Assembly (NCBI GenBank): GCA_019359675.1
Contig: JAHHGX010000027.1
Coordinates: 1-54,038 of the forward strand
DNA: 54,038 nt
Source of the DNA: Calothrix sp. FI2-JRJ7
Lineage (GTDB): Bacteria > Cyanobacteriota > Cyanobacteriia > Cyanobacteriales > Nostocaceae
Reading direction: 5' to 3'
Positions within the stretch are counted from its first letter, which is position 1; each line of letters opens with the position of its first letter. The notes below the pieces were generated by a model that had not been told where the DNA came from, did not search any database, and was given only the letters and a program-made list of their open reading frames with translations. This document shows, piece after piece, positions 1 through 54,038 of this stretch. Position numbers and translations under genes: made by a program.

Positions 1-79
1 TACGAATTAATATAATTAAAATTTATCATCTTAATATCTATAAACAATATAAACTTATAGTTAATTCTGCTTAAATAAC

Positions 80-118
80 TGCCCAACACTTGAGATTGCT
101 TTTCATGACTTTTTCAGC
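80..118 (+). repeat. left copy of imperfect direct repeat flanking the GC-rich oxidase gene
   Basis: Bases 80-118 (TGCCCAACACTTGAG...) resemble 3902-3940 (TGCCCAGCCCTTGAG...) in the same orientation, with shared blocks TGCCCA, CTTGAG, CTTTTC, ATGACT and AGCA in the same order and one 3-base gap. Everything upstream (1-79) is AT-rich and shows no gene. The GC-rich coding sequence begins almost immediately after this copy, at about 122. Confidence 0.4.
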
Positions 119-337
119 AAACCCTACCTAGACATCCTCCCGCCGGGTGAGGCTCAGACAAAGCCGATCCAGGAGTCACACACGACCCTTGAAAATCATC
201 ACTGGCCTGAGCCATGCCCATACCCTGAATTCGATAAGAAGGCTCATCGGGAGTTCGTCGTCATCTTCCACGACGAACCGGAGTTCCAACCGCCCCACGG
301 TCTGTTAGAGCGTGACCCTTGTGACCAGGGCAGTAGT

Positions 338-3300
338 ATGGGTAACAATGGCGGAGGACACGGTGGTGGGCATATGGATCAACTGCCGATTATGCCCATT
401 TCATACCGCTCTGAGCCGATGATCAACCGGGAGCGAACTCTTTGGCGCCTCCAGCGTGAAGGGCATTTCCTAAAGCGGCCTGTTCTCAATGAGGAGCAAC
501 ACCATAGTTCCTGGATGTTTGGAGATCCTGTTACTCCCATCCTCAAGGCTTACATTGGCGACCCCGTCCGAATTCGGCTCGTACACGCCGGGGTGAAGGA
601 GACGCACGTCTTCCATCTCCACCTCTACGAATGGCACGCCGTACCACAGGACAAGAATTCCCCACGTATAGATGCCATCTCCTTTAGCCCGCAAACTGGG
701 CATACGATCGAACCCGTATGGGGTGCTGGTAACCGCCACCAAGTTTCTGGGGATGTCATCTGGCACTGTCACCTCTATCCCCACTTCCACGAGGGCATGT
801 GGGGCATGTTCCGCACCTTCGAGACTTGGCAAGATGGGAAGGACGGTGACTTTATCCAGAGTACCGACCCGATCTACAACGGGCGCCGCATCGGGCACTA
901 CCCTGACGGCACGAAAATTGAATGCCTGCTGCCCCTCCCTGACCGAGACCCGCCTCCCCGTCCTACAGCCACCCACCCAGGTTATCCACTCTACATTCCT
1001 GGGGAAGTTCGGCAGAAGTCACCCACGCCCCCGTGGCCGCTCCGAGAAACACCCATGCCAATAGACTTCGACTATCGACTTGTGCCCACCAATCTCGAGC
1101 GGAACGCATTTAATGATCAGCCCGTCCCAGGCGAGATGTTTACACGCAATCCCATTGCCAAGCAGCAGGCTGAGAAATGGGCGAAGCATCCGGAGTTTAA
1201 GTATAACGACGCTAAGGTAGTCCGCCACAATGTGGTTGTGACGAGCAAGAGGATCGAATACAACGACCACGGCTGGTTCGATCCAAATGGGCACCTCTAC
1301 TACCTCGCCGCAGAGGGCGACCCTGACACCCGCTCCGGTCGTCATGAACCGCTGTTTTTCCGGGCGCAACACGGACAGATCGTAAATCTCACGCTGGCTA
1401 ACCACCTACCACCGAAGACCGAAGGCACCGCCTTTGACCTGCCGTTCCCCCCATGTCCCAAGCGGCCGTGGGAGGGCGAGTGTTCCATGCACGTCCACAT
1501 GGTTAAGTTCGACCCCGTTTGTGGCGATGGTGCAAGCGTAGGCTGGAATTACATTAGCGGTCCCCGGATTGGTAAGAAAATGGTCTACCGCTGGTGGGCG
1601 GATCAGGATTTTGGGACGATTTTCTTCCACGACCACCTCTTCGCTAACTACCGTCAAAAGCACGGTCTGTTCGGCGCCAAGATTGTGGAACCGATTGGTG
1701 CCAAGTTCTATGACAACTTCTCCAACCGTCGGATCGTTAGCGGTCTACAGGCTAGGATCAAACTTAATCCAAATGTGCAGACCAAGGTTCCACCTATACC
1801 GGGATTTCCGCGCAAGACCTGGGTTCGCGAGTTCTGCATTGCCATTGGGGATTTCATACCTATGTTCGACCGCACTGGAGAGCCACTTAACGCACCGAAA
1901 CACCCTGGCGGTCACGGAGACCAAGGGGTTATGGGGCTGAACTACCGTAACGAGCCGATTCGCGAGCGCAAGGGTGATCCTGCTTTCTGGTTTAGCTCTC
2001 ATCACCACCCGGATCCAGCTACTACTAGGTTTGCTGCGTTCGAGAACGACCCGATCTGGTTTCGGTTAGTACAGGGTTCCCATGAGGAGCAGCACAGTTT
2101 CCAAATCCACGGTATGCGCTGGCGCCGCTTCCGCGTGAATCTAGGCTCCCCCATTCGCAACCAACAGACATTCGGAATTGCAGAGGCTTTTACCTTCGTC
2201 AACTATGGACTGTTTGGTTCTGGCGACTACCTTTACAAGCTGTCTGGTGCAGACGATCTGTGGCTCGGTTGCTGGGGTCTCATTCGCTCGTTTCCAAGCT
2301 ATGCCACGGTTGCGAAGACCGGAGGACTTCGTAGGTTGGAGGAGAAAGACCTAAATATGCAAGAGGTGGAGACGACAACCGAGGATGATCCTGTGGAAGT
2401 CGAAGCGGAATCAGTAGATTCGGCGCTAGCAGAGACCGTACAGACCTTAGAGATGGAAACGCTGGTTCCAAAAGACACCGTAGTTAGGCATTTCCACGTG
2501 GTCGCCGAGCCAAGGCGCCTCGTCTACCGCGACTCAGACCTGGTGGATCCGTTCGGTCTGATCTATCGGCTGGTCTCTGTTACCCACCCCAATGGAACAA
2601 GCTACAACATCCCGACCTCGACCGTGCCTGAACCGCTTGTGCTGCGATGCCGAGAAGGGGAATGGGTAAGAGTCACCGTTGACAATCACCTTCCCCGACG
2701 CTTGCAACCGGAGCCATTTGCACCAGAGGTACCGGTCGAGGAGCGAAACCCCCACACGTTCCGACCGGATCGCCCCGTTTCTAGCCACGTCTCCTTGCAC
2801 GCAGATCTCCTAGAGTACGACATCAGGCGGGACGACGGTGCGAACGTAGGATTGAACCCTGAGCAAACAATACCACCCGGAGGTAGCCGCACCTACATTT
2901 GGCACGCCACCCGTCCCACCGATTCCAATGCGAACCAACCTCTCGGTCCGGTACTATTGCAGGACATGGCAGACTTTCGCAACCATCGCCACCACGGTCT
3001 GGTCGGCGCCCTGATTGTGGAGGCCTGCGACGCAACTCCGCTCATGGTAGGCAAGGATGAGGCAACCGCCGCCCAAGACGCCCCAGAGGCGTGGCATGGG
3101 ACGCGGGTAACAGTTGTTCGTGAGAACGCGAGCTTGAAAGAGAATGAGAAGCGCTTTGAGGAAATCGTTCTCCTACTCCAAGATGGGCTGCGCCTCTACT
3201 TGAACGGTAACGTTAACTTTCCTATCCCTGATGCCCCTGCTGGCGTGGGGGAAGATGAAACCGATCCTGAAGACCAAGGACAGAAGGGGTTTAACTATCG

Positions 3301-3670
3301 CACGGAGCCGATCGGATCGAACACGAAACCGGATGGAAACCCGGCGCCTTTGGGAGACTGGCTAGCCAATCCAAACCCCGCTACGCCAATATGGCGCGTG
3401 CCGGTGGGTAAGCAGGTGCAGTTTCACTTGGTGGGTGCGTGCGACAAACCGCGCAACCATAGCTTCACCATTCATGGAGTTACCTGGCCAGAATGGCGCT
3501 TCTTGTCACCCCAAGAACTACCTAAGGTTGCCTCCGAGTCTGCCATCACCTGCGGCACAGTTCGTACCTTTGAGTTCACACCCGAACACTCAGGTGACTA
3601 CGCCTACCGCAGTGGTGTTCTGAAGTGGGCTGTCTCGCAAGGACTCTGGGGAATTCTACGAGTCTTATAG
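338..3670 (+). CDS. large multicopper oxidase-type protein, probably 5'-truncated
   Basis: This 1110-residue multicopper oxidase (cupredoxin) family protein probably oxidises metal ions or phenolic substrates with type 1/2/3 copper sites. Copper-ligand motifs are visible: FHLHLYEWH (92-100), HCHLYPHFHEGMWGMF (143-158), MHVHMVKFD (384-392), FFHDHLFANYRQKHGLFG (429-446), HSFQIHG (586-592) and HSFTIHG near 1034. The pattern 'NYRxEP ... HSFxIHGxxW' appears three times (near 23, 535 and 985), indicating three tandem modules. The reading frame stays open and looks coding upstream of ATG 338 back to about 122: it reads REFVVIFHDE, matching REFCIAIGD before module 2, but it has no start codon and meets a stop at 62. 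The first module therefore lacks its N-terminal half. No signal peptide is visible. GC content is far above that of the neighbours, which suggests horizontal acquisition. It could be a pseudogene or be expressed from ATG 338. Family call is firm; substrate unknown. Confidence 0.75.
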   Translation: MGNNGGGHGGGHMDQLPIMPISYRSEPMINRERTLWRLQREGHFLKRPVLNEEQHHSSWMFGDPVTPILKAYIGDPVRIRLVHAGVKETHVFHLHLYEWHAVPQDKNSPRIDAISFSPQTGHTIEPVWGAGNRHQVSGDVIWHCHLYPHFHEGMWGMFRTFETWQDGKDGDFIQSTDPIYNGRRIGHYPDGTKIECLLPLPDRDPPPRPTATHPGYPLYIPGEVRQKSPTPPWPLRETPMPIDFDYRLVPTNLERNAFNDQPVPGEMFTRNPIAKQQAEKWAKHPEFKYNDAKVVRHNVVVTSKRIEYNDHGWFDPNGHLYYLAAEGDPDTRSGRHEPLFFRAQHGQIVNLTLANHLPPKTEGTAFDLPFPPCPKRPWEGECSMHVHMVKFDPVCGDGASVGWNYISGPRIGKKMVYRWWADQDFGTIFFHDHLFANYRQKHGLFGAKIVEPIGAKFYDNFSNRRIVSGLQARIKLNPNVQTKVPPIPGFPRKTWVREFCIAIGDFIPMFDRTGEPLNAPKHPGGHGDQGVMGLNYRNEPIRERKGDPAFWFSSHHHPDPATTRFAAFENDPIWFRLVQGSHEEQHSFQIHGMRWRRFRVNLGSPIRNQQTFGIAEAFTFVNYGLFGSGDYLYKLSGADDLWLGCWGLIRSFPSYATVAKTGGLRRLEEKDLNMQEVETTTEDDPVEVEAESVDSALAETVQTLEMETLVPKDTVVRHFHVVAEPRRLVYRDSDLVDPFGLIYRLVSVTHPNGTSYNIPTSTVPEPLVLRCREGEWVRVTVDNHLPRRLQPEPFAPEVPVEERNPHTFRPDRPVSSHVSLHADLLEYDIRRDDGANVGLNPEQTIPPGGSRTYIWHATRPTDSNANQPLGPVLLQDMADFRNHRHHGLVGALIVEACDATPLMVGKDEATAAQDAPEAWHGTRVTVVRENASLKENEKRFEEIVLLLQDGLRLYLNGNVNFPIPDAPAGVGEDETDPEDQGQKGFNYRTEPIGSNTKPDGNPAPLGDWLANPNPATPIWRVPVGKQVQFHLVGACDKPRNHSFTIHGVTWPEWRFLSPQELPKVASESAITCGTVRTFEFTPEHSGDYAYRSGVLKWAVSQGLWGILRVL

Positions 3671-3737
3671 GGTACCGATATTTATGGATAAAACAATGCT
3701 GATTAATACTGTTCAATTCTCGTATTAAATAAGACAT

Positions 3738-3773
3738 ATAGGCACCATGTTTATTAAATAAACAGGTGCCTAT
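3738..3773. terminator. strong hairpin downstream of the oxidase gene
   Basis: Left arm ATAGGCACC-A-TGTTTATT (3738-3755) pairs with AATAAACA-GGTGCCTAT (3757-3773), giving 17 base pairs with one bulged A and a one-base loop. It lies 68 bp after the stop codon and probably acts as a terminator, although there is no long T tract. The loop is too tight to form fully, so cruciform or processed-RNA roles are possible. Confidence 0.55.
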
Positions 3774-3901
3774 GAAAAGCTAGGTTTCAGGTTGTTACCA
3801 ATTGCCAGGTACTTCAAAAAGTTATAAACGTCCATTTATGCGGAGAGTCATTGAAAAATTATTACCACGGCGCCGCGTGAGAAGGCGGCTGGCTCAGTCT
3901 T

Positions 3902-3940
3902 TGCCCAGCCCTTGAGCCTTTTCTATGACTGTTAGCATCA
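3902..3940 (+). repeat. right copy of imperfect direct repeat flanking the oxidase gene
   Basis: Partner of 80-118. The surrounding gene-free stretch 3671-4044 also holds the hairpin at 3738 and a locally GC-rich patch (3866-3925) where GGCTGG/CCAGCC and GGCTCA/TGAGCC can form stems. That patch could be a leftover of the same imported segment. No ORF there looks real. Confidence 0.35.
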
Positions 3941-4044
3941 CTTTTCGCTGCTCACCTGGCAATAGCCGTATTCACTCTAAAACAAATAATCTATGATATG
4001 TAGTATACAAACACAAGTACCAAATTATTTATAGTTAAATCCCA

Positions 4045-5355
4045 ATGCAACAACCAATTCACGTTATCGGAGGTGGACTAGCTGGAACTGAGGCAGCTTG
4101 GCAAATAGCTACTGCTGGTATACCAGTAGTTTTACATGAAATGCGCCCACAACGCTTCGGCGGCGCCCATCACAGTGAACATCTCGCCGAATTGGTTTGT
4201 AGTAATTCGTTTGGGGCAATGGCTTCAGACAGAGCATCAGGTTTATTGCACGAAGAGTTACGGCGCCTTGGTTCTATCGTAATTGCAAAAGCAGACGAAC
4301 ATCAAGTTCCCGCAGGTGGCGCCTTAGCTGTTGATAGAGGACAATTTAGCGAAGATTTAACAAATACCCTCGCACAGCATCCATTAATAGAACTGCGACG
4401 AGGTGAAATACCTGCCATTCCTGAAGGAGTTGTAGTTATTGCGAGCGGTCCATTAACGAGTCCTGAGCTTGCAGAAGATTTGCGTCGTTTTACAGGAATG
4501 GAATATCTTAGTTTTTTTGATGCCGCAAGTCCTATAATTGTGGGAGAATCAATAAATCGGGATATTGCTTTTATGGCTTCGCGCTACGACAAAGGCGAAG
4601 CCGCTTACTTAAACTGTCCAATGAATAAGGAACAGTACATTCGGTTTAGAGAAGAACTTTGCAAAGCTGAACAAACCGAGTTGAAAGATTTTGATAGAGA
4701 AAAAGTTAAGTTTTTTGAAGCTTGTTTGCCAATCGAAGAACTAGCACTGCGCGGAGAAGACACCATGCGCTATGGTCCCCTCAAACCTGTAGGGTTATCT
4801 GATACCCGTACAGGCGAACGTTCTTACGCAGTTATTCAATTACGCCAAGAAGACAAACAAGGCAAGTTATGGAATATGGTAGGGTTCCAAACTAACTTAC
4901 GTTGGGGCGAGCAAAAACGTATTTTCCAAATGATACCTGGTTTAGAAAATGCCGAATTTGTACGTTTGGGCGTCATGCACCGCAATACATTTATTAACGC
5001 TCCTCAATTAATGCATCAAACACTGCAATTCAAAGAACATCCAAATATATTAGCCGCAGGTCAAATAATTGGTACCGAAGGATACACAGCAGCATCCGCA
5101 GGTGGTTGGCTAGCTGGAACAAATGCCGCACGTGTTGCATTAGGTAAACAACCAGTAACACTACCAAACACAACAATGATGGGCGCCTTATTTGAATTCA
5201 TCAGTACCGCATCACCCAAACACTTCCAACCCATGCCCCCCAATTTCGGAATATTACCCGATTTAGGCGTAAAAATTAAAAGCAAACCAGAACGATACGG
5301 AAAATACCGCGACAGGTCATTGCAAGATTTAGAAAATTGGAAAATATTACTGTAG
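4045..5355 (+). CDS. trmFO: TrmFO, folate/FAD-dependent tRNA (uracil-54-C5)-methyltransferase
   Basis: This enzyme makes ribothymidine at tRNA position 54, taking the methylene group from 5,10-methylene-THF and electrons through FAD. The protein has 436 residues, the normal family length. The N-terminal FAD-binding glycine motif [11 protein letters not shown] spans 9-19. VCSNSFGAM follows, with Cys52 at the position of the conserved catalytic-region cysteine. [11 protein letters not shown] and the C-terminal [18 protein letters not shown] block are typical of the GidA-like family. The ATG at 4045 begins right at the FAD motif, with only a weak ribosome-binding site. The gene stands alone and is followed by a hairpin whose left arm begins at the stop codon. 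Identification is secure. Confidence 0.96.
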
Positions 5356-5409
5356 GGGCGGGTTAACCCACTAACCACATAGTAAACGAAAATATCGTAA
5401 ACCCGCCCC
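5355..5409. terminator. GC-rich inverted repeat after trmFO
   Basis: GGGGCGGGTT (5355-5364) and AACCCGCCCC (5400-5409) are exact complements separated by 35 bases. The arm starts on the last base of the trmFO stop codon. It sits between convergent trmFO and sodA and may end transcription from both sides. Confidence 0.5.
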
Positions 5410-5469
5410 GAAAATATAGAATGGTCATCCCAACCATCCCATATTTAAAATCCCACGTAATTTACATTG

Positions 5470-6090
5470 TTAACCCTGACCGAGAGACCGAATATATCTG
5501 GTTTCTACATTACCCCAATTAACAACACTCCACCACGCCTTTAAATAATCCGCGCGTCTATTCTGATACTTAAGATAATACGCATGTTCCCACACATCAT
5601 TGCCCAATATCGGATGCTGTCCCAAAGCAAGAGGACTATCTTGATTTGGTGTTGTAACAATTTGCAACTTTCTATCTTTGTCAACAACCAACCAAACCCA
5701 ACCGCTACCAAACTGCTTCAACCCAGCATCATTAAACTGCCGCTTAAAATTGTCAAAGCTTCCAAACGTTGAGTCAATAGCTTGTGCAACCTCACCACCA
5801 GGAACTCCACTCACATTAGGCGCCATACTTTCCCAGAACATCGTATGGTTAAGATGTCCCCCTGCGTTATTCCGTACTACCGTCCGAATAGCCTCCGGAA
5901 CCGCATCTAAATTTATTACCAACTCTTCAAGTGACTTCGCTTGCTGCTCCGGATATTTTTCCAATGCCGCATTTAAGTTATTTACATATGCTGCATGGTG
6001 CTTATCATGGTGCAATTGCATTGTCTCAGCGTCGATATATGGTTCCAACGCTTCATAGTCATAAGGTAACGGCGCCAACACATGTCTCAT
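5470..6090 (-). CDS. sodA: superoxide dismutase, manganese type
   Basis: Cytosolic superoxide dismutase of the Fe/Mn family. The start is the ATG at 6090, which follows GGAG by seven bases. A frame extension upstream to a TTG at 6111 lacks such a site and is unlikely. The product is 206 residues. Metal ligands lie in the helix containing [10 protein letters not shown], in [10 protein letters not shown], and in the Asp/His of [18 protein letters not shown] rather than the AAQ of iron enzymes, plus the glutamine in PNQDSPL, points to manganese. There is no membrane anchor, unlike the thylakoid Mn-SODs of some cyanobacteria. The gene is monocistronic and converges on trmFO. Confidence 0.95.
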
Positions 6091-6160
6091 ATATTTCTCC
6101 AAATTAACCAACTAAACAAAAAATAATCTCAATAACCTTAAAACATAAAACTCTTGTGGA

Positions 6161-6178
6161 ACAGGCATCCCTGCCTGT
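6161..6178. repeat. dispersed palindrome, ACAGGCA-TCCC-TGCCTGT family
   Basis: A short perfect hairpin (7-bp arms, TCCC loop). Longer relatives lie at 20014-20034 and 31764-31785, always between genes and close to a stop or start. The core sequence is almost identical in all three, marking a dispersed small-repeat family. Confidence 0.6.
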
Positions 6179-6295
6179 CTTATACACTTGGTTAGTTCCA
6201 ACCTCTATATAAATCATACTCGAAATGACTATGACTTGCAACAATCCTCTAAATAATTTTCGGCGCCAACAATCCAGATATAGGATAAAATACTT

Positions 6296-6321
6296 AAAAC
6301 CCGCCTCAAAGTAGAAGCGGG
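6296..6321 (-). terminator. Rho-independent terminator of the small membrane-protein gene
   Basis: Read on the minus strand, CCCGC, a 12-base loop and GCGGG are followed by TTTTAAG. It lies 39 bp downstream of the stop at 6360 and fits an intrinsic terminator. Confidence 0.65.
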
Positions 6322-6359
6322 CAGTATATAATTTTCAATTGTTACAGTAGTGATAATGA

Positions 6360-6695
6360 TTATTGAGCTTTCTTTTTATCTTGCTTTTTACTAATAAATC
6401 CGAAATCATCTTCTTTCATTGTAATCATACCGTGTACACCAAGGGCTGCAATTGCGGCGCCAATAAATCCCCAAGTGCCATCAGTGAAAGCATTGATGCG
6501 GTGTGATAAGCTACGGTGGTAAGCAAAATCGAGTTGTCGAGTACTGCCGTTACCATCGCGCGCAAGTCTTTCGATGTAATCTTCAGTTCGTTCTAAAGCG
6601 TTATAATCAACATCGTAAGCATAAAGTGATGACCCCATGACAATTAAGCCGGGAATCACAAGTGCGATTAAAAGTATGCCTCTGCCTGAATTCAT
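6360..6695 (-). CDS. small two-helix membrane protein of unknown function
   Basis: 111 residues. A hydrophobic segment near 7-27 (ILLIALVIPGLIVMG) is followed by a charged middle region (YNALERTEDYIERLARD, HRSLSHRINAF), a second hydrophobic segment near 74-92 (WGFIGAAIAALGVHGMI), and a basic tail ending KKQDKKKAQ. No catalytic motif is visible and I do not recognise the family beyond a general likeness to conserved cyanobacterial hypotheticals. It is transcribed alone, ends at an intrinsic terminator and is divergent from the following peptidase-like gene. Confidence 0.7.
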   Translation of the reverse strand: MNSGRGILLIALVIPGLIVMGSSLYAYDVDYNALERTEDYIERLARDGNGSTRQLDFAYHRSLSHRINAFTDGTWGFIGAAIAALGVHGMITMKEDDFGFISKKQDKKKAQ

Positions 6696-6868
6696 ACGAC
6701 CTCATGTCAGGTAATATATGCAATTAATGCTGACATATCCGTATTTTTGCGTTAGTATCTGGCAAACAATTGCAAAATTAGCTTCTGCCGTTAGCGAACA
6801 GATTTTTTTGGGAATAATATTCGTGGTTGGTTGAATTTTGGATTTAAAATCCTCAGTAGTCTAACAAC

Positions 6869-8077
6869 ATGAAAGCTATATATATCCCAAAAAGATGGAA
6901 TCATTTAAGATTTACTCTTGTTTTATTGTCTGTTCTATGTGTTATTTTGATATGGTTTCCAGCATTATCTCTACAAACACAGGCAAAAAATACATCTATT
7001 GATGCACTACAGAAACAGCAGCAACAACTAAAATTACAGCGTGGGCAAGTTAGTCAAGAACGTAACCGTTTGGACAACTTACAAAATGTCGCACAAGATA
7101 GACTCAACAATTTAGAACAAAACTTACAAACGACCACCACCCAAATTCAAGACAGCGAAAACCGTTTAAAGCTAGCAACCGAACGTCTCGAACAACTCCA
7201 AGCCGATTTATCAGTAGCTGAACGTTCGTTCAAAGAAAGACAAGACGCAACCGTAGGAAGATTAAGGTTCTTACAGCGTTCAACAGCGAGTCATGGGTGG
7301 ACTGTGTTATTACAAAGTCGAAGTATAAACGATTTTCTAAGTCGGCGCCGACATTTAAAGATGGTATATCAGGCAGACCAGCAAATACTAGCAAAACTTA
7401 CAGAAGAAGCAAACCGAATAGTAGAGCAAAAAACAGATGTTGAACAGGTAAAAAACGAGATAAGCTTAATTCGTCAGCAACTCTTAGCACAAAAAAATGA
7501 CTATCAGTCTCAAGCTGCATCGCAATCAGAACTAATCGACAGATTAAATAACGACCGTTTAGCATTAGCAGCAGCACAAACCCAACTCGAACAAGACTCT
7601 ATTGCCATTGGTAACTTAATTCAGCAAAAAATAGCTGCTCAAAAAGCGCGTGAAGCTGCCGAAAAAGCAATTAGTAAAAGATTTACTGAAGGAACAGGTA
7701 TATTTGGCTTTCCTAGCGATGCACCTATTAGTAGTCCCTTTGGTTATAGAACTCACCCTGTACTTGGTTATCGGCGCCTACATGCGGGTATCGATTTTGC
7801 AGGCGCCTACGGTAGTCCAATTCGTGCAGCAGATGCAGGTACCGTAATATTTGCAGGATGGTACGGTGGTTACGGAAACGCAGTAATAATCAGCCACGGC
7901 AAAGGAATTACAACCTTATATGGTCACAGTAGCCAGTTATTTGTATCCGAAGGGCAAACAGTACAACGCGGACAGCAAATAGCAGCAGTAGGTTCCACAG
8001 GTTTATCAACAGGCCCCCACCTACACTTTGAAGTTCGTCTTGACGGCACACCAACCGACCCAGCACCCTATTTATAA
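6869..8077 (+). CDS. EnvC-like murein hydrolase activator, coiled coil plus M23 domain
   Basis: 402 residues. The N-terminus carries a membrane anchor or signal segment (about 15-37). A long Gln/Leu-rich coiled coil runs from about 45 to 270, followed by a C-terminal M23 (LytM) domain from about 285. The M23 zinc motif is present as HAGID, with YGHSS and HLHFEV, so the zinc ligands appear intact. Many EnvC proteins lack them, so this one could be a true endopeptidase rather than only an amidase activator. The role is peptidoglycan remodelling at the septum or envelope. It stands alone, between a divergent small membrane-protein gene and tRNA-Arg. Confidence 0.9.
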   Translation: MKAIYIPKRWNHLRFTLVLLSVLCVILIWFPALSLQTQAKNTSIDALQKQQQQLKLQRGQVSQERNRLDNLQNVAQDRLNNLEQNLQTTTTQIQDSENRLKLATERLEQLQADLSVAERSFKERQDATVGRLRFLQRSTASHGWTVLLQSRSINDFLSRRRHLKMVYQADQQILAKLTEEANRIVEQKTDVEQVKNEISLIRQQLLAQKNDYQSQAASQSELIDRLNNDRLALAAAQTQLEQDSIAIGNLIQQKIAAQKAREAAEKAISKRFTEGTGIFGFPSDAPISSPFGYRTHPVLGYRRLHAGIDFAGAYGSPIRAADAGTVIFAGWYGGYGNAVIISHGKGITTLYGHSSQLFVSEGQTVQRGQQIAAVGSTGLSTGPHLHFEVRLDGTPTDPAPYL

Positions 8078-8086
8078 CGTTCACTC

Positions 8087-8116
8087 GTAGAGACGCGAGG
8101 AACATCGCGTCTCTAC
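8087..8116. repeat. dispersed palindrome, GTAGAGACGCGA family
   Basis: GTAGAGACGCGA (8087-8098) and TCGCGTCTCTAC (8105-8116) are exact inverse copies around a six-base loop. The same element recurs at 28763-28790 and, partly doubled, at 34720-34765. Here it lies 9 bp after the peptidase gene and may also serve as its terminator. Confidence 0.7.
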
Positions 8117-8158
8117 ATCAACCAAAAAATTGAATCTATGATATAATTACAAGAACGA

Positions 8159-8231
8159 GGGCGTGTAGCTCAGTGGATAGAGCGTCAGGTTCCGGTCCTG
8201 TAGGTCGGGGGTTCGAGTCCCTCCACGCTCG
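8159..8231 (+). tRNA. tRNA-Arg (anticodon CCG)
   Basis: Cloverleaf built by eye: acceptor GGGCGTG pairs with CACGCTC (one G-U), D arm GCTC/GAGC, anticodon loop TTCCGGT giving CCG, T arm GGGGG-TTCGAGT-CCCTC. It reads CGG codons. CCA is not encoded. The outermost anticodon-stem pair is a T-T mismatch. An accessory-looking gene cluster starts directly downstream. Confidence 0.93.
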
Positions 8232-8313
8232 TACTATTTTATAGATAACACTTATTTTTGATAGTTAAAAATTGAGCCATTGATGGCTAAATGTTCTGAT
8301 ACTGTGATTATAT

Positions 8314-8955
8314 ATGAGTTCCGGCGCCAGAAAACAAAGAATTCTCAACCCAAATCAATCATATACGTTTCGTAGTTACTTCGAGATGCGCTTTCCCATA
8401 ACGGATATTTTATGGGAGTTAGGAGTTAATTTTAATAAAAGCAATATTAATTTCCCTAAAAGCTCCACAACAGAACCTAACCGTTTATTATCACTACGTC
8501 AGCGACTTGAAGAAGCTGTTTTTAGAGTCAGCTTAACTAGCGAATCTGCCAGACAGCAAGTATTAATTGCACCAATACTTTTAGAATTAGCTCACGTTAC
8601 AGAATCAACTGTTAATATTGAATATCCCATAGACGTGAACCAATATTTGAAAGGAGATTTAGATTATTATATTCAATCGAGTAATCACGTTTTAGTAGTT
8701 GAAGCCAAACAAGCAGACTTAACAAGAGGATTTACCCAACTAGCTGTTGAATTAATTGCTTTAGATGGGTGGATTGATAATACTGAACCAGTACTATATG
8801 GCGCCGTAACTACTGGAGATATTTGGCAATTTGGAAGTTTTACAAGAGATAGTAAAACCATATCTCAAGATTTGATGTTATATCGAGTACCTACTGACCT
8901 AGAAATATTATTTAACATTTTGGTAGGTATTTTAAAACCTTTATCGCCCTTATAG
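8314..8955 (+). CDS. PD-(D/E)XK nuclease-like hypothetical protein
   Basis: 213 residues. The centre has the pattern LDYYIQSS...VLVVEAKQAD, in which an Asp and the E-x-K on the next strand fit the PD-(D/E)XK nuclease core. The region before it (SARQQVLIAPILLELA) supplies the helix usually seen there. I infer a restriction-endonuclease-like fold; the true substrate is unknown. ATG 8314 has no clear ribosome-binding site, and the ATG at about 8386 (MRFPITDIL) is an alternative start. It sits just after a tRNA-Arg, beside a Uma2 protein and decayed genes, which fits an accessory insertion hotspot. Confidence 0.6.
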   Translation: MSSGARKQRILNPNQSYTFRSYFEMRFPITDILWELGVNFNKSNINFPKSSTTEPNRLLSLRQRLEEAVFRVSLTSESARQQVLIAPILLELAHVTESTVNIEYPIDVNQYLKGDLDYYIQSSNHVLVVEAKQADLTRGFTQLAVELIALDGWIDNTEPVLYGAVTTGDIWQFGSFTRDSKTISQDLMLYRVPTDLEILFNILVGILKPLSPL

Positions 8956-8967
8956 CAATAAGTTATA

Positions 8968-9630
8968 TTAAAGTGTATTAGGGTCAATTCCTTGTTGTCG
9001 CAATTTTTCTAAAAGGTGTTGCATTTTTTCCTCTTGGGTCAAATACCGCGTTCCATCTTGGTCATACCAAAATAACCATTCGCGTGTTCTTCCTTGATAT
9101 GTTCCACGTTCACGTCCGATACCTAAACCTATTTCTGGCATCCAAATTTTATCACCGGGCTGCAAAATATATTCATTGTTAACCAAACGATAAACTTCCA
9201 AGCGTTGGCGCCTGCGTCTTAAACGTGTGGGTGCAAAAATGACATAGTATAATACACCTAATTTGGCATAATCTATTTTCTTCTGTTCGTATTCACCGTT
9301 ATAAGTTTGAGATACAACTTCTAATGCTAAAGTTGGGGCGATATTATCTTCTTCCCAAAGTGCATAGCTAGAGCGTCCGTTTTCACCAACAAACGTTTCA
9401 ACACCTAAACTGAGAAAACCATCGGGGACAATAGGGTCTTTATATGGTTCATAGTAAATTCCCATATTTATACCAAAATACCAATCATCTCTGTTTTGCC
9501 ATATAGTAGACAAAATATCTAATAGTAAATTAGGAATTAATATTTGCAGCTCGCTATCCACGGGTTTATCATCAGAATCAGGTAATTCTGCCGTTGAAGG
9601 TAGACAATGTAAAGGATTGTATTTATACAT
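8968..9630 (-). CDS. Uma2 (DUF820) family putative endonuclease
   Basis: 220 residues with the features of the Uma2 family, which is expanded in cyanobacteria and has a PD-(D/E)XK-like fold. PIVPDGFLSLG supplies the family Pro-Asp, and LALEVVSQTYNGEYEQKKIDYAKLGVLYYV supplies the E-x-V and the QKKxxYAxxGVxYYV signature. The C-terminal end (LTQEEKMQHLLEKLRQQGIDP) is the usual helical tail. Biological role is unresolved for the family. It converges on the PD-(D/E)XK-like gene with a 12-bp gap. Confidence 0.85.
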   Translation of the reverse strand: MYKYNPLHCLPSTAELPDSDDKPVDSELQILIPNLLLDILSTIWQNRDDWYFGINMGIYYEPYKDPIVPDGFLSLGVETFVGENGRSSYALWEEDNIAPTLALEVVSQTYNGEYEQKKIDYAKLGVLYYVIFAPTRLRRRRQRLEVYRLVNNEYILQPGDKIWMPEIGLGIGRERGTYQGRTREWLFWYDQDGTRYLTQEEKMQHLLEKLRQQGIDPNTL

Positions 9631-9746
9631 AATTTATTTGCTATTATTTTTACAATCCGTTTCGGCTGGAATATAAATATTTTAATCCAAAGAACGGTTA
9701 ATAAACAAGGCGCCGCTTTAAATGTTGATAAGGACAATACTTGTAT

Positions 9747-9984
9747 ATGGTGAAATTGGAGCAGCTTACGCTCATGCGCCGAAGATAATGGTATTTTGCC
9801 AAACAGTGTTGTCACTATCGTTGATGCACAGTGGCATGGTTCTGATGTAGTCGAATTAACATATAAAGATGCAAGCGGCGCCCTTGACAATGAGTTAGTA
9901 TTCCGGGACAGGGAAACTACGCTTTCTATTTTAGAAGAGGGGGTGCTTGGAGTTTTACGGCAGACGGCGCCAATTTTCGACTAA
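9747..9984 (+). pseudogene. 5' remnant of an SNF2-type helicase gene
   Basis: ATG 9747 starts MVKLEQLTL and then runs into a stop. One frame over, from about 9781, the sequence continues GILPNSVVTIVDAQWHGSD...VELTYKDASG...ELVFRDRE and stops at 9984. This pattern matches, from memory, the extreme N-terminus of SNF2-like (DEAD/DEAH) helicases found in DNA-modification and defence loci. The start and body are therefore separated by a frameshift, and the rest of the gene, including all ATPase motifs, is gone. No intact start precedes the second frame. The stretch after it to 10120 holds nothing recognisable. Confidence 0.5.
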
Positions 9985-10120
9985 ATTTACTACTAACGAA
10001 ACAGGAATTCGCATTCCTCTAACACAAGCTTGTCCAGCCATAATGCGGGGGTTAAATGTAATTCTATCTAGACCTAACATAAATTACTTCTATAAGATTT
10101 TATTTATTAACATCCAAGCT

Positions 10121-10318
10121 TCATTCTATCTCCTCTTTGTTCAGTTCCCTAACAACTGGCATTGACTCGCTTCTTACCTCCATAAATGTTGCGGTTCGAT
10201 TTTTCAAAGCGGCTTCATCTTCCAAGGTCGCCTCTTCTTGTGTTTGTGCCTCATAATGAGCAATAACTCCACGGATTCTTTGCTCATCCCAACCTACAGG
10301 AAATTGATTTTTCTTCAT
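10121..10318 (-). CDS. small antitoxin-like protein
   Basis: 65 residues starting MKKNQFPVGWDEQRI. ATG 10318 is chosen because AAAGG lies a few bases upstream; a longer version starting at 10342 lacks this. The sequence has the pattern GWDExRxxxVIAHYExQTxEEAxxEDEAA, seen in short proteins that follow a toxin-like gene in many cyanobacteria. The 3' tail of such a partner lies 21 bp upstream. I infer the antitoxin half of a type II-like pair, now orphaned. Function is not demonstrated by the sequence. Confidence 0.6.
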   Translation of the reverse strand: MKKNQFPVGWDEQRIRGVIAHYEAQTQEEATLEDEAALKNRTATFMEVRSESMPVVRELNKEEIE

Positions 10319-10338
10319 AAATACCTTTATGGTGCCTA

Positions 10339-10479
10339 TCAATTGGTTAAAGGTTTACCCTTTAAATTATATGCCGTAACTACCAAAACACTTGTTGCTC
10401 CTGGGTCTGGCACGTAAATTACACCTGGATATCGACCTGCTTGGTGTTTGATTATTATCAAACCAGAAGCAGCACAACG
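10339..10479 (-). pseudogene. 3' remnant of the toxin-like partner gene
   Basis: The minus-strand frame reads AGRYPGVIYVPDPG...VLVVTAYNLKGKP and stops at 10339. A frame stop at 10480-10482 and the absence of a start show that only about 46 codons remain. The VIYVPDP...VVTAY(N/D)LxGK pattern resembles the C-terminus of DUF4258/BrnT-like proteins. It precedes the antitoxin-like gene on the same strand, the expected order. Confidence 0.45.
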
Positions 10480-10530
10480 TCAATTCGACGAAGAAGAAGC
10501 GCCAATATTAATCTTTTATCCTCTAGGAAT

Positions 10531-11379
10531 TTATTTGGTACCTACATCACGTAATTGTTTTGATACATCTGTTATAGTGTCGATACTTGTAGGCGTAATT
10601 AAGCCATCATGATGAAATATATATACTTGATTATTTTGTACAGCTTTTAACTTACTCCAATAAGGCAACTTTTTAAAATCATTGGGGTTTAAATTTGCAG
10701 ACTCAATAACAAAAAGCTTTTCGGGGTTTGCTTCGAGTATCTTTTCCTGTGAAAGCGTTATATATCCTTTAAAGCGACCTTTTCCTTGCAAGTCTGCTGC
10801 TAAATTTTTGTATTTGAATTTTTCTAACAAGTTCCCTGCCCAACTGTTTTTATTTGGTGATGATGTTGGTTGTGCGCGTAGTAATACTAATACTGTTTTG
10901 CCATTGTTAGGTATATTAGTTGTATAAGATTGATATTTATCTAGTATTGATTTGGGGTCGGCGCCTATTTGTTGCGCTATTTGTTTTGTGCTATCTTCTA
11001 GGTCTTGCCAACTGCTAATTTTTCCAACTAGAGTGGGTATTTTTAGCTCTTGAAGCTTGGCGATGATTTTATCATGGAACCCTTCGGCGCCTAATACTAG
11101 GTCTGGTTTGAGTGATACAATTTTTTCAATATTAATTGCTGTGTTAGTTCCGACTCTTGGGTAGTTATTAAATTTTGTTTTTGCGATTACGTCTGTATAT
11201 CTGGTGTTGGGAATGCCAACTAGTTTGGTTTTGTCTAGGTTGTATATTATATCTGCTGCTAGGGGCGTTAATGCTACTACACGTTTTGATTTTTGGACAG
11301 GTTGGGTGATTTGTGTTTGGGGGTTGTTTGAACAAGCTGATAGGATAATTGGGAGTATGAAAATAAGTAATTTTTTCAT
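10531..11379 (-). CDS. ABC transporter substrate-binding lipoprotein (BtuF/TroA fold)
   Basis: 282 residues. The signal peptide ends in lipobox LSAC (Cys16), so it is tethered in the periplasm. The fold is helical-backbone TroA type: VVALTPLAADIIYNL, IEKIVSLKPDLVLG and the C-terminal VYIFHHDG are characteristic of BtuF/FecB-like binding proteins for cobalamin or Fe(III)-siderophore. It is last in a minus-strand operon after the ATPase (9-bp gap) and permease. No cobalamin riboswitch or clear Fur box was seen upstream of the operon, so the ligand remains open between B12 and iron chelates. Confidence 0.85.
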   Translation of the reverse strand: MKKLLIFILPIILSACSNNPQTQITQPVQKSKRVVALTPLAADIIYNLDKTKLVGIPNTRYTDVIAKTKFNNYPRVGTNTAINIEKIVSLKPDLVLGAEGFHDKIIAKLQELKIPTLVGKISSWQDLEDSTKQIAQQIGADPKSILDKYQSYTTNIPNNGKTVLVLLRAQPTSSPNKNSWAGNLLEKFKYKNLAADLQGKGRFKGYITLSQEKILEANPEKLFVIESANLNPNDFKKLPYWSKLKAVQNNQVYIFHHDGLITPTSIDTITDVSKQLRDVGTK

Positions 11380-11388
11380 TTTGAATGT

Positions 11389-12165
11389 TTATAAGGCAGA
11401 TACTGCACAAACTTGTAATCCTACTGGAGTATCTATAATTATGGCTTTTACTCCGAATACTTGGCTTATTGCTTCGGGTGTTAATACTTTTGCGGGTGTA
11501 CCGACATCCCAGAGATTACCTTCGTTAAATAAGGCTATACGGTCACTATATCTTGCTGCTAGGTTTAATTCGTGTAAGACTGTTACTATTGTTAATTGCT
11601 GTTGTTGATTCAGTTCTTTGAGTAGTTCTAATAATTGTAGTTGGTAGTTAATATCTAAATAGGTTGTTGGTTCGTCGAGTAATAATACTTTTGGTTGTTG
11701 TGCGAGTGCCAAAGCTAGAAACGCGCGTTGTCTTTCTCCACCTGATAAATTTTCTACTGGTCTATTGCTTAACTCTTCTAACCGCGTTTTTTGAATAGCG
11801 CTTTCTACTTTTTGCTTATCTTCCCCGCTTAATTCCCATTGCCACCAAGGTTGATGGGGTGTACGTCCTAAACTAACTAACTGACGAACGCTCAAACCTG
11901 TGGGGACTGTTTGTTGTTGAGGTAGTAATGCTAGTTGTTGAGCTACTACGTTAGCTGGTTGAGAGTGAATTACTTTGCCATCTAGTAAAACGGCGCCTTG
12001 TGAGGGTGATAAAATTCGACTTAGTAATTTTAGAAAAGTTGATTTACCTGAACCATTGGCGCCGACTAAACTTAGCCATTCTCCGGTTTGTAGGTTTAGG
12101 TTTACGTCTTTGATTATCGGTACTGCGGTGTATCCACCACTTAAGTTTTGTATTTCTAAAGGCAT
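11389..12165 (-). CDS. ABC transporter ATPase (FecE/BtuD family)
   Basis: 258-residue nucleotide-binding subunit of the uptake system. Walker A is GANGSGKST (35-43). The Q-loop is LLPQQQ, the signature motif NLSGGERQRA, Walker B KVLLLDEPT, with D-loop YLD and switch histidine in VLHELN. It is the middle gene of the operon, nine bases before the binding-protein gene. A 102-bp spacer filled by a palindromic repeat separates it from the permease gene. Confidence 0.93.
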   Translation of the reverse strand: MPLEIQNLSGGYTAVPIIKDVNLNLQTGEWLSLVGANGSGKSTFLKLLSRILSPSQGAVLLDGKVIHSQPANVVAQQLALLPQQQTVPTGLSVRQLVSLGRTPHQPWWQWELSGEDKQKVESAIQKTRLEELSNRPVENLSGGERQRAFLALALAQQPKVLLLDEPTTYLDINYQLQLLELLKELNQQQQLTIVTVLHELNLAARYSDRIALFNEGNLWDVGTPAKVLTPEAISQVFGVKAIIIDTPVGLQVCAVSAL

Positions 12166-12190
12166 GTTATTTTGAATTTATCGTGTTGTT

Positions 12191-12259
12191 GAGAAACCCG
12201 GTTCCTTTTCGTTTTGATTCTAAATTTTTATGCTTAGTGATGAAGAAACCGGGTTTCTT
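12191..12259. repeat. GAAACCCGGTTTC repeat inside the ABC operon
   Basis: GAGAAACCCGGTTCC (from 12191) and AAGAAACCGGGTTTCTT (12243-12259) are related palindromes and can also pair with each other. The same family occurs at 13489-13522 and 26169-26235. Its position between permease and ATPase genes could attenuate or process the transcript. Confidence 0.6.
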
Positions 12260-12267
12260 GGGTTTCT

Positions 12268-13302
12268 TTAACTCTCAGTTCCGGTTTTACGTTGATAGAG
12301 TAACCAAATAAACAAGGGTGAACCCAAAAGTGCTGTCACCGAACCAACTGGCAACTCCACAGAACCTAACCTAGAAAGTAAATCCGCGAACATTAGTAAC
12401 CAGGCGCCACCAAGTGCAGATAAGGGTAATAATATACGGTGGTCATTCCCCACTAGCAAACGAACCCCATGAGGAACTACCAAACCAATAAAACCAACTA
12501 GTCCGCTAACACTAACTGCTCCAGCAGCCAAAAGTGTTGCGACACCAGCAATTAATATACGTGATCGTCCTAGGTTAACCCCTAAACTTACTGCCAAGTC
12601 ATCCCCTAAAGCCAATAAATTTAAAGAACGGGCAAGTAACCATCCTGCAATTAAGGCAATTATTATATAGGGTGCTGCTGCATTAACTTCTCGCCAACCT
12701 CTACCATTTAAGCTACCAATTAACCAGTTTAAAGCTTGTTGAATTTGACCGTCTTCTGCAAGTAGAAGTAAAGTGCTTTGAACTGCACCAAACAAAGAAC
12801 TTACCGCTACACCACCTAAAATTAATCGCTCTACCGAAAGTTTAGAACCACTTCGACCAAGAAATATTACTATTGCAGTTGTAATTATGGCGCCTATCCA
12901 AGCAGCTAAAGGTATCCAAGCTTGAAAGACTTGTAATACTACCATCACAATTACCACTAGTCCGGCGCCTGCGGAAATTCCCAAAATAAAAGGGTCTGCC
13001 AAACTATTACGCAACATCCCTTGTAATAAGGCGCCTGACATTCCTAATGCGGCGCCAACTACCATCGCAGCAAAAATGCGGGGAATACGTAAATCCCAAA
13101 GTATCGTTTGTTTGAGTGGGTCGCCTCGACGCAGTAGCGCTTGTAACATCTCATCAAAGCTAAGGGGAACGGCGCCTTGAGAAAGCGATAATAATAACGT
13201 TAATACAAGTCCCAAAAGCAGAACCATAACAGCGAAGAAAACACGACGCTGTGCCAAGGTTTCCGGAACTTGCTTCCCCGACTGCTTTGATAACATTTTC
13301 AT
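12268..13302 (-). CDS. ABC transporter permease (FecCD/BtuC family)
   Basis: 344 residues with about nine or ten hydrophobic helices, the size and pattern of FecCD/BtuC permeases. Diagnostic stretches are RIFAAMVVGAALGMSGALLQG, NSLADPFILGISAGAG, and SVSGLVGFIGLVVPHGVRLL with the following HRILLPLSALGGAWLL. It is the first gene of the operon with the ATPase and binding protein and forms the membrane channel for cobalamin- or siderophore-type cargo. The upstream region to 13488 is AT-rich with no recognisable riboswitch. Confidence 0.92.
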   Translation of the reverse strand: MKMLSKQSGKQVPETLAQRRVFFAVMVLLLGLVLTLLLSLSQGAVPLSFDEMLQALLRRGDPLKQTILWDLRIPRIFAAMVVGAALGMSGALLQGMLRNSLADPFILGISAGAGLVVIVMVVLQVFQAWIPLAAWIGAIITTAIVIFLGRSGSKLSVERLILGGVAVSSLFGAVQSTLLLLAEDGQIQQALNWLIGSLNGRGWREVNAAAPYIIIALIAGWLLARSLNLLALGDDLAVSLGVNLGRSRILIAGVATLLAAGAVSVSGLVGFIGLVVPHGVRLLVGNDHRILLPLSALGGAWLLMFADLLSRLGSVELPVGSVTALLGSPLFIWLLYQRKTGTES

Positions 13303-13488
13303 CTAAATTATCCTACATAGATGAGGAAGCACTTAGCTGGATGCTTCGACACGCTTATTGATATTTAGTTTTATTAATATCATACTTTTAAAGTATTTTT
13401 AAAAATTTTATTACATTTGTGAGTAATGCTTAATATGACTTGCTGCCATAATTGAATTTAAACTTTTACTTACCGAATAAAAACACTT

Positions 13489-13522
13489 AGAAACCCGGTT
13501 TCTTAAACAAACCGGGTTTTTG
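13489..13522 (-). terminator. GAAACCCGG-type palindrome acting as terminator of the P-ATPase gene
   Basis: On the minus strand AAACCCGGTTT, a short loop and AAACCGGGTTT form a GC-centred stem 25 bp beyond the stop at 13547. The sequence is a member of the same repeat family as 12191-12259. Confidence 0.5.
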
Positions 13523-13546
13523 GGGAATGTAAATTAAGTGTTGTAT

Positions 13547-16294
13547 TTAGTTTGGAGGGTCAATTTTGTTGGCAAGGGCAGCCCATAAAATCATGGGCGA
13601 ACCGATTCCTAAACATAGTAACCATTGTTGGAAACTGAGAGGCGCCGTTTCAAAGACGTAGTTGATTAATGGGACGTGAGCAAATACGATTTGTAGTAAT
13701 ATTGCTCCAATTATTCCAAATCCAATTGCGGGAATATCTACGTTTTCTTCTATTGTTCCGTCCATCTTAGCTATTAAGTTGGGCACTAATTGGCTGATAC
13801 TGAGCATGTAGAATATCCGTCCAGCAATGAGCGAGTTTATTGCCATTGTTCGCGCTAATGGTAAGTTACCTGTTGTGGCACGGAAGTATTCAAATACACC
13901 GAATATCACAATCCAGTTGAATAAGGAAATTAGTAGTATTCGCTTGATACGGTTTCCTGATAGTAATGGTTCGTTCGGGTTTCTCGGCGCCTGGTTCATC
14001 ACGTTTGCTGCTTTGGGTTCAAATGCCAAAGGCACAGTCATTGTGATGGAGTTAAGTATATTCAACCAGAGGATTTGTAAAGAAAGAATCGGTAGGTCTC
14101 TTGCTAATAAGGTACTTAGTAAGACTGTCATCGATTCCCCACCGTTCACAGGGAGAATAAAACAGATTGCTTTGAGCAGGTTTTTAAAGACAGAGCGTCC
14201 TTCTTCGATTGCTGCTTCAATTGAGGCAAAGTTATCATCGGTAAGCAACATGTCTGATGCTTCTTTCGCTACTTCTGTACCTGCCCCACCCATTGCTATA
14301 CCAATATCAGCTTGTTTCAATGCAGGTGCGTCATTCACACCATCACCCGTCATTGCTACAACTTCGCCTTTTGATTGTAGTGCCTCAACTAAACGCAGCT
14401 TTTGCTCTGGCGCCACACGGGCAAATACTACACCTTCTTCTGCTACCTGCGCGAGTTCTGTGTTATCCATCTTGGATAACTCGGCGCCTGTAAATGCCAA
14501 TACTGAACCGTTTTTACCCATACCCATGCGTCGAGCAATCGCTTGGGCAGTCACAGCATGGTCTCCTGTAATCATCTTGACTTGGATACCTGCTTGTTGA
14601 CATGCTTGTACGGCTTTGATAGCACTTTCGCGTGGTGGGTCAATCATTCCTTGTAAACCAAGGAAAACTAATCCTTTTTCAATATCGTGATGGTCTACGG
14701 TGTTTTGGCTATCGGGTACGTTCTTTTTCGCTAGTGCTAACACGCGCAATCCTTGCCGTGCCATGATATTTACTTCTCGCTCAATGCTGGTTTGATTTAA
14801 TGTTTCAACACAATCCATCGGGCGCTTTTGACCTTTGCTATTAAGCATTCCGCTACAGCGCTTCAATATTGACTCAACTGAACCTTTGACGTAAATGATT
14901 TTTCCTGCGGGCGTGCTGTGTAGTGTTGCCATGTATTGATAATCTGACTCGAAAGGAATCGTATCAATTCTTGGCATTTGGCGAGTTAACGAAGCTTGAT
15001 TGAATCCCGCTTTGTTTGCTGAAGCAATTAAGGCGCCTTCAGTTGGGTCGCCCATTACCGTCCATCTATCGTCTTTGTATTCAATTAAAGAATCATTACA
15101 AAGAATCCCAGCTAATAAAGTTTCTTGTAAACCTTTATCAGTATTCAAATTAACTGGTCTTTCGTCTCGCAGAATTTCACCTTCTGGTGCGTATCCTACT
15201 CCTGTCAAAGCATATTGATGTCCACTCGCATAAATGCCTTGGACAGTCATCTGATTTTCAGTCAGTGTGCCCGTTTTATCTGAACAAATTACTGTCGCAC
15301 TACCCAAAGTCTCTACAGCAGGCAATTTACGAATAATTGCATGTCGTTTCGCCATTCGCGAAACACCGATTGCTAAAGTTACTGTTATTACAGCTGGTAA
15401 ACCTTCAGGAATAGCGCCGACAGTTAAAGCAACAGCAGCTTCGAGAGCTTCTTGGAAATTTCTTGTATTCAGTCCAACAACAAATGTTAATGTTGCTAGC
15501 GCTAAAACAACACGCAACCAGTTATGACTAAACTTATCGAACTTGCGAGTTAGTGGTGTCGTCAGGTTTGTGTGTTGGTCCATTAACTGGGAAATTTTTC
15601 CGGTTTCCGTCTCATTCCCTGTCGCAACAACAATACCTACAGCTTGTCCAAACGTGACAAAACCACCCGCATATGCCATGTTTTTACGTTCGGCAAGAGG
15701 GGTTTCGGGGTTTAAAACATCTACATGTTTTTCTACAGCTACCGATTCACCCGTTAAACCAGATTCATCAATTTGAAGATTTTTAGCTTGGACTAACCGT
15801 AAATCAGCAGGCACTTTATCACCAGAGATTAATAAAACTATATCTCCAGGTACTAGCTCACGCGAGGGAATGCGAACTTTCTGCCCATCACGGATAACTG
15901 TGGTTTCGGTAGTAATTGCGTTTGCCAGCGCTTCAATCGCACCTTCTGCTTTAGACTCTTGAATGAACCCAATGATTGCATTGGTAGTCGTAACACCCCA
16001 AATCACTCCTGCATTTACATAACTTCCTGATAGCGCTTTTAATAAACCTGCACACAGTAACACAATTAGCAGTGGCTGGTTATATTGCTGTAAAAACTTC
16101 AACCATAATGGTTTACCCTTTTTCGCAGTTAGTTCATTTCTACCGTACTTTTCGACTCGCTGCTTTACATCAAAATGGCTTAAACCGCCATCTGAAGTGC
16201 TTTTCAAAAGTGATAGTGCTTCAGAAGCCTCCATTGAATGCCAAACTTTTGGCTGTCTAGAGGGCAGTCCAACCGCAGATACTACCTGCACCAT
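13547..16294 (-). CDS. pma1: P-type cation-transporting ATPase, Pma1/PacL-like
   Basis: 915-residue P2-type ATPase. It has actuator motif TGES (181-184), M4 motif PEGLP (296-300), phosphorylation site SDKTGTLTE (Asp339), MITGDH, and hinge GDGVNDAP. The C-terminal half carries M5 LPVNGGESMTVLL and M6 LWLNILNSITMTVPLAFEP. The SITMTVPLAFE and QAPRNPNEPL stretches match, from memory, the cyanobacterial Pma1 proteins rather than SERCA-type calcium pumps, whose M6 usually reads LWVNLVTDG. The transported ion is therefore uncertain (Na+, H+ or another cation). It is monocistronic, with a long AT-rich upstream region shared with the divergent ATPase gene. Confidence 0.9.
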   Translation of the reverse strand: MVQVVSAVGLPSRQPKVWHSMEASEALSLLKSTSDGGLSHFDVKQRVEKYGRNELTAKKGKPLWLKFLQQYNQPLLIVLLCAGLLKALSGSYVNAGVIWGVTTTNAIIGFIQESKAEGAIEALANAITTETTVIRDGQKVRIPSRELVPGDIVLLISGDKVPADLRLVQAKNLQIDESGLTGESVAVEKHVDVLNPETPLAERKNMAYAGGFVTFGQAVGIVVATGNETETGKISQLMDQHTNLTTPLTRKFDKFSHNWLRVVLALATLTFVVGLNTRNFQEALEAAVALTVGAIPEGLPAVITVTLAIGVSRMAKRHAIIRKLPAVETLGSATVICSDKTGTLTENQMTVQGIYASGHQYALTGVGYAPEGEILRDERPVNLNTDKGLQETLLAGILCNDSLIEYKDDRWTVMGDPTEGALIASANKAGFNQASLTRQMPRIDTIPFESDYQYMATLHSTPAGKIIYVKGSVESILKRCSGMLNSKGQKRPMDCVETLNQTSIEREVNIMARQGLRVLALAKKNVPDSQNTVDHHDIEKGLVFLGLQGMIDPPRESAIKAVQACQQAGIQVKMITGDHAVTAQAIARRMGMGKNGSVLAFTGAELSKMDNTELAQVAEEGVVFARVAPEQKLRLVEALQSKGEVVAMTGDGVNDAPALKQADIGIAMGGAGTEVAKEASDMLLTDDNFASIEAAIEEGRSVFKNLLKAICFILPVNGGESMTVLLSTLLARDLPILSLQILWLNILNSITMTVPLAFEPKAANVMNQAPRNPNEPLLSGNRIKRILLISLFNWIVIFGVFEYFRATTGNLPLARTMAINSLIAGRIFYMLSISQLVPNLIAKMDGTIEENVDIPAIGFGIIGAILLQIVFAHVPLINYVFETAPLSFQQWLLCLGIGSPMILWAALANKIDPPN

Positions 16295-16327
16295 GATTAT
16301 CTTCCTTAGAGCTAGTTTTGAAAAATC

Positions 16328-16409
16328 TGTGTTAAATTATTTTTAGCACCTTTTTTTAGTGCTGACTAGAGTTAAACACTTTTTATTTCGATAATTTGCA
16401 TAGATTTTC
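16328..16409 (+). repeat. intergenic module, copy 1
   Basis: About 82 bp beginning TGTGTTAAAT, containing TAGCAC...AGTGCT hairpin arms and ending ATAATTTGCATAGATTTT. It aligns with 16705-16788 over its full length with roughly 70 % identity and one indel. It lies in the 528-bp gap between the divergent P-ATPase and ATPase genes, closer to the P-ATPase. Confidence 0.55.
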
Positions 16410-16704
16410 TTAATAGTTTGTTTATATTTCACTTGACAAAGCTTGTGTTACCCACTCTTGCCAGCAGGTATCAATGGAATATCTTCCTATAGATATATTG
16501 ATGTTTTTGAATGCTTACAAATGGAAAAATTAAAAATAATTTCTGAGTAATTACTTAGCTGCTTGGTAATTTATGAATCAAAAGATATTCCATTTAACTA
16601 AGTATGGAATGGCGCCATTAACTAAAATTTGCTGCGATAAAAATCTTAAAGCCACATTTTTCGTCATCACAACAATAGTTGCGCCTGAGTTAATCTAATA
16701 AATA

Positions 16705-16788
16705 TGTGTTAAATAAGTGATAGCACTTTTCATTAGTGCTATTGAATTTATGACACTTGTGAATTTGAATAATTTGCATAAATTTTAC
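16705..16788 (+). repeat. intergenic module, copy 2, upstream of the ATPase gene
   Basis: Same module as 16328-16409. The hairpin is perfect here: ATAGCACT-TTTCATT-AGTGCTAT. The end reads ATAATTTGCATAAATTTT, 35 bp before the ATG of the next gene. A duplicated promoter or regulator-binding unit is plausible; the rest of the 16295-16822 gap is AT-rich and otherwise featureless. Confidence 0.55.
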
Positions 16789-16822
16789 CAATGGTTGTTG
16801 CCGATAAAGTAGTGGAGTGAGT

Positions 16823-17950
16823 ATGCTTTGCGATACAGCTTGGGTTGAAGGCAGAAAGCGCGTGTATTTGAATTTGTCTGTTCGATTGGAACTTATTGGA
16901 CGTTCAGCGGAATTTCAGCGCATTGTTGAGGTTTTAGCACAGGACGGTGATGTATTGATTGCGGGGGTGCCTGGAAGCGGGCGCCGTACCTTAGTGCGTT
17001 CAGCAGCAAAGGAAGTAGGAGCGATTATTTTAGAAATCGACTGCATCCGTGCTAGCGATGGTGAGCGTTTTTTGCAGTTACTCGCAGAAGCGGTAAGTCA
17101 AAATTTCCAACCAGCACAAGTTAAGAATTGGGTAAATACAAAAGCCAGAGAGTATTTTGTGTTTAATTCAGAGGAAGCAATAGGCAAGTTAAAATTGATA
17201 CGCAGTTTAAACTTGAAGCAGTTATGGCAAGCGTTTGAATTGTTGTTGAAATTACCGCAGCAGTTAGCAGAAGCTGACGGAAAGCGCGTGGTGTTGATAT
17301 TACATACTTTTCCCCATATTCGTTCATGGGATAAGAATGGGGAGTGGGAAGCAACGCTACGACGTGAAATCAAAGCTCAAACTTTTGTTAGTTATGTATT
17401 AGTTGCCACAATTGCTGAGGCTGCCAATACAGAAGAAAAGGATTACCCATTAGAAACTTTAAAATTGGCACCTTTGGTTAGAGATGTAATTGCGGTATGG
17501 GCAAGAGAGATTTTACATACTCAAGGGTTAACCTTTGACTCGCGTTCTAAAGCGCTGCAATTATTTTTGGATGCTGTACAAGGACACATTGGGGACGCAA
17601 TGGCATTAATTCGTCGTATACAATCAGTACGGCGCCCAGATGGGTTAGTTACCGAAAAAGCAGTGCATGATGCCATTCAAGGGCTACTTAAAGATTTATC
17701 TATCACCTTTGAATCATTATTAATGCTGCTGCCTCCTAACCAAGTGCATCTGCTCGAAGCATTAGCTTGTGACCCCACCGAAAAACCACAAAGCCGTGAG
17801 TATATTCAAAAACATGGTTTATCGCGTGGTGGTAGCCTTCAAGGCGCCTTAATGGGACTTCAGCACAAAGGACTAATTTATGGTGCCGAACAAGGCTATA
17901 AATTAGCGCTTCCATTACTGGCATTATGGTTAAAGCAGCGTTTGGACTAA
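16823..17950 (+). CDS. AAA/STAND-like ATP-binding protein
   Basis: 375 residues from ATG 16823, which follows GGAG by five bases; a GTG six bases upstream is an alternative. P-loop GVPGSGRRT lies at about 48-56. The order ELIGRSAEF...VLIAGVPGSGRRTLV...IILEIDC fits the AAA_16/NACHT-like start of a regulatory ATPase. VVLILHTFP could be Walker B-like, but the acidic residue is missing. The C-terminal 100 residues (LMLLPPNQVHLLEALA...GGSLQGALMGLQHKGLIY) look like a winged helix. It precedes a Ser/Thr kinase gene on the same strand, with a 302-bp gap. Role unknown; regulatory DNA-binding ATPase is an inference. Confidence 0.7.
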   Translation: MLCDTAWVEGRKRVYLNLSVRLELIGRSAEFQRIVEVLAQDGDVLIAGVPGSGRRTLVRSAAKEVGAIILEIDCIRASDGERFLQLLAEAVSQNFQPAQVKNWVNTKAREYFVFNSEEAIGKLKLIRSLNLKQLWQAFELLLKLPQQLAEADGKRVVLILHTFPHIRSWDKNGEWEATLRREIKAQTFVSYVLVATIAEAANTEEKDYPLETLKLAPLVRDVIAVWAREILHTQGLTFDSRSKALQLFLDAVQGHIGDAMALIRRIQSVRRPDGLVTEKAVHDAIQGLLKDLSITFESLLMLLPPNQVHLLEALACDPTEKPQSREYIQKHGLSRGGSLQGALMGLQHKGLIYGAEQGYKLALPLLALWLKQRLD

Positions 17951-17985
17951 GATATTGGACTAAGGTATTGGACTAAGATATTGGA
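17942..17985 (+). repeat. 13-bp tandem repeat across the stop codon
   Basis: TTGGACTAAGATA, TTGGACTAAGGTA and TTGGACTAAGATA follow one another, then TTGGA. The first unit contains the ATPase gene's final codons and TAA stop. The rest of 17951-18252 is AT-rich with no gene. Confidence 0.8.
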
Positions 17986-18252
17986 ATTTTTACCATGTTC
18001 GGATAAAATTCCTGTACTACACTTTATAATCTTTAATTTCATCAAAAATTTAAATAAATGTTATATCCTTAGCATCTGTAACCTGTTTTTCTAATTTAGA
18101 AGTGCATAATTTATGTATAAGCGCTTCTACCTTAAGTAGCAAATATAAAAAATTGGCACTTAATAACTAGGTGAATGGCTTTGGGTCATCTACAATCGTA
18201 TAGACTTAACAGTTGACGAACTCTAAAAGAAAACCTCAAATCTAAAATCGCT

Positions 18253-19998
18253 ATGGTAGCTGCTGGTACAACCTTGCAGGGTGGCAAATATACTCTCGAC
18301 CACGAAATTGGTCGAGGTGGCTTTGGGATAACCTTTAAAGCTACTCATCACTATTTGCATCAAGTGGTGGTAATTAAAACCCTGAATGAAAAGCTGCGAC
18401 AACATCCGGATTTTGCCAAATTCGAGAAGCAATTCCAGGATGAGGCTCGACGGTTAGCAACTTGTGTTCACCCTAATATTGTCCGAGTCAGCGACTTTTT
18501 TGTCGAGGCCGCATTACCATACATGGTGATGGAGTATATTCCAGGTGAAACTTTGGGAGAAGCATATGTAATCCCAGGAGTTCCTTTACCAGAAGCAACT
18601 GCTATTCACTACATTCGCCAAATTGGCGCCGCATTAGAAGTAGTACATCAAAACGGGTTATTACACCGTGATATCAAGCCCGATAATATTATTCTTCGTC
18701 GCGACACTCAATCTGTGGTGCTAATTGATTTTGGCATCGCGCGCGAGTTTAATAGTGGAGTTCGGCAAACGCATACAGGTATGGTTTCCGAAGGATATTC
18801 TCCTATCGAACAATATTTATCGCAAGCTGCCCGCTCACCTGCAACTGATATTTATGGGTTAGCAGCGACGCTTTACACTTTATTAACAGCGCAGGTGCCA
18901 ATACCAGCATTACTGCGCGACCGTGAAAAAATGCCTTCTCCACGTGAACTGCAACCGCATTTGAGTGCTGCTGTTAACCAAGCAGTGATGCGTGGTATGG
19001 CAGTTGACGCTAGATTCAGACCTTCTACTGTTGCCGAGTGGTTAAAATTATTACCTGTGTCAGGAGCAATTCCGGCGCCGCAACCACTGCCAACGCAGGC
19101 AGTACAAACAATCGATTTATCTAGTCAACAAGCTTCAAACTTGGATGCAGCTTCTGTAGCAGTAACACAATTACGTACAGAAGAACCATTACAACAAAAA
19201 CAAGAAGATAAAGCCAAAGACAAAGCCGTTAAAGTTATTGCCAAAAAAGTACTTAAACCAAAAGTATTCATTGGAACAGGTATTGCAATGCTAGCTGCTG
19301 CGGCAGGTTTTAGCGCCATGCGGGGTATTTCCAATCCTCAAGCTACACAACCAGTAGTAGAGCAACCAAGCAATATTTTCCCCGCATCCACAACTACTAC
19401 ACCAGCCTCGACCCCTACCGTATCACCAACAACCGAAGCAACATCAACTCAACAAACTAAAACCTCGAACCGTGTTGAAGAGGCGCCCGTCTCAACACGA
19501 GTACGACGCAAACGGCGCCGCGTCTATAACAACGATAATAATTCCAACACTAGCAACAGCAATTTCAGAAACAATCGTTCAACTGATAACTCAAATAATT
19601 CTGATAACGAAACCACAACAACAAAACGTAGAAACTATAACAACGACAACAATAATAGCAGCAGCACAGACGATAGCGACAGCACACCAACGCGCACCAA
19701 TAACGTCAATAATCGGACTAACACTAATAATTCTAGTGATTCAAATGGTTCTAACACACAGACACCAAAGGCGCCACCAAGTCCATCTTTAGTAGATAGA
19801 CTAAGAACAGTACGTGATTCTCGTATCAAAAAATCACCAGACAGCAGTAAATCACAAAGTACACCAAAATCATCTGGTTCTGTAGTAGTGCCAACAACAG
19901 AGGCGCCGCCCAAATCGTCTGACCGTTCGGATGTTGTTGTACCAACACAACAATCACAAGAAAGAAGTTCTGTAGATAATACTTCTACTGATAATTAA
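18253..19998 (+). CDS. membrane-anchored Ser/Thr protein kinase with Asn/Ser-rich tail
   Basis: 581 residues. The N-terminal Hanks-type kinase has glycine loop GRGGFG (20-25), Lys42 in VVIK, catalytic HRDIKPDN (138-145) and DFGIAR (159-164), all intact. A transmembrane helix lies at about 337-358, so the tail should be outside the cytoplasm. The C-terminal 220 residues are low complexity: a VRRKRRR basic patch, then runs rich in Asn, Ser, Thr and Asp, then Pro/Ser/Val-rich sequence. No PASTA or WD40 domain is present. Likely a stress or envelope sensor kinase; substrates unknown. Confidence 0.9.
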
Positions 19999-20013
19999 TT
20001 ATAGAGCCTTATA

Positions 20014-20034
20014 GCACAGGCATCCTGCCTGTGC
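20014..20034. repeat. dispersed palindrome, GCACAGGCA family
   Basis: GCACAGGCA-TCC-TGCCTGTGC, a perfect 9-bp stem, 16 bp after the kinase stop codon. Relatives lie at 6161 and 31764. The adjacent TTACCACAGAGACACAGAG (near 20056) is another word that partly recurs at about 28738. Confidence 0.65.
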
Positions 20035-20114
20035 ATTGTGCATTGTATGTATTTTTACCACAGAGACACAGAGTATACAGAGATGTATAGTTCCTTGAGT
20101 TTAGTGGGACACGC

Positions 20115-20163
20115 AAATTTTCCTAGAGGATATATTTGTATATGATTTATCCTCTAGGAATTT
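20115..20163. repeat. TCCTAGAGGATA inverted-repeat element
   Basis: Arms TTTTCCTAGAGGATA and TATCCTCTAGGAATTT flank a 15-base AT-rich spacer. A second complete copy is at 49575-49623, and a single arm lies at 10516-10532 directly after the ABC binding-protein gene. Arms are conserved while the spacer differs, as expected for a mobile or structured small element. Confidence 0.65.
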
Positions 20164-20348
20164 AGATAGTAAAAATATATTACACTGTATAAAAACAATA
20201 CTAAATTTAAAAAATTGCTTTGTAAAACAGCGCCTTTTTTGAGATAAATACTTAAATTTTCATAATAACAAGTAATAATATTTACATTTAGATGCAAATA
20301 GACTATTTGTATTATTTTTTTGCGCTTTGGTTATCTTGCTAATACTTC

Positions 20349-20470
20349 AAGACTTACGATATTGTTACATTGAGAACTGGTGCGTGACGCTACAAGTCTT
20401 ATCACTACGTTCAAATTTGTTCATAGCGTCACACACCCTACGGTTTTTATACGCCAATCGCGTAAGTCCT
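20349..20470. mobile_element. MITE-like element A
   Basis: 122 bp bounded by AAGACTTACG and CGTAAGTCCT, near-perfect terminal inverted repeats. Inside are inverted copies of GGTGCGTGACGCTA (20379-20392) and TAGCGTCACACACC (20424-20437). The terminal word is shared with element B. No coding capacity. Non-autonomous transposon remnant is an inference. Confidence 0.55.
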
Positions 20471-20555
20471 ATACTCAATTAAAAAATAATTAGCAGCAAT
20501 ATTTAACTCAAGATTATATTAAATAAAATTGGAAATTGAACATCCAAAAATCATT

Positions 20556-20886
20556 GGTACAGCTTCATAGTTACAATGGTACGGTGAATGGTACGAAAAA
20601 ACGAGTTCGTACCATTTTGTGTACAGTTTAGTACCAATTCTTAAGGTACGAGCGACAAAAATTGTACCAATGAACAAAGAAAAATTCCAAAATTATGGTA
20701 CTAATTTAGGTACGGGAAAGCAGAAAAGTACGTTTTTTCGTAGTTTTTGCTACTGTACCACGGTACGAAGTGGAGGTACCAAGACTGCGTAAAATGAAAA
20801 ATGCGGTACTGACGGTACCATTTATCACACTATATTTGGTACGAAATTAGCTTTTTTTTGGTACAAAACCCTTCTTTTTATGGTAC
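20556..20886. repeat. dense array of GGTAC/GTACC words
   Basis: By hand count about 20 GTAC tetramers occur in 331 bp, mostly as GGTAC or GTACC on either strand: for example 20556, 20578, 20590, 20609, 20631, 20645, 20664, 20697, 20709, 20755, 20762, 20775, 20805, 20814, 20838, 20860 and 20882. Random expectation is one or two. Spacing is irregular (roughly 9-40 bp) and no coding frame runs through. Two more GTACC words lie at 21088 and 21110, just before ung ends. The array is flanked by MITE-like elements A and B. Confidence 0.75.
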
Positions 20887-20901
20887 GGCAATGAGTTTAA
20901 T

Positions 20902-21018
20902 AGGACTTACGCTGCATAAACCTGGTTTCTATGCATTCATTGTCGCAGACAAATCGTCATTTTTATTACATGCTATCAACGTATATTCCAGGTTTCTAGG
21001 TTTTCATGCGTAAGTCCT
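20902..21018. mobile_element. MITE-like element B
   Basis: 117 bp with perfect 11-bp terminal inverted repeats AGGACTTACGC and GCGTAAGTCCT. An inner pair AACCTGG and CCAGGTT adds secondary structure. No ORF. The termini match element A, so both were probably mobilised by the same transposase in trans. Confidence 0.6.
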
Positions 21019-21125
21019 GTTTAAGTTAGTTCAATATTAAATTCGAGTCATATTATTAAATTATTAATTATGAGTAAATTAATCCCCGTACCAATAAATT
21101 TGGTTTTGCGTACCATATTGAATAG

Positions 21126-21818
21126 CTAGTACTCAATGTATTTATTCCCTATTTCCCAATTAATGGGTGATTTATTACACGCTTCTAATGCTGCATTAAT
21201 TTTAGAAAAAGCTTTACTACCAAAGAAACCATTGTGTGCTGACAAAGGTGAGGGATGCGCGGATTGAATAACTATATGTCGTGTGGTATCAATTAATTTA
21301 AGTTTTTTCTGTGCGTAACCACCCCATAAAACAAATACAACTGGGTCAGATTTTTGATTTACTTGACTAATAACCGCATCTGTAAACTTTTCCCAACCTT
21401 TATTTTTATGGGAATTAGCTGTATGTGCGCGTACTGTTAGAACTGCGTTTAGCATTAGCACACCTTGTTTTGCCCACTCCACCAAATATCCAGTGCTTGG
21501 AATATCACATTCAATATCGTCTTTGAGTTCTTTGTACATATTTACTAACGATGGTGGCGTTTTAATTCCAGGTTTAACGGAAAAACATAAACCGTGTGCT
21601 TGGTTTTCATCGTGATACGGGTCTTGTCCAAGTAGTAAAACCTTGACATCGTGATAAGGAGTCAATTCAAAAGCTGAAAAAACATCTTCTTCTGGTGGGT
21701 AGATGGTTTGTGTTTGACGTTCAAGAGTTAGAAAAGTCTGAAGTTGTTTAAAATAAGGTTTTTCAAATTCTTCTGCGAGAACAACCTGCCAAGAAATTGG
21801 AAGTTTGGTAATTTGCAT
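21126..21818 (-). CDS. ung: uracil-DNA glycosylase, family 1
   Basis: 230 residues, normal family length. It removes uracil from DNA at the start of base excision repair. The water-activating motif GQDPYHDENQAHGL lies near 61-74 and the leucine-loop motif HPSPLSAHNGFFG near 187-199. A monocistronic gene ending close to the GTAC-rich region. Identification is secure. Confidence 0.97.
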   Translation of the reverse strand: MQITKLPISWQVVLAEEFEKPYFKQLQTFLTLERQTQTIYPPEEDVFSAFELTPYHDVKVLLLGQDPYHDENQAHGLCFSVKPGIKTPPSLVNMYKELKDDIECDIPSTGYLVEWAKQGVLMLNAVLTVRAHTANSHKNKGWEKFTDAVISQVNQKSDPVVFVLWGGYAQKKLKLIDTTRHIVIQSAHPSPLSAHNGFFGSKAFSKINAALEACNKSPINWEIGNKYIEY

Positions 21819-21870
21819 ATTATTTGTCGCCTAAATCATTTTTTTCGCAAAAATATTCTAAAACGCACTG

Positions 21871-21940
21871 GCAACGGATGGTAAACGGATGTAACGGATA
21901 GTTTACCCGGAGCATCCGTTACATCCGTTGTATCCGTTGC
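21871..21940. repeat. ACGGAT-rich long hairpin between ung and the nuclease gene
   Basis: Left arm contains GCAACGGAT and CGGATGTAACGGAT; right arm contains ATCCGTTACATCCG and ATCCGTTGC. The 14-bp inner stem is perfect and the outer arms pair with gaps. It lies four bases beyond the nuclease stop and upstream of ung. A shorter fragment (GCGGATGATGAACGGATGTAACC) is at about 36590. Confidence 0.65.
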
Positions 21941-21943
21941 TAA

Positions 21944-22810
21944 TTATTTCTCAACAAACACAATATCTTCAGGTTGCTGTGTCATCATAATCTTTTGCCC
22001 TTCAACTTTGACGACAAAATCAAAACCTGTGATGTGACCGTCTGGCAAGATGATTATTTTATCATCGAGCGAGTCTAGGTATGCAGAAAATCCATCCAAC
22101 GCTACGCTATCGTCGTTTATCGCAAGATAACTTAACAGGCGCCGAAATAGTTTAGGTAAAATCACTACATCATCGATAATGGTTTTCAAGTTATCTAACG
22201 TGAAACCTGTGTTGGTTTTGTCTTCACTCCATAAAGCTTTTGATTCTTTACGCGCTTTTTCAGCAGCTTTGCTCAACTCTTTGCGGATATCTGGATACAA
22301 CTTTGAGTAAAAAGTTGGGTAAGCAAGTCCTTGGGTTAATAAATGGTGGTTGGCACTATGAAGTAAAAGTGCTTTGTCTATAAATACCTCGCTGCCATCT
22401 TCTTGTGTCGCTTCTCCCTTGAATACAAACGCAACTGCTCGACCATAAGTGTCTGCAAACCTAGTTAAAATAAAACCCGGCGCCTCGGATGGGGTAACTG
22501 AGGTTATTTTCTCACTTTTACTGCGCGTTACATCTTTGAATCCTAAGTAATTTAAAAGTTCGGACGCTCCACCCTGACCGTACTTTAGGGGTTGATGTTG
22601 CATTCCTGCACTACCTCCCTTTGGCAAAAAATGAGTTTCTAGTGCATCTATTGCATCTAAGCGTAATTGGGCACCACCAAAATTGTTAGGACGAACTTTT
22701 GTAGATAATTTTTTCCACAATTCTGGGTTATTAGGGTAAAAACGGATTGAGTCTCCATCTGGGGCTGTTGATAAAACTTTATACTTACCTTGAATTAAAA
22801 TTAATGGCAT
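21944..22810 (-). CDS. thermonuclease-family (SNase-like) protein
   Basis: 288 residues. The first 190 fit the staphylococcal nuclease OB fold: VLSTAPDGDSIRFYP near 12-26, LRLDAIDALETHF near 49-61, and TRFADTYGRAVAFVF for the Arg-bearing strand. The fold is interrupted by an insert around 62-105. AEKARKESKALWSED closes the SNase domain, and about 90 extra residues of unknown function follow. No signal peptide is visible, so it is probably cytoplasmic, unlike classic thermonuclease. Confidence 0.8.
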   Translation of the reverse strand: MPLILIQGKYKVLSTAPDGDSIRFYPNNPELWKKLSTKVRPNNFGGAQLRLDAIDALETHFLPKGGSAGMQHQPLKYGQGGASELLNYLGFKDVTRSKSEKITSVTPSEAPGFILTRFADTYGRAVAFVFKGEATQEDGSEVFIDKALLLHSANHHLLTQGLAYPTFYSKLYPDIRKELSKAAEKARKESKALWSEDKTNTGFTLDNLKTIIDDVVILPKLFRRLLSYLAINDDSVALDGFSAYLDSLDDKIIILPDGHITGFDFVVKVEGQKIMMTQQPEDIVFVEK

Positions 22811-22907
22811 TGTCTTTGTTGCTCCTTGCTGTGATTAAGGCTACAACACATAGTTGTACAGCAAGTAAGACAATTTTTCTAACTATATTATTTATTTAAT
22901 AATTTAT

Positions 22908-23273
22908 TGTTTTCAGCCGTTTCAGTATATTCCTGTCAGTACTACTCAAGAACTAGTTAAGCAACTAAAGTATAGACAAGGTTATATTCAAGACACAGTA
23001 ATGCAACAAAACGCTTCTTCGTCAGATTACAAGTCTTGCTTAGGGGTTGCTGGCACAGTTATATTTGCTGCTACGAGTCATATTTTTCATCGCGGCAAGA
23101 TACCAGTAGCATCAGACAGGTTTTCACTTTTCTTTGATTACACGTCACGTTTACCAAAATATCCGTTTGTCAATCGTTACTCATTGCCAAAAGACTATTT
23201 ACTCTCACTCTCAAGAAAAATTACAGAACACCAACAGCAAAGCTTGCTGTGGCAAAATTATAAAGTTAAGTAA
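22908..23273 (+). other. possible gene remnant or small ORF of unknown function
   Basis: From ATG 23001 a 90-codon frame ends at 23273, with no ribosome-binding site. The same frame is open upstream to before 22908 and looks coding there (PVSTTQELVKQLKYRQGY), but has no start. This suggests a gene that has lost its 5' part rather than a complete small gene. No family is recognised. It sits between the SNase-like gene and the EamA gene. Confidence 0.3.
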
Positions 23274-23282
23274 CAATATGCG

Positions 23283-24182
23283 TTATTTCAGGTAAAACAA
23301 TAAAGCAATTCCTGCGATTGCAATTATTACTCCTATGACTGCCCTGATACTTACCTTTTCACCCGTCCATAATGCTAACGGTAGTATAAATATTGGGCTA
23401 GTTTGCAATAATGTTGAAGCAATTCCTACAGGCGCCAGTTTAATTGCAGTCTGTTGTAGCCAAATACCTAAGTAAGTTCCGCAAAATGCCGCGAAGCATG
23501 TGGCAGCAACTACACGCCATTGTTTCGAGTAGCTAAGTATGGAAGTCTTAGACTTATCTTGCTGCCATACAATTAAAGGCAACAGGAAAAATGTTGCTGC
23601 ACCTAACCGTATTGAAGCAGCCCACAATGGGTTAATATTTGTGTTGACCAACGCTGCACGTGACAGAACGGCGCCTGATGCATTGGCAACTGCCGCAAGT
23701 AGTCCAAACACGACTCCGCGTAAAGGTAACGAAGAATTAATTTCCTTTTCGGTACGTTCACTAATTACCCAAGCAACTCCCAAAATAGTTAACAGTACAC
23801 CGCACCAAGCACTCGCATTTAATCGTTCCTGTAAAAATATTAAGGCGAATACAGCCGTCATTGGTGGCGCCAGTGTTTCTAGAAGTAATAACCGACGCGC
23901 ACCCAAACTATTGATTCCTGCCAAAAATGCAGTATCACCTAGTCCAATACCTATAACCCCACTCAACAAAAGTAAGCATAAAGGCACAGGAGCTATTACT
24001 AAAGATAGTTTTCCTGTGGCAACTATTGTGATTAGGAGTAAAACAATTGCAATTATTCCTTTGATTAAATTTAAGTGTAGTGGTGGAATATGGGCGCCAA
24101 CACGTCCATATACAACCGACGCAAAAGCCCATAACACTGCTGCAACTAGCGCTGCAATCTCACCCTGGTAATTTATCACCAT
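23283..24182 (-). CDS. EamA/DMT-superfamily transporter
   Basis: 299 residues with ten hydrophobic helices in two five-helix halves, each with an EamA repeat: ALVAAVLWAFASVVYGR near the start and GVVFGLLAAVANASGAVLSRAAL in the middle. ATG 24182 is preferred over a TTG one codon upstream. Members export amino acids, nucleosides or other small metabolites; substrate cannot be told here. The gene is monocistronic. Confidence 0.9.
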   Translation of the reverse strand: MVINYQGEIAALVAAVLWAFASVVYGRVGAHIPPLHLNLIKGIIAIVLLLITIVATGKLSLVIAPVPLCLLLLSGVIGIGLGDTAFLAGINSLGARRLLLLETLAPPMTAVFALIFLQERLNASAWCGVLLTILGVAWVISERTEKEINSSLPLRGVVFGLLAAVANASGAVLSRAALVNTNINPLWAASIRLGAATFFLLPLIVWQQDKSKTSILSYSKQWRVVAATCFAAFCGTYLGIWLQQTAIKLAPVGIASTLLQTSPIFILPLALWTGEKVSIRAVIGVIIAIAGIALLFYLK

Positions 24183-24391
24183 CAAAATATAAACAAAATA
24201 TTAAAATTACTATATAGCAATTTGCATTTCTTGGAAATATCTCATAATTTAAGATAAAGACACCAATAACTATTAGCACTCACCTCTACTAACTGCTAAT
24301 TTTCTATCTAATAATCTTTAGCACTGACGGTTTGTGATTGCTAATTTCAACATGATTATTTGTTTTAAAAAATTACCAAGAGGACAAAGAT

Positions 24392-24736
24392 ATGAAATAT
24401 GCATTTAATATCGTTGGCGTATCTCCTGTTTTACAGTTTTTTAATCATCAACAAAAGTATCTAGTGTCCGGACAACCACAAGGTATAGAATATTTAGGGG
24501 CGCCTGATTGTACACTCGACGCATTTCTGGAAACAGTCGAATCAGTTCCCACAAAAGAATCTTGGGAAATGGATCAAGTCGTCAAAACGGTAATTGACTT
24601 TTGGATGAATAATTCAGAAAGCATCCACTACTGGAAATCACGCTTACTCGACGCGGGTAGAGACAACCTCATTGTTACGAGGGTTGCAGAAATCCAAGCT
24701 TTGCAAGCTGAGTTTGATATGTTGTTTCAGAAATAG
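24392..24736 (+). CDS. small conserved cyanobacterial protein of unknown function
   Basis: 114 residues, soluble, acidic, starting MKYAFNIVGVSPVL. AGAGGA lies nine bases before ATG 24392, a good ribosome-binding site. No domain is recognised. The C-terminal half (TRVAEIQALQAEFDML) looks helical. A GT-rich microsatellite (about 24770-24785) follows the gene. Confidence 0.65.
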   Translation: MKYAFNIVGVSPVLQFFNHQQKYLVSGQPQGIEYLGAPDCTLDAFLETVESVPTKESWEMDQVVKTVIDFWMNNSESIHYWKSRLLDAGRDNLIVTRVAEIQALQAEFDMLFQK

Positions 24737-24968
24737 AAATAAGTACTAAAGTACTGACAAGGGTGGAATGCGTGTGTGTGTGGGTGTATACATCTGACAA
24801 AAATATATTTCGGGTCTGGGAAACGATTTTGAAGAATTGTTTACCAAAATCATTGACGTTCAATTTTTGGTGTGCTATTCAAGTGACAGCTTCGATAAAA
24901 AAACGTCAGCAATCCTCAGACATATATGGGACTTGCTGACAAAAGTTAACCAAATAAATCTGTGTAAT

Positions 24969-25208
24969 ATGATCATGGCACAAGACACTCACACCAGCCA
25001 TTCCGAGCAAAACGAATCAGCAAGTTACAAAAAGCGACTAAATTCCTGGGCAATAGCTCGGATGCTTCCAGATATGAAACGTGAAATAGTCGCGCGGTTT
25101 CGTCGTCGTTCAGATGCAGACGGACACATGCAGCTATTACTCCGGGTAACACCAGATGCGAACTTCATGCTAGTTTTTGATTGCCAGACCGAAGAAGCTG
25201 CCGCATAA
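24969..25208 (+). CDS. small basic hypothetical protein
   Basis: 80 residues from ATG 24969 (a second ATG two codons later, MAQDTHTSH, is equally possible). The frame is open further upstream to 24837 but that part is cysteine- and Phe-rich and less convincing. The middle WAIARMLPDMKREIVARFRRRSDADGHMQLLLRV is amphipathic. It resembles short cyanobacterial hypotheticals; no function can be assigned. Confidence 0.5.
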   Translation: MIMAQDTHTSHSEQNESASYKKRLNSWAIARMLPDMKREIVARFRRRSDADGHMQLLLRVTPDANFMLVFDCQTEEAAA

Positions 25209-25242
25209 TAATAAGCACTTCAGTGCTTTCTTTCACCAAACT

Positions 25243-26072
25243 TCAGTGCTTCCTCCCACCAAACTCCTGAATCTTCTTTACATGACCTTTCATAACGCTT
25301 AACAATTGAGGAAGCTCATTACTTACCGAACTCACGTTAATTTTCTCAGCAACAATCTGAATTTCTTCCACAGGATGTGGATAGTACTTCTGGTAAAGAC
25401 CTACCAATTGGATTAACTCTTGAGCATAACGACTAGCGTGAACGGTCATTACCAACAACAAGTTTGGCACTTACACTAACTTCACGCTCTTTCCTCAAAT
25501 TTAATTCTTCTAAAGCTAGAGTCTTCTCCTTTTGTAGTAATTCCGCATACCTCTGTTCGCTTTCGTGCAAGTTAAATTCAGCTTCTTGAGATTGTTTTTG
25601 AGTTTCTTCAAGTTGTGCAAGCGTCAATGCATGTATTTTTGAGTTTGCCAAAAGTAACTGCACCAATATCAAGCAGTTTATTACCTGTAACAACAATCGG
25701 TTTATAAACAAACTCAGAATTTCTTGACAATGTTTGTTGTGTAGCATCAACAACTTTTGTATCGGCGCCCATAATTAAAATATCTGATTTAACAAAATCG
25801 TACAAGTTCTCAATCGCACGCTCGTTAAACAAAGCCAAACTATACGGACGACTCATAAACTCAAAAAAACGGCACCTAGAAATCATCCCAACACAATCAT
25901 TATTTTTTGTCAAGATTACCCCAGGCATTAAAGGTTCGTTGTCAAACAATTTAATTAAACTATTACTCAGATAGCTAACTTCTAAACTTGTATCCCAAAG
26001 TGGTAAGTCTCCCAAAACAGAACTCAATTTCAAGTTAAGTTGATCCAATCGCTGGGTTGATACATCCATCAA
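25243..26072 (-). pseudogene. broken sensor histidine kinase gene
   Basis: Three minus-strand frames join into one decayed gene. The 5' frame (25608-26072) encodes a paired-CBS-like sensory region (GVILTKNNDCVGMISRCRFFEFMSRPYSL, QQTLSRNSEFVYKPIVV). The next frame (to 25433) continues with QLLLANSKIHALTLAQLEETQ and a coiled coil. The last frame (to 25243) has LIQLVGLYQKYYPHPVEEIQ...LPQLLSVMKGHVKKIQ, a stretch that normally lies after the phosphoacceptor His in cyanobacterial hybrid kinases. Each junction is a frame change, the His box itself is deleted, and the ATPase domain is missing. It is not functional as a kinase. Confidence 0.7.
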
Positions 26073-26168
26073 ACAGAAGATACACAGCAGATAAGATTGT
26101 GCAACAGTTGTATCAAAATGTCTCCGTGTATTTAATACATTTTTATACTTGAATCTATGATACCCCTT

Positions 26169-26235
26169 AGAAACCGGGTTTCTTCGTTGAAGTCTTGTAA
26201 TAAAAATAACGATGTTGCCTAGAAACCCGGTTTCT
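26169..26235. repeat. two AGAAACCCGGTTTCT palindromes
   Basis: AGAAACCGGGTTTCT (26169-26183) and AGAAACCCGGTTTCT (26221-26235), each self-complementary, differ only in the central CCGGG/CCCGG. Same family as 12191 and 13489. They lie in the gap between the kinase pseudogene and the lipoprotein gene and may mask the promoter region. Confidence 0.6.
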
Positions 26236-26309
26236 TTGTACCGATTTTAAAATTTATGTGTAATGATGTTGCATGTTGTATTTAATACATTTAGCAACAG
26301 TAATTAATT

Positions 26310-27107
26310 ATGAATTTAGTCTTGAGAAGTAGTTTATTAGGGGTATTTTTACTAACTTCAAGTTGTTCATCACCTCAAAAGGATGTAAAGCAAGAAACCA
26401 GTGCGAGCAATAATCAACCAACCCAAACCGAGCAAGTAAAAGAAGTAAAATCAACTAAAGCGGTACCAATAGCAGTCAAAGTTCCAGATAAACCAAAAGC
26501 TACTACTACAAACTCAGTAAAATCAACAGACTCATCTAATAAACAAATGCATTTGGTGGTAGTGAGTGATGACTTGCGGTTCTTCCAACACGAAACACCA
26601 ACATACAAATCAGGAAAGTTTGAAGTTAAGCCAGACTTCCCGGCGCCTGGGAACTATACTGTATTTAGCGATTACGATAAACAGCTGACAATCCAAAAAA
26701 TTAAGATTCCAGGGGATGTTCCTTTACCGACCGAACTCGAAAAATTTAGTAATACAAAAACATTATCTAATACAAAAATAACACTCTTAGCGCCTTCTTC
26801 GAGCTTCAAATCAGGACAACAGGTAAATTTAAGGTTTGACTTGCAGGATACGAAAAATAAACAACCAGTAAAATTACAACCGTACCCAAATCCTCATACG
26901 AACGAAAAAGCACGCTTATTCATAGTTCGCAGTTCATCACCTCTTAAAAGTGCAGACTATGTACCAGCAACGTTACTCCAAGACTCACCCGACGGTCAAG
27001 TTAGCTTTGGGTCAAATTTTCCTCAAAAAGGAACTTATAAGCTTTGGTTACAGTTTAATCGCAATGGCAAAGTCAACACGGCTGATTTTTGGGTAGATGT
27101 GAAATAA
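26310..27107 (+). CDS. secreted lipoprotein with 'MHLVVVS' metal-associated type domain
   Basis: 265 residues. Signal peptide ends at lipobox TSSC (Cys19), followed by a Thr/Lys-rich linker to about 75. The first folded part (MHLVVVSDDLRFFQH...GKFEVKPDFPAPGNYTVFSDY) matches the Ig-like repeat common in secreted proteins of heavy-metal and copper loci. The second part (LRFDLQDTKNKQPV...ARLFIVRSSSPLK...KGTYKLWLQFNRNGKV) is a related beta domain. The kinase gene starts 27 bp after its stop, so the two probably form an operon. A periplasmic partner or metal-binding accessory of the kinase is an inference. Confidence 0.75.
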   Translation: MNLVLRSSLLGVFLLTSSCSSPQKDVKQETSASNNQPTQTEQVKEVKSTKAVPIAVKVPDKPKATTTNSVKSTDSSNKQMHLVVVSDDLRFFQHETPTYKSGKFEVKPDFPAPGNYTVFSDYDKQLTIQKIKIPGDVPLPTELEKFSNTKTLSNTKITLLAPSSSFKSGQQVNLRFDLQDTKNKQPVKLQPYPNPHTNEKARLFIVRSSSPLKSADYVPATLLQDSPDGQVSFGSNFPQKGTYKLWLQFNRNGKVNTADFWVDVK

Positions 27108-27134
27108 TAATTTCCAAAGGTGGAGATTATTAAC

Positions 27135-28328
27135 GTGGACTTACAAAACTTACACAATTTTTTCTACTCAGGTAATTTTATTCCACATGGGCACTGTTAT
27201 CTATGGAATCCTGAATTGGTATCGCTGCATATACTCTCAGATGTATTAATTGCGCTGTCTTACTATTCAATACCTATAACGCTTGTGTATTTTATCCGCA
27301 AGCGTAAAGATATTCCATTTAAAGGTATTTTTCTACTGTTCGGCGCCTTTATTATTTCGTGTGGTACAACTCATATTATGGAGGTATGGACATTATGGCA
27401 TCCTAACTACTGGTTCGCAGGCGCCTTGAAAGCACTAACAGCGTTAATATCGTTCTATACAGCTTTAACTTTGATACCTTTAGTGCCAAAAGCATTAGCT
27501 CTACCAAGTCCTGCACAGCTTGAAACTACGAACCAAGTTTTGATAATGGAGATTATGGAGCGTAAACGTGTAGAGCAAGAGTTACGTCAGTATAAAGAGC
27601 ATTTAGAAGAAATTGTTCAAACTCGTACTGTTGAGTTAGAGTTAGCAAACGCACAGCTTAGAAGCGCAAATCAAGAGTTGAACGATTTTGCTTATGTAGT
27701 ATCGCACGATTTAAAGGCGCCTTTACGAGGAATTACTTCGCTATCTGAGTGGTTGTTAGCTGACTATGGTGAAGAGTTCGACGAAGAAGGCAAAAAGATA
27801 GTTAATTTAATGATTAGTCGAGTTCAACGACTACATCAATTAATCGATGATATTTTAAAATACTCACGAGTCGGGCGTGCGAAGGTTGAGAAGAAACATA
27901 TAAACTTAAATAAAGTAGTATCCGAGTTAGTTGGGGTTTTAAATATACCCGAAAATATTAAAGTTGAGATTCCTAATCAATTACCGACTATTTTTTGCGA
28001 TAAAACCAGGATTGAACAGCTTTTTCAAAATTTGATTAGTAATGCAATAAAATTTATCGATAAGCCAGAAGGGTTGATTAAGATTAGTTATGTGGATGAG
28101 AGAGAATATTATAAGTTTAGTGTGGCTGATAATGGGATAGGGATAGAATCACAGCATTTTGAGAAGATATTTCAATTGTTTCAAAAATTAACTAGTTTAC
28201 AAGATTCGGATAGTACGGGTGTTGGGTTAGCTTTGGTTAAGAAGATTGTGGAATTACATGATGGGAAAGTTTGGGTTGAGTCTAAGGTAGGGGTAGGAAG
28301 TAGTTTTGTATTTACAATTAAGAAGTAG
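27135..28328 (+). CDS. ethylene-receptor-like sensor histidine kinase
   Basis: 397 residues from GTG 27135, preceded by AAGGTGGAG nine bases upstream; an in-frame GTG at 27120 overlaps that site. The N-terminal three-helix domain (about 25-118) has the plant ETR1 signature: Asp36, Tyr43, Cys76 and His80 in CGTTH, with the same 40-residue Asp-Cys spacing as ETR1 Asp25/Cys65 and the same C-x3-H copper pair. A coiled coil (125-180), HisKA (phosphoacceptor His191 in VSHDLKAPLRG) and HATPase (DNGIGIE, GVGLALVKKI) follow. No GAF, PAS or receiver domain. It should bind copper and sense ethylene or a similar small molecule. No response regulator gene is adjacent. It overlaps the convergent DUF2358 gene by 11 bp. 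Confidence 0.88.
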   Translation: MDLQNLHNFFYSGNFIPHGHCYLWNPELVSLHILSDVLIALSYYSIPITLVYFIRKRKDIPFKGIFLLFGAFIISCGTTHIMEVWTLWHPNYWFAGALKALTALISFYTALTLIPLVPKALALPSPAQLETTNQVLIMEIMERKRVEQELRQYKEHLEEIVQTRTVELELANAQLRSANQELNDFAYVVSHDLKAPLRGITSLSEWLLADYGEEFDEEGKKIVNLMISRVQRLHQLIDDILKYSRVGRAKVEKKHINLNKVVSELVGVLNIPENIKVEIPNQLPTIFCDKTRIEQLFQNLISNAIKFIDKPEGLIKISYVDEREYYKFSVADNGIGIESQHFEKIFQLFQKLTSLQDSDSTGVGLALVKKIVELHDGKVWVESKVGVGSSFVFTIKK

Positions 28329-28725
28329 GTTTTTGGAAGAATTGCTTTAGAATTTCAGTTGGTTTTCTATCCCATGTGTCTATGTGTTCGTATATTAGGT
28401 GATTTTGGTTGAGTTTATATGTTGAGTAACCGTTAAAATATAATTTTGGTTTCCAGGGTAGACGGAGAGTTCCTCGCACTGTCCAGTTTGCGATGATGGT
28501 TTTTTCGTCGGATGGTGCGATGTTGTGTAGGTCAAAGTGGATGTTGGTGAAGAATAAGCGTGCGTGGAATCGCAATGTCCAGTATACTATTCGGTAGTTT
28601 GGTTTGCCTTTGAATTTGTTTACTGGGTCTTTGAATAATATATCTTCGGTGTAGATGTCGTAGGTTATGTCTTTTTCAAATAAGGTGGGTAGGTCTTGGT
28701 TTAGGGTTGCTATTATTTGTTGCAT
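28318..28725 (-). CDS. DUF2358 family protein (SnoaL/NTF2-like)
   Basis: 135 residues of a family found in cyanobacteria and plastids. ITYDIYTEDILFKDPVNKFKG is the usual start of an NTF2-like fold, and FTNIHFDLHNIAP and IIANWTVRGTLRLPWKPKLYFNGYSTYKL fit the curved sheet. No catalytic residues are evident; function unknown. Its 3' end overlaps the kinase gene tail-to-tail by 11 bp, so transcription of one may interfere with the other. Confidence 0.85.
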   Translation of the reverse strand: MQQIIATLNQDLPTLFEKDITYDIYTEDILFKDPVNKFKGKPNYRIVYWTLRFHARLFFTNIHFDLHNIAPSDEKTIIANWTVRGTLRLPWKPKLYFNGYSTYKLNQNHLIYEHIDTWDRKPTEILKQFFQKPTS

Positions 28726-28762
28726 GTTTATTTTTTTACCACAGACACTATTAGGACACAGA

Positions 28763-28790
28763 GTAGAGACGCGATGAATCGCGTCTCTAC
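28763..28790. repeat. dispersed palindrome, GTAGAGACGCGAT family
   Basis: GTAGAGACGCGAT-GA-ATCGCGTCTCTAC, perfect 13-bp arms. The right arm overlaps the last four bases of the glycosidase gene, including part of its stop region. Confidence 0.75.
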
Positions 28791-29920
28791 AGAGGGATTT
28801 TGAGGAATGTTTGTATTTTTTGCCACCAGGTTATCTTGGTGTTTAAGGTGGGTTTGTTTAAATCTGATATTGTTGGAAATGTTGCTGATTTATTATAGAA
28901 GTGTTTTTTTAAGAGTTTTGCTAGTTGGTTATTATTTGTGCGTAATCCTTCGTAGAAGAAGAGTACTTCTCCGTTTATGCCTTGAGAACGGTTGTACTCT
29001 ATTTTTTGGATTAGTAGGTCTGGACTAATTATATATGAGCCTAGTTTGGTTAGTATACCTGGCGCCATTCTTTGTAAGGCGCCTTTGAATTGTTGGGTTG
29101 TTGTGTCTATTATAGTTTTGTAGCTGTTGATGTCACGTCGATATATTTGGGGGTTGATTATATCGACTATGTTTTGCTGTAACCAAGTGGGAGTGTCTTG
29201 TAAATACTCTTTGTATGCCCAATCATGTATGTTGGGTGAGATGGAAATTATTAAGTTGGGGTTGACTGCTTTGATTTGATGGTAGAGTGATGCCCAAAAT
29301 TGAGTTAATATATCCGCACGCCATTTTAACCATTGTGTATCTTTGGGGTTGGATGGGGGGTTTTTACCAAATGCGGAATAATAACGTTGTTGTGTTGCTG
29401 CGTCGTATCCACCCTCACACGGAAATGCTGGTAAACGGTCATCTCCCTGGATACCATCAATATCATAGTTATTTACAACTTCGAGAATAAGGTTGGACAT
29501 AAACGCTTGTACGTTGGGGTCAAGCGCATTTAACCACTCAAAACCGTTTTTCTTGAGTAAATTTCCTTTTATATCTTGTGCAGTCCATTCGGGTTTTTTC
29601 GCAAGCAACGTTCCACCCTTGAGATTATACGAACTCGCAAACCCATATTCAAACCACGGTATTACTTTCAACCCAACTCGACGTGCAGCTTCTATCACCT
29701 CAGCTAAAGGGTCACGTCCAATACACAGCGAACTAATTTCGACACCAAACGTTTCTCGCATAACTTGACTTGGGTATTGAGTTGCAGCTTTATTCCACAC
29801 CACAGGAAAAACCACATTAAAACCAGTAGAAGCCAGAAACTCCATTGCCTCAACTATATTATCCCGTGAGTTGAGAACAGTACTATCAGTAGTTGTCATC
29901 CAAACCCCACGTATTTCCAT
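28787..29920 (-). CDS. glycoside hydrolase family 10-like (GHL10/DUF187) protein
   Basis: 377 residues. The TIM-barrel start EIRGVWMTTTDSTVL and the segments TGFNVVFPVVWNKA, LKVIPWFEYGF, GIQGDDRLPAFP and YIISPDLLIQKIEYNRSQGINGEVLFFYEGL are typical of family 10 glycosylhydrolase-like (GHL10) proteins, which in bacteria are often extracellular or linked to cell-wall polysaccharide turnover. No signal peptide is present. The catalytic pair cannot be assigned with certainty; substrate unknown. Confidence 0.85.
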   Translation of the reverse strand: MEIRGVWMTTTDSTVLNSRDNIVEAMEFLASTGFNVVFPVVWNKAATQYPSQVMRETFGVEISSLCIGRDPLAEVIEAARRVGLKVIPWFEYGFASSYNLKGGTLLAKKPEWTAQDIKGNLLKKNGFEWLNALDPNVQAFMSNLILEVVNNYDIDGIQGDDRLPAFPCEGGYDAATQQRYYSAFGKNPPSNPKDTQWLKWRADILTQFWASLYHQIKAVNPNLIISISPNIHDWAYKEYLQDTPTWLQQNIVDIINPQIYRRDINSYKTIIDTTTQQFKGALQRMAPGILTKLGSYIISPDLLIQKIEYNRSQGINGEVLFFYEGLRTNNNQLAKLLKKHFYNKSATFPTISDLNKPTLNTKITWWQKIQTFLKIPL

Positions 29921-30001
29921 ACTTTACATATCAACCCACAGAAGTACGATTTAAACTATAAAACAAGAAAAAATAACTAATAACTAGTTTAGGACAGACA
30001 C

Positions 30002-30865
30002 ATGAATAACTGGCGCCACGAATATATCATTACTAATGGTGTGAGACTCCACTACGTCACCCAAGGGGAAGGACCCTTAATGCTTATGCTACATGGATTT
30101 CCAGAGTTTTGGTACTCCTGGCGCCATCAAATACCTGAATTTGCCAAATATTATAAGGTCGTAGCACTAGACTTACGCGGTTACAACGATAGCGATAAGC
30201 CAAAAGCACAATCTGCTTATACTATGGATGAACTAGTAAAAGACATAGAAGGTGTAATTAAAGGACTAGGATATAACAAGTGTACGCTTGTAGGACATGA
30301 TTGGGGTGGCGCGATTGCTTGGAATTTTGCTTATAAACATCCAGACATGTTAGACAAGCTAATAGTTCTCAACCTTCCACATCCTGCAAAATTTGCTGAA
30401 GCATTTCGTAATCCTCAACAGTTATTACGCAGTTGGTATGTGTTTTTCTTTCAAACCCCTATATTACCAGAATTGCTTATTCAGTCTAATGATTACCAGC
30501 CTATCGAAACTATGCTTAAAGGTATGGCTGTTGATAAAAGTATCTTTAGTCAAGCTGATATTGAAGCTTATAAAGACGCAGCAGCTAAACGTGGCGCCTT
30601 AACTGCTACAATAAATTATTACCGCAATGTTTTTCAACCAAAGTTTTTTAATCAAACTTTGGGTGTATTAGAGGTACCCACACTAATGATATGGGGTGAC
30701 AAGGATATCGCTTTGGGTAAAGAACTAACTTATGGTACCGAAGCGTATGTCAGAGACTTCCAAATTAAGTACATTCCTAATTGTAGCCACTGGGTACAGC
30801 AAGAACAGCCCAGCTTGGTGAATCAGTATATGCGCGAATTTCTCGGTGTTGCTGCTTTTGTTTGA
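30002..30865 (+). CDS. alpha/beta hydrolase, epoxide hydrolase/dehalogenase type
   Basis: 287 residues. Oxyanion-hole motif HGFPEFWYSWRHQIP near 32-46, then DLRGYNDSDKP. The nucleophile elbow GHDWGG carries an Asp (about 99), as in epoxide hydrolases and haloalkane dehalogenases rather than a Ser as in esterases. Acidic residue in IWGDKD and catalytic His in NCSHWVQQE complete the triad. Reaction probably proceeds by a covalent aspartyl ester. Physiological substrate unknown. Monocistronic, with ATG 30002 in a clear position. Confidence 0.88.
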   Translation: MNNWRHEYIITNGVRLHYVTQGEGPLMLMLHGFPEFWYSWRHQIPEFAKYYKVVALDLRGYNDSDKPKAQSAYTMDELVKDIEGVIKGLGYNKCTLVGHDWGGAIAWNFAYKHPDMLDKLIVLNLPHPAKFAEAFRNPQQLLRSWYVFFFQTPILPELLIQSNDYQPIETMLKGMAVDKSIFSQADIEAYKDAAAKRGALTATINYYRNVFQPKFFNQTLGVLEVPTLMIWGDKDIALGKELTYGTEAYVRDFQIKYIPNCSHWVQQEQPSLVNQYMREFLGVAAFV

Positions 30866-31291
30866 ATAATGCAAACGGCGCCTATACTCTACTTCTACAT
30901 AAGGCGCCTATATCTAAAGTAATAAATTTATAAAACTTTATAATTATTACATTTTCACTCTATTATATTATTAAGAAATTTGTAATTATCTCAGTATAAA
31001 TACTTGTCAATATAACGATGATAAAATCATAATCATGAAGAGAATTAATTATTATTGTTAAGAATATTTAAATAATTCTTTAAGAGTAATTAATTCAGAT
31101 GAGTAGAAAGAAGCTCCTTTGCTTACAGGGATTGGGTTTACAGATGATAAGAATAGAGAATTGTCAAATTTTTTCATGAGGAAAATATGGACAGTTTCTT
31201 AACTGAACTAATGACCTGAAAAGAAAAAGGTGCGATAATGAACACGTGAGGAAAAAACGAAAGCATTATTGTTGATGCACGGGGGATTATT
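30866..31291. other. gene-free AT-rich stretch
   Basis: 426 bp between the hydrolase and the pentapeptide gene. Two direct copies of GGCGCCTATA (about 30887 and 30904) lie 17 bp apart near its start. The rest is AT-rich with no recognisable ORF, hairpin terminator or known RNA. Confidence 0.6.
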
Positions 31292-31747
31292 ATGAAAATG
31301 AAATTATTTGCGGCTGTGGTTCTAGCGACTCCCCTATTTTTAGCTGGTACAGTAAGCGCGCAGAGTTCAAACCAGTTACAACAGCTATTACAAACTGGTG
31401 AATGCATTAAATGTAATTTAGTAGGGGTTGACTTGAAAGGTGCCCACTTAATTGGCGCCGACTTACGTGGTGCTAATTTAAAAGGAGCAGACTTAAGTAA
31501 AGCTAACTTAGAAGGCGCCGATTTAACAGGGGCGAACCTAGAAGGTGCTAATCTAACTTCAGCTTTTGTTACAAACGTTAATTTTAAACAAGCTGACCTG
31601 GATAAAGTCAACTTTTCGCAAGCGATAATTCACAATGCTAACGTTTATCAGGCGTCGATGAACGATATGAATATCAGTGATGCCGATATTTATGGTACTG
31701 GTATTGGTGTTGGTGGTGAAGACGGATATATTCCAGATTGGGATTAA
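31292..31747 (+). CDS. secreted pentapeptide-repeat protein
   Basis: 151 residues. Signal peptide ends near Ala-Gln-Ser (about 22), so it is periplasmic or secreted. Residues about 40-130 form roughly 18 A(D/N)LxX pentapeptides (for example GADLRGANLKGADLSKANLE), expected to fold as a right-handed quadrilateral beta-helix. Two cysteines (C-x-x-C in ECIKCN) open the repeat, as is common in cyanobacterial pentapeptide proteins. The tail (GTGIGVGGEDGYIPDWD) is acidic. No partner gene indicates its role. Confidence 0.9.
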   Translation: MKMKLFAAVVLATPLFLAGTVSAQSSNQLQQLLQTGECIKCNLVGVDLKGAHLIGADLRGANLKGADLSKANLEGADLTGANLEGANLTSAFVTNVNFKQADLDKVNFSQAIIHNANVYQASMNDMNISDADIYGTGIGVGGEDGYIPDWD

Positions 31748-31763
31748 TATTTAATTTATTGTG

Positions 31764-31785
31764 GCACAGGCATCCCTGCCTGTGC
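31764..31785. repeat. dispersed palindrome, GCACAGGCA family
   Basis: GCACAGGCA-TCCC-TGCCTGTGC, perfect 9-bp stem, between the convergent pentapeptide genes. It may terminate both. Confidence 0.7.
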
Positions 31786-31799
31786 ATTGTGATTGTAAG

Positions 31800-33161
31800 C
31801 TAATTAAATGTACTTGATAAGGGGCTGAAGAATCTGGCAAACTCTCCGGGTTTGAATGTGTCCTCCCAGTTGGCAGGTAAACGTCGGGGGTTGGGGTTTT
31901 GTTTAGTAGGTACGCGCATAAATATATATTCGCACTCGGCGCCTTCGAGTTGGGTTTGAGGTGTTATACCCCAGTTGTCTATATAGGCGCCTGTAAGAAT
32001 TGCGGTACGAAAGTCTGTATTATCAACTTGGGAGCGCATTAAATTTGCTCTCATTAAGTTGGCGTTGCGTAAGTCACTGTTGTTTAATTTGGTGCCAACT
32101 AAGCTGGTATCTATCAAGTTTGCTGCACGCAAGTTTAAACCTTGCAAGTCCCAACCATCAAAGTTTTGGTTGTGGAGGTCTTTGTGAACTACGATTTTTC
32201 TAATTGTTGGATTTGCAAGATAACTTTTTCCAACGACTGCTTGGTTTAGCTTTTTAACTTCAAACCAACAGGTACGTGTTAAATTAGCTCTTAGAAAGTT
32301 GGCATTTTTGACTGAAGCGCGGGTAAAGTCAGCATCGGTAAGGTTAGCGTCTTGAAATTTGGTACCGTAACGAGTGACTGTTGATAAAGCTAAGTTACGA
32401 ATTGCACTTTGTTTTTCGTCTTCAAATAAGGCACGACAACCGACATAAGCTGATAGTAGAATTACAATTACGGCAATTGCAACAGCAACTCCTCCAGCAA
32501 GTGGATTAACTCTTGCTGCCATTAAAGCCATGATTCCAGAAAGTGCTGCTGCAATAGAAATGGCGATAGTAACGGCAATCATTCCAGCGATGGTACCAGC
32601 AAGTGCTACGGCGCCTGCTATTGTAACGGTACCAAGAATTGTTGCGACAACAGCTACGGCGCCTGTAACAATGACAGCTACAACTTGCGCTAATTCCATT
32701 GCTCCAGCATGTGCAGTACCACCTGCCCATGTAACTGCTACTATTCCTGCCCATCCAACTGCTGCAAGTCCAGCGCACGTTACCGATAATGCCATAAATC
32801 CAAATGCAGCGCTAACTCCTCGAAACAGAGTGATGAGAAAGAAGATTAGTAATACAGCTAAACTAACAATACCAACATAAAGGTTTTCACGATTGGTATC
32901 GAGTAATAAAATTCCGACTAATGAGCCACCTATTGCTGAAAGTAAACCAGATAAAGCCGAAAGTAGTAACGCAGTGAATATTAAGACAATGCAAGAGCGT
33001 TTTTGTAGTCCTGTTTTAGCGTGACTAAAGTTTGCACCTTCTAAATTAGCATTACTAAAGTCTACACCTCGGATGTTCGAGTAAGAGAAGTCGGCGCCAC
33101 TAAGGTCTTTGCCTTTAAAGGATTTACCTCTGAGCTTCGCACGGCGATAATCTTGAGCCAT
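31800..33161 (-). CDS. pentapeptide-repeat protein with central multi-helix membrane domain
   Basis: 453 residues in three parts. Residues 1-50 are pentapeptide repeats (FKGKDLSGADFSYSNIRGVDF). Residues about 55-245 are a very hydrophobic Ala/Val/Ile/Gly-rich region with about seven membrane segments and near-repetitive sequence (VIVTGAVAVVATILGTVTIAGAVALAG). Residues about 265-410 are pentapeptides again (FQDANLTDADFTRASVKNANF and SDLRNANLMRANLMRS). The beta-helix is therefore split by the membrane domain. Such architectures occur in cyanobacteria; function is unknown, although thylakoid or plasma-membrane scaffolding is often suggested. Confidence 0.85.
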   Translation of the reverse strand: MAQDYRRAKLRGKSFKGKDLSGADFSYSNIRGVDFSNANLEGANFSHAKTGLQKRSCIVLIFTALLLSALSGLLSAIGGSLVGILLLDTNRENLYVGIVSLAVLLIFFLITLFRGVSAAFGFMALSVTCAGLAAVGWAGIVAVTWAGGTAHAGAMELAQVVAVIVTGAVAVVATILGTVTIAGAVALAGTIAGMIAVTIAISIAAALSGIMALMAARVNPLAGGVAVAIAVIVILLSAYVGCRALFEDEKQSAIRNLALSTVTRYGTKFQDANLTDADFTRASVKNANFLRANLTRTCWFEVKKLNQAVVGKSYLANPTIRKIVVHKDLHNQNFDGWDLQGLNLRAANLIDTSLVGTKLNNSDLRNANLMRANLMRSQVDNTDFRTAILTGAYIDNWGITPQTQLEGAECEYIFMRVPTKQNPNPRRLPANWEDTFKPGEFARFFSPLSSTFN

Positions 33162-33283
33162 GTAAATTTACAACAGAGTTGGAACAATCAAAATACGTTT
33201 GTTGTAGGATAACACTTTATAAACATGTTTTTGGCAGTGTAACCTTTTATAAAGATGTTCTTATTTATTAAAATTTAATGTAG

Positions 33284-33342
33284 GGTGCGTGACGCTATGA
33301 AGAAACTTCAACGTAGCGACAAGACATGTAGCGTCACGCACC
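33284..33342. repeat. GGTGCGTGACGCTA inverted repeat reaching into aat
   Basis: GGTGCGTGACGCTA (33284-33297) and TAGCGTCACGCACC (33329-33342) are exact inverse copies. The same arms occur inside MITE-like element A (20379-20437). The right arm overlaps the last codons and stop of aat. Confidence 0.7.
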
Positions 33343-33924
33343 AACTTGTGATAGAAAAGAACAATTAGCTTGCAAAGCTTTTTCGAGTAATCGCTGGTAT
33401 TCTTTATCTTTAATACGAAAGGCGCCAAATCTTTCGAGGTGTGGGTTCATCATTTGGGCATCGAATAATACAAATTTTCGTGCTTGTAAGTGTTGTACAA
33501 GTTTGACCATTGCGACTTTAGAGCCATCTGGAATATTGAAGAACATTGACTCACCAATAAAGGCGCCGTTGATAACAATACCTAAGATACCACCAGCGAG
33601 TTCATCACCGAGCCAGGTTTCATAGCTATGTGCCCAACCTGCTTGGTTAAGGTTTAAGTATACATCTTTTAACTCGTCAGAAATCCAAGTAGTATCCCGG
33701 TTCGCACAGCCTTCAACTACCGCTGGGAAATTTCGGCTAATTGCTACACTGAATGTATCTTTGTTCAAAACTCGACGTAGAGACTTCGGATAACGGAAGC
33801 GTTCATCAAGAGGAATGAGAGTACGGTCACGACTTTGGTACCAACCCAGGTGATTATCATCATCAGCCATGAGAAAATAACCTTGAGCATAACCGTGAAT
33901 AATACTATCAACGTCGTACTGCAT
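33334..33924 (-). CDS. aat: leucyl/phenylalanyl-tRNA-protein transferase
   Basis: 196 residues. Adds Leu or Phe to N-terminal Lys/Arg of proteins, creating N-degrons for ClpS/ClpAP. Motifs are GYAQGYFLMADDD, the GNAT-like core SYETWLGDELAGGILGIVINGAFIGESMFF, and LFDAQMMNPHLERFGAFRI. Length matches short cyanobacterial Aat. The final residues (SQVGA) and the stop are encoded by an arm of a dispersed repeat. It is divergent from the 33968 gene with only 43 bp between starts. Confidence 0.93.
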   Translation of the reverse strand: MQYDVDSIIHGYAQGYFLMADDDNHLGWYQSRDRTLIPLDERFRYPKSLRRVLNKDTFSVAISRNFPAVVEGCANRDTTWISDELKDVYLNLNQAGWAHSYETWLGDELAGGILGIVINGAFIGESMFFNIPDGSKVAMVKLVQHLQARKFVLFDAQMMNPHLERFGAFRIKDKEYQRLLEKALQANCSFLSQVGA

Positions 33925-33967
33925 AAGAATAGTAGTCTTCTAATAAAAATAGCTATATGCAATCCTT

Positions 33968-34300
33968 ATGACAGAACCAATTCCAGCTATAACTTTATTA
34001 CCTGCTTCTGACCCAATACAAGAAGGTCGTTGGCTACAACAAAATTTACATCAATGGCTTGATAGTCAGTTTATCCCCGAAGCGGTGAACCAAAAAATCG
34101 CGGAGCGAGCAGCGCAAATCTTTATACGTCAACGTATGGAAGGGGAAAATGACCTCGGTTCTTTGGTTTTAGCAATTGTAACCGAGATGCAGGCGTTTGA
34201 TTTTTCTAAAAGTTTCTATGGAGAGTTTGCTATTGCCAATGCTGTTAGCGATATTCTCTTAGAAAGTTTAGGTATAGATAATAAGTGTTGTGGACAATAA
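33968..34300 (+). CDS. conserved cyanobacterial protein of unknown function
   Basis: 110 residues, soluble and acidic. Segments GRWLQQNLHQWLDSQFIPEAVNQKIAERAAQIFIRQRMEGENDLGSLVLAI are predicted helical; no catalytic motif is visible. It resembles conserved cyanobacterial hypotheticals of this length. It shares a 43-bp divergent promoter region with aat and ends at a strong bidirectional hairpin. Confidence 0.75.
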   Translation: MTEPIPAITLLPASDPIQEGRWLQQNLHQWLDSQFIPEAVNQKIAERAAQIFIRQRMEGENDLGSLVLAIVTEMQAFDFSKSFYGEFAIANAVSDILLESLGIDNKCCGQ

Positions 34301-34315
34301 AAAATAAAAGTTAGG

Positions 34316-34358
34316 AGTTAGGAGTTATGAGTTAAGAGTTAACTCATAACTCCTAACT
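34316..34358. terminator. bidirectional 18-bp hairpin
   Basis: AGTTAGGAGTTATGAGTT (34316-34333) is the exact inverse of AACTCATAACTCCTAACT (34341-34358), loop AAGAGTT. It lies between the convergent 33968 gene and rpsN. A duplicated TTAGGAG block precedes the left arm. The words belong to a GAGTTA-type repeat common in filamentous cyanobacteria. Confidence 0.7.
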
Positions 34359-34363
34359 TAATT

Positions 34364-34666
34364 TTACCAGCTTGATTTTACGACACCTGGTAGTAAACCT
34401 TGGTGTGCCCATTCGCGTAATACGTTACGGGAAAGACCAAAATCACGATAGTATCCTCTTGGGCGCCCTGTTACCCAGCAACGGTTATGTTGACGAGTTG
34501 GTGCGCTGTTACGAGGTAGTTGTTGAATTTTGCGGTGAATTTCCAACTTTTGTAGTGGGTTTTCGGTTGTTCTAAACTCATCAAGTAAAGCTTCACGCTT
34601 TGCTGCGTATTTTTCAACCATTTTCGTGCGCTTTTTCTCGCGCTCTATCATGCTCTTCTTTGCCAT
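34364..34666 (-). CDS. rpsN: 30S ribosomal protein S14
   Basis: 100 residues, the long zinc-free form of bS14/uS14. [13 protein letters not shown] at the start, then [20 protein letters not shown] and [22 protein letters not shown] are diagnostic. The C-x-x-C pairs of the short zinc form are absent. It follows nth on the same strand after a repeat-containing gap of 96 bp. Identification secure. Confidence 0.98.
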
Positions 34667-34719
34667 TACAATCTCAAGATTAATTTTTTGACAGCATTCC
34701 CTATTGTATACATAAATTT

Positions 34720-34765
34720 GTAGAGACGCGATTAATATGTAGAGACGCGATTTATCGCGTCTCTA
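34720..34765. repeat. GTAGAGACGCGAT repeat, one and a half copies
   Basis: A left arm (34720-34732) is followed by a complete palindrome GTAGAGACGCGAT-TT-ATCGCGTCTCTA (34739-34765). It touches the 3' end of nth at 34763. Same family as 8087 and 28763. Confidence 0.75.
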
Positions 34766-35434
34766 GGTTTGGTTTGGTAATAGTTTTTTTCCTATGGGAC
34801 ATAAAGGCGCCAGTTCACAAGCTTCACATGCGGGTTTTCTGGCTTTACATATTGCTCTACCATGATATATCAACCGTATTGACCAGTTTTCCCAGTCTCG
34901 TTGCGGTAATAATTTCATTAAGTCGCGTTCGATACGGATGGGGTCTTCGTGTTTTGTAAAGCCGAGTCGGTTACTAAGGCGAGTTACATGAGTGTCAACT
35001 GTGACTCCGGCGTTAATGCCAAATGCGTATGCTAAGACGACGTTTGCTGTTTTTCTGGCAACTCCTGGCAACTTTAATAAATCATCCATTCTATTGGGCA
35101 CTTGCGAGTTGAAGTCTTGAACTATCATTCGACAGGCGCGTTGGATGTTTTTGGCTTTGTTACGAAAAAAGCCTGTGGTTCTTACTAATTCTTCGATTTC
35201 CGCAATGTCAGCTTCTGCCATACTTTTAGCGTCTGGAAAACGCGCAAATAAAGCTGGTGTAACTTTATTTACACGTTCGTCTGTACATTGTGCTGATAGA
35301 ATTGTTGCTACCAGCAGTTGTACAGGCGTTGAATAGTTTAAAGAACAGGTCGCGTCTGGGTATAAACGATTTAAGCGGACGAGTACTTCGAGTGCCCGTT
35401 GTTTTTTAGATGACCGATTGCGAGTAAGGTTCAC
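34763..35434 (-). CDS. nth: endonuclease III
   Basis: 223 residues. DNA glycosylase/AP-lyase that removes oxidised pyrimidines. The helix-hairpin-helix is LPGVARKTANVV, with catalytic Lys upstream in the usual LLVATILSAQCTDERVN block and catalytic Asp in VTVDTHV. The 4Fe-4S cluster cysteines CKARKPACEACELAPLC have the correct C-x6-C-x2-C-x5-C spacing. Its ATG overlaps the rseP stop by four bases, so the two are translationally coupled. Confidence 0.97.
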   Translation of the reverse strand: MNLTRNRSSKKQRALEVLVRLNRLYPDATCSLNYSTPVQLLVATILSAQCTDERVNKVTPALFARFPDAKSMAEADIAEIEELVRTTGFFRNKAKNIQRACRMIVQDFNSQVPNRMDDLLKLPGVARKTANVVLAYAFGINAGVTVDTHVTRLSNRLGFTKHEDPIRIERDLMKLLPQRDWENWSIRLIYHGRAICKARKPACEACELAPLCPIGKKLLPNQT

Positions 35435-36498
35435 TGGAACAATGCTTCTTTGACAATTAGAAAAATGCCTAATCCTAAAAGTAACACTAAACCTGTTTGC
35501 ATAACACCATCTTGAATACGGGTAGGTAAGGGTTTACCACGTAATCCTTCGATTAACAAAAACGCTAGTTGTCCACCATCTAAAGCTGGTAAGGGCAAAA
35601 TGTTGATGATGGCTAAGTTGATGCTAATAAGTGCTGCGAAGGTGAACAAGTTACCCGCATCGTTTTGAGCTATGTTGGCGCCCATCTTGACAATTTTGAC
35701 AGGCCCCGCTACCTGTCCGGCAGTTTCACCGAATTTAGTGACTAGCTGTCCAAAACCTTGAACAATGCCAAAAAATATCTGCTGGTAACGATTTGCGGCG
35801 ATACTGAAAATTTCAGCGATATTTCCGGTGTGGCGATAAATGGGTTTACCGTTGGGTGAGATAAGTTTAATCCCAATTATGCCGTTACCATCTTTATCAG
35901 CTTCGGGAGTCAGTTTAAAGCTGAGTTGTTCTTGTTCGCGCTGAATTTTTACATTTAACTCTTGATTCGCACGAGTTTGAATTTGTTGTCTGAGTACGGA
36001 CAATGCCTCTTTAGAAGCAGGAATTTCCTGATTATTAACTGCGAGAATAATGTCACCGTCTCTAATACCCGCTTGGTAAGCAATAGATGTTTCCGAAGCT
36101 GGCTGGACTATGGCCCCGGGTTGAAAGTTAAAACCTTCAGGCACTCCAACAATTCCGAACTGTAAAGCTAGTAATAAGTAAGCAAATATTAAATTGGCGA
36201 TTACACCCGCACTGATAACAATCGCCCGGTCTAAAATTGGACGGTTACGCAGTAAGTTTGGGTCTTGGGGAGGAATATCGCTATCCGGGTCATCATCAGG
36301 AAACCCGACGAAACCGCCTAACGGGAAAGCACGAACAGCATACTCGGTTTCGGGGCCTTGGTATTTCCAGATTATTGGTCCAAAGCCTAACGAAAAGCGG
36401 TTAACATAAATGCCTTGTGACCTTGCTGCTATAAAATGACCTAGTTCATGAACCAGGATTAAAACAGCTAAGACTGCGATTGCCGCTAAAAATGACAT
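35431..36498 (-). CDS. rseP: RseP-type site-2 membrane metalloprotease
   Basis: 355 residues. Intramembrane zinc protease that cleaves anti-sigma factors or other membrane proteins. Zinc motif HELGHF begins at residue 17 in the first transmembrane helix. A single PDZ domain (about 115-205, YQAGIRDGDIILAVNNQ) follows, then the third zinc ligand region LPLPALDGGQLAFLLIEG. Four membrane segments. It lies between serS and nth, the usual cyanobacterial order, and overlaps nth by four bases. Confidence 0.95.
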   Translation of the reverse strand: MSFLAAIAVLAVLILVHELGHFIAARSQGIYVNRFSLGFGPIIWKYQGPETEYAVRAFPLGGFVGFPDDDPDSDIPPQDPNLLRNRPILDRAIVISAGVIANLIFAYLLLALQFGIVGVPEGFNFQPGAIVQPASETSIAYQAGIRDGDIILAVNNQEIPASKEALSVLRQQIQTRANQELNVKIQREQEQLSFKLTPEADKDGNGIIGIKLISPNGKPIYRHTGNIAEIFSIAANRYQQIFFGIVQGFGQLVTKFGETAGQVAGPVKIVKMGANIAQNDAGNLFTFAALISINLAIINILPLPALDGGQLAFLLIEGLRGKPLPTRIQDGVMQTGLVLLLGLGIFLIVKEALFQ

Positions 36499-36624
36499 AG
36501 AGTGAACTTTAATTAATCTTTTAGGACGCTATGTTTCCATTCTAAAGCCAGTAACTAGCTCTCACCTCTACAGAATGTATTAATTGGGGCAGCGGATGAT
36601 GAACGGATGTAACCAATAGGCTCT

Positions 36625-37905
36625 CTAAAGCACTTCGCGTCCGAGGTATGGTTGTAAAGCTTCGGGAATCCGTACAGTTCCATCAGCTTGTTGGTAGTTT
36701 TCTAAAATAGCTGCCATTGTTCTGCCAATGGCTAAACCTGAACCATTAAGTGTGTGAATATAAGAGGTTCCTTTTTTTCCAGCTTCTTTAAAACGAATGT
36801 CTCCACGTCTTGCTTGGAAGTCCATAAAGTTGGAGCAACTGGAAATTTCGCGGTATTTTTCTGAGGAAGGTAGCCAAACTTCTAAATCATAGGTTTTTGC
36901 CGCACCAAAACCTAAATCACCTGTGCATAACTCTATAACGCGGTAGGGTAATTTGAGTGCTTGTAATATAGCTTCGGCGTTGCCTACTAATTTTTCGAGT
37001 TCTTCAAACGAGGTGCTAGGATTTACAAATTTGACAAGTTCAACTTTGTTAAATTGATGTAAACGTATTAAACCTCGCATATCGCGTCCATAGCTTCCTG
37101 CTTCGCGTCGAAAACAGGGGGTATAAGCGCAGTGATATATGGGTAAATTTTCTGCTGCTAAGATTTCTCCTCGATAAAGGTTTGTGATGGGTACTTCTGC
37201 TGTGGGTATGAGCCATAAGTCATCTGCCGCACACTTAAAGCTTTCTTCTGCGAATTTTGGCAGTTGTCCTGTTGCTGTTAGTGATTCGGTATTAACTAAT
37301 ATTGGTGGAATTACTTCTATGTATCCGGCGCCTATTTGAGTGTTGAGCATAAATTGTATCAATGCTCGTTCGAGTGCGGCGCCTGCTCCGATAAGTGTAA
37401 CAAAGCGGCTTTGAGCTACTTTTACCGCCCGTTCAACATTCATTATGCCGAGTTTTTCGGCAATTTCCCAGTGAGGAATAATACTTTTGTCTTGAGGTAT
37501 ATACTCAGTACCCCATTTTCGGACTTCTACATTTTCATCTTCATTTTTGCCAACAGGTGTAGATTCATTGGGCAAATTCGGCAGTGCGAGTACAAATTCT
37601 TGAATTCGATCTTTTATTTCTTTTTCTTGTGGTTCTAATGAACTAATTTGTTCTTTAACAGATTTGCCTTCTTCTTTTAACGCAGCGATTTCACTAGATG
37701 ACGGGTTGGAACCTGCTTTAATTTTTTGGGGAATTAATGCGGCAATTTCGTTTCCGCGTGCTTGAAGCTGATTTCGGGTTGCTTCGATGGAACGTTGCTG
37801 TTTATCTAATTCTAGTATGAGTTGAATATCAAAATTACCGCCGCGCGTATTTAACCGCTGCTGTACTAATTCTGGATTTTCGCGTATTTGCTTGATGTCT
37901 AGCAC
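36625..37905 (-). CDS. serS: seryl-tRNA synthetase
   Basis: 426 residues, full length. The N-terminal tRNA-binding coiled coil (about 1-110) begins [14 protein letters not shown]. The class II core has motif 2 in [28 protein letters not shown] and motif 3 in [20 protein letters not shown]. Ser-binding loop [14 protein letters not shown] is present. It is the first gene of the serS-rseP-nth-rpsN block; the 126-bp gap to rseP contains an ACGGAT-type repeat fragment. Confidence 0.98.
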
Positions 37906-38015
37906 AAGTTTTCTCTAGCTCTAACTATCTAAATAATTAATATCGTATTGCCAATACACCACCATATATTAATTTTGGCTTAATATGACGCAAATAAAGT
38001 ATAGTACATCGCAAT

Positions 38016-38624
38016 TTATTTTGTAATTCGATTTAGTAACCAGATTGACCCAATTAGTCCGGCAAAGTGTGCGGAAACTGTATTTGTATTGGCTTGGACT
38101 ACAAATATATCTAGTGGTTGTATAACTCGACTAGGATCAAGCTGGGTGATGACACCTGGTTGGGTTGATGTTAAAGCTTTGGTTAGTAGTACACCTACAA
38201 TTGCCTGGGCGCCGACAAGTGTTAGCAAAATACCTACTAGGTGTACGATTAAGCCTAAACGCACAACTTGAACAGTTTCGAGTTTACGAGGACGGTTATT
38301 GGAGTTTGGAGAGTCAAGTCGTCTACCAATTTGAACATATCGAAAAGAAATAAAAATGCCTACACCCAAGGCAACAAGTCCACTAATGGCAAAAAATACA
38401 CCTAGTCCGGCGCCTGTGTTAGGAGATGCATTTGCTGGTCTTGGGCTAATGCTGGCAAATAGTAAAATTCCACCAGAAACAACACCTAGAACTAATTGTG
38501 CCCAAAAAGTAATCCAACCGATACGGCGGAAAAGTTGTGCAATTGCGCGCAGTTGAGAATCCGATTTTTCCGTCATAGCTTCCATTGCGCCATATAATGC
38601 GCGGTCACTTTCGTCTACTATCAC
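38016..38624 (-). CDS. DUF3611 family membrane protein
   Basis: 202 residues with four transmembrane segments (about 33-55, 73-95, 120-145, 182-198). LFRRIGWITFWAQLVLGVVSGGILLFA and the C-terminal AHFAGLIGSIWLLNRI are features of the cyanobacterial and plastid DUF3611 family. The GTG at 38624 is the longest start; ATG codons at residues 14 and 17 are equally plausible because no strong ribosome-binding site distinguishes them. Function unknown. Confidence 0.85.
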   Translation of the reverse strand: MIVDESDRALYGAMEAMTEKSDSQLRAIAQLFRRIGWITFWAQLVLGVVSGGILLFASISPRPANASPNTGAGLGVFFAISGLVALGVGIFISFRYVQIGRRLDSPNSNNRPRKLETVQVVRLGLIVHLVGILLTLVGAQAIVGVLLTKALTSTQPGVITQLDPSRVIQPLDIFVVQANTNTVSAHFAGLIGSIWLLNRITK

Positions 38625-38890
38625 ATATCACATTACGAAAATTCTTTCTAGGTTACTTAAATACAATGTTTCAGTATTATACGAGAATGGAAATGTATAA
38701 ATATGTATAAATATGATATTGTCAACTCCGTCTACTACTGATTTTTGGAACAATGTTGCCTTCGGTAATCACTGTCATAGAAAGTGATTGTTAAGTTTTA
38801 CAAAAAATATCGCATTTTACCTTTAAAATATCTTGAGTGGCATTTTATGCTTAAGCAGTCCTAATAGACCTGGCGTCACTTAACACAAAG

Positions 38891-39012
38891 GTAACGGCAT
38901 CTGCTGTTACTAGTACCGCTCCTCACCACACAAGATGCTCGCGTTGATTAAGGCTCTGTTTTACACTGTCTTAAGGACTGTCTCTCCCATCCCATGATAG
39001 TCAGCATGGGAG
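38891..39012 (+). ncRNA. candidate structured RNA or long 5' leader before the PadR gene
   Basis: GTAACGGC-ATCT-GCTGTTAC (38891-38910) forms an 8-bp stem. It is followed by unpaired CGCTCCTCACCACAC, reminiscent of but not identical to the Yfr1 core. CTCCCAT (38984-38990) and ATGGGAG (39006-39012) form a second stem. The 525-bp gene-free stretch 38625-39149 has no ORF, and this part is less AT-rich than its flanks. Evidence is structural only. Confidence 0.3.
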
Positions 39013-39149
39013 TTGTATGTATCAGAAACTTGGTGGCATTTTACCCTAAGTAACGTTATATACTTACATAATCAGGGGGTAGCACTATATACTGACTAGC
39101 ATAACTCATATGCTTAACCCTCAGGCATTTTTATAGCCATTCACCAACC

Positions 39150-39497
39150 ATGAAACTAGAGGATATATATCAGTTTTTTGACAATCCTCCGCCAACTTAC
39201 TTGTGCCAAGAACTTGCGGTATGCTACATTTTATCGGTTTTGCTTAACGAGGGAGAATCTTACGGTACTGAGTTAATCCAGAAACTAGAAAATGAATACC
39301 CAACTTATCGGCTTTCAGACACTGTACTATATAGTGCAATTAAATTCTTGGAAGACGAAAAGGCTATTACTGGTTACTGGAAAAAGCTCGAAGGGCGGGG
39401 TCGTCCTAGACGGATGTACCAAATTTCTTCCGAATGGCAGGAACACGCAAATTCGTTAGCCCAGCTATGGCAAAAGTATATCAAGGAGAGGTCGTAG
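39150..39497 (+). CDS. PadR-family transcriptional regulator
   Basis: 115 residues. Winged-helix PadR domain from about 20: LAVCYILSVLLNEGESYGTELIQKLENEYPTYRLSDTVLYSAIKFLEDEKAI is the helix-turn-helix, and GRGRPRRMYQISSEWQEHA is the wing. No C-terminal effector domain, as in short cyanobacterial PadR proteins such as the clock-related Pex. Target genes unknown. It precedes the complex-C cofactor assembly gene by 56 bp on the same strand, so the two may be co-transcribed. Confidence 0.88.
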   Translation: MKLEDIYQFFDNPPPTYLCQELAVCYILSVLLNEGESYGTELIQKLENEYPTYRLSDTVLYSAIKFLEDEKAITGYWKKLEGRGRPRRMYQISSEWQEHANSLAQLWQKYIKERS

Positions 39498-39553
39498 TTG
39501 ACGAATAATTGATAATGAATAAATCGTCTCTAATCTGAACTTGACTGCTTGTT

Positions 39554-40081
39554 ATGGATAGTGCAATTCTGCCATCGACGTTGATGCTAACGATACTTTT
39601 ACTAGTTGGGCAATTCTTTTTCATCCGTGCCTCGACTAAAGACCGTACCGAAACAGCACAACTAACTTCAAAGCAACAAAAAGCAATACTTTTGCCGCAG
39701 TTGAAGGAATATTTCCAAGCGCGGTCTTACCGGGTGGCAGCGGTAGACCCAGGCCAAAACCAAGTTACCTTTGAAGGTTTTGTCCGACCTAGCCTGTTTT
39801 TAGCAGTGTTCCTAACGCTTCTATCTGCTGTCGGTACATTATGCCTTGCCTTGGTTTTGTCGCAGCTTTTTCCGAACATCGGCGCCATTTTTATGGGGTT
39901 ACTGCTTCTCGCGCCTTTAAGTGGATTATTTTATTGGAGAAAAGCTGGAAGGCTTGAGAAAGTTTTGCTTCGGGTTGAACCGACATCTAGCAATGAAACT
40001 TTCCCAAGCCGAATAACTGTAGTTGCTCATCGTGATGAACTTATCCAGTTACGAGAAGCACTACAGTTAGAAGATGTTTGA
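39554..40081 (+). CDS. cofactor assembly of complex C subunit B (CCB2/CCB4-like)
   Basis: 175 residues with an N-terminal helix (LPSTLMLTILLLVGQFFFIRAS), a soluble part with FQARSYRVAAVDPG, and two central helices (about 90-130). The family attaches haem c(i) to cytochrome b6 of the b6f complex, so it acts in the thylakoid membrane. Sequence recognised as the cyanobacterial CCB2/CCB4-like protein. It follows the PadR gene and ends before a perfect 14-bp palindrome. Confidence 0.8.
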   Translation: MDSAILPSTLMLTILLLVGQFFFIRASTKDRTETAQLTSKQQKAILLPQLKEYFQARSYRVAAVDPGQNQVTFEGFVRPSLFLAVFLTLLSAVGTLCLALVLSQLFPNIGAIFMGLLLLAPLSGLFYWRKAGRLEKVLLRVEPTSSNETFPSRITVVAHRDELIQLREALQLEDV

Positions 40082-40184
40082 ATAAATAGTGTTTCCCAGA
40101 TTTTACTCGTTCAGATTGTTTAGGCAAGCGCTTAATTTAATCGTCTCGACAAACCTGTGAAAATTACCAGTGCGAAGCAAATAT

Positions 40185-40215
40185 GATTCTCCATGATGTT
40201 ACATCATGGAGAATC
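40185..40215. repeat. perfect 14-bp inverted repeat
   Basis: GATTCTCCATGATG-TTA-CATCATGGAGAATC. It lies 104 bp after the complex-C gene and 263 bp before the convergent DUF3155 gene's 3' end. A terminator without T tract, or an operator-like site. The remainder of 40082-40477 shows no gene. Confidence 0.6.
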
Positions 40216-40477
40216 AATTGTACTTACGGTATGCAGGCACCATTATGTAACGATAGCTATTTAGGCGATGTCCATAAAGGCGATTATTTCACCCGTTCTA
40301 GCCCTTACATTAGTAACTTTGAGGCTTTCTGGGTGTTAACACAATTGTAATATGGCTGGCAAGCGAGCTACATAATTAAGAAAAAATAAATTTTTAAATA
40401 AAGGTCGCCTTTTTGCCAGTTAATTATTGTCAATGACCAAGAATATCAACTGTCCTTGACATTTGGTAATTGGTTTT

Positions 40478-40795
40478 TTATCTACCTGCGATAGCCAGTA
40501 CCTCCTGCCCCAAAGGAGGCTCCAATGTTCTTAGGCTGGGAAATAGAAAATGATTCTCTTCAACGTACTGAGCACCGAATAAACCTTTTTCAGCCCAAAA
40601 GTATCGGTCTGTAGTATGTTCGTTACGCTTTACGAGTAACAAAGCAGGTGGCAGAATACCTTCGGTTTGTATGAACCTTCTGGCTGCCGTTACAGGTTTC
40701 TCCTCACCGCTGTCGATGCTATATTGAGGCACGTGCTCAAGAATTCGCCGTCCTTCCTGGCGCCTACGGCTCTTCCGCTTGCGTCTCCTTGCCAA
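40478..40795 (-). CDS. DUF3155 family protein
   Basis: 105 residues. The start is taken as TTG 40795 because GAGGAGG lies eight bases upstream and because it gives MARRRKRKSRRRQEGRR, the family N-terminus. A longer frame starting at 40816 would place the start inside that ribosome-binding site. ILPPALLLVKRNEHTTDRYFWAEKGLFGAQYVEENHFLFPSL is the conserved core. Cyanobacteria-specific, basic N-terminus suggests nucleic-acid contact; function unknown. Confidence 0.88.
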   Translation of the reverse strand: MARRRKRKSRRRQEGRRILEHVPQYSIDSGEEKPVTAARRFIQTEGILPPALLLVKRNEHTTDRYFWAEKGLFGAQYVEENHFLFPSLRTLEPPLGQEVLAIAGR

Positions 40796-41114
40796 GCTAA
40801 ATTCCTCCTCTTTCAAGCAAAAAGATTGTAGTTATAGCTACAAAATCCGTCGTAATTATAAAATTTATAAATTAAAAAATCAACTGTTTTTAAGTAAATG
40901 ATACAACTCTTTAGGACAAGGCGTAAAACTTTTTTAGTAGAAAAGTACAAAAATAATACCGTAGCAGGTTGATAGATTGAGATTGATAACAAAAAATATC
41001 ATACGAGTGAAGGTGTAACCTATGCCTGGGTCAGTTAACACAATAATCCGGAGAGCGTTATTATTGTTAAGTACCTTTGTGGCTTGGAGCGTAATTGCCA
41101 AGCAGTAGCTAAAA
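40796..41114. promoter_or_regulatory. divergent upstream region of DUF3155 and the sensor kinase
   Basis: 319 bp. Holds the DUF3155 ribosome-binding site and, at 40826-40843, the near-palindrome TTGTAGTTATAGCTACAA, a plausible operator 31 bp before the start codon. Otherwise AT-rich, with no ORF. Confidence 0.35.
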
Positions 41115-42506
41115 ATGTTAATGTCCGCCAGTACGGAGTTTATTGCTCTGGTAAGGGAGCAGATGGCGCTGTTAGCCCAAGGGCTGGGAGCATCTTTGAG
41201 TATTTTATATTTGACTACTGAACTTGTTGAAGCCCATGTTACTGAGGCAAAATTAGTTCCTGTGGTGATTTTCCCCGAAACAGCAGCTTTAAAAGGCGCC
41301 GATACAGACGAGGATGATTTAAACACTTTTAGTTCTTTAGTACGGAATAATGCGACATATAGTAGTACGAATGATAGTACTAAAAATGTCAATGCGATTT
41401 TTCTACCTAATATAGATAACAAGTTATCAGCGAGACCCCATCTAGCTGCAACAGAACGTGATGAGAATTCGACGGGTTCAAGTAATCTGAGTCAAGAATT
41501 TGTATTAAATGATAACCAGTTGGTTTTGCCGTTGGTTCATGAAAATATGATGTTGGGCGTTTTAGTGACAACGTGTACTCTTGGAAGAATGTGGAATGAA
41601 CAAGAGCGAGGCGAAATTAAGCGGGTTGTACAAACGCTGGCAATAGCGTGCATTTTAGACCAGAAACGAGCCTGGTTGCATTCTCAGTTACATTCGTCCC
41701 AAATTATTCAGGAAAAACAGCAAGATTTACTAGATAGTTTGCTACATCAATTTCGTAACCCGTTAACTGCATTACGAACTTTTGGCAAATTATTAATGAA
41801 GCGATTGCAACCAGGAGACAGGAACCGTGAGGTTGCTACGTCAATTGTGCGCGAAAGTGACCGTTTGCAGGAATTGCTTCAGAAATTTGATGAAGTGATT
41901 GATTTAAGAGCTGAAGAATTTGCTCCTTTGCTACAGTCTAATAAACAATTACAAGCTTCGGCACCTTCATCAAATTCACCAAGAAGAGCATTATTATTAC
42001 CTGGTTCTGATGAACTAGAAACTGATTGCGATGTTAGAGATATACTTTTACCGCTATTAGACTCTGCAAATGCCATTGCTGCGGAGCGAGGTTTACAGTT
42101 AATAAATAATATACCAAGTCAGTTGCCTTTGTTACGAGCATCGAGTAAAGCATTGCGCGAAGTACTCAGCAATATTATTGATAATGCTTTGAAATATACT
42201 CCTAGTGGAGGAAAAGTTTTAGTTGAAGCGGGGCTTTGTAAGGGGAATATGCAAGGAGTAGAGATTAGTGATACGGGGCCAGGTATTCCACAACAAGATT
42301 TAGACCATCTTGGTGAACGTCATTACCGAGGGGTGCAAGCACAAACAGATATTCCGGGAACAGGATTAGGTATTTCTATTGCTCAACAGTTAATAGAGCA
42401 AATGCAGGGCGAAATTCAAGTAATAAGCCCTGCAATTAATTCAATAATTAAATCGGAAGACATTGTAGGAACCACTTTTATTGTATGGTTGCCAGTTGCT
42501 TTGTAA
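41115..42506 (+). CDS. soluble GAF-type sensor histidine kinase
   Basis: 463 residues, no membrane segment. The first 180 residues fit a GAF-like sensor (FIALVREQMALLAQGLGASLSILYLT ... GVLVTTCTLGRMW). The dimerisation domain has the phosphoacceptor in LLHQFRNPLTALRTFGKLL (HQFRNPL rather than the common HELRTPL). HATPase motifs N box NIIDNALKYT, G1 SDTGPGIP and G2 GTGLGISIA are intact. No cysteine in the first 100 residues, so a Hik2-type iron-sulfur sensor is not supported. No adjacent response regulator. A second ATG two codons in is an alternative start. Confidence 0.88.
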   Translation: MLMSASTEFIALVREQMALLAQGLGASLSILYLTTELVEAHVTEAKLVPVVIFPETAALKGADTDEDDLNTFSSLVRNNATYSSTNDSTKNVNAIFLPNIDNKLSARPHLAATERDENSTGSSNLSQEFVLNDNQLVLPLVHENMMLGVLVTTCTLGRMWNEQERGEIKRVVQTLAIACILDQKRAWLHSQLHSSQIIQEKQQDLLDSLLHQFRNPLTALRTFGKLLMKRLQPGDRNREVATSIVRESDRLQELLQKFDEVIDLRAEEFAPLLQSNKQLQASAPSSNSPRRALLLPGSDELETDCDVRDILLPLLDSANAIAAERGLQLINNIPSQLPLLRASSKALREVLSNIIDNALKYTPSGGKVLVEAGLCKGNMQGVEISDTGPGIPQQDLDHLGERHYRGVQAQTDIPGTGLGISIAQQLIEQMQGEIQVISPAINSIIKSEDIVGTTFIVWLPVAL

Positions 42507-42529
42507 GTTGGGCGTACTGCCCACCTTAC

Positions 42530-43783
42530 TTATTTGAGGGAAATCTGCAAGTTTTGACCGATAGTCATTTGGAGGTCGGTGTCGGGGTCGATAACAATTA
42601 GGTCAACGCTCTTTCTACCAAAGAAGGCGCCGATTAAACCACCAATTGCTGCACCACCAAGAACTTCTTCTGTTGCGATAGCGCGGTCACCAGTTACGGC
42701 AGAAACTGCGGCTGCTGCTCCGGCGCCTAATGCTGCATTTTTAAGTGCAGAACCAATGCGACTACCTTTTTCGATTCTTTGGGTTTTGGTAATTGCTTCA
42801 GACTGAGCAGTAATTTTATATTCTTGACCAGTAGTAGTTACTAATTTGTCTGCTACAAATTGTGAACCTTTTTTACCTTTAACTGGTTTGAGTTGACCGA
42901 TTACTTGGCTACCCGCTGGAATTACAATTGTACCTCTATCGGTAACTACGTTTTGAGCAACTGTTAAAGTTAAAGGCGCCGTTTCATCTTGAGTCACAAG
43001 AATTTTTTCTGCCTTGTCGTATTTAACTGGAATTGTAGTACCTTGAGGAATTACAACAGCTACAGGAGGTTTTTCAACTTCGTTAAGTGCGACTATATAT
43101 GGCGAGTTGATGGCAGCAACCTGATTAGTACTAACTAATGCTTGGTAAATAAATGCTGCTACTTGAGCGCGGGTTGCTACTTGCTCAGGGTTAAGGAACT
43201 GAACATTAGGATAGTTAACTACAATTCGGTTTTCTGTTGCTGCTGCAATTGGTGAGCGAGCATAATTCGCAATATTTGTAGAATCGTTAAAGGTTTGTAG
43301 CGTGCTTTCAACGTTACCTTGAGGGCTAAATTCTAAGCCATTAGCTAGTGAAACTAATACTTGTTGGCGAGGAATTTGTTCTTCTGGAGCGAAACGATTG
43401 TTAGGATATCCAGCTAAAAAGCCTGTAGCGTAAGCTTGTTGAATAGCACTTGCTGCCCAGTAATTGCTACGTACATCTGAAAATCTTGGGCTTTGGCGAA
43501 TTTGATTTTTCGGGAAAGCTTTGTTTATCATCGCTGCGAACTGAGCGCGCGTTACTGGAGCTTGTGGACGGAATGAACCATCAGGAAATCCAGCGATAAT
43601 ATTACGTTGCGCTAATTGTTGAATGAACTGCGCTGCCCAATAATCGGACTGTACATCAGTAAATGTAGTTGCTGTTTGAGCGAATGATGGTGCTGATACG
43701 ACCATTGGGACAATTGTACCTGCGGTAATACCCATAGCCATGAATGCTGCCATACCCGATGATAAACGATTTCTGTGTGCCAT
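42530..43783 (-). CDS. SLH-domain protein with C-terminal VirB10/TrbI-like domain
   Basis: 417 residues from ATG 43783, which follows GGGGAG by ten bases; the frame extends to a TTG at 43858 without support. Signal peptide to about 38 (APSFAQ). Three SLH repeats follow: FTDVQSDYWAAQFIQQLA...IAGFPDGSFRPQAPVTRAQFAAMI, FSDVRSNYWAASAIQQAY... and FNDSTNIANYARSPIAAA.... SLH repeats anchor proteins to peptidoglycan or pyruvylated polymers. The last 170 residues (IPQGTTIPVKYDKAEKILVT ... VIPAGSQVIGQLKP ... GAALGG-type glycine run) match the next gene's product, and 'PAGSQVxGxL' is reminiscent of TrbI/VirB10. Confidence 0.85.
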   Translation of the reverse strand: MAHRNRLSSGMAAFMAMGITAGTIVPMVVSAPSFAQTATTFTDVQSDYWAAQFIQQLAQRNIIAGFPDGSFRPQAPVTRAQFAAMINKAFPKNQIRQSPRFSDVRSNYWAASAIQQAYATGFLAGYPNNRFAPEEQIPRQQVLVSLANGLEFSPQGNVESTLQTFNDSTNIANYARSPIAAATENRIVVNYPNVQFLNPEQVATRAQVAAFIYQALVSTNQVAAINSPYIVALNEVEKPPVAVVIPQGTTIPVKYDKAEKILVTQDETAPLTLTVAQNVVTDRGTIVIPAGSQVIGQLKPVKGKKGSQFVADKLVTTTGQEYKITAQSEAITKTQRIEKGSRIGSALKNAALGAGAAAAVSAVTGDRAIATEEVLGGAAIGGLIGAFFGRKSVDLIVIDPDTDLQMTIGQNLQISLK

Positions 43784-44341
43784 TTTTTTATTTCTCCCCA
43801 ACACTTTTTGCTTTTGTTTGTTAGTTAATTTGACTTTTTTGGGCTTGGAATGTTCCAATTTTTACGCTGATTTCAGTAGTGTCATTTAGATGTAATTATT
43901 CAATGAAGTACTGAATATCTGAATACCAAACCTGCTTATTAAAGACATGAAAAAATATCCATTCGCAGTATTAGAAAGCAAACATTTGCATTCAGTGCAA
44001 CTACAATGTTTTTTGATATAATGGTTTTGGTAGATTATCAAGTTTTGTTCGCTTTATCTAAACTAGTTGGCAAAATCTAATATCAATAAAGCCGTTAGTT
44101 TAAATTAGAAGATGTAGAAACAGGGTTTCTATCCAAAATTTTCATTATAGATATTGAAAAAGAAACTCAGTTTCTAAAACTCTTTTCTGAGCCTGATATA
44201 TTCAATGACGCAGTATAAAAAAAATAGTTGCATCGCTATGGAAAAAATTTTGAGCTTATACCAATAATTAAGCGGTCGTCTCTGTTGAGTACGACCGCTG
44301 CTTTCTAGGGATGTTAAAAGTCACGTGCGTGGGTTGAGGTG
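43784..44341. other. gene-free stretch with diverged repeats
   Basis: 558 bp between the paralogous genes. Contains AGAAACAGGGTTTCTA and AAGAAACTCAGTTTCTAAA (about 44117 and 44160), diverged relatives of the GAAACCCGG family, and the terminator at 44271. Otherwise AT-rich with no ORF. Confidence 0.55.
44271..44299 (-). terminator. terminator after the 44342 gene
   Basis: AGCGGTCGT (44271-44279) and ACGACCGCT (44291-44299) form a perfect 9-bp stem with an 11-base loop, 43 bp beyond the stop codon. Minus-strand sequence after it is TAATTATTGG, so the T tract is poor. Confidence 0.55.
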
Positions 44342-45034
44342 TTATCTGTTGTTTAAAGATACAGTCAACGGACCAGTAAGTCTTAACGTCAAGTCTCTTT
44401 GTGTATCTATAGATATTACTTCTGCATCGCTACGACGTAGTAAGATACTCGCTAAGGCGCCTGCACCACCACCAGCTAATAACTCACCAATTTCAATCTT
44501 TCTGTTACCTGTAATCAATCCGATAATAGCCCCGGCGCCTGCACCGTATGCCGCATCTGTGAGAATTTGACCAGTATTAGAACTTTTTGTGATTTTCTCT
44601 GTACGAGTAACAATATTTGATTCTGCGTAGATTTCTTGCTTGCGTCCAGAAGGAAACTCGATTTCGCGCGCGACAAATTGGGCGCCTTTTTGAGAGTTTC
44701 TATTAGCTGGCTGAACTTTACCTCTAATTTTACTGTCGCGAGGAATCAATACATTTCCTCTACTATCAGTAATGTTATTAGGTACTGTAAGGGTAATATC
44801 TACAGTTTCATCTTTGGATACAATAATTTTATCTTTTTCGTATGTAGTTGGAATTCTTGCTCCGGAACTAATTGTAATGTCACGGTTATAGTTGTTACCA
44901 CCGTTTCTTGGTTGCCCAATTCTATACTGCGCGTTAGCTGGTGACAATATAAATATGGGAGCAACAGTTCCTGTGGTTAATGCCATTGCTATCATGGCAA
45001 CAGCACCAGATTTCCAACGGCTAAGGCTTTTCAT
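44342..45034 (-). CDS. secreted paralogue of the SLH protein's C-terminal domain
   Basis: 231 residues from ATG 45034 (GAGG ten bases upstream; a GTG two codons earlier is possible). Signal peptide to about 34 (PANAQY). The rest aligns with the C-terminal third of the SLH protein: ARIPTTYEKDKIIVSKDETVDITLTV versus TTIPVKYDKAEKILVTQDETAPLTLTV, then RDSKIRGKVQP versus AGSQVIGQLKP, KGAQFVAREIE versus KGSQFVADKLV, and AGAGAIIGLITGNRKIEIGELLAGGGAG. No SLH repeats. The two genes probably arose by duplication with gain or loss of the SLH part. Periplasmic envelope role inferred. Confidence 0.8.
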   Translation of the reverse strand: MKSLSRWKSGAVAMIAMALTTGTVAPIFILSPANAQYRIGQPRNGGNNYNRDITISSGARIPTTYEKDKIIVSKDETVDITLTVPNNITDSRGNVLIPRDSKIRGKVQPANRNSQKGAQFVAREIEFPSGRKQEIYAESNIVTRTEKITKSSNTGQILTDAAYGAGAGAIIGLITGNRKIEIGELLAGGGAGALASILLRRSDAEVISIDTQRDLTLRLTGPLTVSLNNR

Positions 45035-45379
45035 TTTCACGTTTCCTCAATTTATGAGCGTTGACTTTATTGACGTGGATTACAGAGGAAAGTTTCTAAA
45101 ATTTTTACAACCTATCTTATGGTATATATCTATTAAATATAGTTTCTAAAAAACGTTCATGTAACTATCAGTTTAAATATATTAAAATCAACTTTATATA
45201 GACGCAACTTATTAAGACGTAAGTTTTGTACAATTGTTCCAAAACTTCTCGCATAAGCTAGTGCCAGAAGGCAGAAGATACGAGGCAGAAGGCAGAAAAA
45301 AGATTCTTTACTTGATAAGCTTTGTAGCTTTTTCTAACTGGATAGTTATTTTAGCCATGCTGCACTAGTTTGCTAACTC
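45035..45379. other. gene-free stretch
   Basis: 345 bp. Near 45267-45298 the words CCAGAAGGCAGAAG and GGCAGAAGGCAGAA repeat directly. Otherwise AT-rich; the promoter of the 44342 gene should lie at its left end. Confidence 0.55.
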
Positions 45380-45784
45380 TTACTCAATTAGATAGCTGTG
45401 CCAACCAGTTTCACCGTCACTATTCTTTTGCGGTTGCAGCAGGCGCCATGTCTTGCCCTCTTTTTGTAACTGCATGTAAACTTCAAATGGCTTTTTGGGC
45501 TGTGTCAGTTCGCGCTCGCTCAGTTTTAACGATAAATCGTAAGTTCCTTTAACTATGTAAGCAGGTAAAGTGTTGATTGTTTTAGATTGTAGCTGTTTAA
45601 TTGCTAGATGCTTAACGTTAAATCCTTTCACATCTAAATCTAGCTGTTTACTAAGCTGCTGCTGAGTTTGCTCTAGTTGAACTGCAATGGCTTTTTTGAC
45701 CAACCCGTTTGTCGGTGTCAGTGGGTTACTGTTACATCCGCTTAGTAACACTACCATCACAGCTATTACAATTAACCGAACCAT
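45380..45784 (-). CDS. small lipoprotein of unknown function
   Basis: 134 residues with signal peptide and lipobox LLSGC (Cys17). The mature part has LVKKAIAVQLEQTQQQLSKQLDLDVKGFNVKHLAIK followed by a beta-rich half (AYIVKGTYDLSLKLSERELTQ, WRLLQPQ). No known domain is recognised; similar short lipoproteins occur in cyanobacteria. Monocistronic, just downstream on the opposite side of tRNA-Arg(TCT). Confidence 0.75.
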   Translation of the reverse strand: MVRLIVIAVMVVLLSGCNSNPLTPTNGLVKKAIAVQLEQTQQQLSKQLDLDVKGFNVKHLAIKQLQSKTINTLPAYIVKGTYDLSLKLSERELTQPKKPFEVYMQLQKEGKTWRLLQPQKNSDGETGWHSYLIE

Positions 45785-45880
45785 TAGTACTGCTCCTTTT
45801 TTAAGACTTACATCTTAATAATAAGGGACAAAAATATAGAGGCACCTGCCTGAATGGTTTGCTTTAAAATTGTTGTCAAA

Positions 45881-45954
45881 CGAGCGTGGCAGGACTCGAA
45901 CCTGCGGCAGACGGATTAGAAATCCGTTACTCTATCCAGCTGAGTTACACGCCC
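45881..45954 (-). tRNA. tRNA-Arg (anticodon TCT)
   Basis: Minus strand: acceptor GGGCGTG/CACGCTC with one G-T, D arm ACTC/GAGT, anticodon stem ACGGA/TCCGT with loop TTTCTAA giving TCT, T arm GCAGG-TTCGAGT-CCTGC, discriminator G. Reads AGA codons. CCA is not encoded. Confidence 0.95.
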
Positions 45955-46245
45955 AGTCTACAATACAAGGATTTTACATCAATTTTTTAAAAAAAGCAAT
46001 AGGATATTGTAAATTTTAGTCAAGACTAAAATCTAGGTGTAAAATATATTGTTACTTATATAATCACAGGATAGCATTGATGAGGCGCCGGGTGGATAGT
46101 CAGGTTGAATAAAAGTAAAATTGTGCTAACTTGTATCCAGTATATTGATATACAAGATACAAAGTAAACGCAATTGACTTTCAAAGTCAGTGTGCTGTTT
46201 ATAAAAAATAACAATGCCCCTGTCAGGAGTAGTGAAGCGTTTGTC

Positions 46246-46905
46246 ATGTTCATTTTAAAGCGGCAGGATGTTGAAATATCAACCATTCAGCACCCAAAGC
46301 GGGACCAGCAGGTGCCCATTCTTTATTATCAGGGGCAAACTTTTCGGTTGATAAGTGTATTTAGAGCAAATCAAGAAGAAGAAGCCAAGGCATTATGGCG
46401 TGAGTTGACGGATAATCGAGGTAAAGCTTGTATTCTTCTCGAAGAACCAGACCGTTACAGCGTTTGGGGAAAAGTCCGTCTTGAGCAATTAGGTGCAGAA
46501 ACTGAAGATTCGATAAAGACAACGACTTTGCTTGTAGCTAGTATTTTATTACTACAGTCGATACATATTGATATTGAAGAATTTCTAGGCGCCCGACAAG
46601 CCGTATTATTTGAAAAGGATATGGCAGAAGTGTGTAGACAAAAGCAATATCCCCAAGCATCTTCACCTGAGTCATTTAAATATTTGTTAAACGTCAACCC
46701 ATTACAGGCAGCTCAATTGCCAACCTGGCAGGAAAATCATGTAGTCACGTTTTTACAAGAACTGCATCGGTTGGGTAAAGTTTATTTTGGAAACACAAAC
46801 TTTGCTCATCCTGTTGTTGATAAATTACAAGAGATGTCAGAAAGTGACCGTTCGTTTTTTATAAGTTGGCTCAATCAATCGCCTGTGAATAAAATTTGGC
46901 ATTAG
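46246..46905 (+). CDS. conserved hypothetical protein
   Basis: 219 residues from ATG 46246 (MFILKRQDVEIS), preferred because the upstream extension to 46174 looks non-coding. It is soluble. YYQGQTFRLISVFRANQEEEAKALWRELTDNRGKACILLEEPDRYSVWGKV forms a compact alpha/beta start, with a helical C-terminus (SDRSFFISWLNQS). No domain known to me. It begins 131 bp before the next gene on the same strand. Confidence 0.7.
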   Translation: MFILKRQDVEISTIQHPKRDQQVPILYYQGQTFRLISVFRANQEEEAKALWRELTDNRGKACILLEEPDRYSVWGKVRLEQLGAETEDSIKTTTLLVASILLLQSIHIDIEEFLGARQAVLFEKDMAEVCRQKQYPQASSPESFKYLLNVNPLQAAQLPTWQENHVVTFLQELHRLGKVYFGNTNFAHPVVDKLQEMSESDRSFFISWLNQSPVNKIWH

Positions 46906-47036
46906 TGTTTAGTAGTTTTACTTAGGCTTAAGTTTGGGTAAAGCGAGTATATTGTGGGTTTAAGCGGTTTGAACTGCAAGCTGTCAATCAAACTGAGTCA
47001 AAAAAACTACAACACCCATAGCAAAAATAAATTAGT

Positions 47037-47915
47037 ATGAGTAACACTTATAAGAATTCGTATCCATCTACGCTGTTTTCAACCCAGAATATCGTATTAG
47101 CTAGTCTAGGTTGGGGTGTGCTGACGCTTTTGTACTTTCTGTTATTTAGCGCTGAGGTTCCTTCTAGTGACGGGAGTTTAAAGCGCGCGGATTGGTACAT
47201 ACTTGGTACAAATATTTTTGAAGCAGTGGCTTATCTTGGTGCAGGTGTTCTATGCTTAAGAAATTGGCGCAGCCAAGCTTTGGTAAGCAACCGCAATGTT
47301 TGGCTGTTGATGGGCATAGGTATGCTTTCTTATTTTTTAGGAGGAGTATTCTTTGGCTACACAGAAATTGTTTTAAAGCAAGAGCCATTCCCTTCAATTG
47401 GCGATGTGTTTTTCGTGATTACCTATATAGTTGTGGGTTCCGCAATGATTTTAGCAGTGGCTTCGAGACGAATTAAACTAGAGTCTTGGCAGTGGATTAT
47501 TATGGCGATGATTGCTATATGTGGTAGTGCGCTTGCATGGTTAATATCGAATCAACCAGTGGGTGTAGAAAAAGACAAGGTTGAAGAGTGGGCAGTTCAA
47601 ATTGCTCCACTATTAAACTGGTTTTATGTGATTAGTGACGTGTTGTTATTAATCATTGCTACTGCTTTACTGCTAGCATTTTGGGGTGGGCGTGTTTCTT
47701 TATCTTGGCGAATGATTGCAGCCGCAGCATTTTCGCTATATATCGCAGATATGTGGCAAAAATACGCTACTACGTGGATACAAAATTATCAAAGTGGAGG
47801 GATACTAGAAGTGTTCTATGTATGGAGTGGAGTGTTATTTGGTATGGGTGCTGTCTTAGAATATGACGCATCTCTCAATCGTTCGCGGCGCGAACGTTCA
47901 AAAAAACGAGCCTAG
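47037..47915 (+). CDS. eight-helix membrane protein
   Basis: 292 residues. Hydrophobic segments lie near 18-38, 62-78, 92-110, 124-144, 154-170, 193-213, 222-242 and 258-275. The architecture resembles the N-terminal sensor of some bacterial signalling proteins but no output domain follows. The tail is very basic (RSRRERSKKRA). The HTH-protein gene begins two bases after its stop, so they are coupled. A membrane partner of that regulator is an inference. Confidence 0.75.
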   Translation: MSNTYKNSYPSTLFSTQNIVLASLGWGVLTLLYFLLFSAEVPSSDGSLKRADWYILGTNIFEAVAYLGAGVLCLRNWRSQALVSNRNVWLLMGIGMLSYFLGGVFFGYTEIVLKQEPFPSIGDVFFVITYIVVGSAMILAVASRRIKLESWQWIIMAMIAICGSALAWLISNQPVGVEKDKVEEWAVQIAPLLNWFYVISDVLLLIIATALLLAFWGGRVSLSWRMIAAAAFSLYIADMWQKYATTWIQNYQSGGILEVFYVWSGVLFGMGAVLEYDASLNRSRRERSKKRA

Positions 47916-47917
47916 AT

Positions 47918-48964
47918 TTGGTATCTACCGTGAGAAAACTAACAGAGTCAGACAAACAAGAGATACTTAAGTGCTATCGCGAAAGTGCTGAAACAACTTC
48001 AACCTTAGCGGAGAAGTACGACGTTAGCAACTCAACAATTAGTCGTTTGCTAAAAAGTACTTTACCCGAAGATGAGTATGAGTATCTTGTTTCGCTTAAG
48101 CGAGCAGCGCGTACACCAGAAGGAAGAGCTACGGTAAGTTACGAAAATATCCCAGAGTTTAACTCACAACTTGTAATTTCCGAACCTGTTGTAGAAGTTG
48201 AAAAACCAGCAACTCCTCGCAAAACGAAACTGCCTCCAGTAGCACTAAAAGAACCACAACCAGAGGTTCCGATGCCAACAGAAGCAATTGAAGGCGAAGT
48301 TGGGGTTCGCAGGGTACGTAAAAAACGCTCTTCCGCAGAACAAGAGGCGCCAATGCCAGTTCGACCTGTTGCAAAACAGTTAGAACTGCTGGAAACAAAA
48401 TCATCTAATGTGCCTTCTTATGAAAATTCCCAATATCAGGAGGATATTCCAGAGGATATACGTGCTGATACAACAGCGATGCAGTTAGAGGCAACGCAAA
48501 ACACTTTTGCTGAGATGTTTGGCGAGGAACTGCTCGATGACCAGGGGGACGACTTAGATGACTTGGACGACCTCGATGATGAAGACGATGACGACGATGA
48601 AGAATGGGAGGCGCCTCGACCATTAGTAACTCGACGTGGTGATAGCTTAGTTAGAGTTTTACCTTTATCAGCAGCTAGTTTACCTAGAACCTGTTATCTC
48701 GTTATCGACCGCGCCGCCGAACTAATCACACGTCCATTGCGTGATTTTGGTGACTTAGGGCAAATACCTAACCCCGAAACCCAGCAGCGTACCTTACCCA
48801 TATTCGATAATCATAGAGTCGCTAAACGGTTTTCCACCAAACGCGACCGCGTGATTAAAGTTCCCGACAGCCGGATGTTGCACAAAGCACGCTATCAATT
48901 GCAAGCTAAAGGCATAACCCGCTTGTTAATCGACGGTCAGGTTTATTCATTATCCTCTGTGTAG
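47918..48964 (+). CDS. HTH-domain protein with long acidic linker
   Basis: 348 residues. The N-terminal 60 residues carry a transposase-8-like helix-turn-helix (DKQEILKCYRESAETTSTLAEKYDVSNSTISRLLK). A disordered Pro/Glu/Lys-rich region and a run of Asp/Glu near 207-228 (DDLDDLDDLDDEDDDDDEE) follow. The last 110 residues (RTCYLVIDRAAELITRPLRDFGDL ... VPDSRMLHKARYQLQAKGITRLLIDGQVYSL) are a conserved cyanobacterial module. TTG 47918 lies two bases after the previous stop; GTG 47930 is an alternative. Not a transposase despite the HTH; regulator is inferred. Confidence 0.7.
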   Translation: MVSTVRKLTESDKQEILKCYRESAETTSTLAEKYDVSNSTISRLLKSTLPEDEYEYLVSLKRAARTPEGRATVSYENIPEFNSQLVISEPVVEVEKPATPRKTKLPPVALKEPQPEVPMPTEAIEGEVGVRRVRKKRSSAEQEAPMPVRPVAKQLELLETKSSNVPSYENSQYQEDIPEDIRADTTAMQLEATQNTFAEMFGEELLDDQGDDLDDLDDLDDEDDDDDEEWEAPRPLVTRRGDSLVRVLPLSAASLPRTCYLVIDRAAELITRPLRDFGDLGQIPNPETQQRTLPIFDNHRVAKRFSTKRDRVIKVPDSRMLHKARYQLQAKGITRLLIDGQVYSLSSV

Positions 48965-49039
48965 TTATTAATCATTAGTCAGTAGTCACCTTAAAGATGG
49001 ACTATGAACAATGAACTACATTATTAAGCAGGGCGCCTT

Positions 49040-49070
49040 GAGGGTTGACAGCTAGTTAACCCTCATTGTT
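49040..49070 (+). terminator. intrinsic terminator of the membrane-protein/HTH pair
   Basis: GAGGGTT (49040-49046) and AACCCTC (49058-49064) form a 7-bp stem followed by ATTGTTTGTTT. It lies 76 bp after the HTH-gene stop. Confidence 0.7.
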
Positions 49071-49110
49071 TGTTTACTGATATAAAAAACTATAAATTTT
49101 ATACTTTTAT

Positions 49111-49428
49111 ATGGAATACTGCGTAGTAATGGTGACAGCGAGTTCGCAGCTAGAAGCAGAAACCATAGCTAAAACCCTTGTAGAATCAAAGCTTGCCGCC
49201 TGCGTCAACATTTTTCCTATTCAATCAATTTATACTTGGCAAGATAAAGTTCACAATGAACCTGAATTTCAATTATTTATCAAAACCGACAGGCGCCTGT
49301 TTAACACCTTAGAAACTAAAATTCGTGAGCTACACTCCTACGAAGTACCAGAAATTATCGCCCTCCCCATTATTGCAGGTTCACAACCCTATTTAAACTG
49401 GATTTCTGAAAACACCAATAACCTGTAG
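49111..49428 (+). CDS. cutA: CutA divalent-cation tolerance protein
   Basis: 105 residues. Trimeric ferredoxin-like fold. VMVTASSQLEAETIAKTLVESKLAACVNIFP is the family signature, followed by IQSIYTWQDKVHNEPEFQLFIKT and HSYEVPEIIALPI. Linked to copper and other divalent-metal tolerance, mechanism unsettled. Single gene, preceded by a terminator and followed by two hairpins. Confidence 0.95.
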   Translation: MEYCVVMVTASSQLEAETIAKTLVESKLAACVNIFPIQSIYTWQDKVHNEPEFQLFIKTDRRLFNTLETKIRELHSYEVPEIIALPIIAGSQPYLNWISENTNNL

Positions 49429-49476
49429 TACAGGCCTTCTTCGTCTGTGGAATGATAAAAGCTAACGTTCATACCC

Positions 49477-49529
49477 GCATGGGAATGTAAGTTCCCATGC
49501 TAATAGCCTAAGTCCTCTATAAGAGGACT
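49477..49529. repeat. two consecutive perfect hairpins after cutA
   Basis: GCATGGGAA-TGTAAG-TTCCCATGC (49477-49500) is followed ten bases later by AGTCCTCT-ATA-AGAGGACT (49511-49529). They could form a composite terminator or small RNA between the convergent genes. Confidence 0.55.
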
Positions 49530-49574
49530 AAGACTGAATGTTACTTTTAATACTTATTGTCAAATAATGATGCT

Positions 49575-49623
49575 AATTTTCCTAGAGGATATCTTTTTAT
49601 GCAATTTATCCTCTAGGAATTTT
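49575..49623. repeat. TCCTAGAGGATA inverted-repeat element, second copy
   Basis: TTTTCCTAGAGGATA and TATCCTCTAGGAATTTT flank a spacer of about 15 bases different from that at 20115-20163. The arms are identical between copies, the spacer is not. Confidence 0.65.
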
Positions 49624-49651
49624 GGCGCCTGGTGGAAATAAATCTTATTTA

Positions 49652-50608
49652 TTATTTAATTTTAGTAAATCGATTTGCTAAATCAATAATGTCGTCTTTG
49701 CGTGCAATTAGTTCTATCCAGTCTTGAGGTATATTATCAAAACCATAGTAAATACCTGCCAGTCCACCTGTAACAGCTGCCGTAGTATCTGTGTCAAATC
49801 CTAAATTCACAGCTTTTAGTACAGCTTCGGCATAAGAAGAACTATTTAAAAGGCACCATAGTGATGCTTCAAGTGTATCAATTACATATCCATCTGAACT
49901 TATTTTCTCTATTGGTAGTTTATCAATGGCGCCATCAAAGACTCGTTCAAAATGCTGCATCTCCATATTATATTCAGATGTACTATAAATATCTTTAACG
50001 TCTTTTATGCCTTTTAGGTAAGCTGCGTGTTTGTCGGCGCCTTTTAGCAAAGCAACAGCAATACTAATATATATACCGCACGCTATTTGTGACCTTGCAT
50101 GAGCGTGAGTGATACAAGAGACTTGATGTACCCGTTTGATTAATTCAGAAAATTCTAATTCTCTATATAAATAAGCCATTGGCAAAATTCGCATCAGTGA
50201 ACCATTACCATTACTGTTCTCAGTTTTTCCACCTGCGTCTACGGGTGAGGCACCTTGTTTCCAATTTACAATAGCCAAAAACGTAGTATTACCAACGTCA
50301 AACACTTCACCCCTAGCAGTCCAGTAACTTTCGTGATACCACAGCCAAAACGACTTTGCTATAGCATCGAGTGAAAAACCATTACATAAACTTTCTGCCA
50401 AACAAAAAGTCAGGGAACTATCATCAGACCAAGTGCCAGGTGGTTGATCCCATGTTCCGTAACCCTGCATTGAAGTTACTAGTGATGCTGCTCTCTCTGC
50501 GCGACTGGTAAATTCTACAGGCACTCCTAAAGCATCACCGACACAAACACCCATTAAACCAGATAACACTTGATTGTTTGACATAATAGTTCTTTGGATA
50601 CTCACCAT
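49652..50608 (-). CDS. ADP-ribosylglycohydrolase family protein (DraG-like)
   Basis: 318 residues. Removes ADP-ribose from proteins or related substrates using two metal ions. Metal motifs: GDALGVP near 24-30, DDSSLT, and C-terminal FDTDTTAAVTGGLAG. The AHARSQIACGIY segment matches the family's H-A-H region. ATG 50608 is the longest start; MSNNQVLSG at 50584 is a likely alternative. No nitrogenase or DraT gene is nearby, so a nitrogenase role is not supported. Confidence 0.88.
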   Translation of the reverse strand: MVSIQRTIMSNNQVLSGLMGVCVGDALGVPVEFTSRAERAASLVTSMQGYGTWDQPPGTWSDDSSLTFCLAESLCNGFSLDAIAKSFWLWYHESYWTARGEVFDVGNTTFLAIVNWKQGASPVDAGGKTENSNGNGSLMRILPMAYLYRELEFSELIKRVHQVSCITHAHARSQIACGIYISIAVALLKGADKHAAYLKGIKDVKDIYSTSEYNMEMQHFERVFDGAIDKLPIEKISSDGYVIDTLEASLWCLLNSSSYAEAVLKAVNLGFDTDTTAAVTGGLAGIYYGFDNIPQDWIELIARKDDIIDLANRFTKIK

Positions 50609-50864
50609 AACAATAATGGTCGTATCATTTATAACTTATTTGTTCCCGAAAGTGTGACAGATTTAAAAGTGTCATCTAAAACATATAATTCTCCTGTATT
50701 TTCGCTAGAAGTCTGTAAACATAATGCTCTTGAAGTTTTATTTAGTGATAAATATGATTTTAAATAGCAACATTGACTTAAGAAAAGCCGAAAAGTCACT
50801 GGAACCTTTTAGTATTTTTTTCGACTTTAAATATAAAGCGATACTTACAAATTAGGTTAAAAAT

Positions 50865-51398
50865 ATGAAAGGTGTGATGAAGTCTTTTGTGACAATTTCT
50901 GCATTATCCGCTTTAGCAATTGCTCCAATTTTTATGTCTGCTGGTTCTGCAAGTGCGGCGCCTAAAAAAGGTACTGATGCAGCCTATATAGGTGCTGGTG
51001 TTGCTGCTGGCGTTACTAACGGTGGTCAAAGTGGAGATGCAGCAACTTTTGGTGGAAATATTACTGGTCGTGTACCTTTAGGCGGTTCTGTATCTGCACG
51101 TGGTCAAATCAACTTTAGTAACGAAACAAGCGCAATTATCCCCCACTTGACTGTAGACGTACCTATCGCAAAAGGTACTAACCTCTATGTTGGTGGTGGT
51201 TATCAATTTGTTGAAGAAAACGGCAAACCAACTCCCAGTGGCAATAAAGATGGTATTGCTGTTGTAGCTGGTGTTGAATCTGAAGTAGCAAAAAATTTCC
51301 TTATCTATAGTAACGCTACTGTCGGTGTCAATGCTTATCAAAATAGTTCCGCTTCTGGTGTTAGCCTCAACGGAGGTATTGGCTGGCGCGTGAAGTAA
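50865..51398 (+). CDS. small secreted beta-barrel (predicted outer-membrane) protein
   Basis: 177 residues. Signal peptide ends AGSASA (about 31). The mature part alternates hydrophobic and polar residues in about eight strands (AAYIGAGVAAGV, FGGNITGRVPL, LTVDVPIAKGTNLYVGGGYQF, FLIYSNATVGVNAY) and ends in an aromatic-basic strand GIGWRVK. Resembles OmpX/OmpW-size barrels. ATG 50865 is preceded by AGGTTAAAAAT. Function unknown. Confidence 0.75.
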   Translation: MKGVMKSFVTISALSALAIAPIFMSAGSASAAPKKGTDAAYIGAGVAAGVTNGGQSGDAATFGGNITGRVPLGGSVSARGQINFSNETSAIIPHLTVDVPIAKGTNLYVGGGYQFVEENGKPTPSGNKDGIAVVAGVESEVAKNFLIYSNATVGVNAYQNSSASGVSLNGGIGWRVK

Positions 51399-51636
51399 AA
51401 ATTCAAGCGTCTTTACAATTGCTAATGGCTAATAGTCAATAACTCATAACAATTAAAGTGCTTGCTGTTATACCTTGAACTTAACTATTAGCAATTAGTT
51501 ACAAACAATTACAAACAACTAATAAGTATTATTGCCGGGTTTGTTTTAGTGTTACATCACTAGCGAAGTCGGCTTTTCAACGTGGTAGAATATAAATAAT
51601 TCAACTTAATCCCGACCGGATTACCGTACAACCGTA

Positions 51637-51670
51637 GCCGAATAGGTGCTAAATCTTACCATGTTTCGGC
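51637..51670 (+). promoter_or_regulatory. hairpin in the upstream leader of the sulfite reductase gene
   Basis: GCCGAA (51637-51642) pairs with TTCGGC (51665-51670), and AGGT with ACC inside it, 41 bp before ATG 51711. No SAM- or cobalamin-riboswitch consensus was recognised in 51399-51710. A cis-regulatory element responsive to sulfur status is possible but unproven. Confidence 0.3.
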
Positions 51671-51710
51671 GTGTAGTGATGAATGAATAAGAACACTTTA
51701 TTTTACAGAA

Positions 51711-53528
51711 ATGGTACAATCTGCTCCTCCTCCTGCCGTTGAAACCCGCAAACCTTCTAAAGTCGAAGGACTTAAAGAACGTAGTAATTTTTTACGTGAA
51801 CCAGTTGCTACTGAGTTACTTCAAGACACGAATCACTTTAGCGAAGACGCTATACAAATTCTGAAATTTCATGGTTCGTACCAGCAAGATAATCGTGATA
51901 ACCGCGCCAAAGGGCAAGAGAAAGATTATCAAATGATGTTGCGTACACGTAACCCAGGTGGTTTTGTGCCGCCAGAGTTATATTTGACTTTAGATAAACT
52001 GGCTGACGAATACGGTAATCATACAATACGTGCTACCACTCGCCAAGGGTTTCAGTTACATGGAATTTTAAAGAAAAATCTTAAGCCATCGATTGCTGCT
52101 ATAGTTCAAAGCATGGGTTCAACGTTAGGCGCCTGTGGAGATGTGAACCGTAACGTGATGGCGCCACCAGCACCTTTCAAAAATAGACGCGATTATCAGT
52201 ATGCTTGGGAGTATGCCGAAAATATAGCCCAGCTACTAACACCACAAACAGGAGCTTACTACGAAATTTGGCTAGATGGCGAAAAAGCCATTAGTGCTGA
52301 AGAAAACCCAGAAGTCGTAGCAGCACGTCAAAAGAATGGGACGGGTACAATTATTCATGACAACCCAGAACCTATCTATGGTACACACTACATGCCACGT
52401 AAGTTTAAAGTGAGCGTGACAGTACCAGGAGATAATTCAATTGATTTATATAGTCAAGATTTGACGTTGGTAGTCATTACCAATAAAAAAGGTGAACTCA
52501 AAGGGTTTAATGTATTTGCTGGTGGGGGTTTAGGAAGAACTCATAACAAAGAAGAAACCTTCGCACGTACCGCAGACCCAATTGGTTACGTACAAAAAGA
52601 AGACGTTTACGACTTGGTAAAAGCAATTGTTGCCACACAGCGCGATTATGGTGATAGAACCGACAGGCGCCATTCTCGATTAAAGTATTTAATAAACGAT
52701 TGGGGAGTTGAAAAGTTCCGCACGAAAGTCGAAGAGTACTTCGGTAAACCTGTCGAACCATTTAAGAAACTCATCAAGTTTAGATATCATGACTTTCTGG
52801 GTTGGCACGAACAAGGTGATGGTAAATTATTCTTGGGTGTTTCCATCGACAATGGACGTGTAAAAGACGAAGGTGACTTTAAGCTTAAAACAGCACTGCG
52901 CGAAATCGTCGAGAAGTATAACTTACCGATACATCTAACACCGCATCAAAACGCGCTGTTATGTAACATTGCACCTGAACACAAAGAAGAAATTGAAGCA
53001 ATTCTTAATCGTAATGGTGTAGTCACAGACTTAGAAAAAATTGACTCGCTAGAAAGATTCTCTATGGCATGTCCTGCTTTGCCCACTTGTGGTTTAGCAG
53101 TAACCGAGTCTGAGCGCGCAATACCATCATTTTTACAACGGATACGAGCATTACTCGATAAAGTCGGGTTGCCAAATGAACATTTCGTTACCAGAATGAC
53201 TGGGTGTCCGAACGGATGTGCGCGTCCTTATATGGCAGAACTAGGATTTGTGGGTAGTGCCCCCTTATCGTATCAAGTTTGGCTTGGTGGATGTCCCAAT
53301 CAAACTCGACTGGCACAACCGTACACCGAAAAAATGCATGTAGACGACTTAGAGACTTTCCTCGAACCGATTTTTGTATTGTTCAAAAAGTCGCGTAAGA
53401 AAAAAGAAAGTTTTGGTGATTTTTGTGCGCGTGTTGGTTTTGATGCTATTCGTTCCTTCAGCGAGACTTATCAACCTGGAGTTGAAGTAGCTGTTAATGG
53501 TAAAGACGGAAATGGTAAAAATAAATAA
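51711..53528 (+). CDS. sir: ferredoxin-dependent sulfite reductase
   Basis: 605 residues, six-electron reduction of sulfite to sulfide with ferredoxin. [13 protein letters not shown] near the start, [11 protein letters not shown] and TRQGFQLHG are substrate- and sirohaem-binding regions. The 4Fe-4S/sirohaem cysteines lie in [11 protein letters not shown] and [16 protein letters not shown]. The presence of PALPTCGLA and length over 600 favour sulfite rather than nitrite reductase. The C-terminal tail ([12 protein letters not shown]) is variable. It ends at a strong terminator and stands alone. Confidence 0.95.
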
Positions 53529-53604
53529 TTGTTTTCGTTACCTCATAATCTGTTTTTTACTAGCTGGTAAAAACATTTTTATACAATTAAAACGTTAATT
53601 AAAT

Positions 53605-53637
53605 AAAGACAGTGGACATTCTTACCACTGTCTTTTT
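53605..53637 (+). terminator. intrinsic terminator of sir
   Basis: AAAGACAGTGG (53605-53615) and CCACTGTCTTT (53625-53635) form an 11-bp perfect stem with a T-rich 3' side, 76 bp after the stop codon. Confidence 0.85.
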
Positions 53638-53834
53638 ACTAAGTTTAAATTTAGTAGTAAAACCATAAGTCAAAATAATAACACTTCAACAGAACAACTT
53701 AAAATGTGGCAGATTATTGATGAAAGTGATATAGCAATAAACTTTTTGAATGAAATTTAGACAATTAATTATCAATTCTTTGAATTCGTCCAAGTTCAAG
53801 GTAATTTCCCAAGGATGTTCGCGTAATTTGAAGG

Positions 53835-53966
53835 TTATAACCAGTTCTCTAATTTCATATTAGGGATATTTTCAAAATCTCTGATATTATTAGTTACTAT
53901 GATATCATCACGCTGAAGGGGTGACAAAGGCGCCTGAAAAGCTGTACTGGTAAAGTGTGTAACATT
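53835..53966 (-). pseudogene. 3' remnant of a VapC-type PIN-domain toxin gene
   Basis: The minus-strand frame encodes RDDIIVTNNIRDFENIP then MKLENW and stops at 53835. This is the C-terminal signature of PIN-domain VapC toxins. Upstream the frame hits a stop at 53967, no start precedes, and the catalytic N-terminus is absent. A complex palindrome lies directly upstream and may mark the break. Confidence 0.5.
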
Positions 53967-54038
53967 TCATGGTAGAAAAGATAGGTCTTCTATTTGCAAT
54001 AAGACCTACCTATTGAAAATGTTACCAACATTCTACCA
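53959..54038. repeat. nested palindromic element at the window end
   Basis: GTAACATTTC (53959) pairs with GAAAATGTTAC (54015), TAGGTCTT (53982) with AAGACCTA (54001), and TGGTAGAA (53970) with TTCTACCA (54031). The alternative pairings give a large hairpin that continues past the window. It abuts the vapC remnant. Confidence 0.5.

Follow-up and report, generated by a model that had tools for sequence, protein, structure and literature searches.

The window, by which we mean the whole 54,038-bp stretch of Calothrix DNA that was analyzed, contains 109 copies of GGCGCC by exact count (positions 1 to 54038, no strand assigned), spaced 495 bp apart on average (range, 17 to 2236 bp), together with 2 copies of CGATCG and none of the classical cyanobacterial highly iterated palindrome HIP1 (GCGATCGC). 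From successive copy positions, the longest interval free of GGCGCC runs from 19908 to 22137 (2.2 kb, no strand assigned) and contains the gap at 20 to 21.1 kb in which the original prediction had called the word rare. A seryl-tRNA synthetase gene (36625 to 37905, minus strand), identified by Pfam and family search, was used for ranking relatives, and the stretch from 34100 to 53900 (plus strand) served as the anchor for orthologous regions of six other genus members in the substitution analysis. The window also carries a histidine kinase gene (27120 to 28328) whose N-terminal domain is of the ethylene-receptor (ETR1-like) type and a dispersed repeat of ~112 bp (45253 to 45372), with ten copies, 95 to 98% identical, elsewhere in the genome on different contigs.

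Excess and placement of GGCGCC

Base composition (GC content, 40.5%) predicts 3.71 copies of GGCGCC in the window and a first-order Markov model predicts 5.92; by the first-order score, GGCGCC ranks first among the palindromic hexamers. These counts bear out the original prediction, which had put the number at about 109 against 3 to 4 expected at 40% GC, had seen no HIP1, and had proposed that GGCGCC replaces it. A maximal-order Markov model gives an expectation of 64, because its 5-mers are themselves pieces of GGCGCC. The genome of the window (G000; 8,663,394 bases in 91 contigs) holds 14,889 copies of GGCGCC, against an order-0 expectation of ~595, and 31 of HIP1, so the replacement extends well beyond the window; genome-wide, GGCGCC is far from expectation and HIP1 is not abundant elsewhere, the two points on which the proposal had been staked. 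The HIP1 octamer is not in excess at all, since its backward control occurs 51 times. The corresponding backward control for GGCGCC, CCGCGG, is found only 8 times in the whole 8.66 Mb. In the palindrome tables, which cover the window plus 80 to 214 kb per genome, CCGCGG has 0 copies in any stretch, sister genus included. GATC is also scarce in G000, with an observed-to-expected ratio (O/E) of 0.17 over 214 kb.

As predicted, the copies lie mainly in genes and in all reading frames: 97 of the 109 fall inside open reading frames of at least 100 amino acids and 12 outside, with 55 in frame 0, 19 in frame 1, and 23 in frame 2. The predicted rarity in gaps holds per kilobase, with 1.03 copies per kb in intergenic DNA versus 1.96 elsewhere over 214 kb of G000, but it is an effect of composition, since the O/E is higher in intergenic DNA (22.9 versus 16.4). 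There is next to no chance that composition or codon usage (Gly-Ala codons, GC pressure) makes the excess, and this explanation was rejected: the predominance of frame 0 is in its favor, but CCGCGG, of the same composition, is rare genome-wide, first- and second-order Markov models leave the excess unexplained, and the intergenic O/E is as high as stated. The hexamer has only a weak flank preference. An even-spacing or coverage function was likewise rejected, as spacing is near random (coefficient of variation, 0.82 to 1.04) and the isolation of a copy does not raise its conservation significantly.

Distribution in the genus and an orphan C5-methyltransferase

Whole-genome counts were made for 217 family genomes. 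The 7 members of this genus contain 7,475 to 20,380 copies of GGCGCC each (1.15 to 1.72 per kb, or one per 600 to 900 bases genome-wide in this Calothrix group) and 31 to 163 copies of HIP1 (0.004 to 0.023 per kb). The other 210 genomes contain 0 to 1,053 copies of GGCGCC and 30 to 8,803 of HIP1. A density above 1 GGCGCC per kb is thus shared by all 7 genus members and reached by none of the other 210. The genus members, among them Calothrix NIES-4105 (G063), C42_A2020_038 (G064), HK-06 NIES-2101 (G062), and PCC 7716 (G065), differ from the window genome at 5 to 19% of aligned DNA, and the original prediction of a strain-specific word therefore has to be given up: the whole genus has GGCGCC as its alternate highly iterated palindrome, HIP1 is practically absent, and within the genus the takeover is one evolutionary event. 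GGCGCC has an O/E of 13.7 to 20.8 in the 7 genus genomes (80 to 214 kb each), where no other GRCGYC word is enriched (O/E of GGCGTC, 0.13 to 0.41; of GACGTC, 0 to 0.19).

Seryl-tRNA synthetase identity to the window protein is 89 to 98% in other genus members, 83 to 85% in the nearest other genus, which includes Calothrix elsteri CCALA 953, and 82% in the next. In three loci of this sister genus (59 kb in total), CGATCG has an O/E of 14.7, and GGCGCC, GGCGTC, and GACGTC have 0 copies. Among 80 loci from named genomes, five have at least 4 copies of GGCGCC and an O/E above 3 (15.8 to 49); all five are from this genus and without a nuclease match, and one of them is plasmid-borne. The plasmid, of Calothrix NIES-4105, carries 29 copies in 20.9 kb (O/E, 19.6). 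Stretches of G420 (3) and G262 (1) consist entirely of N and contributed no counts. CGCGCG is a second enriched palindrome of the 7 genus genomes (O/E, 3.4 to 8.6; 11 copies in the window) and ranks with the hexamers best preserved when G000 is compared with G063; it has 0 copies in the sister genus and an O/E of 0.26 in nine other loci pooled.

All 7 genus genomes encode a C5-methyltransferase (MTase) of ~317 amino acids that is 81 to 100% identical among them (best 10 candidates per genome scored); in G000 its gene occupies C79:135478-136428. It matches PF00145 with an E value of 6.9e-66, its C5-cytosine methyltransferase motifs are conserved, and its best match among solved structures is a chain of M.HaeIII, followed by a cytosine methyltransferase and M.HhaI. 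At all 7 loci the gene lies between a gene for a RuBisCO-like protein and one for an SLH-domain protein, and no nuclease was seen among its neighbors; a dihydroorotase gene is nearby in 6 of 7 within the retrieved stretch. The syntenic copy of G062 is split by a contig break, and a whole extra copy is present elsewhere in the genome. The genus orphans form one clade (support, 100/99), and the six unbroken syntenic copies have dN/dS values of 0.05 to 0.15 and intact catalytic motifs. The adjacent SLH-domain gene is full length in six relatives and shortened in G000, where only residues 1 to 160 of 684 align (L032:5922-6440).

The PF00145 proteins of the genus (METHYLTRANSFERASE) form several clusters. 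Because every one of the 7 genomes also has another C5-MTase, of ~370 amino acids, the orphan is not singled out by its presence alone. A second, variable paralogue of the orphan (55 to 63% identity) is present in G000, G061, G062 (as a fragment), G063, and G065. No second copy was found in G060 or G064, which have one match each at E values up to 1e-45 (best 10 candidates scored) and one member each of the orphan kind in the clustering of PF00145 proteins, and a second copy as a requirement was rejected. Around the paralogue in Calothrix PCC 7716 (L195), 20.9 kb hold 61 copies of GGCGCC (O/E, 49), nearly twice the genus norm.

Homologues of the orphan at E values up to 1e-45 are present in 55 of the 210 other family genomes (best 10 candidates per genome scored), and the upstream open reading frame encodes a HindVP nuclease (PF09519) at 9 of 9 loci scanned; NCBIfam returned no name for this nuclease partner. 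PF09519 has no match in the 7 genus genomes and occurs in 43 of 210 other family genomes, and 39 of those 43 carry the MTase (best 10 candidates per genome scored). The cutting target of HindVP is GRCGYC. Two MTases of Calothrix PCC 7103 were independently assigned GRCGYC specificity in Elhai 2015 (PMC4390886). The nuclease partner, this assignment, and the sister genus's depletion in GRCGYC words together suggest GRCGYC as the target of the orphan, which makes this HindVP-type enzyme the putative methylator of GGCGCC in all 7 genomes.

In the 16 family genomes that have the MTase and lack PF09519 (best 10 candidates per genome scored), HIP1 is kept at 0.33 to 1.03 per kb and GGCGCC reaches at most 0.043 per kb, so two conditions, loss of HIP1 and an orphan MTase, appear to be needed. 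HIP1 is also poor in G194, of the same family, and in G230, of another family (0 copies in 40 kb); a close MTase homologue is absent from both, with no MTase match at all in G230, and neither has a GGCGCC excess. In G191, HIP1 is low (0.08 per kb), the MTase is present, the PF09519 frame has one stop, and there is 1 GGCGCC.

A possible replicate of the takeover is G284, which belongs to the same order and another family and is one of the 41 of 386 sampled genomes of the phylum with the MTase family at E values up to 1e-75 (best 5 candidates per genome scored). It has 9,489 copies of GGCGCC in 3.8 Mb, only 3.7-fold enriched given a GC content of 54%. There, CGGCGCCG has an O/E of 24.0 (105 copies in 94 kb) and is a probable new alternate palindrome, while HIP1 has an O/E of 0.5, against 138 and 174 in the congeners G281 and G295. 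A close MTase homologue was not found in G281, and G295 is not among the 41 positive genomes (best 5 candidates per genome scored). The MTase of G284 groups with the HindVP-associated MTase of Calothrix MO_167.B12, on another branch far from the Calothrix orphan, and HindVP was not found on the 13 kb around it. G284 also has a 5.8-fold enrichment of AGCGCC/GGCGCT, which falls outside GRCGYC, and this counts against a simple parallel with the Calothrix genus. More such cases may exist among the high-GC genomes of the sample, part of which the O/E values covered.

Conservation, decay, and turnover of GGCGCC sites

We aligned orthologous stretches covering 174 kb, later 214 kb, of G000 with six relatives, after removal of blast pieces that scored below 350 bits or overlapped others. 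GGCGCC was kept more often than other words of at least five G or C in G063 (167 of 230, 0.73 versus 0.43), G060 (221 of 244, 0.91 versus 0.74), and G064 (84 of 179, 0.47 versus 0.27); in G061 its retention (173 of 235, 0.74) was little above that of other GC-rich words (0.69). Amino acid constraint was controlled through silent third positions, with the expectation taken from the same codons elsewhere. By this measure, 432 of 447 positions were conserved in G060 (373.5 expected), 342 of 404 in G063 (230.6 expected), and 370 of 415 in G061 (331.6 expected). A stricter control used hexamers equally unanimous in the other genomes, with G062 and G064 excluded for partial coverage. Outer silent positions then showed 9 changes versus 22.8 expected on the four close lineages and 17 versus 63.4 on the G063 lineage, which corresponds to 0.27 to 0.39 of the matched rate.

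The inner cytosine behaves differently. At silent inner cytosines, total changes numbered 36 versus 36.1 expected on the close lineages and 23 versus 50.7 on the G063 lineage, and all 59 of 59 were C to T; other changes numbered 0 on both, versus 10.6 and 17.6 expected, respectively. Taken alone, inner C-to-T changes exceed the control on the close lineages only (36 versus 25.4; P = 0.03) and fall below it on the G063 lineage (23 versus 33.1). What sets them apart is how they differ from every other kind of change in the word, including C-to-T changes at outer positions (6 versus 17.5 on the close lineages and 8 versus 38.3 on the G063 lineage). Thus, GGCGCC is protected at every position, and the inner cytosine escapes through C-to-T change alone, as deamination of GG-5mC-GCC predicts. 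The pattern points to a putative 5-methylcytosine at this position, the base that Elhai's model requires. Compared with the CpG background per C, inner C-to-T losses are higher in four of five close lineages (0.026 to 0.058 versus 0.008 to 0.016) and lower in the fifth, G060 (0.007 versus 0.012); on the longer lineages the values are 0.051 versus 0.039 (G063) and 0.046 versus 0.063 (G064).

Four close genomes share 240 aligned places at which one or more of them has GGCGCC; at 128 of these the word is common to all. Outgroups support 49 single-lineage absences (25 in G061, 17 in G000, 5 in G065, and 2 in G060), and there are 6 single-lineage presences without outgroup support, an imbalance that parsimony exaggerates because it overcounts common-to-rare changes. 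Gains are hardly seen, so comparisons at this depth do not show the build-up of GGCGCC, and the number of copies may be declining, mostly in G061 and G000; the gains are too few for a test of their spectrum. At a few presences, several substitutions together separate the copy from every relative, a pattern that suggests recombination or import of DNA. Silent change at GGCGCC on the G063 lineage proceeds at 0.35 of the silent rate. Protection alone would therefore yield an approximately threefold excess at equilibrium, and the 14- to 21-fold excess would require faster gain, now or earlier.

Proposed mechanism and comparison with known systems

The reading that we favor, with modest confidence and from sequence comparison, begins with the loss of HIP1 in the ancestor of this Calothrix genus. 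A HindVP-type C5-MTase with the predicted target GRCGYC would have lost its nuclease and been inherited vertically as an orphan, and it would methylate the inner cytosine to give GG-5mC-GCC. A methylation-dependent process would then have built up 1.1 to 1.7 copies of GGCGCC per kb and would still protect them, while deamination of the methylated cytosine would erode the sites. In Elhai's model, mismatch repair would read G-5mC as a strand mark and thereby favor site-creating mutations; the other option would be selection for a sufficient density of methylated marks. Judged from the genomes, the most likely mechanism is a repair bias that depends on methylation or else selection in favor of methylated sites. 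The original prediction had likewise proposed a methyltransferase or repair bias, and the conserved orphan, the silent-site protection, and the C-to-T signature uphold it in outline; the methylation and repair steps are those that we infer.

It is unlikely, although well short of implausible, that GGCGCC is instead selected for a function independent of methylation, such as a DNA uptake signal or a chromosome-organizing site. Such a function would account for the silent-site protection, and the scarcity of gains is what selection on an old set of sites would give. However, the word is dense also on the NIES-4105 plasmid and in intergenic DNA, its spacing is near random with no significant effect of isolation, and such a function would explain neither the C-to-T signature nor the pairing with this MTase family in G284. 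The DNA uptake sequences of Neisseria and Pasteurellaceae are short, genome-wide, enriched, and conserved; GGCGCC shares these properties but is a hexamer with weak flank preference.

We consider it improbable that the sites date from a past biased process in the genus ancestor, with only constraint and deamination decay operating now. The 49-to-6 imbalance of absences over presences and the rate of inner C-to-T losses, which exceeds the CpG background in all but one of the five close lineages, are what such a finished burst would leave. Against it, GGCGCC densities remain within 1.5-fold across species up to 19% apart, parsimony inflates the imbalance, and silent protection in G060 is strong (2 changes versus 10.4). 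More doubtful still is very-short-patch repair, in which a Vsr-like nuclease would turn T:G in GGTGCC into C:G and so create or restore GGCGCC. No single change is commoner than the exchange of GGCGCC with GGTGCC, and the likelihood estimate of the back rate from GGTGCC is high (6.9), although its interval (0.46 to 15.4) includes the generic rate of 0.51 and the difference is not significant. GGTGCC is not strongly depleted (O/E, 0.68 to 1.63), and a search for PF03852 that was positive in 5 of 14 control genomes had no hit in the 7 genus genomes; this absence of a Vsr gene led us to reject the mechanism.

A broader proposal, which we offer tentatively, is that the iterated palindrome is exchangeable: after the loss of HIP1, a captured orphan MTase would set a new word, its methylated cytosine would serve as the strand mark for repair, and the word would persist for the life of the genus. 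This would have happened at least twice, with GGCGCC in Calothrix and CGGCGCCG in G284.

Among known systems, HindVP-type restriction-modification (PF09519 plus a C5-MTase) has MTases related to the orphan enzyme, which is ~57 to 73% identical to the MTases of PF09519-bearing family genomes. The genus differs in that PF09519 has a match in 0 of 7 genomes and the target word is enriched, not avoided. HIP1 resembles GGCGCC as a genome-wide iterated GC-rich palindrome, at approximately one per kb, that is linked to orphan methyltransferases (PMC4390886), but it is another word and is practically absent from this genus.

The nearest precedent is Calothrix PCC 7103, for which Elhai 2015 (PMC4390886) is the only literature that we found on GGCGCC in Calothrix or on palindromes of this strain. 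According to the parts of that paper on which we draw, GGCGCC is the alternate palindrome of PCC 7103, and a methylation and repair idea was already printed for it; the evidence covered a single strain and 19 kb from another, exceptional palindromes were held to be sporadic and not in clades, a second MTase copy was thought perhaps critical, and the function of such palindromes was given a model and not a test. No later work on alternate palindromes was found among titles and abstract openings, a coverage that leaves most subscription journals outside. PCC 7103 is alike in the word itself, the loss of HIP1, low GATC, GRCGYC-type methyltransferases, and the depletion of other GRCGYC words, and one of the 7 genus genomes, perhaps G061 with its two MTase copies, may be this strain. 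New here are the clade-wide trait, the syntenic orphan C5-MTase in 7 of 7 genomes without the HindVP nuclease, the silent-site protection with a C-to-T-only inner cytosine, and G284. The description of exceptional palindromes as sporadic, as worded in the parts of the 2015 paper used here, fails for this genus, and the single copies in G060 and G064 do not bear out the suggested role of a second MTase. Persistence in a clade also weakens one of the two arguments given there for a HIP1-specific function, namely, that exceptional palindromes do not persist in clades. The C-to-T pattern points to the likely methylated base, the G-5mC repair model becomes testable through a single orphan gene, and a whole genus with another word, together with its close species, sister genera, and single-MTase species, provides a comparative series beyond the single strains of 2015.
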